A DNA stretch of 64,000 nucleotides from Flammulina velutipes (lineage: Eukaryota; Basidiomycota; Agaricomycetes; Agaricales; Physalacriaceae), in NCBI GenBank assembly GCA_011800155.1, contig CM022374.1:124001-188000 (forward strand). The letters are read 5' to 3'. Within the stretch, counting starts at the first letter, position 1; each line of letters opens with the position of its first letter. The position numbers and the translations under genes were made by a program. The notes under the pieces were generated by a model that did no database searches, was not told where the DNA came from, and was given only the letters and a program-made list of their open reading frames with translations. Positions 1 to 64,000 of this stretch are shown here, one piece after another.

Positions 1-1918
1 TCTTGCCGCTTCTGAACCGCCGGTCTTTTTGGGTGGTTCTACCACCCCAGTTATCTTTCGACTCTCCTCTGGATCTTTCATGTCGCCGATCGTTGCTGTC
101 TTCACTGATGGTGGCATGACCACTCTGGGGACTGGTGTCCCCATGGATCCAGGTGACTTAGACGGCGTCAATTCCTCATATACGTTCGCCATCCATGGCT
201 CCGTTTCCGTCTGTGTCATCGCTGTCGCTTTCGGCGTTGACTCAGTCGTTTGTCTTATTGCTCCTTCCGGAGGAGGCAATGCCTCCTCTGTTGGTATATT
301 TTCCTCTGGTGACGCCGGTAGCGTTTTCGATGCCGGAGACACTGGCTCTTCTTGTGTTTGGATTTCTACCCTTGACACTTCCTCTAGTTCGTCAGCCAGT
401 GACTTCCTGCTCGCGTGTACCAACGGTCTTTGTATACCGATTTCGTGGGCCATTGACATGGCAGAAGTAGGCCTTGATGTCATCATCGACATTCTCGAGT
501 TCGGTCTCGAGTTCTGGGCTGAAATTGTGGCGTACATTTTTTCCGCGCGCGCCATTTTTGCCCTCTTCATCTGCTCCGCTATCGATAGACTGGAATTCTT
601 TCTTGACATCAGTGCGCTGGATTCACTTTCCATGCGCTTCCTTTCGGCAATTCTGCCCAGCGTCACCCCAGCCAACGATGCGTATCTTAGGCAGTGATAT
701 ACTGTCTTCCATTCCTCAGTCTGTTTCAGTACAGGCATTTCGAAGAATGCCATGATGTCGCTGGTTAAATCGGCGGCCAATGATTTCAGGCCTCTCCGCT
801 CGACTTCCGAAACACTGTCCAAGTCTCGGTCCAGTTTATCGTTGACTTCATTTAACTCCGGGATGTCAATTGACATCCCCTCGTCTTGTTCCTGTTCGAA
901 GTATTCGTTTTCTGGACGAATACTATAGTCTTCTTCATCAGCGCGGTGCGCCGAATCTAGTTCCGTTTCTTCTAGCATCGCTATCCCTCCCTCCTGTTCC
1001 GGAGGGTTCTCTGTTTGTTGCCCCTCTCTATCGTTCTCGTTTCGTATCCTCGCTCTTTCGTTCGCCACGCGTTCTAATTCGTCCATGGCCTGACGATCTC
1101 TTGCCATGTGGATTGATTCGAACGGACTGGGATTCGCTGTTGATTCCCGGTCTCCTCGATTCCTCCAGTTCCCTTCTGATATCGACCGAGCCTTTCCTAC
1201 GGGAATGAATCCCTGTATCTGCCCAACTGCGTCCATAACTCGTCCGGGTTCCTCCTCCATTAGGGCATTCAGATCAGATTCTGTTCCGTCGCGATGGGAA
1301 TCTTCCCTAACTGTCTCCGTTGTTGCCTTTCGGCCCCTTGTTGGTTCCTTCCATTCTATAGGCCGCCCGTCGCTGCCCAATGGTACTGGTCCTACGGACC
1401 GCGTATGGTGTCCTTCGGGGAACATCGTGTTCCGAAATTCACCGAGTTTAAAACTCGGAGTTTGGGGTTTTTTGTTGAGAAAGCGATGCAACTTTGCGTA
1501 GTTGCGGTATAGCTGAGAAAGCTAAAAAAGTGTAATAGACTTAGACTCGCACGAGTAGCTAGACGCAGTGTATACTGGTAGCTACGCAAATACAAGAATG
1601 TCTGCCTTTCTGTGACAGGCGTGACAGTACGTATGTGTGAGTGATGCCAAATAATAATATACAAGTAGGACGCGTCGCGTCCTTACAGGGACCGGGTTCT
1701 ACTTAGTGACTTACCGCACACGCGATAGCGATGGCCTGCATCACAGCTATAGCCATGGCCGCATCGCCCAACTCCGACCCATCAGGCATCTCGCCCAAGA
1801 CGGATAGCTGGAATCCGAGTTTCATGATGGAGACGCAGATGTAAACGAGGTTAACGAAAAGTGCGAAGATAACTAGTCCGAGACCGTCCGGAAACTCGTC
1901 GGGAGAGGGAGAGCTCAT
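1..1918 (-). CDS. Partial gene: apolar N-terminus plus long hydrophilic region, unknown function
   Basis: I do not recognise this gene. It runs off the left edge, so the C-terminus is missing. Exon 1 (1918–1715) encodes 68 residues with a hydrophobic stretch (LVIFALFVNLVYICVSI) and a second Ala/Ile-rich apolar segment. A GTAAGT donor follows at 1714. An in-phase acceptor at 1522 (alternatively 1513) opens a frame of about 507 codons to the window edge. That part is Glu/Arg/Ser-rich and strongly hydrophilic, with no cysteine cluster or catalytic motif that I can name. The proposed intron (about 193–202 nt) is longer than the usual 45–60 nt here. If it is wrong, the first ATG of the long frame is at 1425. 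A retroelement Gag-like protein is an alternative, but no LTR or pol motif is visible. Confidence 0.55.
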
Positions 1919-4095
1919 TGTTTGTTGATCGTGGTATGAAGACAAGAGTGTGTGCTCCTAGAAGTTAGGAGTACGCGTGGATCAAAAGCGTGGTACCCAG
2001 TGTAACATTATCTTGGTTTGAGCTCGCGGTTTTAAGCGCCAGGGAGCGAATACCGACGGGATACGATCTAGATTCAGCTCTTCGCGAACGCATAGGCGTA
2101 ATAAAGTAGCCAGATCGGAATGAGTCCTCTAGCATGTACAAGTCGGCTTCGAGCTCTCGGTATAAAAATCATACCGACGAGATGGGCTTACGCACGATGA
2201 AGCTTCAAGTCTTCGCTGAACAGGATTTCAGAGTTTGCGGGGAGTGTGTTTGTGACCTTGTATACTACACCGTTCCGAGAGAAAGGATGACGCCGTCCTT
2301 CCGATGACAGTGGGTGTGCTAACTTGCCAGGCGAAATGAGTTTCCCGGAGAGATGAAATGGTCCAAAGCTCCAATTCCAAGTGAAGAACGGCCGGCATAC
2401 GCGAGGAGTAGATCGCCTCTACACTATCATTTTCTCGCGTTAGTAACGGTAGTACACGTGGATAATGCGGCTTACAGTTGAGTAGACAGATTTTTTCAGC
2501 AACAATGCTTTGACCCAGGAAATTGGACCAAGAAGATTGCGTGGGAGGAGGAAGCAGTCTCGGGAATGAGTGGGTCGGATCGCGTGGCTGTAATCAAGCA
2601 CGGACAAATACCAAGTCCTTTGGATGGCGATATGCTTGCTTCGCCATCGTCCCCCCTACCCTTGTTGATCTCAGGAGGACCTGTTCGCGTATAGGTATTC
2701 GCACCATCCATCCCGTCAAGACAACATGCTTAGACCACAAATGGAATTCGCCCTCCCTTGCGACCACGTCATGCGCGAACCCACAGTTGTGGCCGTACTC
2801 CCATTTATCGTGCCGAAACCGCCTCTTGCAAGACAACCTTTTCCCCAGCGGGCAGGCAGGACGAGGGCTCAGTTATCTTCCAGCGCACAAGTAAATCCAT
2901 CCCGCACAGACGAAGAAGTTATATGATAGCAGGCGATTGTCCCATCCGTTTTCATGTATCGGAGGCTATGTTTGCTTTTTGGCGTGTTGGCTGGCACTGA
3001 CTAGAGGCCTGCCTACATTTTTCCACCGGGAAATAATGTACGTAGAGGTCTCGGGTGACAAGTCACCGTCCATGCCTGCCTATGCATCCAGTCCTTAGCC
3101 TCGAAACCAAGTTATCTCGACGCACGCGTTCATCGACATTGTTCAGCTTCTCGGCAATACCTGCGATTCAACGCCCATCCATCACCTCATTTCCTACTCG
3201 CAGCCTCGTGCACTGCAACCTATCTCTGCGGACAACAACCTCGCGTAACGTGCGCTTTTGGATATGAATTATCCAACACGACTAGTTCCATGCCTAGTTT
3301 CGTCGAGACTGTGGAAGGACGTGAGGATGTGGATTGGCGGGCGAAGAGGCAGCTCTTGCTATGTCCAGGGGGGATGATTGGAACTGGTGCAGAGGGGAAT
3401 ATGTTGGTGGTTGGGTTGAGGAGCCGCCTTCAACGTCGTCTTCACCCCATCCGGTACCGTGCTCATCGTGGTACGCTGCCTTCATCGCGGACCAACCATC
3501 CATCAGAGAGTTTCAAGGCCTCCCTGGACCTGTTTTGCGCCGGCTCTCTTGGATGTATCAACGCAAGGGCAGATACGACTTCTCTATCTGGTGGAGACTT
3601 CAGTGGTGAAAAGATGCTTGAGTCCCATTGAGTGTGTTTTATGATTCGTTGTGCATTGGCAGATGCTGACTGGCGTCTAGCGTTGGCTGGTCTGTGTTTG
3701 GTGTCGTCTAATCACGCATCAGCAACAGCACCGAACCAGAAAGACGACACCGACGTCTTCTTACTTTGCGAACGAGGGCACGCTGGTGGCTCTCGAGCGA
3801 TCTGTTCGATGGATGGAACAAGTGGAGGGGCGGGATTTCAACGGGATCTGTGGTTTAAATGCTTCATGGTTCGTCGTCTGCCTGGCTACCCCGTTGTTTC
3901 AATGTTTGAAGCAAAATGTAAAGCATGTGATACGCTTGCGCACAGACCATCACGGCCGTGTGTTAAATTTCCAATTTTATTCATTCTGGTCTGAGTCTTT
4001 TATACTCTACTACTGTCCGAATAAATAAATAGATACTCATCAAATGCTTCAGCCGCTTGGATTAACAAGCCCGTTTGCGGATTGACTCAAACGTC
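1919..4095. other. Intergenic stretch without a supported gene
   Basis: Several overlapping short frames exist on both strands, but none has family resemblance or a consistent splice structure. A small perfect hairpin (TCGGTAT, 7-nt loop, ATACCGA) lies at 2157–2177. A copy of the recurring GGGAATGAGTGGGTC sequence lies at 2560–2579. A frame at 3334–3609 (+) has protein-like composition but no recognisable domain, so it is not called. Confidence 0.5.
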
Positions 4096-5032
4096 TCAAG
4101 CACTCCGCACATCCTCCTTCCCAACTTCACGCTTCTCACTCACTTGCTGGATCATCTCGTGCATATTCTTCATCCAATCCTTCTTCGCCCCAAAGTATTC
4201 CCATCCCCCTATCCCTCCTCCCCAGTTTGTCCCATATTTTCCCGTCAACTCTTGAAACATCGGCTTCGCCCGATCAACATCCAAAAAGAACCCTCCGTGT
4301 TGACTATCCGTCCACATTGTTGCTGTTATCTTTGACGCGTCAATACCACCTTCAATGACTTTCACATAGTTCTCCACTGAGAACATCTCCCACCCAGTGT
4401 AGAACTGCGCGTTATAAAAACTGATCTTATCCTTCATCCTACCCTTTTCTAGGTCGAGATAGTTAAATCCAGACCTGCTTTCTTTACCATGAAGCGCGGA
4501 CGCCACGGTCTTGAGCGTGATAATAAACTTGTCTCCAAAATCCTTCTTGAGCGCCTCGATGATCCGTTCGATTGTCTGGAGCGGCATCTTCTGTTCGACG
4601 TTGAGGTCCATACCATCCAGCTTATACTCCGTGATCACCTTCCTCAGCGCAGGGTAATATTCATCCCACTTCTCGTCTGAGAGCATAGGGAAGGTGCCTG
4701 GAGCAGCGCTACCCAACACCCCGAGGACCTTCACCCCCTTGTCCTGCATCTCCTTCATTGCGGGCCACAGCTTCTTGAAGTAGTCATCCTGCGGAACATG
4801 ATTGTTCAGCGTCACCTTCTCCGCTTCAGGCTTTCCTTCATTCAAGTGGAAGGCTCCGAGCATGAGATGGGTGATCTGCCCGATGAGAGGAAGGGGATCG
4901 ACCAGGTCCTCTGTTTCCTCATCCTTTTTGTTTTTTCGGAAGTGTGTTTGGTAGTACATTACAAAATGTTTGGCGTTGTCATTGGCTCTAGGGAGGGCCA
5001 GAGATCGAGGAGGAGTACCTAGGCGCGGTCAT
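4096..5032 (-). CDS. GH18 family protein (endo-beta-N-acetylglucosaminidase/chitinase-like) with altered active-site motif
   Basis: Glycoside hydrolase family 18 barrel, 301 residues. GH18 enzymes cleave chitin or the chitobiose core of N-glycans by substrate-assisted catalysis. Visible landmarks are the first strand HFVMYYQTHF, the motif DGMDLNVE (D129, D132, N134, E136), FYNAQFYTGW in the barrel, and GGWEYF near the last strand. The family motif is DxxDxDxE, and here the third Asp is Asn (AAC codon). The general acid E136 is kept. Short length, no chitin-binding module and no clear signal peptide fit basidiomycete single-domain GH18 enzymes of the endo-N-acetylglucosaminidase type. The start at 5032 needs a very short intron (5018–4988, 31 nt) that joins the frames in phase and avoids a stop. 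If that intron is false, the first ATG of the main frame is at 4959. Confidence 0.8.
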
Positions 5033-5707
5033 GTTCACGTCTGGAGCTAAGTATGGACACGTACCCACATCTACCGTGTTCTTAATTTCTCCACTCCCTT
5101 GCAAGCTTCTTCGGGTGACTTTGAGAGGGCGACCAATTGCGCATATTGCCAGCAGACATATAACGGTGCAAGCTTGTGCGGAAGTCAGGAACATAGTAAA
5201 CAATATCTGGGCGGTAGAACCTTCAAGTTATAGAGGGATATATGTATCCCATTTAACCATTGCATTGCCGTGAGCCATGCCACAGTGAGACATACACATC
5301 CTTTGTCAAAGTATCGGGGCTGATACGATACAGAGCCATTGCCATCCTCACAACAGGCGATACAAAACTAACCAATTCCTTGACAACCCGTTTGGGTCCG
5401 GTGTTTTAGGATCTCAGATCTGTGTTTAGACTTTCCTTAGTGATGGGCGCTCCAGTGACAACACTCTGATATGTAGCACATGTACAGGCAGACAGGATAA
5501 GATCTGCCATTTATTTTTGTCTGATAGGTCCATTTCATTGACGTTGCTGCAGCGTTGATCCACTCATTCCCGATAGGAAACACGAGGCTGACCGGATAGA
5601 TTTTGAATAGAGCGTGAATCACTCTCATCTCCTGGAGTCACGGTCGTAAAATCCTTCAATAATCATCTTCTTTTCTGGGACAGATATATTCTAGGATGTG
5701 ATTTTAG
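5033..5707. other. Intergenic stretch with a copy of the recurring IGNEW element
   Basis: No gene is supported. On the minus strand at 5574–5557 lies ATCGGGAATGAGTGGATC, one of five copies of this element in the left part of the window. Around it a frame reads VFPIGNEWINAA. It lies 3' of the adjacent BTB gene. Confidence 0.5.
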
Positions 5708-6791
5708 TCAACTGGTTTCTTTGGCCGTTCTCTCTTCACATTCCACATCAATATCAATCTACAAAAAGACGGGGTATAAGAACGCATGATTACTGTACAT
5801 CACATGCAAAAGAACCTACCTTTGACAGGATACGATCCACTTCAGAGGCTTGCAATTTCTTTAATAGATCTCTAACACCAACATAACTCTGCGTGACACA
5901 TTTCCCTACAGCAGCTTCCATAGCGTAGTTTATCAACTCCTCATCTACAAGGTCCATCCCCGGCTGTTCCCGCGCTTTGCGCAACACCTCATTGATCCAC
6001 GGGTGGGCGTACAAGGCGTGGAAAGGAGTGACGATCATGAATGTCTGGGGGGCGTTACACACTGGGCAGTCGACAGGTGTGTTCGAGAGGATCCCCCGTA
6101 CCGAAGGAGAGAAACCACCATCATTCAGCATGATACTACTTTCCGACTCTGCCGTCTCCAAAAAATCTGAGACGGCACTGGAGCATCTATGGAAGTAATC
6201 CAGGAGGATGTGATAGTCAAGGGCCGTAACCATCTTCATCCCCTTCCAATCTCCATGAATACCAGTGGCGACAAAGTATCTCGCCGCTGCCTTGGCTACG
6301 TCCTCCAAGCCTAGTTGGCGCGCGATGGCAAACATCTTTAGAGGCTCCTTCTTCAGCATGTATGTGGATCCTTCTACGATGCCACGCAGTCGCGTTTCTG
6401 CGTCTTCCATGCCGTATTTTTGGAGGGTGGAGAGAACAGGGACTGCGAGGACCTCGCCGATGACGTCCCACGAGGCGTCGGCGATGGGATAACAAAGGCG
6501 CAGAACTGCCGACATTGTACGAGCATCCTCTGGTACATTGTAGAGCGGGTTATATTTGTGTTCACCATCGGGAGGCTTGCCGGACTCACAGAAGCGATGG
6601 AAGAAGTAGTGGGAGCAGTATAGGAGGAACTCTTCACGGATGAAGAGATGACAGCCGTCGGATGTGTGGATGACGAGATCAGCTCTGGGGTCAGAGCCGT
6701 TGAATAGGGCGGGAATTTTTGGCTGGTGGTCCATTGGAGGTCGTCGTCGTCTCTTGGTTGTGGGCGTTAGACGCTGAGAGAAATTCGCCAT
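5708..6791 (-). CDS. BTB/POZ domain protein, family member A
   Basis: BTB/POZ domains mediate homo- and heterodimerisation and often link to Cullin-3 ubiquitin ligases or transcription; the role of this agaric family is not known to me. Exon 1 (6791–5820) and exon 2 (5758–5708) give 340 residues. The BTB core starts near residue 35 (DLVIHTSDGCHLFIREEFLL) and runs through LRLCYP. The C-terminal half is helical and holds CPVC, then HPW about 20 residues later, then a late Cys (KCVTQ). The last exon encodes IDIDVE and a short tail. The same C-terminal micro-exon pattern (I-x-L/I-x-I-D) recurs in all five BTB genes. The basic N-terminus (KRRRR) is unique to this member; a second Met in context (MDHQPK) is an alternative start. 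Confidence 0.85.
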
Positions 6792-7730
6792 TCGGCTCCG
6801 ATGTGTACCCCAGAACGATGTCTCCCTCTGGAAATATCTTTCCCTTTTTTGGCGAACACTGGGAGCATGCGATGGTTCTGACTTGCGAGGACGAACTGAG
6901 GACGAGAATATGAGAGTGTTTCGGGGACAGAAACTAGAAAGATTAGTCTAAGATTGCCTTGTTTATGCTGGAGCTCCAGACGTTCGTTTGTGATTTAGTC
7001 AATCGATTCCCAGCTAGAGCCAGCTATCTGACGGAACGCGGGAAGTGAATTGGAGGTCACGTCGGAGAGGATGGTGTCGTCTTTCTTGATAGTTGGTCGC
7101 CGTCCGGGTAGCAGTCGGAATATTGCCTGCGAGCGGGAAGGAAAGCTACTACACGGTTCGAAGGGCGGAGTTCCGTGTGCGACATGGACTGCCGTGTAGG
7201 GTTGGTTGTTTCAGCTGGTTCCAGGAGACCTTCTGCTAGACGTCAGGGGGCGCAGATGACAAGACAGCAAACACACCATGTAAGGAGCGCATCAGGCTAA
7301 TGACCCAAGGCCGCACGAAGTGCTTTATCTAATATCTTGTAGAAACTGAGAAACAAACGGAACGCGTATTAGCAAGTTCGACCAGACCGTTTTTATGATC
7401 ACGTACCAACTTGATAGCCCATCTGAATGTTCGTACATCCATCCTTTGGGCAAATGAGCGAGAGAAATGCATTCGACAATAAGGCAGAACGAGCTAGAGA
7501 GACGATGGTGGTAGGGAAGGTCGTGTAAGTAAACACGGATCAACAGCGCGCCATCACGATCACGCCACCGATGTGGTTTTCTTACGCGCCTGTTTCTAGA
7601 TTCTAGCTACGTGTATAGTCATTGAAACGTATCCCGCTGCAAGTAGCTAATTGGGGAAAGGTCCATTAAGTGCCATAAGTGTTTGCTAAACCATCGTGGC
7701 GTTCAGTAGACGCTTTAGGTGATGCGCATC
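6792..7730. other. Intergenic stretch, nothing recognised
   Basis: No gene model is supported. A 72-codon minus-strand frame at 7543–7325 has no recognisable similarity. The right end abuts the promoter of the duplicated membrane-protein gene. Confidence 0.4.
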
Positions 7731-7925
7731 GGGCCGGTTCGTGGGAACCCGCCACATTTTCAAAAATGAGCGTCTAATTACCTCGTTCTTCCAGATTCTT
7801 ATATATAAGATATCATTATTTGATTCCTCGCTTCGCACCCTTTTTGACTACCAGCCACTCGTACACCGGCCTCCGCATCTATTCTACAAGTCTGTTCCAA
7901 GACTCCTTCGAGGGCTCTACTGAAC

Positions 7926-8630
7926 ATGTCTACCTATACTGAATCTTACTCGAGCCGCGCAAGACTCATCCCGCCATCGACCTTCGACTGGGAAACGCGC
8001 CGCACTGATATAACCTATCCCCCAACCGCCCATTGCCATACTCCTGTGAACCGAACTCCACGGGTTACGCTTACTAGTACATCACACACCCCAAGCACAC
8101 CCAGTCCCTCACACAGAGCCAGCAGGTTTTGCAGTTGCCACTGGGACTGGCCAACGATACACTGGGACTGGTCAACGATAATCCGAGGAATACCCTGTAT
8201 CCCCGTGTGTCTGGCCTTTGCCATGGGCATAGGTATCCTCATATGCTTTCTAAGCTTGACGTTAGGACACCACCTCCTTCGAAACCACATCCACGTCGCG
8301 GTCACTAAATTTACTTGGCTGGACATTAGCGCATGGGGCGGAACTATCTTTGGGATCTTTCATTGGGGCCCGATGGTTGCAGGAATTAAGATGTACCCCC
8401 ACGTTAAATCTCTGCGGCTGTGGACTCTCCTTATTGTGCTATTGTGGCAACCTATCATGATCATTCACGCCGTTGTGGGTGTCTCATTCTATCGAGAGGC
8501 CAACAAACCTTCGAAGGGAGTGGTTGTTGCGTTCGCATCCCTCGGAGGGTTCGTTGCCACTTCCATTTTTACTATCGTATTCGCACTTTTCCTTCAATGT
8601 CACAGAATGTCGAGAGGTCAAGCTCAATAG
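7926..8630 (+). CDS. Four-pass membrane protein, paralogue 1
   Basis: Function not recognised. The protein is 234 residues with a polar, proline/threonine-rich N-terminus of about 90 residues and then four hydrophobic segments: about residues 94–118, 135–158, 162–187 and 196–222. Segment 1 contains AFAMGIGILICFLSL and segment 4 contains SIFTIVFALFLQC. Conserved features shared with the paralogue at 9197–9865 are DISAWGGTIFGIFH, KSLRLWTLLIVLLWQP and the C-terminal CHRMSR. The N-terminal part contains a local repeat (HWDWPTIHWDWSTI) that is absent from the paralogue. No intron is needed. The ATG is in the same context (GAACATGTC) in both copies, which supports the start. Location in a membrane is inferred from hydropathy only. 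Confidence 0.75.
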   Translation: MSTYTESYSSRARLIPPSTFDWETRRTDITYPPTAHCHTPVNRTPRVTLTSTSHTPSTPSPSHRASRFCSCHWDWPTIHWDWSTIIRGIPCIPVCLAFAMGIGILICFLSLTLGHHLLRNHIHVAVTKFTWLDISAWGGTIFGIFHWGPMVAGIKMYPHVKSLRLWTLLIVLLWQPIMIIHAVVGVSFYREANKPSKGVVVAFASLGGFVATSIFTIVFALFLQCHRMSRGQAQ

Positions 8631-9196
8631 CTTGCGTTTCTCTCCGAAACAATTCATTTAGTTGATTTGGTAGTAGATTTTACATGATTGTAGAGAGTAT
8701 TGCATTTCTTGCCATCACCATCCGACGCCACTGTGACCGAGGCAGACAATACACCATCTGCTTCACATTTCAAACACGGCAGTACGTCTATGCATTGCCT
8801 TCTATTCGTCCTAGTTGGGAACTTGTTTACGTCGCTGGAACACAGTCGCTTCTCCATAATGGCGGAGAAAGGGATAGTCACACTTGATCTACGATCCAGA
8901 TCGAAATGCGTTCAGCGTGAAGTACCATTTGTAGCGCGAGGTGATGGAGCATCCAACCGTTTACTACAGCTTCGGGCCGGTTCGTGGGAACCCGCCACAT
9001 TTCCAAGAATGATTGTCCTTATTGTTCGTTCTGCAACAAAGCGTCTAATTGCTCTTGTTCTCCCATCTTCTTATAAAACCAATTGTTAGATTCGTCACCT
9101 CAGAGGCTTTTGAACATCAACTACCACCATCCATCCATCCAACGACACTCAATAACTTCTCCGACGGCCCATCTCCGCACGCAATTCCAGACGAAC

Positions 9197-9865
9197 ATGT
9201 CTATCGAATCCGAGCACTTGAGCCTTACCAAACTCATCCAGACTGTGGTGCCATCGCGCTTCGCAATACGCCACACCAAGATCGCATATCCCCCCCTCGC
9301 CCATTGCCATACTCCCGTGAACAAAAACCCACCGTATACGCTCCCACTACACACCGCCCACACACCTTACTCCTCGTACAGACCCCGCGGGCCTCGCGAC
9401 TGGCAAACGATAGTCCTAGGAATACCCTGCATCCTCGTCTTTCTAGCCTTTGCCATGGGCACAGGCATCCTCATATGCCTCCTAAGCTTGGGGTTAGGAC
9501 ACCAGCTCCTTCGCAACCACATCCCCGTCACAGTCACCAAATCCACTTGGATAGACATTAGCGCGTGGGGCGGAACGATCTTTGGGATTTTTCATTTCGG
9601 CCCGATTGTAGCAGGAATTGTGATGTACCCCTACGTTAAATCTCTGCGGCTGTGGACACTCCTTATTGTGCTATTGTGGCAACCTCTCCTGATCGTTCAC
9701 GCGGTTGTGGGTGTCTCGTTCTATCGAGAGGCCGACAAACCTTCGAAGGAAACCGTTATCGCATTCGTGTCCCTCGGAGGGTTCGTTACAACTTCCATTT
9801 TTACTATGGTATTCGCGCTTTTCCTTCAATGCCATAGAATGTCGAGGAGAGGTCAAGCTCAATAG
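9197..9865 (+). CDS. Four-pass membrane protein, paralogue 2
   Basis: Function not recognised. The protein is 222 residues and close to the upstream paralogue from PRDW/GIPCI to the C-terminus (WGGTIFGIFHFGP, LRLWTLLIVLLWQP, QCHRMSRRGQAQ). The N-terminal 65 residues are more diverged and lack the HWDW repeat. Four hydrophobic segments are predicted. An in-frame upstream start at 9083 would be non-ATG; the ATG at 9197 matches the start context of paralogue 1. Both copies have open frames and share about 200 bp of upstream sequence, so both could be expressed from similar promoters. Confidence 0.75.
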   Translation: MSIESEHLSLTKLIQTVVPSRFAIRHTKIAYPPLAHCHTPVNKNPPYTLPLHTAHTPYSSYRPRGPRDWQTIVLGIPCILVFLAFAMGTGILICLLSLGLGHQLLRNHIPVTVTKSTWIDISAWGGTIFGIFHFGPIVAGIVMYPYVKSLRLWTLLIVLLWQPLLIVHAVVGVSFYREADKPSKETVIAFVSLGGFVTTSIFTMVFALFLQCHRMSRRGQAQ

Positions 9866-10140
9866 CTTGCATTTCTCCTCGAGACAATTCATTTATTTAA
9901 TATGGTGGATGTTATATGATTGTGAAATGGACTACGGCCGCATCTATACAATACACTGTGACCTTGTATAATACGAAATCATTTGTATCGGGAATGAGTG
10001 GGTCAGGGCTACTGCCAAACACAGCCAGCGCGGTCTCCTGTTTCTTGCCATCACCATTCGACGTGACTGAGGCAATACAGGGTTTTCTTCACCTTTCAAA
10101 CACGACAGGACGTCTGGGCATTGCCTTCTATCCTGTCCAA

Positions 10141-11553
10141 AGTGAACGCCAGATTTTTAGCATATTCATGGTAGCGACGTCGAATTCGCACTTCCAAGTC
10201 AACGAAAGCCATGGGATATAGCCCCAGAAGCTCGAACATGTCATTCCGATCCAAGAAAGAGGGAGACAGCGAGCCAGGCAGATAATATTGTGCATTCATA
10301 TGTCTGTCCTTCCTTGTCATCATCTCAAATGGAACCTGGAAGACCATCTCCAACGGTCTACAGCAATACCTTCCTCGCTCTGCTCGCCCATGAAGACAGG
10401 ACCGCCATCGACGAACTGGAGACACCCTGGCCGTGGCACTAGGACGAGGCCATATCACACTCCCTCCAAGTTGGGACAATCCACTGCGTCGCGCCCTCCT
10501 TACCATTTCGCTCGCGCCCAGCGCCTTCCCTCCTGCTGTCCTCAAACGATGTGCAACCGGACTTGCGCCAATGGAAGAGTCGAGATAGCGTACATCCCGA
10601 AGAACGAACTTTGGTCGCGCGTCGAGCGTATCTGGTGAGTCGAAATGATGCTCTGCCTTCTGCAAATTACTTACTCGTTATAGCCGATGAGCGCTGAGCA
10701 ACAAGCTCGGTCGACAACGATGGTGGTTCGAACTAGATGAACGCAAAATTTTCCCTTCGACCAGCGATATCGACGTCGACTACGTACCGTACAAGCCGGC
10801 GCGTCAGCATGAGATAACAGGATACGCCCTAACCCTACGTGGCCTCAAAACGATTGCAACGATTTACCGTCGCCGTCATCTAATTGCAAGACGACGAAGA
10901 CGGAATGACTGTCCGTACGCTTTTCACCTCTGCCAGCGACATCGAGATCGAGGTCGACTACGTACCTTACATGCCGGCGCTTCAGCGCCAGATAACAGGA
11001 TTCTCCCATTCGCGCCTTCATTGCAGTGGACTCAAAAACGATTGCGACCAATCTTGTCACCACCATCCAATTGCAAGTGCGACCGAGACGGAACGACTGT
11101 CCATACGCTGGCGACGGTAGAACTATAGCGGCAGAATGCAAAAGGCATATCACCTCGCGAACATCGAGTGAGTTAAGACGACTGTTGTGTCTTGGTGGAG
11201 ACTTACGCCTTGCAGCCAGCGGCCGACTACGCTCAGGTGGCCTGGCAAGACACGATGAGGCCTCCAGAGCCATTGGGGGGATCTTGGGTCGAGCGTATAC
11301 GAGGATACGGAAGATATGGTCATGTACTGCTTCATGGTGCGTTCATCCTGTCCGATATCATTCCGCGGGCCCTCATTTCTATATGCAGGATGTCAGCGCC
11401 TCGCATATATTCCTCAGTTTATACCGCAACACTTTCAGAGCTCTCACCAAACCCAGTACCGGATGTACGCCGCACGGGATCATTGTAAATATGATTCTAT
11501 AGTCTTGGGTACCAAAATACACCATCATCAATGCTCGAGTCGGAATGAATCTA
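10141..11553. repeat. Non-genic stretch with a two-copy tandem repeat
   Basis: Two imperfect copies of roughly 170–190 bp lie at about 10756–10921 and 10926–11111. Both contain GTCGACTACGTACC, CCGGCG, GATAACAGGAT, CTCAAAA and ATTGCAAG, and end with GGAAYGACTGTCCRTACGC. A minus-strand frame at 11273–10845 and a minus-strand frame at 10665–10096 are open, but I see no domain and both begin at non-ATG codons. The second reads into the 3' part of the segmental duplication. I do not call genes here. Confidence 0.5.
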
Positions 11554-12585
11554 TCACCTCATACTGTCAATTTCATCGTCAATTTTGAGCTCGATCTGCA
11601 TACAACCATCAGCAATAGTCACAAACAAACCAAGTGTATATTCACTCACTCCAGCCAGTACGAACCCGACCGAATTTTCCAATCCCTGCAACAAACATCG
11701 AATACCGGCGTAGCTCTGAGCTCGACATTGTTTCTGCGCCATATTTACAGTATCATCCACCAACGTTCGACTCGTCAGAGACATTCCTGGCCGTTCCTTC
11801 AGCAGCCTCTGCATCTTGCGAATCGTGTCCGCGATCCACGGATGGGCGCTGCACACATAACTTCCTGTGGCAGTACTGGAAGATGTGCCAGGTATCCTGC
11901 CGGAGAACTGAACAGGGGTTACCCCACACGTCTGGCACGGATTCACCACATACGTGACGAGCTCTCCGAACTCAGGAGGGTATGAGTAAGAAAATGGTAG
12001 GATGTATGGGTCCTCCATGGATTTCGACACAGCGTCCGAACATCTCCAGAAATAGTCCAAAAGGTAATGATAGTCGAGTGCAGTGATCAACATCATCTCC
12101 TCGACGATGTTTTGACGACGGGGAGAAACCGAGAGGAAAGATCTGGCCGCCATCCTAGTTATGTCATGCCAACCGTGCTGGCGCGCGATGGCAAAGATCC
12201 TCAATGGTACATTGTGAATCGCATCGGAATTCAGGACGGCTGCGCGCAGGCGGGTAGCATCATCCATCATATACTTCCGCAACGTCGGAAGAACAGGCGA
12301 AGCCAAAGCATCCTCGATAGGATTCGATGAAAAATCGGAAATAGGATAGCAGAGTCGGAGGACAGCACACATCGTATAAATGTCTTCGGGTACGCGATAC
12401 ATGGGAATGTCCTGATGTGTCTCGTCGGGAGAACTATCGGTAAAGAGATTGTCGAAGAATACGGAAGCCTGGATGAGGAAGACTTTGCGAACGAAGAGGT
12501 ATTCCCCGTCTGATGTCTGAATGACTAGATCGGCTCTGTCTGGGGAATTGAAAGGAGCGGGAACGATTCCCTCCATCTGGTCCAT
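11554..12585 (-). CDS. BTB/POZ domain protein, family member B
   Basis: Protein of 325 residues from exon 1 (12585–11650) and a short last exon (11595–11554), with a 54-nt intron that is readable in frame. The BTB domain starts at about residue 18 (DLVIQTSDGEYLFVRK) and includes FFDNLFTDSSPDETH and MCAVLRLCYP. The C-terminal half has a helical repeat-like region, then NPCQTCG, then HPW about 30 residues later, and a late Cys (KQCRAQ). The last exon encodes IELKIDDEIDSMR. Dimerisation is the expected activity of the BTB fold; partners are unknown. It lies between the duplicated membrane genes and the other BTB genes, all BTB members on the same strand. Confidence 0.85.
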   Translation of the reverse strand: MDQMEGIVPAPFNSPDRADLVIQTSDGEYLFVRKVFLIQASVFFDNLFTDSSPDETHQDIPMYRVPEDIYTMCAVLRLCYPISDFSSNPIEDALASPVLPTLRKYMMDDATRLRAAVLNSDAIHNVPLRIFAIARQHGWHDITRMAARSFLSVSPRRQNIVEEMMLITALDYHYLLDYFWRCSDAVSKSMEDPYILPFSYSYPPEFGELVTYVVNPCQTCGVTPVQFSGRIPGTSSSTATGSYVCSAHPWIADTIRKMQRLLKERPGMSLTSRTLVDDTVNMAQKQCRAQSYAGIRCLLQGLENSVGFVLAGVSEYTLGLFVTIADGCMQIELKIDDEIDSMR

Positions 12586-14118
12586 TGCAAGTGGCCGTCG
12601 ATAGACAAGATAGCGTTACAAGTGCCATGAGAAACCCTCATTGTTTGCCTTGAGGAACGTCACGTCACGTATTTCGGAGAAGAGCTTTTAGGGTACTGAA
12701 GTAGAAGACCAGATAGAGGTAGTATTTATATGTGCTTGTAAATCTATGCGCACCCAGGCTATTGAGATATTATACCGGGCGAGACTGCACGACCCGGACG
12801 CACCGTATCATTACTGACAGCAAGGATAAAGAGCGCTTCTGGGAGCCATATAAGTAGTGCTGGCGACGATGAGAGTGAAATAGGAAAGTAAACACGAAGT
12901 CGACTCACTAGAAATTTGTTCCGTATTCTGCGCAGTGTCTGCGTCCCAAGGTGAGCCTCTACATCTTGCCCAACGATGTGCGCAAGCTCTTTGCGGTTTT
13001 TTCTCCCTGGCGCTGCGTAATTCTCGTCATAAAGTAGGCCTGTTCCGAATTAACGCAACAAAAACACGATAGCAACGTGACTCGCCAAGCAGGCCCGACC
13101 CAGATACAATCAAGCCATCCCAAAATAGTTGAGGGATAATGCCCACTTCCTTCAGCGTTAAATTCCCAGAGTACTACCCGTCGAGAATCGCTGTCTAGTC
13201 GCGTACGCACAGAGCTTTGAACGACGGGTGAATCAAGAAGGTATTCAGAGGAAGAAAAAGGTTGGGCTAGCGCGTAGTGCCGTTAGCTCGCCAATCAAGC
13301 TTCCAACTCCAGAGTGTACACCTAGCTTCAATATTGAAAATGGGAGGGATTGAGGACACTGAATCTAGTACACACCATTAGGAATAACGCGTCGAGAATA
13401 ATTGCCGCGAGAGCCAATTCAAGTCTTTAGCAGTCGTTTCGTGCGGGGTCTGGGTGGAACTCCGGTGGTAGTGGTGATGATCACCTTGAAGCGGTGGTAA
13501 GTATGTAGAAGTCTGCTTGCTCATGTTTGCCTGCCCGTGTGATCCACTCATTCCCGATCGCAAACACGTGAGAATTCTGGATGAAATCCTACAACAAATA
13601 TCGGACACAACGCTAGCTATTGCTAGTATAACAATCAGTTTAAAATTCCATACTTTCTAAATCTCACTAATGCGGTAGCACAAAGCTCAGGGCCAGCAGC
13701 GCAGCCTGTCGTACCAGCGCCATTCTCAAGCCTTCAACTTGAAGTGAGTGCCAAGCACTCAAATTCATCTCGGACTAGATATTTTTATATCTATTCTAAT
13801 CACTTCTCAGATCGTGCTGCAGTTAGACGAGTGAAAGGCTCTTGTATTTCATGACACCTACGGGGTGCCATCTACTTACCCCAATATCATATACACCGTT
13901 GTACCGAAATGAACAATGTTGCGCCACAGCAAAGAAATATCGATATGCATCTAAACGCGCATCGAGAAAGATGATAATGTGAGAATTTAGTTATATGATA
14001 CTGTCAGTCAATCTAGCTCCTCCCCTAGACCCTCATTGACTAAACAACGTTGATTTACAAAAAGCTAGCGAGTACGAACTTGAAGGAAACGGCACCTATT
14101 TGAACATTCATATCCTAT
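12586..14118. other. Intergenic stretch with a copy of the recurring IGNEW element
   Basis: No gene is supported. On the minus strand at 13558–13541 lies ATCGGGAATGAGTGGATC, which reads VFAIGNEWIT in one frame. It lies about 0.6 kb 3' of BTB member C. The rest contains only short frames without recognisable similarity. Confidence 0.45.
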
Positions 14119-15180
14119 TCACTCGTGGTCGATCTTCAGTTCAACCTACACACCGTTAGCGTTAAACGTAAGTATGCTGAAACGACTCACCCCGTCCACA
14201 ATTCGCTGAACCTCTATATCCAACGCCTCCAGTAAACCTCTGACACTGCCATGCTTCTGCGTGGCACACTCCTTTGAGGCCATATAGACCGCATACTCCA
14301 CTAGATCAGGATCAACAAGACCCATGCCCGGTCGGTTCCTCAACCTATCTCGAGCATTGCGCATCACATTCTTAAACCATGGATGGCCATACCACCCGAA
14401 ATCGGCATCATTAGAATGACCAATACTGTGCAACAGGAGTTTGCAAGTGGGGCACGAGCCATATTTCGCTGCGAATGCTGTACGTGCCACAGAGCCGGGA
14501 GGAAACAGCGACACAGGGATCTCTGACTCGACACTCTCCAAGAACTTCACCACCGCATCCGAGCATCTCCAGAAATAGTCCAAGAAGAGTTGGTAGTCAA
14601 GCCCGGAAACCATCCTCATCTCTTCGACAACCCCCTGTTCGCGGACACGGATCGAGAGCAAGCGCCTTGCTGCAGCCCTGACCACGTCGTCCCAGCCTTC
14701 ATGACGCGCAATCGCGAAGACCTTCATCGGTGCTCTCATGAGCACCTCAGACTTCAATGCAGCAATGCGCAAGCGCTCCATAGCATCGTCCATTATATAC
14801 TTCCGCAGCGTCGGAAGAACAGGCAACGCCAAAGCATCCTCGATGGGATCCGAAGAAAAATCGGAAATGGGATAGCACAGACGAAGGACAGCGCACATAG
14901 TGGGAGCATCCTCTGATACGCTAGCCATGGGTAGATCCCGATGCGTCTCACTAGGAGAGCTATCGCCCAAGAGGTTCTTGAAGAATTGAGAGGAATATGT
15001 GAGGAAGGCTTTGTGAACATAGAGGTATTGCATATCCGAAGTTTGGATGACCAGATCAGCTCTGTCTGGGGAATCGAAAGGGGCAGTAACTGCTGGTCGG
15101 GCTTGAGGCTCATCCATAGTCATCGTCTGTGGGAAAGAAAGTGTTAAGCGCCGGTTGGTGTTTGCCTCGAGGAAAATCAT
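14119..15180 (-). CDS. BTB/POZ domain protein, family member C
   Basis: Exon 1 (15180–14191) and last exon (14145–14119) give 338 residues; starting at the later MTMDEP methionine would match the length of the paralogues better. The BTB core contains DLVIQTSDMQYLYVHKAFL, FFKNLLGDSSPSETH and LRLCYP. The C-terminal part has SCPTC, GHPW about 30 residues later, and KECATQ. The last exon encodes VELKIDHE. The 45-nt intron begins GTGAGT. The sequence is closest by eye to members B and D. No DNA-binding motif is visible, so a role in transcription would be guesswork; an adaptor role via BTB dimerisation is the family expectation. Confidence 0.85.
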
Positions 15181-15338
15181 GTCACATCTGTCACCTTGCG
15201 CCTACTGTGCTGGCAGCGAGGATATGGAGCTTGCAGACGAAAAGCAGGGATACGACTATTGCACACTTCTGAGTCCTAGAAAGTACACAATCATACAAGA
15301 AGTGTTTCTATGCAATGTCGAAAAGCATCCGTCACCAC

Positions 15339-16416
15339 TCATTCGCCACAGTCGATCTCTAGTTCAATCTGAGCACACAAATCAGAAGAGACTTAGAGGG
15401 AGAACAGAATAACTCACTGCATCCAAGATACGCTCAACCTCGACGTTGAACACCTCCAGCAGACATCTAACGCTAGCATGATTCTGGGTGATGCATCCCC
15501 TCGCCGCCAGCCATATGGCATCGTCCATTAGACAAGGATCCAATAGGCCCCTCCCCGGTCTATCCTTCAACATCTCCCGAGCATTGCGCACCATCACCTT
15601 GATCCACGGATGACCATAGTGCCACACCATACCCGCATTCCCGCCACTGGGGGACGTAATAGACAACGGAGCCCACGTCTCGCACAACGCGCACATCGCA
15701 GGATCCTTCGTCAGAATCGCGAGCGCCGGAGACCCAGTAGGAAACGGGGAATGCAGAATCAACGTATTCTTCGACTCGACCGTCTCCAGGAACTTTGACA
15801 CGGCGTCGGAGCATCTCCAAAAGTAGTCCAGGAGGAGCTGAAAATCGAGGGCAGTGGCCATCCTCAGCTCCTTGACCACGCTTTGCTCGCGCAGGGGAAT
15901 GGAGAGCAGACATCTCGCCGCTGCCCTAGCTACGTCATCCCAGCCGTGCTGGCGGGCGATGGCAAAAATTTTCAATGGCTCCCTCTTCAACACGTCAGGC
16001 GAGCCCGCGACGATGATGCGTAATTTCTGTTCAGCATCCTCCATGATGTACTTGCTCAACGTCGGAAGGATAGGGACCGCCAGGATCTCCTTGATAGGAT
16101 CCCATAAAGTGTTGGCGATGGGATAACAAAGTCGAAGCACGGCACACATGGTACGCGAATCCTCTGGCACACGGTACATAGGAAGGTCACGATGCGTCTC
16201 TTCGGGAGAGCTATCGGAGAGGAGATTGTCGAAGAAAATGGACGAGTGGATGAGGAAGGCCTTGCGAACAAAAAGATGCCTTTTGTCGGAGGTGCCAATC
16301 ACGAAATCGGCTCTGTCTGGGGAATCGAAGGGTGGGGGAATTGGGTACAGCCCATGCTTGGCCATCGTCGTCGTCGTCGATGGAAAAGATAGTTTCGAGC
16401 GCCGAAGAAAGTTCAT
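15339..16416 (-). CDS. BTB/POZ domain protein, family member D
   Basis: Protein of 342 residues (exons 16416–15418 and 15368–15339, 49-nt intron). The BTB core has FVIGTSDKRHLFVRKAFL, FFDNLLSDSSPEETH and MCAVLRLCYP. C-terminal landmarks are MCALC, GHPW about 35 residues later, and RGCITQ. The last exon encodes IELEIDCGE. The gene is head-to-tail with member C, only about 160 bp from its start, so the short gap must hold the 3' end of D and the promoter of C. Tandem duplication is the likely origin. Confidence 0.85.
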
Positions 16417-17215
16417 CGGAGTCGTTCGCCTCGAGGTTTAACATGTTATATGCTTCCTTTGTGCGTTCGGTTATCAGAGCATGTCAACACAGCCATGTTC
16501 TGGGATCCTCCAAACGTGATTGACACCATGCACTGAGTACTCCGTATGTACGGCCGAGTTATGTGAGAGAAACGTTCGTCATAAAACCGCAGCATGGATG
16601 GTCTCCTTCTCCGTCAGCGTGTACCCTTGGAGGATGGGCGTCGCCTTATTACGAGTCGGAGTAAGATGAATGGAGATATGAGTGGGTGTATTATGAACGC
16701 ACACAGATTCCAACGGGTACTTTCCAAAAGATGCAGGCGTCCTCGTTCATGCCCCAATAGACCACAGACCAAAGCGTCCCCCTAGGTCATTGTCAATCAA
16801 CCAGTAGGCATATCGGGGATCATGGATGGGCATTAGTTCTACGGCTGAAGCTGGCTGAGCTTCCAGGAGACCAAGGAAATGAAACCAGAGGCCTTAGCTC
16901 CGTGCATAAATTTGCATACTTCGATGACACTGGCAGCAATGCAACAGGTTACGACGATGGTGGTAGAAAGCAAGGTGAAAGTCTTGACATGTTTGGCTGT
17001 GGCTTCGACCCACTCATTCCCGATGACGAACACGAGGCATAGTCGATCGCGGGCGGCAGATTGACGTCGGCGAAATCATCAAAGTTATAGTAGTAAAAGG
17101 CAGTGGTTTCCTGGCACATAATATTATATGCCTTTGGATCAGTCAAAAAGTAAAAGAGCTAGTCATCCAAGTCCTGTCGTACACTTGACCACTGGAGTAA
17201 GTAGAATGAAGTAGT
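16417..17215. other. Intergenic stretch with a copy of the recurring IGNEW element
   Basis: No gene is called. On the minus strand at 17024–17007 lies ATCGGGAATGAGTGGGTC, which reads FVIGNEWVEATAKH in a frame that continues into an apolar stretch (TTIVVTCCIAASVI). The copy at 9987–10004 continues with a similar sequence (GGAATGAGTGGGTC then GCCAAACA). Confidence 0.45.
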
Positions 17216-18225
17216 TTAAACCCCTTCGTCAATCTCCAACTTGATCTGGCTGAGTAAGTGGTAGTTCCGGAAAGTCGTCAGAGGTCACACACCTCATCCA
17301 AGATGCGCAAAATATCGAGATTGACCACCTCCAACAAAGCGACAACACAGTCATGTTCTTGACTAGGGCAATCCCTTACCGCCAGCCATACAGCATAACT
17401 CACTAGACCAGGCTCCGTCAATCCCTGTCCTGGTCGATCCTTCAGCACTCCCTGAGCGTGTTGCATCATACCCTTGAACCACGGATGGAGGCGGTGACTA
17501 ATTCCGCCAGACTTGAGGAAGAATGGCTTCTGACACTTCAAGTTCCGGCACTTGACTGAAGCTGATGACATTAAAATTTTTGCCGCGCGAGAGTTTGGGG
17601 CTATGGTGGATGTGATGGACAAAGAATTTGACTTCCCTGCTGTCCCCAAGAAGCCAGAGACAGTGTCTGAACATTTCCAAAAGTAATCCATGATGAGTTG
17701 ATAGTCAAGCCCAGTGACCATCCTCATCACTGGGTCGACAGCTTGCTGACGGTAGGGGATAGAGAGCAAGCACCTCGCCGCCACCCTAGCTACGTCATCC
17801 CAACACTGCTGGCGCGCGATGGCGAAGATCTTCAGTGGGTCCCTCTTCAGCGCGTCCGAAGATCCTCCCACATGAGCACGCAGCCGTTGTTCAGCGTCCT
17901 CCATGATGTACTTCCGCAGAGTGGGAAGGACCGGAGCTGCAACGACCTCAGCGATCGGATCCCAGGAGGCATCGGCGACGGGGTAGCAAAGGCGAAGGAC
18001 AGCGCACATCGTACGTGTGTCCTCTGCAGCATGATACACGGGAAGATTGCAGTAGGTCACGTCTGGAGCGCTATCACAAAGGAGATTGTCGAAAAACACA
18101 GATGAATGGACAAGGAAGCACTTGCGGACGAAGAGAATGCCTTTGTCCGACGTGCAAATGACTAAGTCTGCCTTCTTTGAAAAATGGAAAGGACTCGGAG
18201 CTAATTTCCAAAGTGACTTGTCCAT
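17216..18225 (-). CDS. BTB/POZ domain protein, family member E
   Basis: Protein of 320 residues from exons 18225–17293 and 17245–17216. The intron (47 nt) ends at the second of two nearby AGs, which keeps the frame and gives the family tail IKLEIDEG. The BTB core reads DLVICTSDKGILFVRKCFL, FFDNLLCDSAPDV and MCAVLRLCYP. In place of the CX2C of its paralogues it has CRNLKC, followed by LHPW and RDCPSQ. This is the right-most member of the array. Confidence 0.85.
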
Positions 18226-18953
18226 AATCGCTCGTGGAGAACGTCGTCGTCAAAGGGAAAGGTATTGTTAGCCTCAAGGGAAACACATGGCATAACAAGT
18301 ACTTCCTTTTAACGCGCGCCTAGACATCGATGCTTATATAGAGCCGCTCAAACGCCTCATGGGTGATTATATGTGAAGACAAGCTCGCGGCTCAGGTGTA
18401 TCACCACAAAATTCATAGTAGGTATGTTATTGATATACCCCCACCTTGCAACCAAAATCAAAGAGGTGTGAAATGGTGACAATATAGATTGCGTACTATT
18501 CATAGCTTCAACCAAAATAGCAGGTCCCAGTTGACATTGCATATCCCGGCATATCGAAGCAAAACACAACGCAGGCCGTCTATCCGAGAGTAATGTTTTT
18601 CTACGAATTATTTGTCGAATGGTTTTCTGGATTATGATCGATGATGGTGGCAACGTCTGGAAGGCGATCAGCTCAGATATCTCCCACATTTCTTGTTCAA
18701 CGCTTTACCTTCTCTTTACTACTCGTTGCATGGGTTGAGATGATTTAAAATTGCGCCACAGTCACATGATCCGAAACGACAGAATCGGTCTGCCCAAACG
18801 CGGACAACAAAAGCTGAACAATGATAAGTAAGAAGGGTTTGTTCAAAGCCGCACTTGAATTTTACCATCACCCGCTAGAAGTACTCATAGCCTTTCCAAT
18901 GGCTAGTACACGAATTCTACGTCCACGACACCAAGGTAAAGTCGTCCGTCCGG
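18226..18953. other. Intergenic stretch, nothing recognised
   Basis: Divergent intergenic region between BTB member E (minus) and the gene starting at 18954 (plus). A plus-strand frame from an ATG at 18821 overlaps the downstream gene but is in the wrong frame for its later exons. Confidence 0.4.
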
Positions 18954-19995
18954 ATGCGCAACATTCCGCGCTCTCAGAGGCGACGAAGCCGTACGTCGAG
19001 TGTCTCCCTCTATCCCGAAAGCAGTCCTAAATCATTCAACAGGAAACGAAAACCGGGCAAGAAACCCGCACAGAAAAGGAAGCGCGAGATCAAAGACACG
19101 GGCAGTGAAGTCGAAGAAGGATCCCAGCCTGAGAAGTCAAAGACGTACGTCAACCAACATCCCTCGAATCCGTCAGAACTAATCTCCAAATAAGTAGAGT
19201 GATCAAAATTCCCCGACCCCATAAGAAAGTGCGTCAGACTGAGGAGACAGAAAGTAACACAAGCTTGCCAGAAAACGATATGTGCGTAGTCTGACACTCC
19301 TCGTCAAGTCACCCGCTGACCCACTTCCCCTCCGTAGCCTTCCTCAAGCACTCCAACGAGTCCCGACGCAGATCGACATCCCGACAGGAATATCTACCAC
19401 AAGCGATAGCAGACCAGCCATCCCACTTCGATCCCTCCGATTCGCCACACCAAGTAGCCAGATCGGCGCTCGCCACTACCGGAAGTATGACATTCGCGAC
19501 GCTAGCCTCCTCACCATCTACCGTCAAAACAGCGACTATCAGGGCGTGCTAAACTCGGAGCCTCTTCCTACGCCTTGCCCCCAAGCCCAGAGACACAAGA
19601 CTGTCGAACCAGAGGCATCCCACCCCGACTGGATCGCTGAGGACCATTTTATTTGCAAAGATGGAGGTTATTACCGGTCGGTGTACCACAGCCTTACCGA
19701 AATCAGAGGAGGCTTCCGGCAGCCACCAGAACTCCTTTCGAACGCAGAGGCGAGGAAGGCATGGCTAGAAGGGGAGAACTACATTGCAAAGAAAGACATG
19801 GATCCCAAGCACGGACTGTGTCTAGCATGCATGCAGGCGGTGTATCCCCTGGACACCACTGGTGAGACATCGTTTGATTACATCGACGAATGGGTCGCCC
19901 ATAGGAATTCGTGCTGGAAGCTTTTGACGAAAGAGGATGAACATTTGGCGGATGTGAAACCAGAGATTGGACGTACCTACAGCTTCGAGGTTTAG
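18954..19995 (+). CDS. Basic nuclear-type protein with C-terminal CX2C…HX4C motif, unknown function
   Basis: Three exons (18954–19144, 19198–19281, 19338–19995) give 310 residues; both introns are 53–56 nt and in phase. The N-terminus is strongly basic with apparent nuclear-localisation clusters (RRRSRT, KRKPGKKPAQKRKR) followed by an acidic patch. The C-terminal third holds FICKDGGYYRSVYHSL and the motif CLACMQAVY … HRNSC, spaced like a single zinc-binding unit (CX2C, long gap, HX3C). This suggests a nucleic-acid- or protein-binding role, which is inference. The start at 18954 is the first ATG in the frame that connects to exon 2. An upstream ATG at 18899 would need a different splice. Confidence 0.7.
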
Positions 19996-20933
19996 GCTCG
20001 GTAGGAAAGAGCTCATTCGTGATGCTGAACGGAGATTATGACAGAGTGAATGTACATACGGATGAATGAACTGGAATGCGAGAGAACTCCAATGAAACAT
20101 AATCTAAGATCATGAGCAAGTCAGCCGCCAGGCTGAGTCCATTTCATCTAAGTTTGTGTGAGTGTCGCGTTTCTCCAGCAATGTAGAGATAGCTATAGAA
20201 CAGGCAACGAGGCGGATAGCTTTGAATATGGAGGAAGGGAAAGAGGATTCGGTGCCGCCGGCATTTCTTTCTTCTAACCACCAAACCCAAACCAAACCTG
20301 AGAGCGTTAAACGGCATCTGCATGTTCCACAGCAATGTGATAACAGGAATGGACGGGGAATACATTGTATGTGAAAGGAATGGTGTCATGAAATAGAGTT
20401 GTGAACTAGTTTCATCTGGTGCGTGCTCTTTTCCCGAATTTTGCTGTCGTTTGACTAGTTTTAACAGCAAGAAATCTAGCAACGAAAGACGCCATCTCTC
20501 TACGTCTTATTTCATTGCAATGGCGACAATATGGTTCTTCGAGTAGTGTTGAAGTTGATTTTACCAGGGGCATACAGAATTAACTCTGACTCAAACATTA
20601 GATGCCCACACACCGCGTCTCGCTCGTGCTGAAAACCTTATCCGTCATGACGAGATTCATTGATTTGAAAGCTCCGAAGGCGTAGAAATGACAACGTGAA
20701 TGAACCCATCGATATTATCCCGGAACTGCGGCTGCTATTCGGTCACTTATGTTCGTCAGGTGGATCCAATGAAGGACTCGTAGGCTGGTAGGTCTTAGCT
20801 TTCATTCGGTCTCAGCATTACTCACAGGAACACGACAGGCCACGGGCAAGTCTTGCTCCAATGAATTTCCGCAACGCATAAATGCCTCTTCGAAAATGAC
20901 TGTTACCCCGCAACCGCTGGTCCCTTTCTCAAC
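19996..20933. other. Intergenic stretch, nothing recognised
   Basis: 3' flank of the preceding gene and promoter region of the AA9 gene. A few short frames exist on both strands; none has recognisable similarity. Confidence 0.4.
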
Positions 20934-21947
20934 ATGATATTTGCTACCTTGGCCAGTTTATTCGTCTTACCGCTCGTGGCAGGACACTGTGCGTCGCTTC
21001 CTATTCTTATCTCCCGTCTAACCTCAGATCTCCCTGCATAGACACTTTCCCGGGCCTTATCGTCAACGGCCAAGGCTCAGCCGATTGGCAGTATGTTCGT
21101 ACGACAGCCAACCATTGGAGTAACGGACCCGTTAGCTCATCCTCGTTCCGCAATGCAACCACTGTACTAAACTTATCATAGGTCACCGACGTAAGGAGCT
21201 CTGCTATCCGCTGCTACGAGATCGACTCGAACGCTGCCGGTCAAACTGGAATCGCGACAGTGCAGGCAGGTTCTACCGTTGGCTTCCGCACCAACAGTGG
21301 CATCTCTCACCCTGGTGTATGTTCCCTCTCCAACTCATCCGTGCCAGCTGCCTCAATTGCCTCGTAGTACTTTTCGGCATATATGTCTGTTGCATCCCCT
21401 TCCGCCAACTCGACCAATGCAGGCCTCGGCAACACTTGGTTCAAGATCTGGGAGAAGTCGCCTACCGTTAACGGCCGTCAGTTGACGTTCGAGTCAGGAA
21501 TGCAGGATTTCACCTTTACCATCCCCAAGAATGTACCTAGCGGGTCAGTCACTCTTCTCCCTGGTGATGTGCTTGTTGACAGCGTGAATAATGTAGACAA
21601 TACCTCCTTCGCGGGGAGCACGTCGCATTGCACAGCGCGAGTTCCGTCGGGGGCGCTCAATTCTACATTGGTTGCGCTCAGCTGAACGTCGTGATTGGAG
21701 GGAATGGATCTCCTGGCCCTCTCGTTTCTTTCCCAGGTGCTTATACGGGTAATGAACCGGGCTTCGTGCTCAGTGAGTCCCTTGACTCTGTTTGAGGCTG
21801 AAAATGGGACTGATAATCTGTATGCTAGATATCTACTATCTCCCAGCTGACTACACTGGATATACTCCTCGTGAGTCTCTGTATTTCTCATATCATATTC
21901 CAAGCTGAGACATTGCCATAGCTGGTCCTGCTGTATGGCGAGGGTAG
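20934..21947 (+). CDS. AA9 lytic polysaccharide monooxygenase, secreted
   Basis: Copper-dependent oxidase of family AA9 that cleaves cellulose or related glucans at the plant cell wall. Seven exons: 20934–20988, 21042–21130, 21182–21316, 21368–21543, 21597–21772, 21829–21870, 21922–21947; 232 residues. Every intron is 51–56 nt with GT/AG ends and the phases agree. The signal peptide is residues 1–17, so the mature protein begins with the required histidine (H18, [11 protein letters not shown]). The second copper histidine is H91 in SHPGYFSAYM. The QFY motif gives Q173 and axial Y175 ([13 protein letters not shown]). Cysteines in IRCYE and YIGCAQ are placed for the usual disulphide. There is no linker or CBM1, so this is a catalytic-domain-only form. 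No single frame is long, which makes the gene easy to miss. Confidence 0.92.
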
Positions 21948-22275
21948 GATATTATGTAGCACCTAGGGTGGATACTTCATCATTCTCGGTTTTGAGATAT
22001 TGTAATCAGAATGCGGCATCTGCGCCTCCGTCTCGTACTCGTTCAATCGTGATTGGCGTCAGTGTTAGTAGTGACAGCAACTATCTCCCCAAGCCCTTCA
22101 TCAGCGCGATGTATGACTCTTCTGATAGGGTTTACCAAGTCCCAACTTGAAGAGAAATGCCATTCTCCATTTCCTTGGAATGGTAACCTGTAGCGTAAGG
22201 TATAGCGATGCTCAAAGACATCATGCAGTGTGCGATGGACCGACACGATCAAGTTCATCAACGCCGCGCGCGTGG

Positions 22276-22567
22276 TAAGGTAGAGCTCGTGCGGAACCAC
22301 TGACATCACATGATACGTGACATTGCGTGACTGGGCCAAATGCCGAGCCCGCAAGGCAGCCATCTCGGGGACGAAATCACTTAATCCACTTCCAAATAAC
22401 AAAAGTCCGCAAATCTGGCTCAGTTAAGGTCTAGGTATGGGTCTTATTGAGGGCCTGACTGAGGCAAATGTTCCATTTTCTGCATATTCGGAGAGTTCAA
22501 AGCCAATAAGGCAAAATGTCACGCTGTGACCACGTGATGTCAGTGGTTCCGCGCGAGCCCTACCTTA
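22276..22567. repeat. Short inverted-repeat (MITE-like) element upstream of the F-box gene
   Basis: Two arms of about 38 bp face each other: left 22276–22313 and right 22530–22567. They share TAAGGTAG, GCTCG, GCGGAACCACTGACATCAC in opposite orientation, with few mismatches. Total size is about 292 bp and there is no coding capacity. I could not identify a convincing target duplication. It ends about 50 bp before the start codon of the F-box gene, so it forms part of that promoter. Confidence 0.65.
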
Positions 22568-22619
22568 GCTGCATTTTTGTCACGTGGCCCCTTGCAACTC
22601 TGTTCACAACGGGTATCAT

Positions 22620-22835
22620 ATGCCTCCTACACTCTACAGTTTCCTCTCAAGACAACCTTCAATTGATACCCTACCCGCAGAACTTCTCACGGAAATATTC
22701 CTCATTTCTTGTGCATACGAGTATGAGCTGGAAATCGGTGAGGCTATCCTACCCTTCCAGCACACTCTTTCAAATGTCTCGCGCCGTTGGAGAGCTGCCG
22801 CATCGCAATGTCCAACCCTTTGGTCTCACGTCACC
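22620..22835 (+). pseudogene. F-box protein gene, 5' half (interrupted by the KDZ element)
   Basis: The ATG at 22620 begins a frame of 72 codons with a classic F-box: LPAELLTEIFLISC, LSNVSRRWRAAASQCP, LWSHVT. F-box proteins are substrate receptors of SCF ubiquitin ligases. The frame ends exactly at the target duplication ACGTCACC (22828–22835). It resumes in phase at 48750 on the other side of the 25.9-kb element, so the gene is disrupted by insertion and not by decay. As it stands this half would make a truncated protein that runs into the terminal repeat. Confidence 0.9.
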
Positions 22836-23118
22836 CACCTGATCAGCCCACCCTTTAGACCTAATTAGGCCGGGCAAGTGGCCCAGATCGTCAGGTCTTG
22901 TTAGGCTGATTCGGGGTGTTCCTCACTGTCATGCAATAGCGCTGTATACATGTAGGTACTTTGTACAATATAATATCAGCCTTCCACCGGGATAACATCG
23001 GGTAGGTTACCCGTGTCGCCACACACTTGATCCCGCATCAATTGCCCCTCACGGACGTTGTCCGGCATCAGCGCACGCCGTCTGATTGTCCCGCCACTTG
23101 AGCTCATCATCGGGTGGC
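22836..23118 (+). repeat. Left terminal inverted repeat of the KDZ element
   Basis: Positions 22836–23070 are identical to the reverse complement of the right end. After that, small differences appear up to 23118. The repeat is then interrupted by the foldback element at 23119–24745 and its last few bases (GCAGTCTTT) continue at 24754–24762. Near-identity of both ends implies a young copy. Confidence 0.95.
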
Positions 23119-24745
23119 TAGACTCCGGCACGAGTTGTGTAGCGGGTACACCCGCCACCCGCGAAGCAGGTACCCGTGCTCCAAAGTCAATACCCACCAC
23201 CCGTTACAGTACCCGGGTCAAAAGGGTACCACCACCCGCGGGTCGAGTGGTCCCATGTACCCGTGTACCCCTCATACCCGTGTACTTTCACGGGTACCCG
23301 TCTAAATAACCTATGCAAATATATAACAGTCAACAATACCTTTCCAACGGTGGTCCAACCTTGTTAAACGGACAAGAACTCGTCATTCTATGCCTTAAAC
23401 AAGTTTCTGTACTGTAATATAGCTCTGCGTGTTCAGTATCAAGGTTTTATATTGTTCTAAACACATAGAAATAGTCTACATATACTATTAAAGAGACCTA
23501 TGTACCAAGTTGAATGAACCCGGGGCGGTTTCATTTAGTGGACGGGGCTCTCACACCTCATAAAGTGCGCTGTTCAACTCGGGCTTCCGGTCCAGCTTTC
23601 CTATAGTAAGGTAAGGAGTAGTACCAATGCTAGGTAAGACCTTAAGCAACACGTGTTTGCTATATCTATTGAAGGGTTTTGTATCAATCAATATCATGCT
23701 GATACAAAGCTATTCAATAGACATAGCAAACACGCGTTGCTTGAGACCTTGTCTAGTAATAGCCTAGCTCTTAGTCTCCATAGAACATGATCAATAGTAA
23801 ATGAACTAATGAACCTCAAGAGTATCACTAGTCAAAGCTATTGAACACATATTCTAAAGAGACTAAGCTTAGTCCATAGTAATACCTGAGTCAACGCGGG
23901 GCAATACTATCTATTAAGCAAGCTATCAAACCTGTTGTAACACAGACATAGTAATGAACTATCAAGCTTTAGAAGCTACGATATACAAAGCTATCTCTGT
24001 CTTATAACAAGACTAATACCTTGCTTAGTAGTCGTAGGATAGCCCCACATTAGCGCGAGTATTACTTATGAATAAGGGCTAATGCTATGGTTGATACTAA
24101 GCCTTGAGAGTAAGTAAGCATTCATTAGACAAGTAAGTAATGAATACACGTACCTTAGGACCGTACTAATGACTTTGATAGAAAGTGTATGAACAATTCA
24201 CGGACACTAGCAATCATAGTAAGTAATAAGAATGAGTTACTAGCACATAGGCTTACCTTGTTGACCATACCCTTACCTTACAGTAGGAAAGCCGGACCGG
24301 AAGCCCGAGTTGAACAGCACACTTTATGAGGTGTGAGAGCCCCGTCCACTAAATGAAACCGCCCCGGGTTCATTCAACTTGGTATATAGGTCTCTTCAGT
24401 AGTGTTTATAGAGTATTTCTGTGTGTTTAGAATGATATAAAAGCTTGATACAGAACACGCAGAGCAATATTACATTACGGGAACTTGTTTAATGCATAGA
24501 ATAATGAGTTCTTATCCGTTTAACAAGGTTGGACTAGCGTTGGAAAGCTGAGAATCAGCTCTACCTTTCACGGGTACATACACGGGTACCCGCGTTAAGT
24601 ACCCGTTGTCCAAAACCACTACCTGCCACTCGCGCACCACCCGCGTCCCGGGTACCCGCCTACCCGTCGCGGGTGCACTCGCAGGTACTTAATGCGAGTG
24701 CACCCGCGGGTCACCCGTTCCACTCACCACTCGTGCCGGAGTCTA
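23119..24745. mobile_element. 1.6-kb foldback (non-autonomous) element inside the left terminal repeat
   Basis: Both ends read TAGACTCCGGCACGAGT in opposite orientation, and the element is flanked by an 8-bp duplication CGGGTGGC (23111–23118 and 24746–24753). The long arms are roughly 23119–23620 and 24270–24745 and are imperfect inverted copies. Within the arms lie clustered ACCCG/CGGGT motifs near each end, and an inner block with CTCGGGCTTCCGGTCC and GGACGGGGCTCTCACACC. The centre has its own hairpin (about 23644–23672 with 23713–23742, AAGCAACACGTGTTTGC type). No protein is encoded. The duplication length fits mobilisation by a KDZ or hAT transposase. Confidence 0.92.
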
Positions 24746-24896
24746 CGGGTGGCGCAGTCTTTAGGTGGGCTCGGAAAAAAATGATATTTTCTGTACAAAT
24801 AAACTAAAAAAAGCGAGCCAATATTGTATATGATGACTAGGGTATTAAAGCTATGTGAACCGCTGCAGACACCCAGAGCTTGGGAACATGACGGGA

Positions 24897-26655
24897 TTAG
24901 TCATCTTCCAACTGATCCACCTCGTCGTCGTCGTTATCCTCATCGTCATCGTTGGGTGCGGCAGATGGCAACGACGATGTACGCAAATCTCTGGTGTGGC
25001 GGGGGGAAGCACCGGATGAAGGGCGCACGGCGTCGGCATTGACGTCGTAGTCGACGTCCTCGTCCTCGTCCTCCTCCTCATCGCTGTCAATGAACCGCTT
25101 GCTCTTCGGAGGCAGTGACCTTTTCAATTTCGCTGCCGCCGTCGTCTTCGACTGAGCGCTCTGTTTACCCTTCCCTTTCCTAGCGGCGGCAGCTGGTTTC
25201 CGAGCCTGCTTAGCGCGCTTGGACGGCTTCATGGCAGCTGGCGCGTCGTTCTCGGTGTCCGTGTTCTTCCTCTTCCTCGTACTTCCTTTATCACTGCGCT
25301 CTTTGCGCGCCCGTATCTCTCCTGCTGCTGTCTGCTGCGCTACCTCCTTCCGGTGCTCATGCACTTGCTCTGCGCTCATCGTACGCCATCGGCATGCACC
25401 AGATCTCCAAAGACTGACCAATTCACGCAGGTCAACGGCGCTTGACATCTCGGAGGGTGCAACGAGGGGAAGCTCTTCGGGCCAGCCAATAATTTCAACG
25501 TGTTGCTTCTCCACGATGGCCGTCTGGTACGACGCGTAGTTCATCTTCGTGCGTTTATTATTGACAGCGATTTCTGCTCACAACGTCAGGAGGAATCAAT
25601 GGAGGAGTAATAAATGAACTTACGGAGGCCATTTCTGATTGTATCACTGAGTTCAGTGCGTAGAGCCGGTCGTTTATCTTGGGCTAGTGGACCAACTAAT
25701 ACATCGTTAATACCATGGCGACCTTCGATATATGTAGAAGCACTTACGAACGCCATTGCTGGAGGTGTAATTGTCGAATATGCGTACGATGTCTTGAACA
25801 TTATGTTGGAGGCGGGCGGGGAAAAAGTCCAGCGCTCCAGGCGTTTCACATGCTTCCATGCAGTTGGCGTCGTCGACATGGCCTCTAGAGAATATCGCAA
25901 AGCCGTGCATTCCCGTCCGCTCGTGAAGATTGATGAGCTATGAGGGCGTAAGCGTTGAACGACGCACAAAATTTTTTAAACGCACCTCCTGCTGAAATCT
26001 AGCAATCGTTAAAGCGGCATCCTTGCCAGCAGCTTTATTGTTGGCTCTAGCCCCCGTCTTCCTAGTCCGGCGGTGTTGCTCCAAGTCGTCCATGAGCGCC
26101 ACCTTCTCCTCCTTGCTCAGATTCTTCTCTGGTTTGCCTTGGATCTTCTTCAGGATCTCTGCAAGCCGCAGTCGTTCGCCCATTGGTAGGTCTTCCAGCG
26201 CTTTAGTCTCAGTAACCACAAAGAGAGCAAACAGACGTACCTTTGTTGTATTCCTTGGCCTTTGCGTGCGTAATGGCGTTGGCCAGATTGACCTTGCGCT
26301 CCTTTTTATACACCGTCACATGATTGCAGCGCTGCTCAATAACAGCGAGCGGGACGTTGTGTTCTTTAGCCAGGATTTCCATCGCCGCCCTATGTTGCTC
26401 GAGATGGGCCTCCACGGCGGCGTCCAGCTTTTTGGTGTTGACTTGCTTAGCTAGACGTTTGAGCATTGTGTCATCGTCCGTGCGCGCAACTGAGCGGTCT
26501 CCATTTGCCCGAAGAGGTATGATATCTTTGGATGGATTCCGCATTGCAAAGCTCGTGTACTGAGTGGCGTTCGGGAGGAGCTCCTGAGTGATAGCCTCAA
26601 GATTATCTCCTCCATTGGCGCTAGGGAGAGCTTCGGGTTGCGCGTTGGAAGACAT
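24897..26655 (-). CDS. KDZ-element cargo protein, 522 aa, with basic and acidic C-terminal tail
   Basis: Five exons (26655–26241, 26200–25986, 25937–25748, 25695–25624, 25573–24897) join in phase with 40–51-nt introns. No enzymatic motif is visible. Residues 1–140 are helical. A central globular part contains TGARANNKAAGKDAA, TGMHGFAIFSRGHVDD, ALDFFPARLQHNVQDIVRIF and VEIIGWPEELPLV. The last 120 residues are low-complexity, first lysine-rich (KRAKQARKPAAAARKGKGK) and then Asp/Glu-rich, typical of nuclear chromatin-binding proteins. The central part resembles a multicopy basidiomycete protein family that I recognise only by pattern and that has no assigned function. It is the outermost left gene of the element and reads toward the left end. 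Confidence 0.75.
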
Positions 26656-27293
26656 TGTTTCGTTTTTTTCTGGGAAACAGTGAGCAAAGGGAGCAGGGAA
26701 ATTCAACCAACTCACCCAGAGGCCATTGGAAATGGAGACATATTCAGGGATTGGTGCGCGCGCGCGCACTGAGGAGCTCCTAGGCACTGAAATTCATTGG
26801 AAATGAGCGCCACCGATGTTATGTTTTCTACGGTCGATGGGTGTTGAAAGACAAGCAGTGTTGCCTAATGTAGTAAGTCACTCTTCATCTCCTACCAGCA
26901 TCACCCTCTCTCAACTCACCAAGAACGAGCATCTTCTGAGCGCTACAACGATGTACTAATCTCATACTGGTGCCGAAATATGCACGCGTGGTGCATCTTG
27001 TGGCGGCGAGTGGCGCCCCTGCAAAGCCATCTTTCGTGTCAGTGATTTTCTTCTTGTCTTTCCCCCCACTCTATGAATACCGTTCGTAAGTTCTGTCCAA
27101 CTGCAGATGCTATGTCTCTCACTATACTTCGCAGAATTCATCATGAAGCTTTTAACCAACACATCCGCCGTTCCGCCTCCTACGCCACCCATCAACGTTC
27201 AAGAAGTAGCGCGGCCAGCGTGTCAGTCATCATCGATTCATCTGCTTCACCGACTCACTCTCCTTTACAGATATAGGCCCAACAGAAAGAGAT

Positions 27294-28194
27294 ATGGAGC
27301 GTCTCATGCCTCCAACCAGTTCACCGGCGCCTATGCGCACTTCACAAAGACTCCTCCGGTTGCTTATGGAAGACCGCAATAAAACCATATTCGCGGGTCG
27401 TGGAAGCAGCGCTCCTCGGGATGCTCAAGATCAGTTCAACGCCAGCATCGAGGAAGGGAAGGGGGTGTCGTCTGTCAATGGTGCGTCTTCTCCACCTCTT
27501 TTCCCGTCCACGTCTAACGGACCCAATAGCACGGCGCCAAACTATGGAGATTGACCTAACGTCTGATGACTCCGACGAGGAGCCGTTACATCTCCCTCAA
27601 AAACGACATCTTAGCCGTGGGCAAACGGAGTCGCCAGCAAGTAAACGGCAACGCACCCCCAGCGTCATTGGCGGGAAAAATATTCAGAAAGAGGAGAAGC
27701 CGGAACACAGAAACGACGTCCAAACCACGATGTCCAATAACGAGCAGCCCTCCGCCGACCAGCTCAGCGTCGACACCGCTCCCGTCTCTAATAGCGCCGA
27801 CAAAGGAGATGTTGCAGCGCTGGGAGCAGCAGAGGACGTCGGCAGCGGTCACAGCGATACGGCGGCAGGCGGGGAAGATGCAGCAGACCCTCAGTCTATA
27901 CACGAGTGGGGCGTAGGGACCTGGCGTCCTCCAACACCTATCGCGTTGCCGCCTGCTCTGTATCAAGCATTTCCGTTCCCTTTCCCCGATTTCGATAACA
28001 CGTCCGAAGGAGAGATGGCGTTTTGGGTGTTGCTTCATGGCTCACGGCCTGGTGTGTATCACGGTTATACGGAGATGACGAGGTGCAATCCTGGCATGTA
28101 TCCTGATCATTGTGCGCTAACAGCAGGAGAGGCCAACGCTATCTTCACGAAGGGCGTGATGGCAGGGCTTATGGTGCAGGACACTTTTCAGTAA
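27294..28194 (+). CDS. Cargo protein with SUMO-interaction-like motif and C-terminal viroplasmin-like domain
   Basis: Two exons (27294–27480, 27530–28194; 49-nt intron) give 283 residues. Just after the splice is MEIDLTSDDSDEEP, a textbook SUMO-interacting motif (hydrophobic-Asp-Leu-Thr followed by acidic residues). A basic patch (SKRQR) follows. The C-terminal 55 residues (FWVLLHGSRPGVYHGYTEM … EANAIF) follow the pattern of the RNase H1 N-terminal/caulimovirus viroplasmin fold: Y/W-x-V-x3-G-x2-P-G-V-Y, a long loop, then S/T-x2-E-A-x3-F. That fold binds RNA:DNA hybrids or double-stranded RNA in other proteins; here the role is inferred. The region between is disordered. It faces away from the gene at 26655. 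Confidence 0.72.
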
Positions 28195-28302
28195 TTTATC
28201 TACCTATATGATGTTTTCGTGTTGTTCTGTATGTTACGCAGTTGTTATCTTTGCCTCTCATATTAAATGTGGCGTCATTTCTGATTTATGCAATTAAAAA
28301 CT

Positions 28303-29025
28303 CTACGCAAAGTCGTAGGTCTGGAAATAGCATTCACCAGCTGCATAACGCTCTTGTAATGTACCGTCTTTATATGTGTACGTGACGTCCAAGATAGCGT
28401 TGAATGAGCACTTCACATACTCACTAATAGCGGTGAAGTCCCGACACTGGTCGTCCTCGCATGGCACTCTCTCTGCGACAAACATCCTGTAGCCTAGACC
28501 ACTCATCTCTTTGTCGTGCGCCTCGAGAGTCTTGCAGATGTGGTCGAGTTGAAGTTGAGCTTCCTCCGGAGTTGTGCAATTGCGCGCAGACAAGACCAAC
28601 CCTTTCGCCCAGACAGGAATTCTTCGGCATTCCAGTAGAGCGCGCACAGCACCCTGGATGAGCCGAGCATCGCGTAGAATGGCGCTGACCGCTGCCTTGT
28701 TATAGGGTCTGGCGCAGGCTGGTAAGTTTTCAGTCAAACAAGGAAAACATACACACAATGTATACTGCTCCTCTTGGTTCAACGGAACCCGACGCCGTCG
28801 ATTGGCTTTCTCAGCTTGAATGTCATAGTATTTTTTCATTTTTATACGCCGTTCATGGCGATGGCTGCTTATCTTGTCAATGTCTAACGCGAAAGTGAGA
28901 CAAACTGTTGAGACATACCTGGCGTAATCTTTGCGTTTGCGAGCTAGCTCAGCCTCATGCTTCTCTTCAGCCGTATGGTAGAGCGTTGGTCTCCCTCGTT
29001 TCTTGCCAGTTCTGGCGGGGCCCAT
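28303..29025 (-). CDS. Cargo protein with AT-hook-like basic N-terminus
   Basis: The N-terminus is KKRGRPTLYHTAEEKHEAEL, an AT-hook-like KRGRP followed by a helical basic stretch (KRKDY … ERRIKMKKYYDIQAEKANRRRR). This suggests DNA binding. One intron is needed (28918–28868, 51 nt) to join KDYA to SHRHERRIK. A second, 36-nt, in-frame intron after QYTL is possible but not required. The C-terminal 120 residues (helical, with ECRRIPVWAKG and ERYAAGECYFQTYDF) have no recognisable domain. The same N-terminal pattern (G-R-x-x-L-Y-x-T-x-E) occurs in the cargo gene at 35427. Confidence 0.65.
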   Translation of the reverse strand: MGPARTGKKRGRPTLYHTAEEKHEAELARKRKDYARYVSTVCLTFALDIDKISSHRHERRIKMKKYYDIQAEKANRRRRVPLNQEEQYTLCVCFPCLTENLPACARPYNKAAVSAILRDARLIQGAVRALLECRRIPVWAKGLVLSARNCTTPEEAQLQLDHICKTLEAHDKEMSGLGYRMFVAERVPCEDDQCRDFTAISEYVKCSFNAILDVTYTYKDGTLQERYAAGECYFQTYDFA

Positions 29026-29279
29026 AGCAATGAGTAAATGAGCCCTAGTAGTAGAATTTCTAAAAAAGTTCTGGGATATGGTGGGATAAATGATAGGTAA
29101 TCTGAGGGATCCTATCCCAGAGGGTCCGGAGCTCTGTCCAAAAAGGGATGCTCATGTAAGCAAGCCCCGCCGTGGGCGTTCAGCGCGCTCAACCACGTGC
29201 CCCGGCGCTGTTCAAAACGATTATTTATTAATTATTTTAAATCTTAATTCGGTTGGGGATACCATCCCACGTGGGTCTG

Positions 29280-30100
29280 GCCGGCATATGAATGCGGGCG
29301 CTGCGCCACGCTTTCCTGTATCGTCCTGCGTCACCTGCTTCTTTCGTATTCATCAGATATAGTCTATTACATCACCCAGATGCACTTATACTCAACCGAA
29401 ATAGCAGGGTAAGAACAGAATACGAGCAGAATTATTTGGGCTGCCGCCTGCGCCACGCTTTCCGTCCGTACAGGATCCGTCGTCCTCTTTTGGGCCAATA
29501 TATGCCGACTATATATTCACACAGAGTGCTTCCACGGCCCAGAAAGGCTCGTAATCGTGCCGTGACGCCGGCGCTGGCACGACGCCACACTTTCCTCTAC
29601 CGCCATGCGTTGCCTGCTCCTTTGCTACCCGTTCGATTCAGTGTTTTACTCAGCGTAAATTCACTTCGTTTCGACAAAAGAGCAGGATGTGGGCAGAAAC
29701 ATCCGGCGGCGCTGCTCCACGCTTTTCCGTCCTCTTCAGGGTAGCTTGTCCTCGTTTTATCTCTTAGTTCATATATATATTCTATATTTAAGCGTCTCCT
29801 GTTGGTACAAAGTAGACAGATGCAGTCGGAATCATTTACCAGCACTGCGCCACACTCTCACCCCAACCAGTAGCTCGTCTCCAATACGTTCGTGACTTAG
29901 CAGGTAGCAATAAAACTACTTGCCTTAGCCACAGGCTCCGGATAACCCTTGTTCACTTCACGGAGCGAGACATCCTTTTCCCGCTCCTGGGTAGGTTGAC
30001 TGACCTCTTTCCGTCACCTAAATTCCGTAGCAACCCAACAATAAACCCAGCATGGACGAACTTATTTGTTTGCAATGCGCCACACACTTTACGCGGACAT
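29280..30100. repeat. Irregular tandem array (TGCGCCACRCTTTC core) in the KDZ element
   Basis: A core resembling GCGCTGCGCCACGCTTTCC recurs at about 29299, 29449, 29580, 29711, 29845 and 30072, with most spacings about 130–150 bp. Units are diverged. No gene fits. A tRNA A-box-like string (TTGGCTCAGCGGTAACTCGC) lies at about 30138, but a matching B-box and cloverleaf are absent. Confidence 0.5.
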
Positions 30101-30334
30101 ATGGATTTTTGTACTCAAACCTAATGCGTGCCCGCTTGGCTCAGCGGTAACTCGCCTTTCCTTGTATTATTTTATTTTGGTTGAGTGTTCTATCCCGATA
30201 GCACCAATATCACTTTGGACACCACAATGTACCTTCCAAAAACTTTCTATTATCTTTTACCACATCTATTCATCGCACTACATAGCTCCCAATACGTAGT
30301 TAGATAAGCGTTCCAAACTTTGATATATGTCCGT

Positions 30335-33066
30335 TTAATCTTTACTCGGGGCCGCCTCAATCAACTTGTCCAACACCCATTCCACCTCCGCCAATGCGGC
30401 GGACCACTGCTCCCCAGCCTTTCCAGCAACTGCTGCGCTCCTCCACCATGACAGCGTTGCAACGACACTGAGCATCCCATTGGCGCCAGGGACCGTCAGC
30501 GCCTCGAACCCTCCAGATACGCCATCACGCACATAGACCCCCCGACACTTCTCTCTCCACGCTGGCTGCAGGGAACACCACCATCCATTCCACTCCTTTG
30601 CGAACTTCTGCAACGCCGTTTTCTCCAAGGTCATTCGTCCCCTTCTCGTCCGCCCACCAGCAACCCAATCCCCCAGCATTTTCAATCTTTCAGAGCCATC
30701 GCTGTTCTTCCCCCTCGGTAAGGTTGCCCTCTTTTTTGCCTGCATCCCTCCACGAACGTACTGACACTCCAGCCTCCATAGCCTATCCACCACGCCCAAC
30801 ATATCAGCCGCTCCATCTGCAGCGAGGAACTCCTTCAAGGGATCAACGAGCCATTCAACCAAGACACCATTCGTACTCTCCAATCTATCCCACATAGCCT
30901 TCATCGTGGGCACCTTTTGCGCCGGAATGTCGTCGAGATGATGGGCAGGTCTCGGTTCAAAGTCTACCGGAGGTTCGTGCGCTGGACTAGCGTCGCGACT
31001 CGCCTCGTAGGAGGGACTCAAGTCGGCATCAGGACTGAAATGGGGGAAGGGAGTGGCATCGTGCATGGGGATGGTGTTGCCAGTGGGAGATGGACCGTGG
31101 ATAGGAGTCATGATAGGACTGCCACCACGAGGAGCTGGACTCGTATCGGGAACGGGAGGGATGGAGTCGTTGCAACTGGGATCCATTGGCGTAGGTTCGC
31201 GCGACGCTCCAAGTGTCAAGAAGCGTCCTGCGTCCATACCAGGCTCAGCAGGTAAATTTGTTATGTCTCCCAAACCCATTCTCTGACGCTTCGCCTCTCT
31301 AGTGTCGTCTTCTTCACTTTCTCCGTCGCTTCCAACTGGGATTCGTCGACGAGCCCTCTTCTGGCGCAAGACATTCAGTGCTGCTGCCTTCATATCCTCT
31401 GGAAAACTCTCGGCATCATCGACATCCATCCTCTCCGTCGTCCAGGCAGGCCGTGGCCTCGGGCGCCCTTTCGCTGATACTACTTCTCTGAGTCCAGCAG
31501 CTGCAGGTGTGCGCGACTCGTCGGGGACACCGGTACTGGGTTCCGGGGCCGCAGCACTAGGAGCAGGCAACCTAATTCTAGTTGCGCTTCCCTTACTACG
31601 CGTGGTTGTTTCACGAGTGTCGACATCGCTATCGTTGTCGGAAGCCTCGTCCTCGTCCTCATCATCGCTGTCCCCGCCTTCCTCATCGTTTCTGCCATTG
31701 TCATCACCATGACCATTGTCCACATCACCAACTTCCCTGAAAGAAGCCGTACGGTTGGCGGTATTGTTCAGCGCCTTGTGCGTCTTACTCCAGTCTGGGA
31801 CTGTAGCATCGTGGGTGGTAACTCGAGCTCTATCGGCAGGAGACACGCATGTCTCAACATATGTCATGTAGGCCTCGACGAGGTCGGACGATCGCTGAGG
31901 GCCAAGCCACTCCATGAACGACATCCCTGTCCCACCGCTGTTCTTTACTGTAGCCACGCTGCGAACGAAAACTATCAGCCTACTTGAATATAACCAATAT
32001 AAACAACCCACTCGAAATAGCCCACCTGACCGTCATACATGCCCATTGGCCCCGCCACCATTGTGAAGACCTTGAGCCCTGTGTTGATGTCAAGAGCATT
32101 CGAGAGCCTGGAGATTAACGAAGGCGTGTTTCGAACACATCTGAAAGGACTGGTAAGTCAGTTAGCTCAGAAGTAATCAGCAGCGACTCACGTAGCAATA
32201 ACAGCAGAATTATCGGAAGACCCTGTGTCGAACACGTTCTCTGCTCTCGCACGCTCAGCGTCAGCCTCCCTCTTTGCCTTCGCCACCCAGGTGTTCTGCT
32301 GTTCTTTGGGCAATTTCGCGAAAAATTCCTTTGCGATCCGTTGTGTAAGCGCCAGCGGGATCTTTTTGACCGACTTGTCCGGGCGATTAGCGAACTCTGC
32401 CTCGACCGCTGCCTGCATTCCAGATTCAGAGTACTGGTCATGCCGAAATTGTTGAGCGCCAGAACGTGCTTTCACCCGCTTCTTTTGACCAAACATCTGG
32501 CGAACCATCAACGTCATTGGGTCGTTGGGGTCGAACCGTTGGCCAATAGCAGTGGCGCGCCGAGGAGAAATGCCGACACGCCACTTAACCCAACGTTCTA
32601 ATCTCTGTCTATGTCTCAGCCTTGGCGACATCGAACTCTTTGGATAACTCACCTTGTTCATTGAATTCATGTGTTTCGACCACATGATGGATCGCTCCTC
32701 TGTTAGGTTGGGAGGTACGGGCAAGGGCGCCAATGGATCGTATTGGTTGAGGGGGCGAGGCGGCTCTTCCCAATCCTGGAGAGGCCAAGGAAAGTACGTA
32801 TGGAACAGGTGCTGCATTTCCTTCATTTTTAGTGCGCCAGCTGCCTTACTGATTTCGAGTGCATCAATGTAGCCCGGAATCAATGGACATATGAGCTCTT
32901 CTCGAAGGCCTTGCATCCATCCCTTGTGGTTTCGCCGTTGACTCTTCGGGACAGTAGGTTTCGACGATTTTACGGCAACGGCCGCATTTGTAGGGATAGC
33001 GCGAAAGACAGTAGGACCAGCAGCAGGCGAATGTCCAGTCGGTTTTTTGGTCTTCGATGTGACCAT
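30335..33066 (-). CDS. Large KDZ-element cargo protein, 859 aa, unknown function
   Basis: Four exons (33066–32653, 32604–32192, 32140–32012, 31958–30335) with 48–53-nt introns, all in phase. Residues 1–275 are basic and rich in helices (RLERWVKWRVGISPRRATAIG; ALTQRIAKEFFAKLPKEQQNTWVAKAKREADAE split by charge), with an HMG-like feel in the last helix but not a clear HMG box. A short globular part follows (LNALDINTGLKVFTMVAGPM and GGTGMSFMEWLGPQRS). Next comes about 330 residues of acidic and proline/serine-rich disorder, and a helical C-terminus with several Trp (EWNGWWCSLQPAWREKC). It has the look of a known multicopy agaric family linked to KDZ elements, which I recognise by pattern only. 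No catalytic motif. Confidence 0.75.
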
Positions 33067-33414
33067 TGGGTGTAGGCGAGACCAGAGGCGCAACGGAAAC
33101 AGGCAAGTTGACTCCTGCGGCGTCAGGGTCCATCCACTTCACTCAAAAAAATATCTGATAATTATCTGAGAAACAATCTAAGATCGCAACACGGTGAACC
33201 CTTCATCGGGAATACTTCCCTGCAGATTCCAGAACCTGCCAACGGGCCCAGTGAACTGGATGGATATCAGAAACATTCTACAGTCGATACTCCTTTTGGT
33301 ATCGACATGCGGCATTTCCTCATTTGTAACTCCCTCCAGGTCCTCAGACTTTTAAATATTCTCATCGCCTCGCATTTCTCCAGGTCAACTTTCCCCTGCG
33401 CAGTACCCACCGAC

Positions 33415-34031
33415 ATGTCAGACAACACCGTTGCTAAGCAAGCCACTGGTGAGCTCGCCCCTCTCTGCTACTTCTCGACAGCGCTCATGATATATTGAAC
33501 AGAGGCGCCTTTCTACCTCGACGACCCCTTCATCAGCCCGAGTGCCTATGTCAACTCCAGTGCACCGTGGGTTGCTGGGCGGGCCTACAGTACCGTTCCT
33601 CGCGAGCCTTTGCGCCCCACCTTGTTTCCACGCACAGCCTTCAATGGCAACAAATTTCATTTTTACTGTGTTATTCGCGGCGCCTACACTGGTATTCTCA
33701 TCGACGGGTATTTCGCTTTACTTTGTCCTTTCGTCTGCGCTGCTCACCCTCTTCCAGTCAGCAGGCTGTCAACTTCACCCAAGGCTACCCCAGAGCCTAT
33801 ATGGTGAAGGTCAAGAGTCAAGCAGAAGCCCTTCGGTTGTACAACACCAGCTTGAAGGCCAATGATGTTGAAGTTGTTCGTCACGCTCCGCATGTTGTTC
33901 GGTAGGTACTCTAGCGCACGCTGGAGCTCCCGATCACTGACATCGATTTTTCCAGCTCCCTTAGGAACCCATGGGCCATTATTTGCATCCTCATGCTCGT
34001 CACGTTCGTTGTAGTTTCGTATAGGCTTTAG
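33415..34031 (+). CDS. Small cargo protein: viroplasmin-like domain plus C-terminal membrane anchor
   Basis: Four exons (33415–33448, 33503–33707, 33758–33901, 33956–34031) give 152 residues. The middle part (KFHFYCVIRGAYTGIL … GYPRAYMVKVKSQAEALRLYN) matches the RNase H1 N-terminal/viroplasmin pattern well: F-Y-x-V-x2-G-x3-G-I, then GYP-x-A, then S-x2-E-A. The last exon adds RNPWAIICILMLVTFVVV and a short basic tail, a hydrophobic segment suited to a tail anchor. A membrane-anchored version of this fold is unusual. An in-frame ATG at 33307 could extend the N-terminus by 36 residues, but that stretch contains a TATA-like sequence and reads like leader. Confidence 0.7.
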
Positions 34032-34120
34032 TTCTCGGGATTATACCCGTGTTTGTTTGTATGCGCTTGACTAAAATTCGATGCCATGTTTCCTCCATCC
34101 CTTGTCTTCCCACCACCACC

Positions 34121-35055
34121 ATGAGTCCTCTCAATACGAATCCTACCTCCGTCAAACAATCTCCCACCTCGTTGTCGACAGTGTCGACTCCTACACTGAT
34201 TCCCCCGCAGTCCGACGAACTCGTCATTGTCGTCGACGACGACGACGACGACGAAATCAACAAACTGGCCAAACGTATTGACAGGTTGACTGTTTATTCG
34301 GTCGGTGGATCGCAAACGACCTCCTACTGGTATGTCTACGCTGTCCGACTCACAGTATACTCCGGCTCAACTTGTTCTCCTCATTGTAGGTCTACCGGGG
34401 CAGCTGCCCAACGCAATGGAAGCCCCGTTAAGGCAGAGGGCACTCGAATCAGATACCATCTGAAGCCCACGGCCTGGGTTGTCTATATCGGTATTGTGCC
34501 TGGGGTTTACCACCGCTGGTAAGCGTCCGGTACGGAATATTCCTTCGCCACAGATGACTCACTGCCTAGATCAGGGTTGATGCTGAGAATCAGGTGCTCA
34601 GACAGTCTCGTACAATCGTTATCAGCTACCATTCCCGCCATGCCGCGGCCAGGGCCTTCGCCTTTGCTCAGTCCAAGGATTGGGTAGCTTCCACTCTCGA
34701 TACTGAGCACCCTCTCATTCGTCCGAGGCCAGTGTATCGCCTTAGCCTCACCCGGCCCAAGGTGCACTTTCTTTCCTCCTCGACGCCTATTGGTACAGGT
34801 CTGTCCCGCCCTGCCTGGTACGTTGTCTATGTTGGAATTAGACCCGGTGTGTACGATAATTTGTGAGTATTTCCTTCTATGTCTTATCGTGAGAACTCCC
34901 GTCTCACCTCTACGCACAGCCTGCAGGTATCAATGAATGTGACTGGCATTCCCGACTCGTCCCATGATGCTACCAATACGCGTGAGGATGCAGTTAAATT
35001 GTATATGCGGGCCCATGGACTGGGGGAGATCGGAACGTGTACTGCTATTGAATAG
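34121..35055 (+). CDS. Cargo protein with SUMO-interaction-like motif and two viroplasmin-like domains
   Basis: Four exons (34121–34329, 34390–34518, 34575–34862, 34920–35055) give 253 residues. The second intron must use the second of two AGs (34574) to avoid a stop. Near the N-terminus ELVIVVDDDDDDE is a strong SUMO-interaction-like motif. Two copies of the RNase H1 N-terminal-like pattern follow: WVVYIGIVPGVYHRW … SRHAAARAF (about residues 108–155) and WYVVYVGIRPGVYDNF … TREDAVKLYMRAHG (about residues 195–245). Both keep G-I/R-x-P-G-V-Y and the later helix. Binding to RNA:DNA hybrid or DNA is inferred from the fold. The gene is 90 bp after the preceding cargo gene and co-oriented with the four genes after it. 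Confidence 0.75.
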
Positions 35056-35426
35056 TCTATGAAATCTAAATGTCTCTTTTCCTTGAATTTGTCGTCCGAC
35101 TGTAAGTGCGCCACTCCACCAGCTGCAATCCGGATCCCGCACCGATGTCCCGAATCTGTGTCGGGACTTATCCAGTCTATTGTAGATGAAGCACTCATTC
35201 AAAATGTCTATAAGCTGCACTAGTATGAGTCTATAGCATATAAAAACCTATTCCTGGTGTCGCACGGCCCGTATATACAAAAAAAATAAAAGTCTGAAAA
35301 ATCAACCAAGGGAGGTATGATTTCATACTACAATCTTACCTTTGACCTTCATCACCTATTAATTGTTATTCTTTCGACGGCCCGGGGGGGCTCACAGCTT
35401 CTTTGGTTCGGAGTTCTATCCTTCTT

Positions 35427-36054
35427 ATGGGCAGAAAGAAGCTATATTCCACGCCCGAAGCAAGACAAGAGGCTCGCGCGCGTAGTCAGGCTACACATTA
35501 TGCAAAGTGCGTCAACTCCATCTTCGACTTCTTCTGGCTCACGACATGTTTTAGGAACAAGTCTAAGATCTTACTCAGATGCAAGGAACGCTATCGCGCG
35601 CGGAGATTCGACCAATGTACCGTCGAGATATCGGACATTTCTAGCAATACCAACGGGTGCGTCCTCAACTGTCTCTGCTGCCTTCCCTTTCCACTTACCG
35701 ACATGCAGCCCCATTATAGGACATTCCTCTGCTGCAGAACTCGACATAGCAGAAATCCAAAGCATATTGGCGCAGCTCGAAACATATCTAGGCCCCGGGG
35801 GTTTAACTGCCTTCGGAGCCGCACTAGCAGAAGAGGTTCACCAAGACAACTCTTTGGACGCCTCTGACAAGCTACTCGACGAGATGGAAACTCTTCGTGA
35901 CCTTAGGGACAGGGCCCGCGACATTTGCGTCAGGATATGGGAACGCGACGGCGCGACAAAGATTTGGGAGAAAAGTCGACAGTGTTTACGTCCCTTCCAG
36001 GAAGCATTGGATATTGTCGATAATCTCTACGATCGCACACTCAGTCTATCTTAG
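35427..36054 (+). CDS. Small cargo protein with basic N-terminal GRxxLYxT motif
   Basis: Three exons (35427–35506, 35555–35656, 35709–36054) give 175 residues. The N-terminus MGRKKLYSTPEARQEARARS plus the downstream KERYRARR resembles the N-terminus of the cargo gene at 29025–28303, pointing to a shared DNA-binding-type module. The C-terminal two thirds are helical and acidic (AELDIAEIQSILAQLETYLG, DKLLDEMETLRDLRDRARD) and probably form a coiled coil or helical bundle. No enzyme motif. The frame changes at each intron, so the model depends on the splice sites, all GT/AG with 48–52-nt introns. Confidence 0.7.
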
Positions 36055-36225
36055 CTTCTGTCGAGCGAAGACGAGAACACTATTGTTTACAGAGGCTCAA
36101 TATCATCTCACTTCCTCATCGCCTCTATACAGGACTGATCATCTATGGCCCTCCTTGATTGCGGTAACTTCCCTTTCTGGTCATGCATGTGCCTGCCTAC
36201 CGTCTGTTCTTGCCCTCTAACACCC

Positions 36226-36942
36226 ATGAGCAGTCTTGAGCCCCAGCCTCTGTCATCGCCCGAGCTCGCACCCACTGCATTCCCGACTCCACCAGAGTTG
36301 CCCAAGAAAAATATTCGTCGCACTGCACGTATGTCGACGGGGGGGAAGCGACCGACTCCCAAAAGCAGCCTCATCCTACGCAGCAATACCTCCCCCACGC
36401 GCCAGCAGCTGCTTGACTTCCCTACGAGACAGCGCTTGGCAAAGGAAGGTAGCGCGTATGTCCTTCCTCCACTGTTCACCTCACCTGTTCTGACCTTTTT
36501 CACGTAGTAAAATTCTTCACCGAATGCGGCTCCTTCGTCGTCCCCTACGTGCCTACCAGTTGGGAACTGCTCAAAAGTATCTGAGTACGTCCAATATCGC
36601 CTCGTTAATTATTATTATTGAATTTCCCTTCCATTTACAGACAACGGCTTTGACACTGCATACGTCGAGACGTCGTGGATTGAACATCCTGAAGCCGACT
36701 TCAAGAGAGACTCAGTTAACAACTTTCTCAAGGATGTCGGCCTTTTTGCTTACTGCGCACAATTCGAGGCCATGGGTATCGTTACGGGCGACGACCTCCT
36801 CAAGCTGTCCCTAGAATTGAGAAACCCGGATAACCGAGTCAAGATCAAGGATGCTCTCTCATTGGACGGGCCCGCATGGCAAGGGTTTCGCTTGAGGCTT
36901 TTCGCTTTTGCCCGTCCTGTTGTGTTGGAAATTGAAGGCTAG
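36226..36942 (+). CDS. Small cargo protein with SAM-like helical domain
   Basis: Exons 36226–36448, 36508–36576 and 36641–36942 give 197 residues. The first 70 residues are proline/threonine-rich and basic (disordered). The C-terminal part (SVNNFLKDVGLFAYCAQFEA then GIVTGDDLLKLSLE) follows the spacing of a SAM domain: W/F-L-x3-G-L-x2-Y-x3-F-x2-x-G-I-x4-L-L-x-L. SAM domains polymerise or bind RNA. The assignment is by pattern only. An upstream in-frame ATG at 36145 exists; the start at 36226 was chosen because the preceding segment is not protein-like. Confidence 0.65.
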
Positions 36943-37200
36943 GAACTGTTGTTAGGAAACATCCCCGTGTTTTGGAAGGGTCGTAATTGAATAGCGCAAT
37001 GTCATTTTTTCCCTCTTCCGTGTCCAAATTAGTGAGTCTCGGCGTCTTTTTCAGATCCCAATCTCAATGCAGAGCAGATTTCAGATGGAAATCAAACGAC
37101 GGATGCCATAAGCAGCGACACCCCGCGTCCACGTTGGCATCCGGGGTCTATGAATGACTTCTCTCGTCTTTTTCCCTCACCTCTTTCCGTCCCCCCCACC

Positions 37201-37985
37201 ATGAAACCTGAGATTAAGTCGTTTTCGAGGTATGAGGAGCTCAGAAGCCCTTCTAAGACTGCCCAGAAGTGAGTGTCCCCCTCTGTTCTCTCTACAGTAC
37301 TTACCATTTTGTTCAACAGGTTACTTATTCGACATTTGTCCCGAAGCCGCTTCGTATTGAAGGTTACAATGTCGCCTGAGGAAGGTAAAACCTCTTTGAC
37401 GTCCGTCAACGCTCGTTGCTTACGAGCTCCAGAGAAAACCAGTGGTTTCGAGCTTCTTGATCTCCTGGAGAGCGTCAAGGGGGGGTTTCTCTACGAACGC
37501 CTGGCCGCTCTCGGTATCACCACCCTCGTTGACCTCAGGCATATCGCAGGATTGACCACTCTGTGGGAATATCGCGACTTGTTGTCCATTGGCATGGGAC
37601 TGTTTCGTTTCGGGCGCAACTGGGCATTTTTGCAGATTTTGTTGAGTCGCTTGCGGAAGGAGGAGCAAGAAAGCATGGGGAATATTACTACTGCTGGTAT
37701 GTTCTTCATATTACTTGGTTTTTCCCTTCTGACACATGCGCTATAGCTATTCTGAAGCACGGCATGTACAGAGACAAGTATCGCTCCCTGAACGACGCTC
37801 TCTGGAAGCCTGAAAAAGCCAAAAAACCCAAGATGGTGGACCTCGACAGCGACACAGAGGTTGCTGCACCCGCCGGACCTGCTCTTGACTTACCAAAATC
37901 GTCTATCGCTCCCAAGGAGGTGGTGCCTCGAGAGGTCATCCGTGTGCGCGCTGCTAATTTGCTTGATTTGCCTCGCTTTCGTTGA
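37201..37985 (+). CDS. Small cargo protein with helical (SAM-like) domain and SUMO-interaction-like motif
   Basis: Exons 37201–37268, 37320–37696 and 37747–37985 give 227 residues. The central part (FLYERLAALGITTLVDLRHI, then DLLSIGMGLFRFGRNWAFLQ and ILLSRLRKEE) has the helix pattern of SAM-type domains. Near the C-terminus PKMVDLDSDTE resembles a SUMO-interacting motif. It is the third cargo protein with such a motif. Same orientation as the four genes upstream of it and the first transposase downstream. Confidence 0.65.
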
Positions 37986-38789
37986 ATATCGGACGTAGTC
38001 TTCCTTCCAATCAGAAATTTTTCGAGCGTGATATCTTCGGTGTGGCGCAATGTGTCTTAAGTAGGTAAGTCACTAGATAAACGGATGAACTAAGCCGATT
38101 TAACGCACCGCAATATATCAGTCACTTACGGCTACAGAAAAAAACATCCCTGAAGTTTGAGGTATGTTACAGTATGCTAATTCCGTAAGTTCAATAAACT
38201 AAATTCTGTGGCGATCTAGGTACAGGACGGTGGAGTGGGCTAGACGGACCAACACTATGGGACCAGCGCGCGTGTCGCTCCACCCAAAAGGTCTTGCGGA
38301 AAAGGATTGTCACGACCCCTTGCATTTTCACAAAGTTGCAATGCCAACTATCACCACACGGGGGAAATCGGGCACAGAGTTCGGGCTGCACTAACACTTA
38401 TAGATGATTACCGTAATTTGCTACACTTGCGAGGGTACGGTAAGGACTACGGTTGGGTACAATGCTTGATTTATTTCAAAATGCAGTAGTAGCAATGCAA
38501 GCCGAGCACTATTTGGTGTTAGCCGGTCTCGTCTACCCCAAGTTTCATGAGCAAGAAGCCGATCTTCATTGTTCTAGAGCAATTTAGGGTAAGCAGGAAT
38601 TGAGGGCTGAGATCTCAGACGACAATAACGAAGATATGTTTTTCGATCTGAAGAAATTGATGCCCCTGATCCGTACCTCGTCCGCTTCCGTCACCATGGA
38701 ATCTCCACCGACCATGCCAGCTCATCCCAAGGCCATAGCTCATCTGTTACGTCCTGTCGTTAACCTCGCATCTCTTCATTCAGATCACC
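37986..38789. other. Spacer between cargo genes and the first transposase
   Basis: No gene is supported. Likely the promoter and 5' leader of the CxC2-type transposase gene. In-frame ATGs upstream of 38790 at about 38697 are followed by a stop before the transposase frame. Confidence 0.4.
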
Positions 38790-41700
38790 ATGTCCAACCT
38801 GCGGCCTGAAAATTCATGGTCTATGCACTGGCGCCCTCCCGAGGAACATCGAATGCGACGTCAATTCGAGCTATTGAACGGCGGACCTGATGACCACAGT
38901 GGACTCGGACGACCCACTGCCCACTCGTATCACCAGTTCCACCAGCCACTTAGTCATGGACCTGCATCGAGAAGTGGCTACCACTTAACTTTTGACGGAG
39001 ACAGTCTGGCGTCTGCCCTCCCAGTCCCGGCAAGGAAACGACGACGGGAACCTCGAGATGTTGATGACACATTTGCCGAAATGGATTTTGATGTTTCTGC
39101 CGGGTACGAGGTTGGCGCGGAGTGCTTAGGTGAACCGCGCAATTATGTTGACCAGACGGGAGACATTTTGGAGGAGGGGAATGGGAAAAGGCGACGTCTT
39201 GCTAGTCATACAGTGCGCTTCATTTTCTTTGTTGGGGAGTACTTTATGCTGACCCAGAGCTAGGATGACCGTATGGGTTCGTTCCTTGCTCTGCGCGAGA
39301 CATTTATCGCAGAATCACTTCGACTGCACGGATTGGGCTACTCCACGTACGAGCGCCAGTGCTCATCTTGCTCCTCAAAACTGGTAACCCAGTCGGAGGC
39401 ACATTGCACCCAAACCGACCCAAATCCGCTATATCGCTGCCGTCGTTGTGGCCAATTTGCGGAATGTGAAAGATGTTGTATTCGCCGCCACCAGCAGTCG
39501 CCGCTTCACCGTATCGAAGTGTGTGCTTCATGTTAATTTCTACTGTATCATACTGAGACAGCGTTAGGTCTGGCAGGAAAACTTTTGGGAACGAACCACC
39601 TTGCGCGCTATTGGACTAGTCTACCAGATTGGACACGCCGGTTTTCCTTGCCTCGTTCCAGAGCCTTCCCCCCGACTCCTGACCATAATGGATACTACGG
39701 GGATTCACATAGTGGATGCCCGGTTCTGCGCATGCGCTCAGTCGCAAGGAGTCACTCATTGGCAACAACTATTTCGTGATGGTTGGTACCCCGCGACTAC
39801 TACAGCCCCTCAATCTTGTGCCACGATGGAACTTCTCGAGCTTTATCGACGACTGAAGGTTATTGCGACTGTCAATGTACGCGATTTTGTTACGACACTG
39901 GAAAATATGACAGACCCGTGGGGTACGGAATGGACGCCAGACCGCTACAAGGAGCTTGGCAATATGAGTCGTCAATTCTCATATCTCGAGCGTGTCCGAC
40001 GATCAGGTGTCTGTCTTGATGAGGGAGGGTTAGATAACGCAGCGGAGGGGAGTCTGGCGGTTGAATGCTGGGCATGTCCCCGTCTTGGCGTAAATATGCC
40101 CGCGAACTGGCAGGACGTGTCACCCAGCTTGCAGTAAGTTTTCTCACTTGATTTCGCCCTTGATTTCAGCTGATATCGTTCAGATATGTATACCGGCGTA
40201 TTCTCTCTGTCGACGCAAACTTTCGTATGAAGAATAAGCTCCGCCATATGGCTCGTCCAGACCCACCTCTCTATTCGGGTTTGGGGGTTCAGGTACCTCA
40301 AGAGATGTACCACAACTGGTTGCGTTCGTATGTAACTGAGGAAGAGGTAATGCATTGTTATATTACTTTGTGTATACTACTCTGACGAATACTCAGGTCT
40401 CGAACTGTGCGGCATTCGCTGCACTTTTGCAAAAGGATACAAAATTTACAACTGGGTTGCGTTGGGCAGGTGTGCTCGGAGTCATCTGTGCGCGTCACGA
40501 AATCCTGCTTGGCTTGGGTGACTTGGAAAAGGGCGAACGGTAGGCATTCTTTGCTATGTCGATGTGGGTTTTCATTGATGAAATGCAACAGATACAAGAA
40601 TACTGATTTCATCCTTTACTGGGTACTGTCACGGATGGGCTTAAAGGCGCTTGCAATCACGTACGACATCGCATGTCAGTACAAGAAACGCTGGAAGGAA
40701 CGAATCGAGGCACTTCCTCGCGCCTTGCGCGAACTTCCAGTTCCAACCGTCACTTGGGGGCTACCTATCTGGCATGGCAAAGGGCATGGGATCCTGTGCG
40801 AAGAGGAGAATTCTCTCAAGTACCAGGCCGGTGTTGGGAAGACCGATGGCGAGGGGCCGGAGCGTTTGTGGTCGGTGCTGAATCCCCTATCGTTCATGAC
40901 GAAGGAGGAACACCATGGCGCGAGGCACGACGATATCGAGGATTTCATTAATATGCATAATCACCGGAAGAATATCTCTATGGGTGAGTCTTTTCCTTCC
41001 ATTTTTTCGTCGTCGTACTAAGAGCTATCTAGGGTATGTTCTGTTGGAGAGGCTCAAGATCGCGTTGGAGGAGCGGGACGCGCAAGTGGCTGCCTTCCTG
41101 GAACTCAACCGCTCCCTCAGCTCGGACTTGAAGAAACAATGGAGGAAATTGGTACAGGATTGGGAGGCAGACAAGGACAACAATGTTTGTCCTTACTCTG
41201 CAACATCTGCGGCGAGTACGTGATCTCGTTTCTCTTCTGAGTAGACTTGTGAACTGACAGTTGTTCTAGATGCGATGTCCGAGGCGCAGGTACGCGCAGA
41301 CCTACATCGTTCTGACGCCGAAGAGGCTGCCAACGACGAGAAAGAGATATTGAGCGGGGATGAAGACATGGAGGATGGATTTCAGTTGGAAGAAATGGAC
41401 GACAGCGACCACGGCCATTCACATACCACTGAAGCCCGAGCACCCCGAGCACTGAAGAAGATGACACAGGCCGCGTTCATCATCTCAGGCTTGCAGATCG
41501 AAGAGGCCCAGTGAGTATATACCTGATTAATTCATAAATCATCACTCTAACATGTTCGTTCATAGGCGTCGACTCCGACGAGACACATCCTCTTTCCCCT
41601 CCCTGACGGTGTCTCGCCAAGGCAAGATCAGCGAAAGACGCACAGCGCTCTCTAAGAAGATCAAGGCGTTTCACAAGCAACAACCGTTTTTCATGCCTGG

Positions 41701-42743
41701 AGTGCAGGCCCTCCGGCAAGCCCAGGACCAATCCCGCCTCAAAAACAACCAGTCCGACGGGTATCCAGAAGATACCAGACTCTACCTTCCGTCAGATGTT
41801 CCCCACACACGGACTATGGGCAGTGTTCGTCTGTTTCAGACAGAGGCTAGGCTGCGTCGCGCTCAGTGCCACGATGCCTTGGAATTGGTTCGTGGGCGAC
41901 TATTGTGCAAGCGACACCTCGTCACATTTCGCAATCTGCACGTCACAGGACAACGCGAGTCAACACGATCGTCCAACCTCATCGCGTCGATGTCAGAGAA
42001 GCTGGAGGAGAGTGTGGCGAAGTATAGGCAGTGTCGTCAAGCACTGGTACACCTGGTAGGGGAGGACAAATGTGGGAATTATCGGGTACTGGAGGATGCT
42101 GACGTGGCGGTATATACCGTATCGGAGTCCGACGCTCATGCGGTGAAGCAGTTGGGTGTGTTGGGTGGGAGGGGGAGTAGGAAGGGAGGCGAGGCAAGTC
42201 GGCGCGAAACCCACACTCGCCAGAAGGACCCCACGGATTCGCGATACACCAGAACATCTTGGATATGGACAGCCGATGGACTACGAGACGACAACGAATA
42301 CTTACATGAATGTACGTTCAGTATATTTTGTGTCGATGTCCTGATTGACTGATTGACTATGTACAGGTGTCCGTATCGAATGGGTGAAGGCACTAGCGCG
42401 CAAGATGCGTTGGACGGAAGAGGTTTACATGGTTGAAGAGGAGATGCGGCGTGTTCTGCGCACGCTAGATTATGAGATACGGAAATGGCGTCATCGAGCA
42501 GACCGTGTTTCGTCGCAGCCTCTACGGCAGGACGAGGCAGGTGGACGGCAAGCATATGGCATGCGTCAGGCGTCTTCACTCAGCCATCTCAAGAAGGCGT
42601 TCGAATTTTTATGGCTTCGTTCGGAACCATCGCGCGGGAAGGAGCGTGGCGTAATGGATGAGGCAGCATTGGCTGCAACGACGGCACTTTTCGACGAGGA
42701 CTTAGCGCAGGCCGCGGTGATTTCCGAGGCGGACCATCAATAG
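38790..42743 (+). CDS. KDZ transposase, CxC2 cysteine-cluster type
   Basis: DDE-type transposase of the Kyakuja–Dileera–Zisupton superfamily, 1162 residues in ten exons: 38790–39212, 39264–39518, 39568–40133, 40184–40346, 40397–40539, 40592–40983, 41033–41215, 41270–41510, 41566–42311, 42367–42743. All junctions are in phase. The CxC2 cysteine cluster spans about residues 170–260 (CSSC from C174, then YRCRRCGQFAECERCCIRRH). The catalytic core has D425 (SVDANFRMK), D542 (TYDIACQYKKRW), the HGKGH box at 578–582 and E607 (GEGPERLW), all present. The C-terminus is charged and helical (IEWVKALARKMRWTEEV), as in other members. It should bind the terminal repeats and cut out the element. The open frame argues for a functional copy. 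Confidence 0.93.
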
Positions 42744-43216
42744 TACCGTAGACTTATGTTCAGACTTAGGTAAATTAAATGGAATGTGGCGTCCGCTGTC
42801 CGACTTTTCTTGAATAAGATCAGATATGGAAACATAGGCGGGATGAGACCATAAGTGGATGGGGCGCGGGCGGCACATTGATACTATATATGGTAATATC
42901 TGACCTCAGATGCATGGGATACAACCCACTGGGATAGATCCTATGAACTACCTATCATTTTTTGGGATACAACCCAGTACTTGTAGAAATTCTACAACCA
43001 CAGGTGAGTAAATGGTGGTCGGCGTCGCAGAGTCAAAGAAGTGAAATCCCAAAAAGGTAATCAAGTCTACGAAGGTGCTTGTCTTTGAATCGGAATTGAT
43101 TAGACTTTTAAGTTGCACCACTTATACAACTACCAGTCATGCCAAGGTAGGTTGGAATATATTCAGTATATAGTGTATATACAAGAACTGAAGTTTGTAA
43201 ATAATGGTAATACAGG
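42744..43216. other. Spacer between converging transposase and TET genes
   Basis: 3' ends of two converging genes. Positions 42913–42996 are an inverted, diverged copy of 29049–29120 (shared GTAGAATTTCT, AATGATAGGTA and ATCCTATCCCAG in opposite orientation). Nothing else recognised. Confidence 0.5.
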
Positions 43217-44707
43217 TCAATCCTTGCTTTCAACTAACAAGTCTTCTAACTTCGAGTATAGTCCAAGACCCATCTCCCACCTAGTGCTCTTCAACTCTTC
43301 TAATCGACGGAATTCTTTGCGATCACGATTATATACTTGCTTGTCAGACCGAAATCCATTGTCTACGTATCGAAAGAGCGCGCCAGCAGCGAACTGTGTA
43401 AAGGAAAGGCGTTCATCGCCCTCAGCGAGATCAACGTTCGAATGGGTGACGGTGGCAGAGGGGATAAGAATCGTCGATGCGTGAGGAAATTCAATGACAA
43501 GTCCAAGCTCCCACAGGACGATGTGCCCACCCAGGTGAGGGCGAAACCCTTTCTTCGCGATAGACGTTATAGCGCACCACCCAAACGGCAGGTTCGCGCT
43601 ATCTCGATGCCACCAGCTAACAACTCTCTTCGACAAGTTGAAGGCCGCGCATGGGAATACTGACTTTTTGTAGTTCCACCCAAGGTGAGGATCGTGGCTA
43701 CGAAGTGCGTCCATGTGCTCTTTATAGTACTGAAAGAGTTTCGGGCTCCAGCGTTGGAACGAGGAGCTAGCAAACGTGGCAAGGCGTTGGATGGATTTGT
43801 TTCCCAGCAATTGTTCGGTAAGATAGGCATGCGTCTTTACGGATAGTCTAATTGGACAAGGGGTGCCCTTGCCGCCAGATATCCCAACGTTATGCGCAAT
43901 GAAAGAGCCGCGGCGGTGAGGAAGTAGCTCGTCTTCAGCCCACACCTCAGCATCTGCTAAAGCCCGCATCCTACTAAATGCCAGATCGGCGTCCCGTACG
44001 TACGAGTCGTCGTTGGGCCTACCGGCCAGGACGGCAAAGATGAAGCCTAGGGAGTCGTATAGAGGCATCGGAACACTGTTGGCCTGTGAGCATCACGTCC
44101 TGCTGCAGGAGCGTTGACTTACATGCCGTCCCACTTAATGAGGCGCAGTCCCATCCCCAAGACGTCTTGCAATGAGTACGTCTTGTTCCAACCGTCGGCT
44201 CGAACACCAGGTTTCGCCATGTATCCACCAAATGCCGCAGGAAGCGCAGCCATGATGATAGACGTTGCAATGCCGGGGGGATCTGAGGACGAGCTCATGA
44301 GTTTGGAGGTGCTGCCTGGAGCAGGGACATGACCGGAGGCCGTGATCTTTGCCTCTCTTTGTCGTGCCCGCTTAGCATGTCGGTAGTTGAATTCACCAGC
44401 AGGCGCTTCACGGCGCTTTCCTTGCGTTGATACGTCAGGTGTCGACGGAGGTATGGGCGAAGTAGATCGCGTTGGTGGGGGGGTGGACGGACGGCTCGCA
44501 GATGATTCTTGCATCATGAGGTGGATGCCTTCCTCCTCGGCAGAGGCAAGGGAGGCGGGGAGGTCGAATGACGCGTGGACGGCGAGAGGCTGAACGACGA
44601 CGCGCTCTTTTGGGGAGGGCGCGTATTCCTTGTTGTTGCGCAACTAGCGCCGAGGTGAGTGGGGTGAAGGATGAAGTACAACCACGTACCTTCCGTAGAA
44701 GCCACAT
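43217..44707 (-). CDS. TET/JBP-family 2-oxoglutarate/Fe(II) dioxygenase
   Basis: Probable oxidase of 5-methylcytosine (or thymine) in DNA, acting in the nucleus. Model: 44707–44690, 44643–44123, 44075–43217, 465 residues. The catalytic double-stranded beta-helix is in the C-terminal half: iron ligands H336 and D338 in WWHRDSANLPFGWC, third ligand H391 in ATVTHSNV, and R402 (DERLSFTQF) placed to bind 2-oxoglutarate. The strand HIVLWELGLVIEFP precedes the third ligand. The N-terminal 150 residues are serine/proline-rich with basic clusters (KRARQREAK). The catalytic part is well supported. The first exon (MWLLRK, 18 nt) is the best in-phase start I found but is uncertain. The gene lies between the two transposase genes, converging with the first and diverging from the second. 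Confidence 0.9.
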
Positions 44708-45039
44708 CCTTGGCGACGGCGTATCTAGAAATGATTGTGAGCGCGTTGTTCCGATCTGGTGTGGGCGCAAAGCCTTTCAAGAGCAGTCTGGACGAGGAGG
44801 AGCAGATCGCGCATCGGTGTGGCCCCTGGGAAGATTCCAACACCAAGACACGACCCGAACCTCCCCGCCTTCTGCCCTCTAAGACTGGCGGATGGGAAAG
44901 AATGAATGCTTGCCTTGGTTGTGGTAGCAGATGAAGAGTGAGACAACAAAAGTTAAATGTTGTAGTTTTGCGCAAGGTTCACGGTAAAGGCCGTAGATGT
45001 GATAGTCACATCTGTGACCTTATCATTCCTCAAGGCTCG

Positions 45040-48000
45040 ATGGTACTGCCAAAAAAGTCCAGGAAAAAGGCGCCAAAGCTCGCTATTAACTACGCGACCG
45101 CTGGCTCGTCCAAATCACAGCGAGAAGTCCTGGGCTTGTCTGGAATTAGGCGCCAAAAAAACCTCCAGCTCGCAGAGCGCAGCGCCAGGGTCCATGAACT
45201 CACTCGCGCTCAACGGTTGCAACTCCACGCTCTCCAGCAAGCGCCTCCCCCAGTCCCTCCTGCCGATGACAACGATGACTATGAGATGATGGATGATATC
45301 TTAGGTGGTCAGGACCGGATGAATGTCAGCCACGAAGGCGGAGAGTTTGGCGAGATTCTGGATCGCCTTACCGACGAATATCGCGAGGCGCAGATGTTCG
45401 TTGTTTCCTCTTTACAATAACCCTTATTTATCTTGCTTCAACAGGCGCAGACCAGGCCGCCGCCGGGACTGGTGCACGCGAAGGGACCGCACGCAGAGGC
45501 GCGTTGACATGTTCAAAAGACAACTACCCACGTTGGTGGAGGCCTACATGGACTGGTCCTCTACGCGCGGTGTTGATGGTCTCAATAACTTGGCGCCGTA
45601 TCAGTGTGAGGCAGGCGCAGGGGAGACGCCTCAAAAGCACACGCTAAATGTTGTTGATATTTTTTGTGAGCAGTCTCGTCTTCTCCATAAGCAACGCCTT
45701 GACATTCCGACAGGGAGGCGCCAGCAAGACATCACTGTAACACAGAACGACGCCACTGTTGCCGCGGCTATAATTCGTAACGGGCTTATCCCAGTGGCGC
45801 CCGTCTTCCACTCTTTTGCTATCACCACACGAACGTTGGAGATGTTTCGCGTCGCCCGCCTACGTTGCCCCCAATTATCCATCGACGTGTTTGTCAAAAG
45901 CCTAGGTGATATCCATCTGGCGCCTCCACGTTCAACCCTCAAGACCCAGTTCTCCATCGCATTTGACATCTACGAAGACATACTCCTGGCTGTCGATAAA
46001 AGGGTTCAGCAGGCTCTCGGACGCGACGACGTACATCATCGAATCAAAAATGCATGCCCGTGCTGCATGTATGAGCTCGATGGCGAGGACGAGCTCATCT
46101 ATCGCATCCTCTTTTGCATGGATGGGAATGATTCCCTCAAGCGCATCTTCCGCTCGGCCTCAAACTCCGGCGACGAGAATCTCCCACCAGAAAGCAGAGA
46201 ACGACTTGATGATCGCGAGGACGGCTCTGACTACTTCCTGGCTAGGGAAAAGGTGGACGCCTGGGCAAAAGAGAGGCTCAGTGCGATGCTGGGGGATTTG
46301 CCAGTTGAGGAAGAGCTCAATCTATGCGAGGATCGGTGGGAAAATATGAAGAATGACATGGTGTCGCGCATGTGGGGGATTTTTGAGGAGACGGGTCTCT
46401 TCCTGGCTCTTTGCCGCCATGGTTTCGTTCTTGTCGGCGCTGATATGATTCGTAGCGGGGAGCTGTAAGTCTTTGGTTGCAGTTTCGTGCTTTTGCTGAT
46501 GTGCTCCTACAGCGCAAAGTATCCTCTTGCCATTGTCGAATATCTATTGGATACCCTGGGCTCTGACCTGGGAGGAGGCTACGACATAGGCTGTAAATTT
46601 GGCATAACACTCAAGCGCGCACCAGTACTTGGCAAACTCGCCCAACAGCTTCGATACACCTCTCTTGTTGGCCTTTTCCACGGGTACGCGCATAATCGCT
46701 ACTGCCAGACTTGCAATCTGCCGACGTACAAGTGCGGTTGTGGCCTTGAGGATTTCGAGGGGTGTGAACGGGAGTTCTCACGGACGAATGCCGTTGCTGG
46801 CGTCACACGATATGCCACCAGGTTCCATCGTCGACAACTCATTGCAGCGCTGCTACGGCGAACAGATATGGATACTTATGAAAGATTGAGTGAGTTTTGA
46901 CTGCCTCCCCATCATTGTCTAGCTAACCCCACCAGGTATCTTTCTTGTCAATAACTATAGGCAGGCTTTAGATGTTCTAGCCAACAAGTTCGCGCTCGAG
47001 GTGGCGAAGAAAGAGAAGGGTGTGGCCTCGGATGACGACTTCATCGCGTGGCTAGCGGCAGAGCGGAAACATCTAGAGCAGCTGAAGCGGGAGCCTCCAG
47101 AGGAGACGCTCCAGATGGAATACCTGGCGAAACTCAAGCTGCATGCCCAGTATGCGGGTCAACTCGATAGGGCAAAGGATCACTGGAACGTCGTCACCCC
47201 AGATACCATCGACGCTCGCGACTACACGAACTCTCTAGAGACGGCACGTCGCCATACGCAGGAGAAGCTGGATCGCGCCCTGGACAATGTTCAGACTCTG
47301 GAAGTCAGACTGAAGATTGTACCGTCTGAGCGCTGGACTCCCGCTTCGGATATCTGGGAGACAACAGAGGAGCTGCTGAGGTCTCGCACCTATCGTCGGG
47401 CGTTGGATGTGTTGGAGGGGCTTGTCGTTGCGCGGCTATTTGAGCTCACCAAGATGAACCAGTCGCAAACAGGTGAATACAACGATAGTCCTCTGTCGAA
47501 GCTTTGCTGACTACATGCTCTAGGTTACAAGCTGCGAAAGCATATAGCTAATGCGCTGAAGACTCGCTCTCAAGCAATACGGACAGCGTTGGAAAAGTAC
47601 AACGCCGCCGCCAATGAGTTTCGCCCCCCGCGCCCTAACTTGAATTGGGATCAAGTCGTCGAATACGCTTTCCTCTCGGAGTTCGACCTGCTTCGTGAAT
47701 CTCGGAGTGATATACGTCGGGAGATATGGGCTCAGCCTTGGGCGCGCATTTTAATGGACCAATACTTCAAGATGGAGCGCGCCAAGGAGGAGATAAAACG
47801 GCTCAACATCGAGATCCGACGCCTCATCACATACATCCAAGACGAGGACGCAGAGCTGGAGCGGCAGCGCCTTGACTGGGTGCAAAAAGACTCACGGATT
47901 GCCTTCCAGATTGATCGGTTCCGCCAGCGCCGAGCGCGATTCAACGCCCGTCACTTAGAGCGCCTCTCGAAGTTGTCATTAGATCCAGGATTTTCGGGTA

Positions 48001-48335
48001 CACTGCGGCCTGGTGTCCGTGCCTCCTTCCCTACGGCGCCCAATGCCCCCATCATCCCTCCCTCCACTGCACCTCTCGACGTCCCGACTCCGACGGCGCG
48101 AGGTGTAGAGTCAGAAGCTGACGACGTGGAGAACGCTGAATCAACGCATCCGGTGCCGGGCGACGTAACGATGGGCGAGACAACGGAGAATGAAGCGGCG
48201 GCGGCACCAGAGCAGACGCAGGCGAAAGTAGACGATAGCGATGATGAAGACGACGACGAAGACGACGGCGCTCTCTCGGAGACTGAGGAGCTTGCCCAGC
48301 AACTCGAGCTTGTGGCGCAACTAGGCGATGATTAA
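45040..48335 (+). CDS. KDZ transposase, CxC1 type
   Basis: Second KDZ transposase of the element, 1033 residues in five exons (45040–45395, 45445–46464, 46513–46889, 46936–47472, 47524–48335). It differs strongly from the one at 38790–42743. Catalytic landmarks are D345 (FCMDGNDSLKRI), D483 (GGGYDIGCKFG), FHGYAHNRYCQ and E544 (LEDFEGCEREFSRTN). A CPCC cysteine pair precedes the core. Downstream helices (FLVNNYRQAL) are typical of the superfamily. The C-terminus is acidic (DDSDDEDDDEDDG). The first donor (GTTCGT at 45396) was chosen because it alone joins the basic N-terminal exon in phase. Both KDZ genes have open frames; whether they act together or one is a passenger is unknown. Confidence 0.92.
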
Positions 48336-48446
48336 GGACGCTGTACATTATTCTTACTATCCTTATACTTATTTATCATATATTTAAACATACTTATGAT
48401 CTCTGTTGTATTATAGTTTATTTTTCGAATTTCTGGGTATATTATC

Positions 48447-48741
48447 AAAGACTGCGCCACCCGACGATGAGCTCAAGTGGCGGGACAGCGATCAGAGAGC
48501 GTGCGTTGATGCCGGACAACGTCCGTGAGGGGCAATTGATGCGGGATCAAGTGTGTGGCGACACGGGTAACCTACCCGATGTTATCCCGGTGGAAGGCTG
48601 ATATTATATTGTACAAAGTACCTACATGTATACAGCGCTATTGCATGACAGTGAGGAACACCCCGAATCAGCCTAACAAGACCTGACGATCTGGGCCACT
48701 TGCCCGGCCTAATTAGGTCTAAAGGGTGGGCTGATCAGGTG
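48447..48741 (-). repeat. Right terminal inverted repeat of the KDZ element
   Basis: Reverse complement of the left repeat, outer 235 bp identical, inner part diverging slightly. Being uninterrupted, it shows the original form of the repeat through GGGTGGCGCAGTCTTT, which on the left side is split by the foldback insertion. Confidence 0.95.
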
Positions 48742-48749
48742 ACGTCACC

Positions 48750-50072
48750 ATTGATTTCAGCAACACCAACTTGGATCGGAACACTCGCAAGGGAACCCGC
48801 TTGAATTCAGAACGTGCGCGCGCGTTCTATCAACGTATCGTGCGCCACGTGCTCGCAAACACCGGAAACACCCTTCTTGACATCGTGATCTTTGTCTCCG
48901 GTCGCGACACACCACAGCTTGTCTTGGAAGGTGTCGTTGAGATACTACGGGACCTTGTTGCTCAATGCGAACGATGGAGATCGTTCACTGGGAATGTCAA
49001 AGAAATCCCTGTGGACGTCTTTGCCCCCCTGCATCATCATCTCCCACAATTACAACGCGTGGCCATCGATTATTCCTTTGTCAACGACAATCCAGCCCCA
49101 GATTTCCAGGGCATCTCGCACATCTTCGCCGATGCGCCACGTCTAGTGGATGCCCACTGCAGGTCCGATTCTTTCGATAGAATCTTCTTCGAGATGCCCT
49201 GGGAACAGCTACACAGGGCAAGTCTGCGCCCTTCCTCGCACCAACAACTAGTCCACTATCTGCAAAGCATCTCACATTCTCTGGATTTGCGTCAATTGGT
49301 CCTTTCGGGATGCGAATCCCTCATGGCGAGTTTGCCATTGGAACAACAAACCGTGCTCCCATGCGTCGAGGAGCTCACACTTTTTTCCCTCGATGTTGTG
49401 CCGTATCTCCGTCTCCCGTCGCTTGTCAATCTTAGCCTACAGCCTGACTGCGGCTATTCGATAAATCATTATATGGACGCCGTCATCAGTTTTCTGACTC
49501 GCTCCAAATGTGAGCTCAGAGCACTTGAAATGGACTCATATGAATCGTCATTCAACATCCATCTGCTCTTTCCTTACCTCGGCAGGCTGCAAGTGCTACA
49601 CCTCTACGTCGAGCCTTGGCTCTCGGTGAACATCCCAGCGCTACAGGAATGTGTGTCATCCCTGGAACTAGAAGCTCTTCGAGAGCTGGAGATATCCTTT
49701 GGGACGCTACCAGTAAGCCGGAATGCCAATTTGGAATCCCCCGAGGATGTAGCAGGCGCTGTCTTGGGTATGGTTTGGGAGGCGATCTGTGCACGGAAGG
49801 AAAGTGCGAGTAAACTTCAACGAGTAGGAGTAGAGGTGTCTTTTGCGGGCCAACGAAGGGGCCTGTTGAACAAGGTTCTTCTCACTTGCGACCGTGCCGT
49901 TCTTGAAGGTCTGCGGGGATGCAGTTTCGAGATTGAGGTCTTATTCCGGTGTGAGTACACATATTATATCATGAGATGACGACTAACAGCATGATCTATA
50001 GATTATTACGAGGGTACGAAACTGTCGCAATACGACTTATTGAAAGAGGCCGTCGTAAACGATGTGGTTTAG
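48750..50072 (+). pseudogene. F-box protein gene, 3' part (continuation after the KDZ insertion)
   Basis: Continues the frame from 22835 with IDFSNTNLDRNTRKG, then a 400-codon exon to 49950, a 51-nt intron (49951–50001) and a last exon 50002–50072 ending VVNDVV. The combined coding sequence would be 495 residues: F-box at the N-terminus and a leucine-rich-repeat-like body with many LxxL/LxL strands (LPQLQRVAIDYS, LRQLVLSGCESL, LRALEMDSYESS, LRELEISFG). No stop or frameshift is seen in this part. Without its promoter and F-box it is probably not translated in the present arrangement. Confidence 0.88.
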
Positions 50073-50444
50073 CACGTACTACTAGTGTGGGTGCAGGAAA
50101 ATATATTTTCGCTTGTCTATCTGCATGGAGAGCGTCTCTGGGTTTCTACTCATTTGCTACTCATAACGTTCTCTGAAATTTGAACGTCGGCATGTCCCGG
50201 GCCAGACCACTGCGACCGGAAGGAAGGAAAGGAAGGAAATTACACGGCACGGTCCCATCAGGAACGCCGGAGGGATATTACATGATGGTTCGTATACTAC
50301 GTGAGTCCCATCTCCCACGCTATCCAACCCATCCAATATCCGCCTCTGTCGAGCAACCCGCCGCCGAGCTCACGGTATCTCACGTGGTAGAACGTCGGAC
50401 CCAACTGAGACAACAAAATTTTTTCTGTGGGAAGAGTTAGCCAG

Positions 50445-53400
50445 TCAAGCACTGAGAAGTCGTACCAAGGGTGTAGCGTAAAAAGTCTGGAGAATCTCGT
50501 GAGCGTACTTAGCCGTCAGAGAAAGGGAATCTTTGTGGTAAATAATGCACTGTAGAAAAAGGGCCGGCGATAATTGATAGGCGGACGCGAGAAGACCGGG
50601 TGCTTCAGCATAAAGCTTTCGCAGCCATTCGTCGCGTAAGACCATAACGCGCGGTGAACCAGTGCAAATTAGCATGGCATGTTCCGGGGTTTCTACATTG
50701 TTTGCGCAAAATCTGCAAAGACGTCCTTCTCTCGGAACGGCGGGGAAAGCATGATCACTCCATCTTAACTTTTCAACAGCAAGAAGATGCTCCGATAACA
50801 AAAGGCGCGTGATAGCATCACGGTGTACGGCGACGTCGATCTCTAAATAATGCCGCCGACACATTGCAATGATTTTATGTGGTCCTTTCTTTCCTTTCGG
50901 AGGCTCTCTTCTTCCATGTAGTAGGTACAACTTTATAGTGCCATCAATCTCGGCTTGTAACTTTATTTCGATTGCGCTGACGACATCAGCCGCATGTTTC
51001 AGCAGAAGCTCCGGGGTCGTAGACGCCACACTATGATTCGGAAGATTGAGCTCCAGGTTTGACAAAGCCATTCCCAGTTCTTTGATCCATGTGTGATGTC
51101 CTCTTTTGTGCAACTCTATCATTCCTTTGAGTGCACGACGGGCTAAATGTGTTGGTGGCAATACAAGCAAGTACTCGAGGTACTGTATGCATAGCAAGTA
51201 CCTCCGAACAAGGATTGGCATTATACCTGTCTCGGTATATAGCACAGCAATAATAGAGTGCGATCCAATTCGGAGTAGACGTCTAAGAAAAGCCTTCTGA
51301 ACGTCAACCATCCGCTTAGCGTGAACTTTTTGGTAGTCCGGCGAGATATCACAACCATACGTCAGATGACAGTCCACTCGTGCCATATATAGTTGCCTCA
51401 ACTCCTTGACCGGAAGACGTCCGGTTTTATCCTCCACCGCCCAGATATTATGACCTGCATACCATGCCGCTCTCTCTTTGGCAATGTAATGCTCTTTGAA
51501 CGTGTTTGCCCGAGGTTCTGTTGTAAATGTAATACCAACATACTTCTCCTTTACAGAAATATCCAGTCGATGGTTCGCGATGTAAAAAATCGGCGCCGGA
51601 ACGAGTGGCGTTCCGAATTGCATGACCTTCGTTTTTGATCCGTTGATCACTAAGAAGTTGATGGATGCCCATTGCTCAAGCTCCCAAAGTTTCGCTTGGA
51701 GGCCTTCTGCCGTAGTGCTGAACAAAAGAATGTCATCTGCTTGTGCTAGCAGTGATACATGTTGTCCATCGAGACAGACATCATCATCCCGGTCGGTTAT
51801 TTTCAAGTCTGCCATAAATAAGTTCCACAGGATCGGTGATGCAGAATCACCCGTGAGCAAGCCAATCAGCGCCTCAAAGGATTCTGAAGTCATGTTATCA
51901 TGGCGAACATGGTATGCAACCTTCTCGTACATCATGCGAAGCCAGTCAAATAACGGCCCGCCCATGCCCATTCTTTGCAGCTTAAGCCAGAGAGTTTCTC
52001 GATGGGTCCATGGGAATGCATTAGACCCATCAATCACAGCCGTAAATAAAGGTTTCCTGTGAGCCTTGGCCCAGTCCTTTGCGCACTTCAGAATGAACGG
52101 GTTATTATCCGTGCGGTACTTTGCACGAAAACCGTTCTGAAAATCGGGAATCAGGTTATACTTGTCTGTCCACTGCGTCATCCGTCTGTGTATAAGAAGT
52201 GTAAGACATCGAAAGAGGCAGCTCTCCAGTCCTATCAGCCGATAACTGCTGGGGTCATCTGCAGGTTTCCCTCGCTTCAGAATGCCTATGAGGACAATTT
52301 GTACCCACTCTTCCGGTGCATCACGCCTCGTGATACATTCATTAAGGAAGTTTGCCAGTTCATCGTTATCAAATGTTGCAATCTCTGCATAGGTAAGATG
52401 ATCTTCCCCAGTTGCGCTTGATCCGGATTTCTTATCATACAGTGCTTCTTTGAGCCACACAATATCGTCGTCAGCCGTAAATGGCCTTTCAAAGAATTTC
52501 TCCATCGAGGGATCCTTGGTCACGGGAGGCATCCAAGCTCCATTGGTTGTATTGAATTTGTGCTGTGTGGCGTCGAAAGTCTCGGGAAAGGTTTTGGGTG
52601 GGTTCAGCCTTTCTTGGAATTCTGCTTTGAGCTCTTCACTGGTTACTTCTGATCTCTCAGGTTTGGGGTCAGCCAGATGTCGTAATTCCATCCAGAACTT
52701 CGCGGGTGTGTGTGCTTCTAGTAGTCTCACACGGTGACGGCGTTGTAGCGCTCTCATGCGTTCTCGGCCCCGATGTGGGATGGGGAATATCTCTCGAGAA
52801 GGTAATGACCTTCTCTCCAGCTTCTCAACTGCATATCCGGTGATATTCACCTTAGCAGCTCGTATTGATTGGGATGGGTCAGAGTCAGTCCGAGTTGATC
52901 TGTCTGGTGAGATGGTGGGACGGCTGATTACAGGAATAGTCATTGGTACAAGTGTTGTCGCATGTTTTAGCATAGCCATCACCGTATTTAGATGACCATT
53001 CTTTAGAGCTGATTCCTTTGAAATATAATGAAAAAGTACTGATCCGTCACGTTCCTTGATACGCTCAGTAATTAATCGCAGAATGTCCCCGTTGGGCACG
53101 TTCCAGCCCCTGCTTTTATGAACTAACGCCTTGTCTACAATGAGTCTGATTGACTCTTTGTCTTTTGTTAGAATCTCAATGTGGCGCTCGCCCGGAGCAT
53201 TCCACACCGCCGCGAGCACAGCCACTAGAGAAGCGCGCTGCTTTGTCTGGTCTCCCGAGACTCTTGTGATCGCACTTGCATGCAACAACGGGCCAAACCA
53301 GCAGCCCGCAATCGCATGATCCTCTCCAGCAAACATGTATGACATCCCATGTACGGCAATTTTGAGAGCGCCCCGGTTCGGTGTTGGGAGCGTGGTTCCG

Positions 53401-54461
53401 AATAACTTCTTCAGTTGTTTGTCTTCATCCTCAGCACCCTCTCGCATGTTCGCAACAAGCTTATCCAAGTCATTTAATTGTACAGGATTATGCTTTGCCG
53501 CCAAAACCCTCTTCGCTGGCGACGTCTGAGGTATCCAAGCACTGGGCATGTCTTTGAGAGTGAGAACCAAAGCTGCATGATCAGAATACTCTGCATTTGG
53601 TTGTAGGACTTCAAAAGCTTTGACTCTAGAGAGAGCAATGTCTGAGCATACAGCATAATCAATGACAGTACACCGGGAGCCTTGGAAGGATGTAAATCTA
53701 GCGCCTTTGTCCCGAAAGCGTTCGAGCCCGTTGAGAATAGTAAAGTCAAGCCGCACACATAGGTCAATCAACCACCGTCCGCGCGAGGTAACCCTAGTAT
53801 CATCATGATCCAAAGAGACTCTATCAGACAATTCAGACCGGGACGGAAAGGATGGGCTCCGACATGCAGTGCGTGCATTTAGGTCACCCATGAATATAAT
53901 ACGCCTTCCCAACATATGAGCTTTTGCAAGCGAAACAGCTAATAAACTTTGAGGGTCATCAGATAGGGTAGTTGATCTCCAGTCGCTACCTTCAGGATAG
54001 AGATAGACAGAATAAATCAGTGTGTCTCCTAGCTCAATAGCCACAAAATCGGGACCGGAGAAATCCTCTGCTACTCGTATGTTTAGATCTTTTCGCGCCA
54101 TGATCGCCGTGCCTCCCCATGCATCTCTGAAGTTATCCCCCAGTGGTCGAGGTCGAGAGATAATTTTATATCCATCAGGCAGCGTTAGAGTAGTGTGTTG
54201 CTCAGGCCTTAGATGAGTCTCCTGTAGCAAGTTTATGTCATAGCTCTCGAACAGATTCAAGAAATCCGGGCAGTCCATCTTCAACGGTAATCCTCCATCA
54301 ATGTTCCAGCTTCTAACAGTCACTTCGGTGCGTGAGTTGGGAGAAGTGTTCAGTGGTATATTGATGACATTAGCGTTGTATAAGTAAGGGACTGCCCCTA
54401 GGCATTTAAAGATCCTTGAGTAGACTGTACAGTAAGAGACGTAGTTGTAAAAGCACTCCAT
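50445..54461 (-). CDS. LINE ORF2: endonuclease, RNase H-like domain, reverse transcriptase, CCHC
   Basis: Protein of 1338 residues from the ATG at 54461. The AP-endonuclease domain (about residues 35–275) has SWNIDGG, LLQETHL, GDLNARTAC and EYSDHAAL, all catalytic positions present. An RNase H-like region (about 360–490) follows. The reverse transcriptase (about 700–960) has LIGILKRGKP, AVIDGSNAFP (first Asp), LTGDSASPILWNLF and AQADDILLF, a QADD version of the usual Y/FADD. The C-terminus has a CCHC-like finger, CRFCANNVETPEHAMLIC. The protein nicks the target and primes reverse transcription there. It overlaps ORF1 by 64 bp in another frame. Confidence 0.92.
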   Translation of the reverse strand: MECFYNYVSYCTVYSRIFKCLGAVPYLYNANVINIPLNTSPNSRTEVTVRSWNIDGGLPLKMDCPDFLNLFESYDINLLQETHLRPEQHTTLTLPDGYKIISRPRPLGDNFRDAWGGTAIMARKDLNIRVAEDFSGPDFVAIELGDTLIYSVYLYPEGSDWRSTTLSDDPQSLLAVSLAKAHMLGRRIIFMGDLNARTACRSPSFPSRSELSDRVSLDHDDTRVTSRGRWLIDLCVRLDFTILNGLERFRDKGARFTSFQGSRCTVIDYAVCSDIALSRVKAFEVLQPNAEYSDHAALVLTLKDMPSAWIPQTSPAKRVLAAKHNPVQLNDLDKLVANMREGAEDEDKQLKKLFGTTLPTPNRGALKIAVHGMSYMFAGEDHAIAGCWFGPLLHASAITRVSGDQTKQRASLVAVLAAVWNAPGERHIEILTKDKESIRLIVDKALVHKSRGWNVPNGDILRLITERIKERDGSVLFHYISKESALKNGHLNTVMAMLKHATTLVPMTIPVISRPTISPDRSTRTDSDPSQSIRAAKVNITGYAVEKLERRSLPSREIFPIPHRGRERMRALQRRHRVRLLEAHTPAKFWMELRHLADPKPERSEVTSEELKAEFQERLNPPKTFPETFDATQHKFNTTNGAWMPPVTKDPSMEKFFERPFTADDDIVWLKEALYDKKSGSSATGEDHLTYAEIATFDNDELANFLNECITRRDAPEEWVQIVLIGILKRGKPADDPSSYRLIGLESCLFRCLTLLIHRRMTQWTDKYNLIPDFQNGFRAKYRTDNNPFILKCAKDWAKAHRKPLFTAVIDGSNAFPWTHRETLWLKLQRMGMGGPLFDWLRMMYEKVAYHVRHDNMTSESFEALIGLLTGDSASPILWNLFMADLKITDRDDDVCLDGQHVSLLAQADDILLFSTTAEGLQAKLWELEQWASINFLVINGSKTKVMQFGTPLVPAPIFYIANHRLDISVKEKYVGITFTTEPRANTFKEHYIAKERAAWYAGHNIWAVEDKTGRLPVKELRQLYMARVDCHLTYGCDISPDYQKVHAKRMVDVQKAFLRRLLRIGSHSIIAVLYTETGIMPILVRRYLLCIQYLEYLLVLPPTHLARRALKGMIELHKRGHHTWIKELGMALSNLELNLPNHSVASTTPELLLKHAADVVSAIEIKLQAEIDGTIKLYLLHGRREPPKGKKGPHKIIAMCRRHYLEIDVAVHRDAITRLLLSEHLLAVEKLRWSDHAFPAVPREGRLCRFCANNVETPEHAMLICTGSPRVMVLRDEWLRKLYAEAPGLLASAYQLSPALFLQCIIYHKDSLSLTAKYAHEILQTFYATPLVRLLSA

Positions 54462-55711
54462 TCTGTCAGGTGGCCCGTAAGCCGCCACGTCTCAAACGTC
54501 TGCACTGCCCATTGGCACCACCTCTCATCAGATGCACCAAAGCACATGTACTGACCCGATGCGTCTAGCCATGGCGAGGCCACAATTAGACGTACAGAGT
54601 CATACTGGACAATACCCAGTACTGCTTGGATGGCGCGTCGCAGCCTGCTGGTGGTGTTGGGAGGTTCATGAGATCCCGGTTCTGGCGCGCGCCAGTCGGC
54701 AGGTCCAAGTGAGACAACAAATGGCGGTGTCGCAATCTCGCGTCTCGCTCGCTTGGGCGGCGGACCATTGGAATTGGAAGGGAACGCCGGAGTGGGAGGG
54801 AAGAAAGCCCGAGAGACGGGGGCGGCGAATGGTGGCATGCCATTTGTCGACGCGATAGGCTGAGGTATGATATTGGGGGCCATGTTGGTAGCGCCGAACA
54901 TCGGAGTGCCGTTGGGAAGCCGGGGAGCGCCAAACTGAGGCAAAGAGCTAGGTGTCGTAGCGGGAGTGTTACCTCCACCAAAAATTACATTCGAGGCCGC
55001 AGTAGTGGCCCCGAACGGCGGCATGGGATTAGAGGAAGCTGCAGGCGAGTCGAACAGAGGCGTCGGAAAAATGGGAGCGGGAAAAGCGGGAGCGGTATGC
55101 ACTGCAGGGGGAGGAATGACGGGGGGAATGACCGGAGGAGCCGCCTGAGAGGGCATAACAGAGATGTAGGGAGGAGCAGCAGGGGGAGAACTGGACGTCT
55201 GTGCGTCAATCTTGCGCATGACATCCATAATTTCAGCGACATGACCCTCCAGGTCATGAATCCGCTTGACAAGGAGGACATTCTCGTTTGAGAGATGTAA
55301 GATGTCGTCCTTCGCTCGAGACGCGCTCTGGGTGGCCGTAAGTGCAGACGACTCGGTGATTTTGTTGGCCTCGAGGGCTGCAGACGCAGTGACGCTGGCA
55401 GCATCAGCGACTGTCATAGCGCGGTTCGCCGAAGCTCGAACCAGTTCAAGTGCGCCGTCATTTGTTGGAGTCAGTCCATGGGCAAGATCCTCTCTCAGCC
55501 CTAGAAACGTGTCAATTCGAGCGTCTACGTGACCGAGAGGGAACGTACTTGTCGTGCGTCTGTCTACATTGATCAGGAGATCACTGACGATGTTCTTGAT
55601 CTCTTGGATGTCCAGATCCTTCTTTGCGACGTGAGTGGCAATGGCAGGCAGCATATCCCTCAGCAACTGGTTGACGATGGCTACTGCGGGCTTGCTCTTG
55701 CTTCCTTCCAT
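54398..55711 (-). CDS. LINE ORF1: coiled-coil and FG-rich nucleic-acid-binding-type protein
   Basis: Protein of 437 residues from the first ATG in the frame (55711). The frame is open upstream to about 55837 but has no other ATG. Residues about 95–175 are Ala/Ser-rich helix followed by a heptad pattern (DILHLSNENVLLVKRIHDLEG), like the trimerising coiled coil of other LINE ORF1 proteins. Residues about 180–320 are Pro/Ala-rich with PPFGATT, VIFGGG, PQFGAPR and PMFGATN, an FG-repeat style. A basic patch (KRARRE) follows. The C-terminal 90 residues (ADWRAPEPG … CFGASDERWCQWAVQTFETW) form a small folded part of unknown type. It probably packages the LINE RNA. Confidence 0.8.
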   Translation of the reverse strand: MEGSKSKPAVAIVNQLLRDMLPAIATHVAKKDLDIQEIKNIVSDLLINVDRRTTSTFPLGHVDARIDTFLGLREDLAHGLTPTNDGALELVRASANRAMTVADAASVTASAALEANKITESSALTATQSASRAKDDILHLSNENVLLVKRIHDLEGHVAEIMDVMRKIDAQTSSSPPAAPPYISVMPSQAAPPVIPPVIPPPAVHTAPAFPAPIFPTPLFDSPAASSNPMPPFGATTAASNVIFGGGNTPATTPSSLPQFGAPRLPNGTPMFGATNMAPNIIPQPIASTNGMPPFAAPVSRAFFPPTPAFPSNSNGPPPKRARREIATPPFVVSLGPADWRAPEPGSHEPPNTTSRLRRAIQAVLGIVQYDSVRLIVASPWLDASGQYMCFGASDERWCQWAVQTFETWRLTGHLTEWSAFTTTSLTVQSTQGSLNA

Positions 55712-55891
55712 GTACACCTGTACGGCTGCGCTAATGCTCGCGGGTGGCACCGAAGAGAGTGAACGGCTCCTGCCAGTGACCACCACGTCCTTGAGATTGT
55801 ACAATACCACCTTGCTCTCTCTTACTAGTTATCGAGCAACTCTGTATAGAAATGAGGTACGTAAATGCCAATATTCTAAACCCGACGCTAT

Positions 55892-57439
55892 TCATCCAGT
55901 CAAATTGAACTGCAGAACTCTCACTGCCGAGGGCGTCGTACCAGAGCTCTTCTCTTGGTAGAATACACCCAAACTCTTTCTTCCACTGGCAGTCAAGCCC
56001 GGCCTATCCACAGTCACCTCCCCGAATGCATTCAATCCGTGAGCCGATCCGTCGTAGACAACCGCCCAGTCTGTCCATCCCGAGCTAGCACTGGCAGAGA
56101 CCACCCGAGCATACGGAAGGACGACGTAGACGTTATCTGACGCGTCTATAGCTATCTGTGACCGTCCTACTGCGTTAATGGCGAATGGAATCTCCATCTT
56201 CACGAACGTGCCATTGGAGGCCTGATATACATGGAATGGCCGCGCGTTGGTGGTACGGTCGCTGGCATAGGATGATACACACTGTCCGAAGCGACCTAGA
56301 GGTGTGTTAATATCGTCATGTTGAATGGGGCTGTACTGACCTGGAACGTAGGATATGATTGTGTGTATCCTACCCTTCGAATCAACATCTTGCGACTCCT
56401 GGTTCATCAAGCCATGGTCCGCATTCAATGAATCCACGACTAAGCCCGGACTGTTGACCGTGAAAGGGGAACTTCCAGATGTTCCAACGTTTGTTCCCGC
56501 TGCATTCTTCCAAGTCCTGCCTAAAACCTCTGTAAGCTTCATTCGCGCTCCCGCCAGAGAAAACTCACCGGAATCATCTGAATAGACGTAGACTGTATCA
56601 TGATTCGTCAAGCCTCCGCTGCTGCAAGAAACACTTCCGCTGTTTTCTCGCCATGTTCCCGTTACATGTAGACGAGAGTCGCGATAGGTGAAGCCGTGGA
56701 TATAGAGGTTTCGTGCGCTACTCTGTGCACCGCTTGGCGTTGTGTATGTCCCACTCTTACTTGCCCACAAGCCGACGTTGCTCCATGTACCGCTGTTGTA
56801 CTCGGCCAGTTGACAATCTCCGTTCCCCGAAACAGCTGTGCGGTAAACGAACTGGAGGCGGTTGGAAGGCGTCACGACGAATTGCGGGTAGGTGATCACA
56901 CTATCATATTAGATGTTACTCATTGTATAGTAGAAACGCTAGGGAGCGTACCTGCCCACGTTCAAGTTTCCGAGCGTGCTCACTATACTTCCGAAAAGCG
57001 ATGCCGACCATGTCGTATTCGTTCCCGCTACGTTCGCCGACGAGACCGTGTAGTAAAGCCTGGTGCTATGGGTGTCCATCGCTACGTGGATACGTCCATC
57101 AGCGGGGCTCACACCCAGGGCAATAACGTTGTGGCTGTCTGTGGCCGACAGCGTATGAGGCAGCTGCAAAGTTTCCCATGTCGAGCTTCCGACGTTACGC
57201 CTTCCCAGGATAGCATACCGGGTAGACGTGTACCACGCAGCGTACTGGTACGACCCGTGGGTAAGCAGGCCAGACAGTTGGAATGCGTTGACGTTGACGA
57301 GTCCATCGTAGGAGACGAAGTAGACTCCTGAGGCGTCTAGACGGGTGTTACTGGTCAGACTCACTCCTGGCGCAGCCCATACTTGCAGGAAAAGGCAGTG
57401 GATGGCGATGAAGAATGAGATCGCAGATGGCAAGAGCAT
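55892..57439 (-). CDS. Secreted BNR_4-type beta-propeller protein (possible polysaccharide lyase/hydrolase)
   Basis: Exons 57439–56952 and 56900–55892 (51-nt intron) give 498 residues. The signal peptide is about residues 1–23 (ISFFIAIHCLFLQVWA). Repeated blade-like motifs are seen: DGRIHVAMDTHSTRLYYTVS, ITYPQFVVTPSNRLQFVYR, RLHVTGTWREN, KGRIHTIISYV, YPLP-free blades near the end, and SQIAIDASDNVYVVLPYARV. This fits the BNR_4 group of secreted propellers, which includes polysaccharide-degrading enzymes. Substrate cannot be told from sequence alone. The upstream non-ATG extension is ignored; the ATG at 57439 gives a clean signal peptide. Confidence 0.8.
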
Positions 57440-57764
57440 CGTGGTCGAGGGCAATGTGGTACATCCTCGCAGGCTTTTCAGGTGGACGCATCAAGGTTTG
57501 TTCGCGAAGGATAATAATTAGAACGCATGATACATCTCGTGATGAATCGGGCCGGCGAACAGGCGAGATACATGCGTCCGACGTCCGTATCCGCCTTCTA
57601 CCCATAACTTCCAGAGCGCGAGGCTCTCAGATACGCACATCTGCTTTCGGATTGCACCCTCGACGATGACGCATAGGTGAGCTCTGGGTTACTGTTGTTA
57701 GTGAGCACTGACTAAGATCTGACAGGTGTCTCGATTTCCTTACTACTACCACCATTACAAGACC

Positions 57765-58225
57765 ATGGCTGAATCTCTTCAAGGAGGATGTCTCTGTGGT
57801 GTTATCCGTTATGAAGTCTACTTCCTACGTATCCGCCTCCGGTAAGCGCAATTTCTTTATTCAATAAGTTGACTTTAAGTTAACTATACCATCTCAGGCC
57901 CATACCTGCCAATACACCTACTGCCGCAAACATAGTGGTGTCTATTTCTTCGTCGTTCCGCCTTCCAATGTCTCGTTGTCTCCAGCTATCAAACCATCCG
58001 TCTACTCTGCATTGCCAGGAAAATATAGAACATTTGTGTCTCGTGTGTGACGAGCCTTTACTGGAACGAGGATGCTACGCCGAGATAATGACCGGGACGC
58101 TTGACCAGGAGCACATAATGGGTGCGCAGGGTAAAGAACTGACTAAGGTCGCGAAGCAGGTATGGCGCTGCCGCCCCACTAAAGGTGTTACGGACATGAT
58201 TGAGGATGGAAAGAGATGGGAGTAG
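57765..58225 (+). pseudogene. GFA/CENP-V-type zinc protein gene, degenerate
   Basis: Starts like the family (GGCLCGVIRYE), splices with a GT/AG intron of about 56 nt (about 57843–57898), and continues AHTCQYTYCRKHSGVYFF. The zinc motif CxCxxC is changed to CQYTYC. Near 58036–58049 the frame breaks: the upstream frame stops at TFVSRV, while the rest of the family (CLVCDEPLLERGCYAEIMTG, LDQEHIMGAQGKELTK) continues in the next frame. The intact relative at 63505–64000 has both motifs. I therefore read this as a decayed duplicate; a missed small intron is the alternative. Confidence 0.7.
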
Positions 58226-58691
58226 TAGCCGTTTGTTAGGCTGAGGTTGGCGATAAAGTGAGCGTCTGATTCGCATTATCTAAACCTTACCAGACTGACT
58301 CTGATCTCTAACCAATCTAGACGTCCTGCTAAAGCTAGAGTACTGCAAAAACTGGGTGGCATATGACAGTCTTTGTCTTTCTCTTGTCCATTCAAGTCGT
58401 GTTTGAAAGCCTTTTTTGATATATCTGGCTGTGATTGACTTGATTACGGTATGGGGATACCCTGACATCACTCACCCTCTCTAAAATCACATCCTTTGCA
58501 GCTCTTCCCAGGTCGATAATCGCCGTTCCTCGGGTCGTCTCCTTCTCGATCTAGCGGACAATGGATGTTGCAAACAATGAACTATGTATGCATACACATC
58601 CGGCTGTCCTGTCAGGACCAGGGCCTCGTCTTTTTATACCATGCCACCATCGATGAACTGCCACTGTATCGAAGAATAAGAGCTCGTTCCT
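58226..58691. other. Intergenic stretch, probable promoter of the F-box/LRR-like gene
   Basis: No gene is recognised. A TATA-like string (CTTTTTATACC) lies at about 58630, 60 bp before the proposed start at 58692. Confidence 0.4.
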
Positions 58692-59770
58692 ATGCTGGTG
58701 AGACCTTACAACTGACAGACATATTTTCAATCTGACAACGGTCAAAGACATCTCGTCCTCACTTGCCCCTCGAGCTCTTCGACACAATCATTGAAATCAT
58801 CGCTTCCGACGAGTCCCCGTACTTTCTTCGCACTTCAATGCTATGCAAATGCGCTTTAGTATCCAGAGCCCTTCGCCACTGCGCACATAAACAGTTATTT
58901 CGGCATACCTACCTCGATTTCTCAAATTGTGGCGTCGGGTCGGACAAGACGTCCGCGGGCTGTATGTTTCTGCAGCTCTGTCGTTCATCTCCATGGTGCA
59001 TCGGACGGTACGCGAAGTACGTGATTGTCAAAGACGTCACGGACTGGACGGTGTTTCGAGAGACTGTGCCTTTTTTGGAAAATGTTCACTCGTTGACATT
59101 TGGTGGCTGCTTGTTTGGGTCGGGCGAGGGTGCGCTGACTGGAGCCCTCTTCTCGGAAGGTATCAGGCATTTGAGCATCCAGAATGCACAGTTTTCCAGC
59201 GCAGATGCGTTCTTCCGTGTTGTGGCAGGGTTTCCTTCTCTCGCATCCTTCATGGCCATCGACATCGTTGTCCAAAATTCTGTCGCCTCACAGAGCTACA
59301 GGCTTCTTGACCCCCCTCGTCTCAAACAGCTGACAGTGACCCGTTGCTCATCCGTCATCACGGACGGAATTGTCGAGTTGATGGATTTGAGCGACTTGGA
59401 GCACCTCACCGTCTCTTCTGACGTGTCGCTGGTACTCGAGCTGACTTTGCCTCGACTGACCATTGAGCACCAGGATGGGGTAGTACCCGTTAGACTCGCT
59501 CTGGTCGCACGCAGATTCGACTTCATCACGAGAAAGGACGTCGATGCGCTGGAACGGTATCTGGATGCCTGTTCAACAAAAACGACGGAGTGGGTTCATG
59601 TTCATCTCCTGATGTGGCGCCCAGGCCCTTTATGGAAGAGGGTGGATGAGAGATTGAAAGGTCTGGAGATATCCATAGCGGCTCATGGAATTCGAAACGA
59701 CATTGAACGAGAGTTTCCTAGGCTTAGAGAGAAAGGTAGGCTAAAACTAAATATAGGAGGAAATGTATAG
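58692..59770 (+). CDS. F-box/leucine-rich-repeat-like protein
   Basis: The main exon (58748–59770) reads LPLELFDTIIEIIASDES then LRTSMLCKCALVSRALRHCA, an F-box-like start, followed by irregular leucine-rich strands (LENVHSLTFGGCLF, IRHLSIQNAQFSSADAFFR, RLKQLTVTRCSSVI, DLEHLTVSSDVSLVL). No ATG opens this exon. A two-codon exon (ATGCTG, 58692–58697) joins it in phase through a 50-nt intron with a CTGAC branch-like site, giving 342 residues. The start is therefore tentative, the body is not. Expected role: substrate receptor of an SCF ubiquitin ligase. Such genes are highly expanded in agarics. Confidence 0.72.
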
Positions 59771-59858
59771 TAACCGGCAAGTGCCGGCAAATCAGATGGC
59801 GGGATCACGGCTTGCGTTTCTCTTCCAAACTACGACTACATATCTCATTCTCTCTGAA

Positions 59859-60881
59859 ATGGCAGAGCCAGAAGACATACTTAACGATGCCTTGAGTTTC
59901 ATTGGTGAAGAACAAGTCGTCGATTCCGAAATTCTCTATGGACCTCTACGACTTACGGTTGCGCCAAAGGTATGCATAGAATCTTGGCGTGTTTCTACTG
60001 CTCATGCTCGAAGTTCGTACTTAGGAAGGCAAGGTGATTACGGACCGAGACTCTTGGCGTGGGGTATGTGTTAAATTGCTATGCTGTAGGCGAACACTCT
60101 GCTCGCCGACCATCTTTTCTCTCCGTCAATCTTCCTTGCCGAAAGGATTGAAAGAGGACTCATACCATTTCAAGGAAAGAAGGGTATGCCGCTCGTTTAT
60201 TTGTTTACTCAAAAGGAATTTAACATCTTGTTCCTCATAGTCATCGAGCTGGGCGCGGGATGCGCCCTTCCATCTCTCTTGATGAGCGCCTTGCCCGAAG
60301 GGCCTACTCTCGTTGTGATTACCGACTACCCTGACCCGGGGATCATAGGGAATTTGCAGAGAAATGTAGACCGTAACAGAGCACACTTCACCGACAGCTG
60401 CGCTGTAATCTGCCAAGGCTATGAATGGGGAGCCGACACTGCATCCCTGTGGTACGTCCGTTCTGGACGCCGTTAAATCTATCGAGTGCCAACCCTTCGA
60501 AGGCGATTGTCCGATGATATGGGTTACGACATTGTGATCATATCCGATCTGCTACATTTCAACGACTCGCATGATGTCCTTGTATCATCGATGTCGGCTT
60601 TACTCGCCAAATCTCGGAGTTCTGTTGTCTATGTTGCAGTACGTCCGTTCCATTTACCTGTACGCATCTAATGATCCTTCTAGGCCGGGAAATACACGCT
60701 CCCGCATGTCTGCGACAACTTCTTTCGCGTGGGCAAAGAGGTGGGCTTCGTTTTTGACGAAGTGATTGCAGATGACTCGGAATCAGGATGGCTAGGGAAC
60801 ATAGACATACCAACATTCGACCAGGAAGCGTTGGCGGTGAGGAAGGCAGCCTCACGGTTCTGGGTTGGTCGATGGGCATGA
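59859..60881 (+). CDS. EFM7/nicotinamide N-methyltransferase-like protein methyltransferase
   Basis: S-adenosylmethionine-dependent methyltransferase of the group that methylates lysine or N-terminal residues of translation factors (EFM7-like); the exact target is inference. Exons: 59859–59969, 60025–60033, 60090–60183, 60241–60451, 60503–60638, 60684–60881; 252 residues. Motif I is VIELGAGCALPSLL, followed by VVITDYPDPGIIGNLQRNV (Asp binding the ribose side), GYEWGAD, and YDIVIISDLLHFNDSH. These are the usual landmarks. The second exon would be only 9 nt (EGK). Alternatives are to skip it or to extend it with a 26-nt intron; both keep the frame. The fourth intron must end at 60502 to stay in frame. 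Confidence 0.82.
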
Positions 60882-61062
60882 CTCATGGACGCTGATTCCC
60901 GCTCTATAGGCCCGCGACAGCAGCCGTGAATTACTACTCTACAATATCGTTGTCTCCAGGACTGTCTACGGAAGATACAATGATACATGAATCGCGAAGT
61001 ACGGTGTCTTCTTTTATCGAAAGAATCTAACTCTGCCCGCTGGCGACCTGCACCAGCCGCGG

Positions 61063-61669
61063 TCAGCTCCCTCTGGCGGTCTCTCCGCCTTGCCACCAGC
61101 CAACCTTGAAGGAGAGGTTTTCACTCAATAGCCTTTCGATAATCTGGTCCTTTTCCTTCAGCTGGGTGTAGAAATACTCCTTCGACCTATTAACCTGTGG
61201 TCAGTACCGTCCGGAGTCTGGTGATTCGCGTAAGGACTTACCTCTTGACCCTGTGCTTCTTCCTTTCTTGTACAATACACTCGGTGCGACCTCTCACGCA
61301 GCGTTTGCACCGATTTTCTCCTGAGGAGAATTGGCACTTCATCTTGAGCCTTCGACAGTTTAGGCATGCAGGCGCTCGTGGGCCGACGCGATTGGTTGCC
61401 GGTGGTGGCGGGGATGGAGAGTGCGATACGGGGGATACAGAAGCAGGCGGCGGGACTGGCTGTGGTACGAACTGCTGATGAATATGGGGGATGGGGTAGT
61501 CTGAGAACTGCGCCGACGAGGGGTAGTATGGGTCATAGGCGGTGGGATACTCGGACGGGATCGTGTGAGGCATGCCCGTCATCCACATGTCCTGTGGTGC
61601 GCCGTAATATGTCTCATGCCCTTGCAGATCTAGGTATAGCGAACTACTAGGTGATTGTGGGCTTGCCAT
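61063..61669 (-). CDS. Small Zn2Cys6 transcription-factor-like protein
   Basis: Fungal zinc-cluster DNA-binding protein, 183 residues, exons 61669–61242 and 61186–61063. The cluster is CLNCRRLKMKC … CKRC … C, with six cysteines in the CX2CX6CX8CX2CX6C spacing, near residue 115. It is followed by basic residues (ERKKHRVKR) and a helix with leucine spacing (YFYTQLKEKDQIIERLLSEN) that can act as the dimerisation coiled coil. The first 110 residues are Pro/Tyr/Ser-rich, like an activation region. The usual large middle homology domain is absent, so the protein is short for the family. The acceptor at 61187 (second AG after CACAG) is required for the coiled-coil frame. Confidence 0.85.
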
Positions 61670-63504
61670 GGCAGCGACGGAGACGACAGAAAGAAAGGTG
61701 AAGGCGAAGGTCAGGGACAACTTCGATCAATTCTTCATACCAATTTATATGCATTAAGCGCCAACCTGTGCAGAGTCGATCACAGACCTTTCCTTAGGGC
61801 GATGGGGAATGAGATCTGAGAGCATAGCTACGACAGGCGCTAACGGGAAACGACACGCGTTTCAGCAAGCCTTGAATTTCGTCATGAGGATCCGTACAAT
61901 TCCCAAACACGTTCCGCTTTGGTCCTGGCTCGTACTCTCATGTCGCGCGATTTACGCTTAGAATAATGATTAGAGCCCATGAGGATATACTATCCCAGGT
62001 CCAGTTAGATTAGACGCCGTTTTTCACTCCTGGATACCAGATACACGCGAAAATCAACTACATCTGTCCCAGGGAGATTTTCGAGGAGGAATATACAATC
62101 GTAGCAGATCAAGCAGGTTCCTGACGATTACGCTGTGTAGATGACCGAAGACCACGATTAATTGGTGCGCTACTGGCACTGACTCGTGTGATTCTGTACG
62201 TACCTACGTGGCTGTTCACGCGCCAGATGCTCATCAAGGCGCAGGACGTGCGTGCAGGACGTGCGTGCAGGACGTGCTTAATGAGCAATACTACATAGCT
62301 AACACTTGCATAATGTTGGTACGAAGAACATGTTGCAAACCTCGCGTGGTTCGCGTGTGTAAGGAAAGACTTCTTAGTTCTTCGGAGTTCTTCCGAGTTG
62401 GGTAATGTCTATAAGAAAGTATAGAACCAAAGAGATGGTAAGGAGTAATTATACCAAGTGTTAAGAAATCGAAGACAAGACCATTCAAACTTGAAGAGCC
62501 TGGGAAAAAGAACGTTTCCATCAGAACAGTGTAAAGACGAAATCTCTCGTAGTATCTCCATTACCCAGGCCAGTCAAGCTTGCCCAAACCATTATAGCAA
62601 CAATTACGCCAAGTCATATCGAAAAATACGCGCTGACAAATCCAGACAGTACCCCATCGAGTTATCGCTCCAATCCGGAACGTAGGATCAGCATAGTATT
62701 GAATGCATCGTGCAATCTATGTCTTTCCAAGGGAGAACTTCATCGGAACATTTCCACTTCCGCGAGGAAGGCTTCTCGGGATGCTTATTCTCGTACAATT
62801 TGACCTGAGTACATCAGAGACGGAGGTAGAAGTTAAAGAAATATAGAGAGAAGGATCAGAAGGGATCATCTAGCCACGAGGGTCAACCCAAGGTATATGT
62901 ATTCTCGGGCTGGTTGAGCTGCTATTAGTATCAAATGATCAGACTTCTCTACCAAAAGGCTTGGAATCGAATGTCAAAGAGCGTAGAAGTACTGCAGTGA
63001 ACCGTTCAAGTCGGGCCCGGAGCAGATGCGCCCGAATTCTAAAATTGAGTGGTTAATCACATTTTCACGACGAAGCTGCGGCGTTGTTTCAAGGGTGGTG
63101 ATATGACGCTGGAGGTTAAGCACAGGCTTGGGAAGATACAATCTACATACCAAGATGCATTCATCCGTTTCTACCTCTTGAAATCAATTGAGTAAAGGAA
63201 GGCTGCGCATCGGAGCCTTATCGGCCACGTTTTATGACAGTAGAAACACGATTTGATATGTGAGGATGCTGGGTACTGCTGAGTAGGAGGACGGGGTGAC
63301 TGCGTGTGATTGAACGTGCGCCACGGATCAAGGTGACATGAATTAAGCGCTTGATATGAGCATGAAGTGAATTACTATGCGCACCGCGCCATTCTCAAAA
63401 AGGGTAACTTGTTGGACTGGTTGGATAGAAGCGCCCCACTCTATCGTCATGATGGGCTCTTCAGCTGCTTAAAGAATGAGCGCTAGAATCTTCAATAATA
63501 TATA
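61670..63504. other. Long intergenic stretch without a supported gene
   Basis: Only short frames without recognisable similarity. It holds the three-copy 13-bp repeat at 62241–62278 described separately. Confidence 0.45.
62241..62278. repeat. Three-copy 13-bp tandem repeat
   Basis: GCAGGACGTGCGT is repeated three times head to tail; the last copy is shortened by one base. Confidence 0.9.
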
Positions 63505-64000
63505 TTATTCAATCAAACGACTATCTCCCCCCTTCTCCCATTTCTTACCATGTGGAATGATATCTGTAACTCCCTCGATGAATCGGCAGCACCAAGCCTG
63601 GTTTACCACCGTCGTAAGCTCTTTTCCTTTTTGACCTGTCAAGTATTGCTCGTCTATGGTGCCCGACATTATCTCCTGAAACTGTGGAGCGGATTCGTCC
63701 TTCCATGAAATACAGGACCCGCACTTGGGACAAAATCCCCTCTTCCGCCCGGGTGTGGCGCAGTAAAAGGTGGGTTTGATATCAGACGTCCAAGTGACAT
63801 CCGACGGCGGGATATCGACGTAATGTAGCATGAGAGATCCTGACTGCTTCCGACAGTCTGTGCATTGGCAAGTATGGGACTACAGCAATTAAACAAAGGA
63901 CTGATCTTAGGCTCGATAAACCGTCCTTACCAGGGGAGGGTAATTTGATCCGGGTGGAAATGAAATCTCGTAACGGATAGCACCGCATAGACAGCCTCCT
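63505..64000 (-). CDS. GFA/CENP-V-family zinc protein, 5' end outside the window
   Basis: Exon visible at 64000–63931 begins GGCLCGAIRYEISFPPG, so only a few N-terminal residues are missing. Intron 63930–63880 (51 nt), last exon 63879–63505. Zinc motifs are complete: CLCG, HTCQCTDCRKQSG (CxCxxC) and FCPKCGSCISW. The tail IMSGTIDEQY … IPHGKKWEKGG is typical. Members of this family bind zinc and some act on glutathione adducts; the substrate here is unknown. It is related to the broken copy at 57765–58225. Confidence 0.88.

Follow-up and report, generated by a model that had tools for sequence, protein, structure and literature searches.

The window analysed here is a 64-kb stretch of the Flammulina velutipes genome (contig C7, 124001-188000), and the genome searched comprises 38.1 Mb in 23 contigs. 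Genes were modelled by a small splice-aware predictor whose training set was 54 long window frames and 20 genome stretches. The predicted models were refined by comparison; their exon borders are approximate. Near the middle of the window a gene is interrupted by an element with long inverted ends, whose features are the following:

22620..22835, + strand: first part of the target gene, weakly F-box-like (flanks joined in silico and weak Pfam match)
22828..22835: outer left target duplication, 8 bp, ACGTCACC
22836..23118, + strand: outer left terminal inverted repeat, outer part; it picks up again behind a small nested element
24897..26655, - strand: O1, 519-aa model; shows weak similarity to an HMG-box-like gene adjoining a KDZ transposase on contig C10
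27107..28194, + strand: O2, 327-aa model; a homologue adjoins a relative of KDZ-B on contig C9
28303..29025, - strand: O3, 224-aa model; its N-terminal ~40 residues are found again near other KDZ loci
43217..44707, - strand: predicted TET/JBP-fold dioxygenase, 465-aa model, HxD..H, identified by fold
44906..48335, + strand: KDZ transposase B (KDZ-B), ~990-1,016 aa, exon borders approximate, KDZ transposase domain PF18758
48447..48741, - strand: outer right terminal inverted repeat, ~295 bp
48742..48749: outer right target duplication, 8 bp, ACGTCACC
48750..50072, + strand: second part of the target gene (flanks joined in silico)

The ends of this outer element are defined to the base. CACCTGATCAGCCCACCC starts at 22836 and its reverse complement stops at 48741; left and right repeats agree at 279 of the 286 positions of their alignment, which has 3 gap positions, and their first 235 bp are identical, in agreement with the exact ends reported in the initial annotation. 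That annotation also described a perfect 8-bp target duplication, and ACGTCACC is indeed exact on both sides and occurs nowhere else on the + strand of the 64-kb window. Its third claim about the insertion, that removal restores the target gene, holds as well: when the flanks are fused with one copy of ACGTCACC, the result is a predicted 495-aa frame that runs without interruption across the junction. Against Pfam the fused frame is weakly F-box-like (E 0.0015, under the Pfam cut-off). Taken together, the exact ends, the duplication and the open fused frame establish that the outer insertion is real and the gene interrupted.

What lies between these ends? The initial annotation treated the interval as one cargo-bearing transposon of 25.9 kb. 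This is not supported: three nested transposons are present, each with its own target duplication. The smallest interrupts the left repeat of the outer element:

23119..24745: small nested element, 1,627 bp, with inverted ends TAGACTCCGGCACGAG..
23111-23118 and 24746-24753: its 8-bp duplication, CGGGTGGC

The insertion point lies nine bases from the inner end of the outer left repeat. Behind the small element, 17 bases (the second copy of its 8-bp duplication and nine more) match the right repeat, which gives the outer repeat its full length of ~295 bp. A genome DNA search found a 97% copy of the small element on contig C1 and a further match ~10 kb from the first copy of the inner element on contig C5.

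The third transposon lies between O3 and the TET/JBP-fold gene, and most of the genes in the interval belong to it:

29033..29039: inner left target duplication, 7 bp, AGTAAAT
29040..43006, + strand: inner KDZ transposon, 13,967 bp; inward-read ends GAGCCCTAGTAGTAGAATTTCTA and, inverted and imperfect, CACCTGTGGTTGTAGAATTTCTA
30335..33276, - strand: G1, up to 903 aa, first exon uncertain; a companion gene recurring beside KDZ transposases
33415..34031, + strand: G2, 152 aa, no Pfam match
34121..35060, + strand: G3, end approximate, RNase H1 N-terminal domain (Cauli_VI; Pfam E 1.3e-7, above cut-off)
35427..36054, + strand: G4, 175 aa; its N-terminus resembles that of O3 (pairwise E 0.003)
36226..36942, + strand: G5, 202 aa, weak SAM-domain match, below cut-off
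37201..37985, + strand: G6, 227 aa, no Pfam match in the part scanned
38790..42743, + strand: KDZ transposase A (KDZ-A), 1,159-aa model of ten exons with no internal stop, CxC2 and KDZ domains
43007..43013: inner right target duplication, 7 bp, AGTAAAT

Other copies of the inner family confirm its boundaries. In all six of the other copies with both ends read, the ends are alike and are flanked by an exact 7-bp duplication peculiar to that copy. Four are ~2.5 kb long, on C8 (TAACACG), C14 (GATCCAC), C2 (AGGTCGC) and C4 (GCTCCAG); the others are C5a (247848-280814, ATCTATT) and C5b (13,899 bp, GCCCTTC), and C5b has the gene order G1 to KDZ-A as in the window. The termini are GA..TG in the window and in all six. 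Searched with up to three mismatches, the left-end pattern occurs at 16 places in the genome, 15 of them exact and the window among these; the reversed control gave 0. Whole-genome DNA searches point the same way. Matches to the window between 29040 and 43007 follow one another in the same order on C5, with 78-83% identity; a second place on C5, and C2, give weaker matches. Several other loci have short pieces from near 29040 and 43008 together, with ~2.4-2.9 kb between them. At the C5 and C2 places that match the inner element no DNA of the outer part matched, the small third element near the first C5 copy apart. Two full further sets of element ends thus lie inside the interval, and the initial annotation overlooked both.

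Because each of the three has its own ends and its own target duplication, they are nested insertions. A weakly F-box-like gene here harbours three DNA transposons, two of them inside the first, and each KDZ element has its own transposase and accessory genes; we assign this reading a probability of about 0.96. When both insertions and their surplus duplication copies are subtracted, the outer element measures 10,297 bp (~10.3 kb) by arithmetic and contains O1, O2, O3, the TET/JBP-fold gene and KDZ-B. G1 to G6 and KDZ-A belong to the inner element. The two transposases and the nine other genes counted in the initial annotation are all present, the nine as three outer and six inner models.

Could the outer transposase nevertheless now move the whole nest, with two transposases, TET and nine genes travelling together as a composite of 25.9 kb? 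Everything is still enclosed by the outer ends, and the predicted frames of both transposases lack internal stops. Against this, one outer repeat is broken nine bases from its inner end, and the inner genes recur with inner ends. The original claim came with its own test, a further copy with matching boundaries and cargo; none is present among the matches listed, nor is any second copy with the outer ends. We regard such a composite as very improbable. Exact matches to the 18-bp outer end number two in the genome, both in this element; with two mismatches there is one further place, and two such places for the reversed control. The whole-genome DNA search, with the element in two parts, found no second copy of the outer part among the matches listed, except for a 69% match to the transposase. 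A relative of KDZ-B on C9 was considered as a second outer copy and rejected: its inverted repeats match the outer ones at chance level, and it has no detectable TET gene and no convincing target duplication. The outer element is therefore single-copy in these searches, and that its genes form one mobile unit is argued from their position within the repeats and from the duplication.

A misjoined assembly, with flanks or inner stretch brought together falsely, might be suspected, since repeats are involved and the analysis covered the assembled sequence. Misjoins are not expected to leave exact duplications of 8, 7 and 8 bp at the junctions or to restore the frame of the target gene, and we consider this explanation scarcely credible.

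The two KDZ transposases come from different lineages. KDZ-A matches both the KDZ (E 3.8e-29) and the CxC2 (E 1.5e-31) domains of Pfam; KDZ-B has no Pfam match to a CxC cysteine-cluster domain at E<=1 (HMMER only). Over the stretches compared the two are barely similar (best pairwise E 0.002). An exon model in which KDZ-A looks broken was set aside: comparison with C5a revealed a weak splice donor. The model given is one of six stop-free splice combinations, chosen for the agreement of its product with C5a.

The TET/JBP dioxygenase named in the initial annotation is supported by predicted fold, sequence searches having failed to recognise the window protein. It has no Pfam match at E<=1, and two of the five relatives scanned alongside it match Tet_JBP below the cut-off. 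Sequence searches of the PDB with the protein, its profile and one relative (L039) gave no match, and with another relative (L040) a single unrelated one (E 1.5). The predicted structure (pLDDT 63) matches CcTet, NgTET1 and TET2, and the HxD...H triad is invariant in all 11 aligned proteins (the window's and 10 of 12 relatives). We conclude that the outer 465-aa protein is a predicted TET/JBP-fold dioxygenase whose modelled fold is nearest to TET enzymes.

How regularly do the accessory genes accompany KDZ transposases? For this comparison 91 KDZ places were picked by hand among the matches listed (of 166), some of which may be exons of one gene. G1 gave 56 matches, merged into 29 loci. Twenty-three of these, including the window's own, have a KDZ place no more than 12 kb away; 4.9% of the genome lies that close. 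At 22 of the 29 a divergent KDZ gene lies 7.3-10.7 kb from G1; the binomial P is 2.8e-25 for 22/29 and 4.5e-24 for 22/28 without the window's own locus, on the assumption of independent loci, several of which look recently duplicated. G5 is near KDZ at 7 of 8 loci, at distances of 3.6-4.3 kb. By these counts, KDZ elements in this genome regularly include at least G1 and G5. Ten of 33 TET loci are near KDZ (<=12 kb), and the short O3 match is within 12 kb of a KDZ place at 10 of 10 loci; no O3 was found in plasmid records. With a pairwise E of 1.4e-7, O2 resembles its homologue adjoining the KDZ-B relative on C9. For O1, the protein search of the genome gave matches at its own place and on C9 only, and the C9 homologue lies ~18 kb from the transposase, the nearest KDZ match, outside the C9 inverted repeats. 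Its KDZ link therefore depends on the weak similarity (pairwise E 5.7e-5) to the gene adjoining the C10 transposase, itself just short of the Pfam HMG-box cut-off. No Pfam or other domain match to O2 or O3, and no domain match to G1, G2, G4 or G6, was judged trustworthy. Further KDZ-borne proteins, one with a divergent HMG domain included, were reportedly described by Iyer et al. 2014 (PNAS). As an HMG protein G1 finds no Pfam HMG match, and its best Foldseek match has E 4.8 with a poor model (pLDDT 51). P0001, a protein from outside this genome, aligns over 58% of G1 at 62% identity and is the sole match among 7,992 candidates scored.

The initial annotation saw in the cargo a coordinated system and not random passenger DNA. 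As a statement about one unit this fails; for the inner set its second half stands. Between the window and C5a, dN/dS is 0.24 for G1, 0.10 for G2, 0.27 for G3 (first three exons), 0.16 for G4, 0.36 for G5, 0.18 for G6 and 0.09 for KDZ-A (963 of 1,160 codons aligned), with zero stops in the aligned C5a codons. The aligned C5b codons contain stops in G1 (1), G5 (3) and KDZ-A (1) and in no other inner gene; these may come from alignment error or splice shifts, or from partial decay of C5b. Against C5b, several genes have a dS that is saturated or could not be computed; the domain matches of the C5b relatives of G3 and G5 agree with those in the window. The inner genes, their order kept and under purifying selection, are not random passengers.

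That KDZ transposons and TET genes go together was, as the initial annotation said, already established. Kojima 2025 (PMC12730594), in the sections consulted, describes complete TET-bearing KDZ transposons of Agaricomycetes and proposes that they escape silencing by methylation; the outer element is a well-resolved further member. As described there, Zisupton elements have 8-bp duplications and inverted repeats, and Kyakuja elements 7-bp duplications and CA..TG ends. The outer element resembles TET-bearing Zisupton in its KDZ transposase, TET/JBP-fold gene, 8-bp duplication and terminal inverted repeats. Unlike the TET-bearing Zisupton and Kyakuja elements in those sections, it has two other elements nested within it, one of them a further KDZ element. 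In the portions of PMC12810828 consulted, KDZ1-3 of Cryptococcus neoformans measure ~9.2-11 kb and have inverted repeats of 139-241 bp. The outer element is like them in size, long inverted repeats and KDZ transposase, and shares the 8-bp duplication of KDZ1; for KDZ2 and KDZ3 duplications of 4-8 bp are given there. KDZ1-3 are described there with a CxC1 domain and without mention of TET, whereas the outer element has TET and no CxC match in KDZ-B.

The ends and duplications show the following insertions. A TET-bearing KDZ transposon of ~10.3 kb, with long inverted repeats and an 8-bp duplication, entered the weakly F-box-like gene. Its left repeat received a 1.6-kb element, and between its O3 and TET genes a 13,967-bp KDZ transposon from another lineage, with a 7-bp duplication, inserted. 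The KDZ transposases presumably confer cut-and-paste mobility, and the TET enzyme, by analogy with the published proposal, may oxidise methylcytosine and so relieve silencing of the element. Since they are conserved jointly with the transposase, G1 to G6 most likely serve the inner element's own mobility or expression. It is quite possible, and we suggest it tentatively, that the inner lineage consists of multi-gene KDZ transposons whose conserved accessory set (G1 divergent from the transposase, the RNase H1 N-terminal-domain gene, the SAM-like gene and others) works with the transposase, perhaps in handling R-loops or chromatin during transposition or in resisting silencing.

An easily made over-reading is corrected here: the greater part of what looked like cargo of the TET transposon belongs to another transposon inserted in it. 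Base-exact ends are now given for two KDZ lineages, and in the inner one, six genes under purifying selection beside the transposase are candidate transposition or anti-silencing factors. The portions of PMC12730594 and PMC12810828 consulted hold no description of the six-gene set, a statement confined to these two papers. Compared with Kyakuja as described in the same sections of PMC12730594, the inner element shares the 7-bp duplication, the KDZ transposase and the ...TG end; it differs in starting with GA, not CA, and in its short, imperfect inverted ends. The window copy also has six accessory genes and no TET gene. A seventh relative (left end C2:3511621) fits the nested reading less well: the stretch read contains no right end, duplication partner or transposase, and has stretches like G1 and G3/G4, followed by a TET gene.

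The copy of the inner KDZ element on another contig of the same genome (C5:247848-280814) seems to have been invaded in its turn. It carries additional stretches of ~2.9 kb and ~16 kb, and a further KDZ match lies within the latter, at C5:277129. On contig C2, a relative of the inner family (C2:3493501-3511621) has a stretch like the inner-element gene G4 followed by a TET gene, possibly a separate capture of TET.

Four features of the window lie outside the nest of transposons:

7926-9865, tandem duplication containing predicted genes
11554-18225, tandem array of related but diverged stretches
20934-21947, + strand, gene for an AA9 lytic polysaccharide monooxygenase, on the upstream side of the insertion
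50448-54491, - strand, long open frame coding for an endonuclease and a reverse transcriptase domain

The long frame, which sits immediately past the target gene, is probably a non-LTR retrotransposon. Blocks of the tandem duplication are 76-88% alike. Within the array, the sole gene scanned (11557-12585) encodes a BTB domain.
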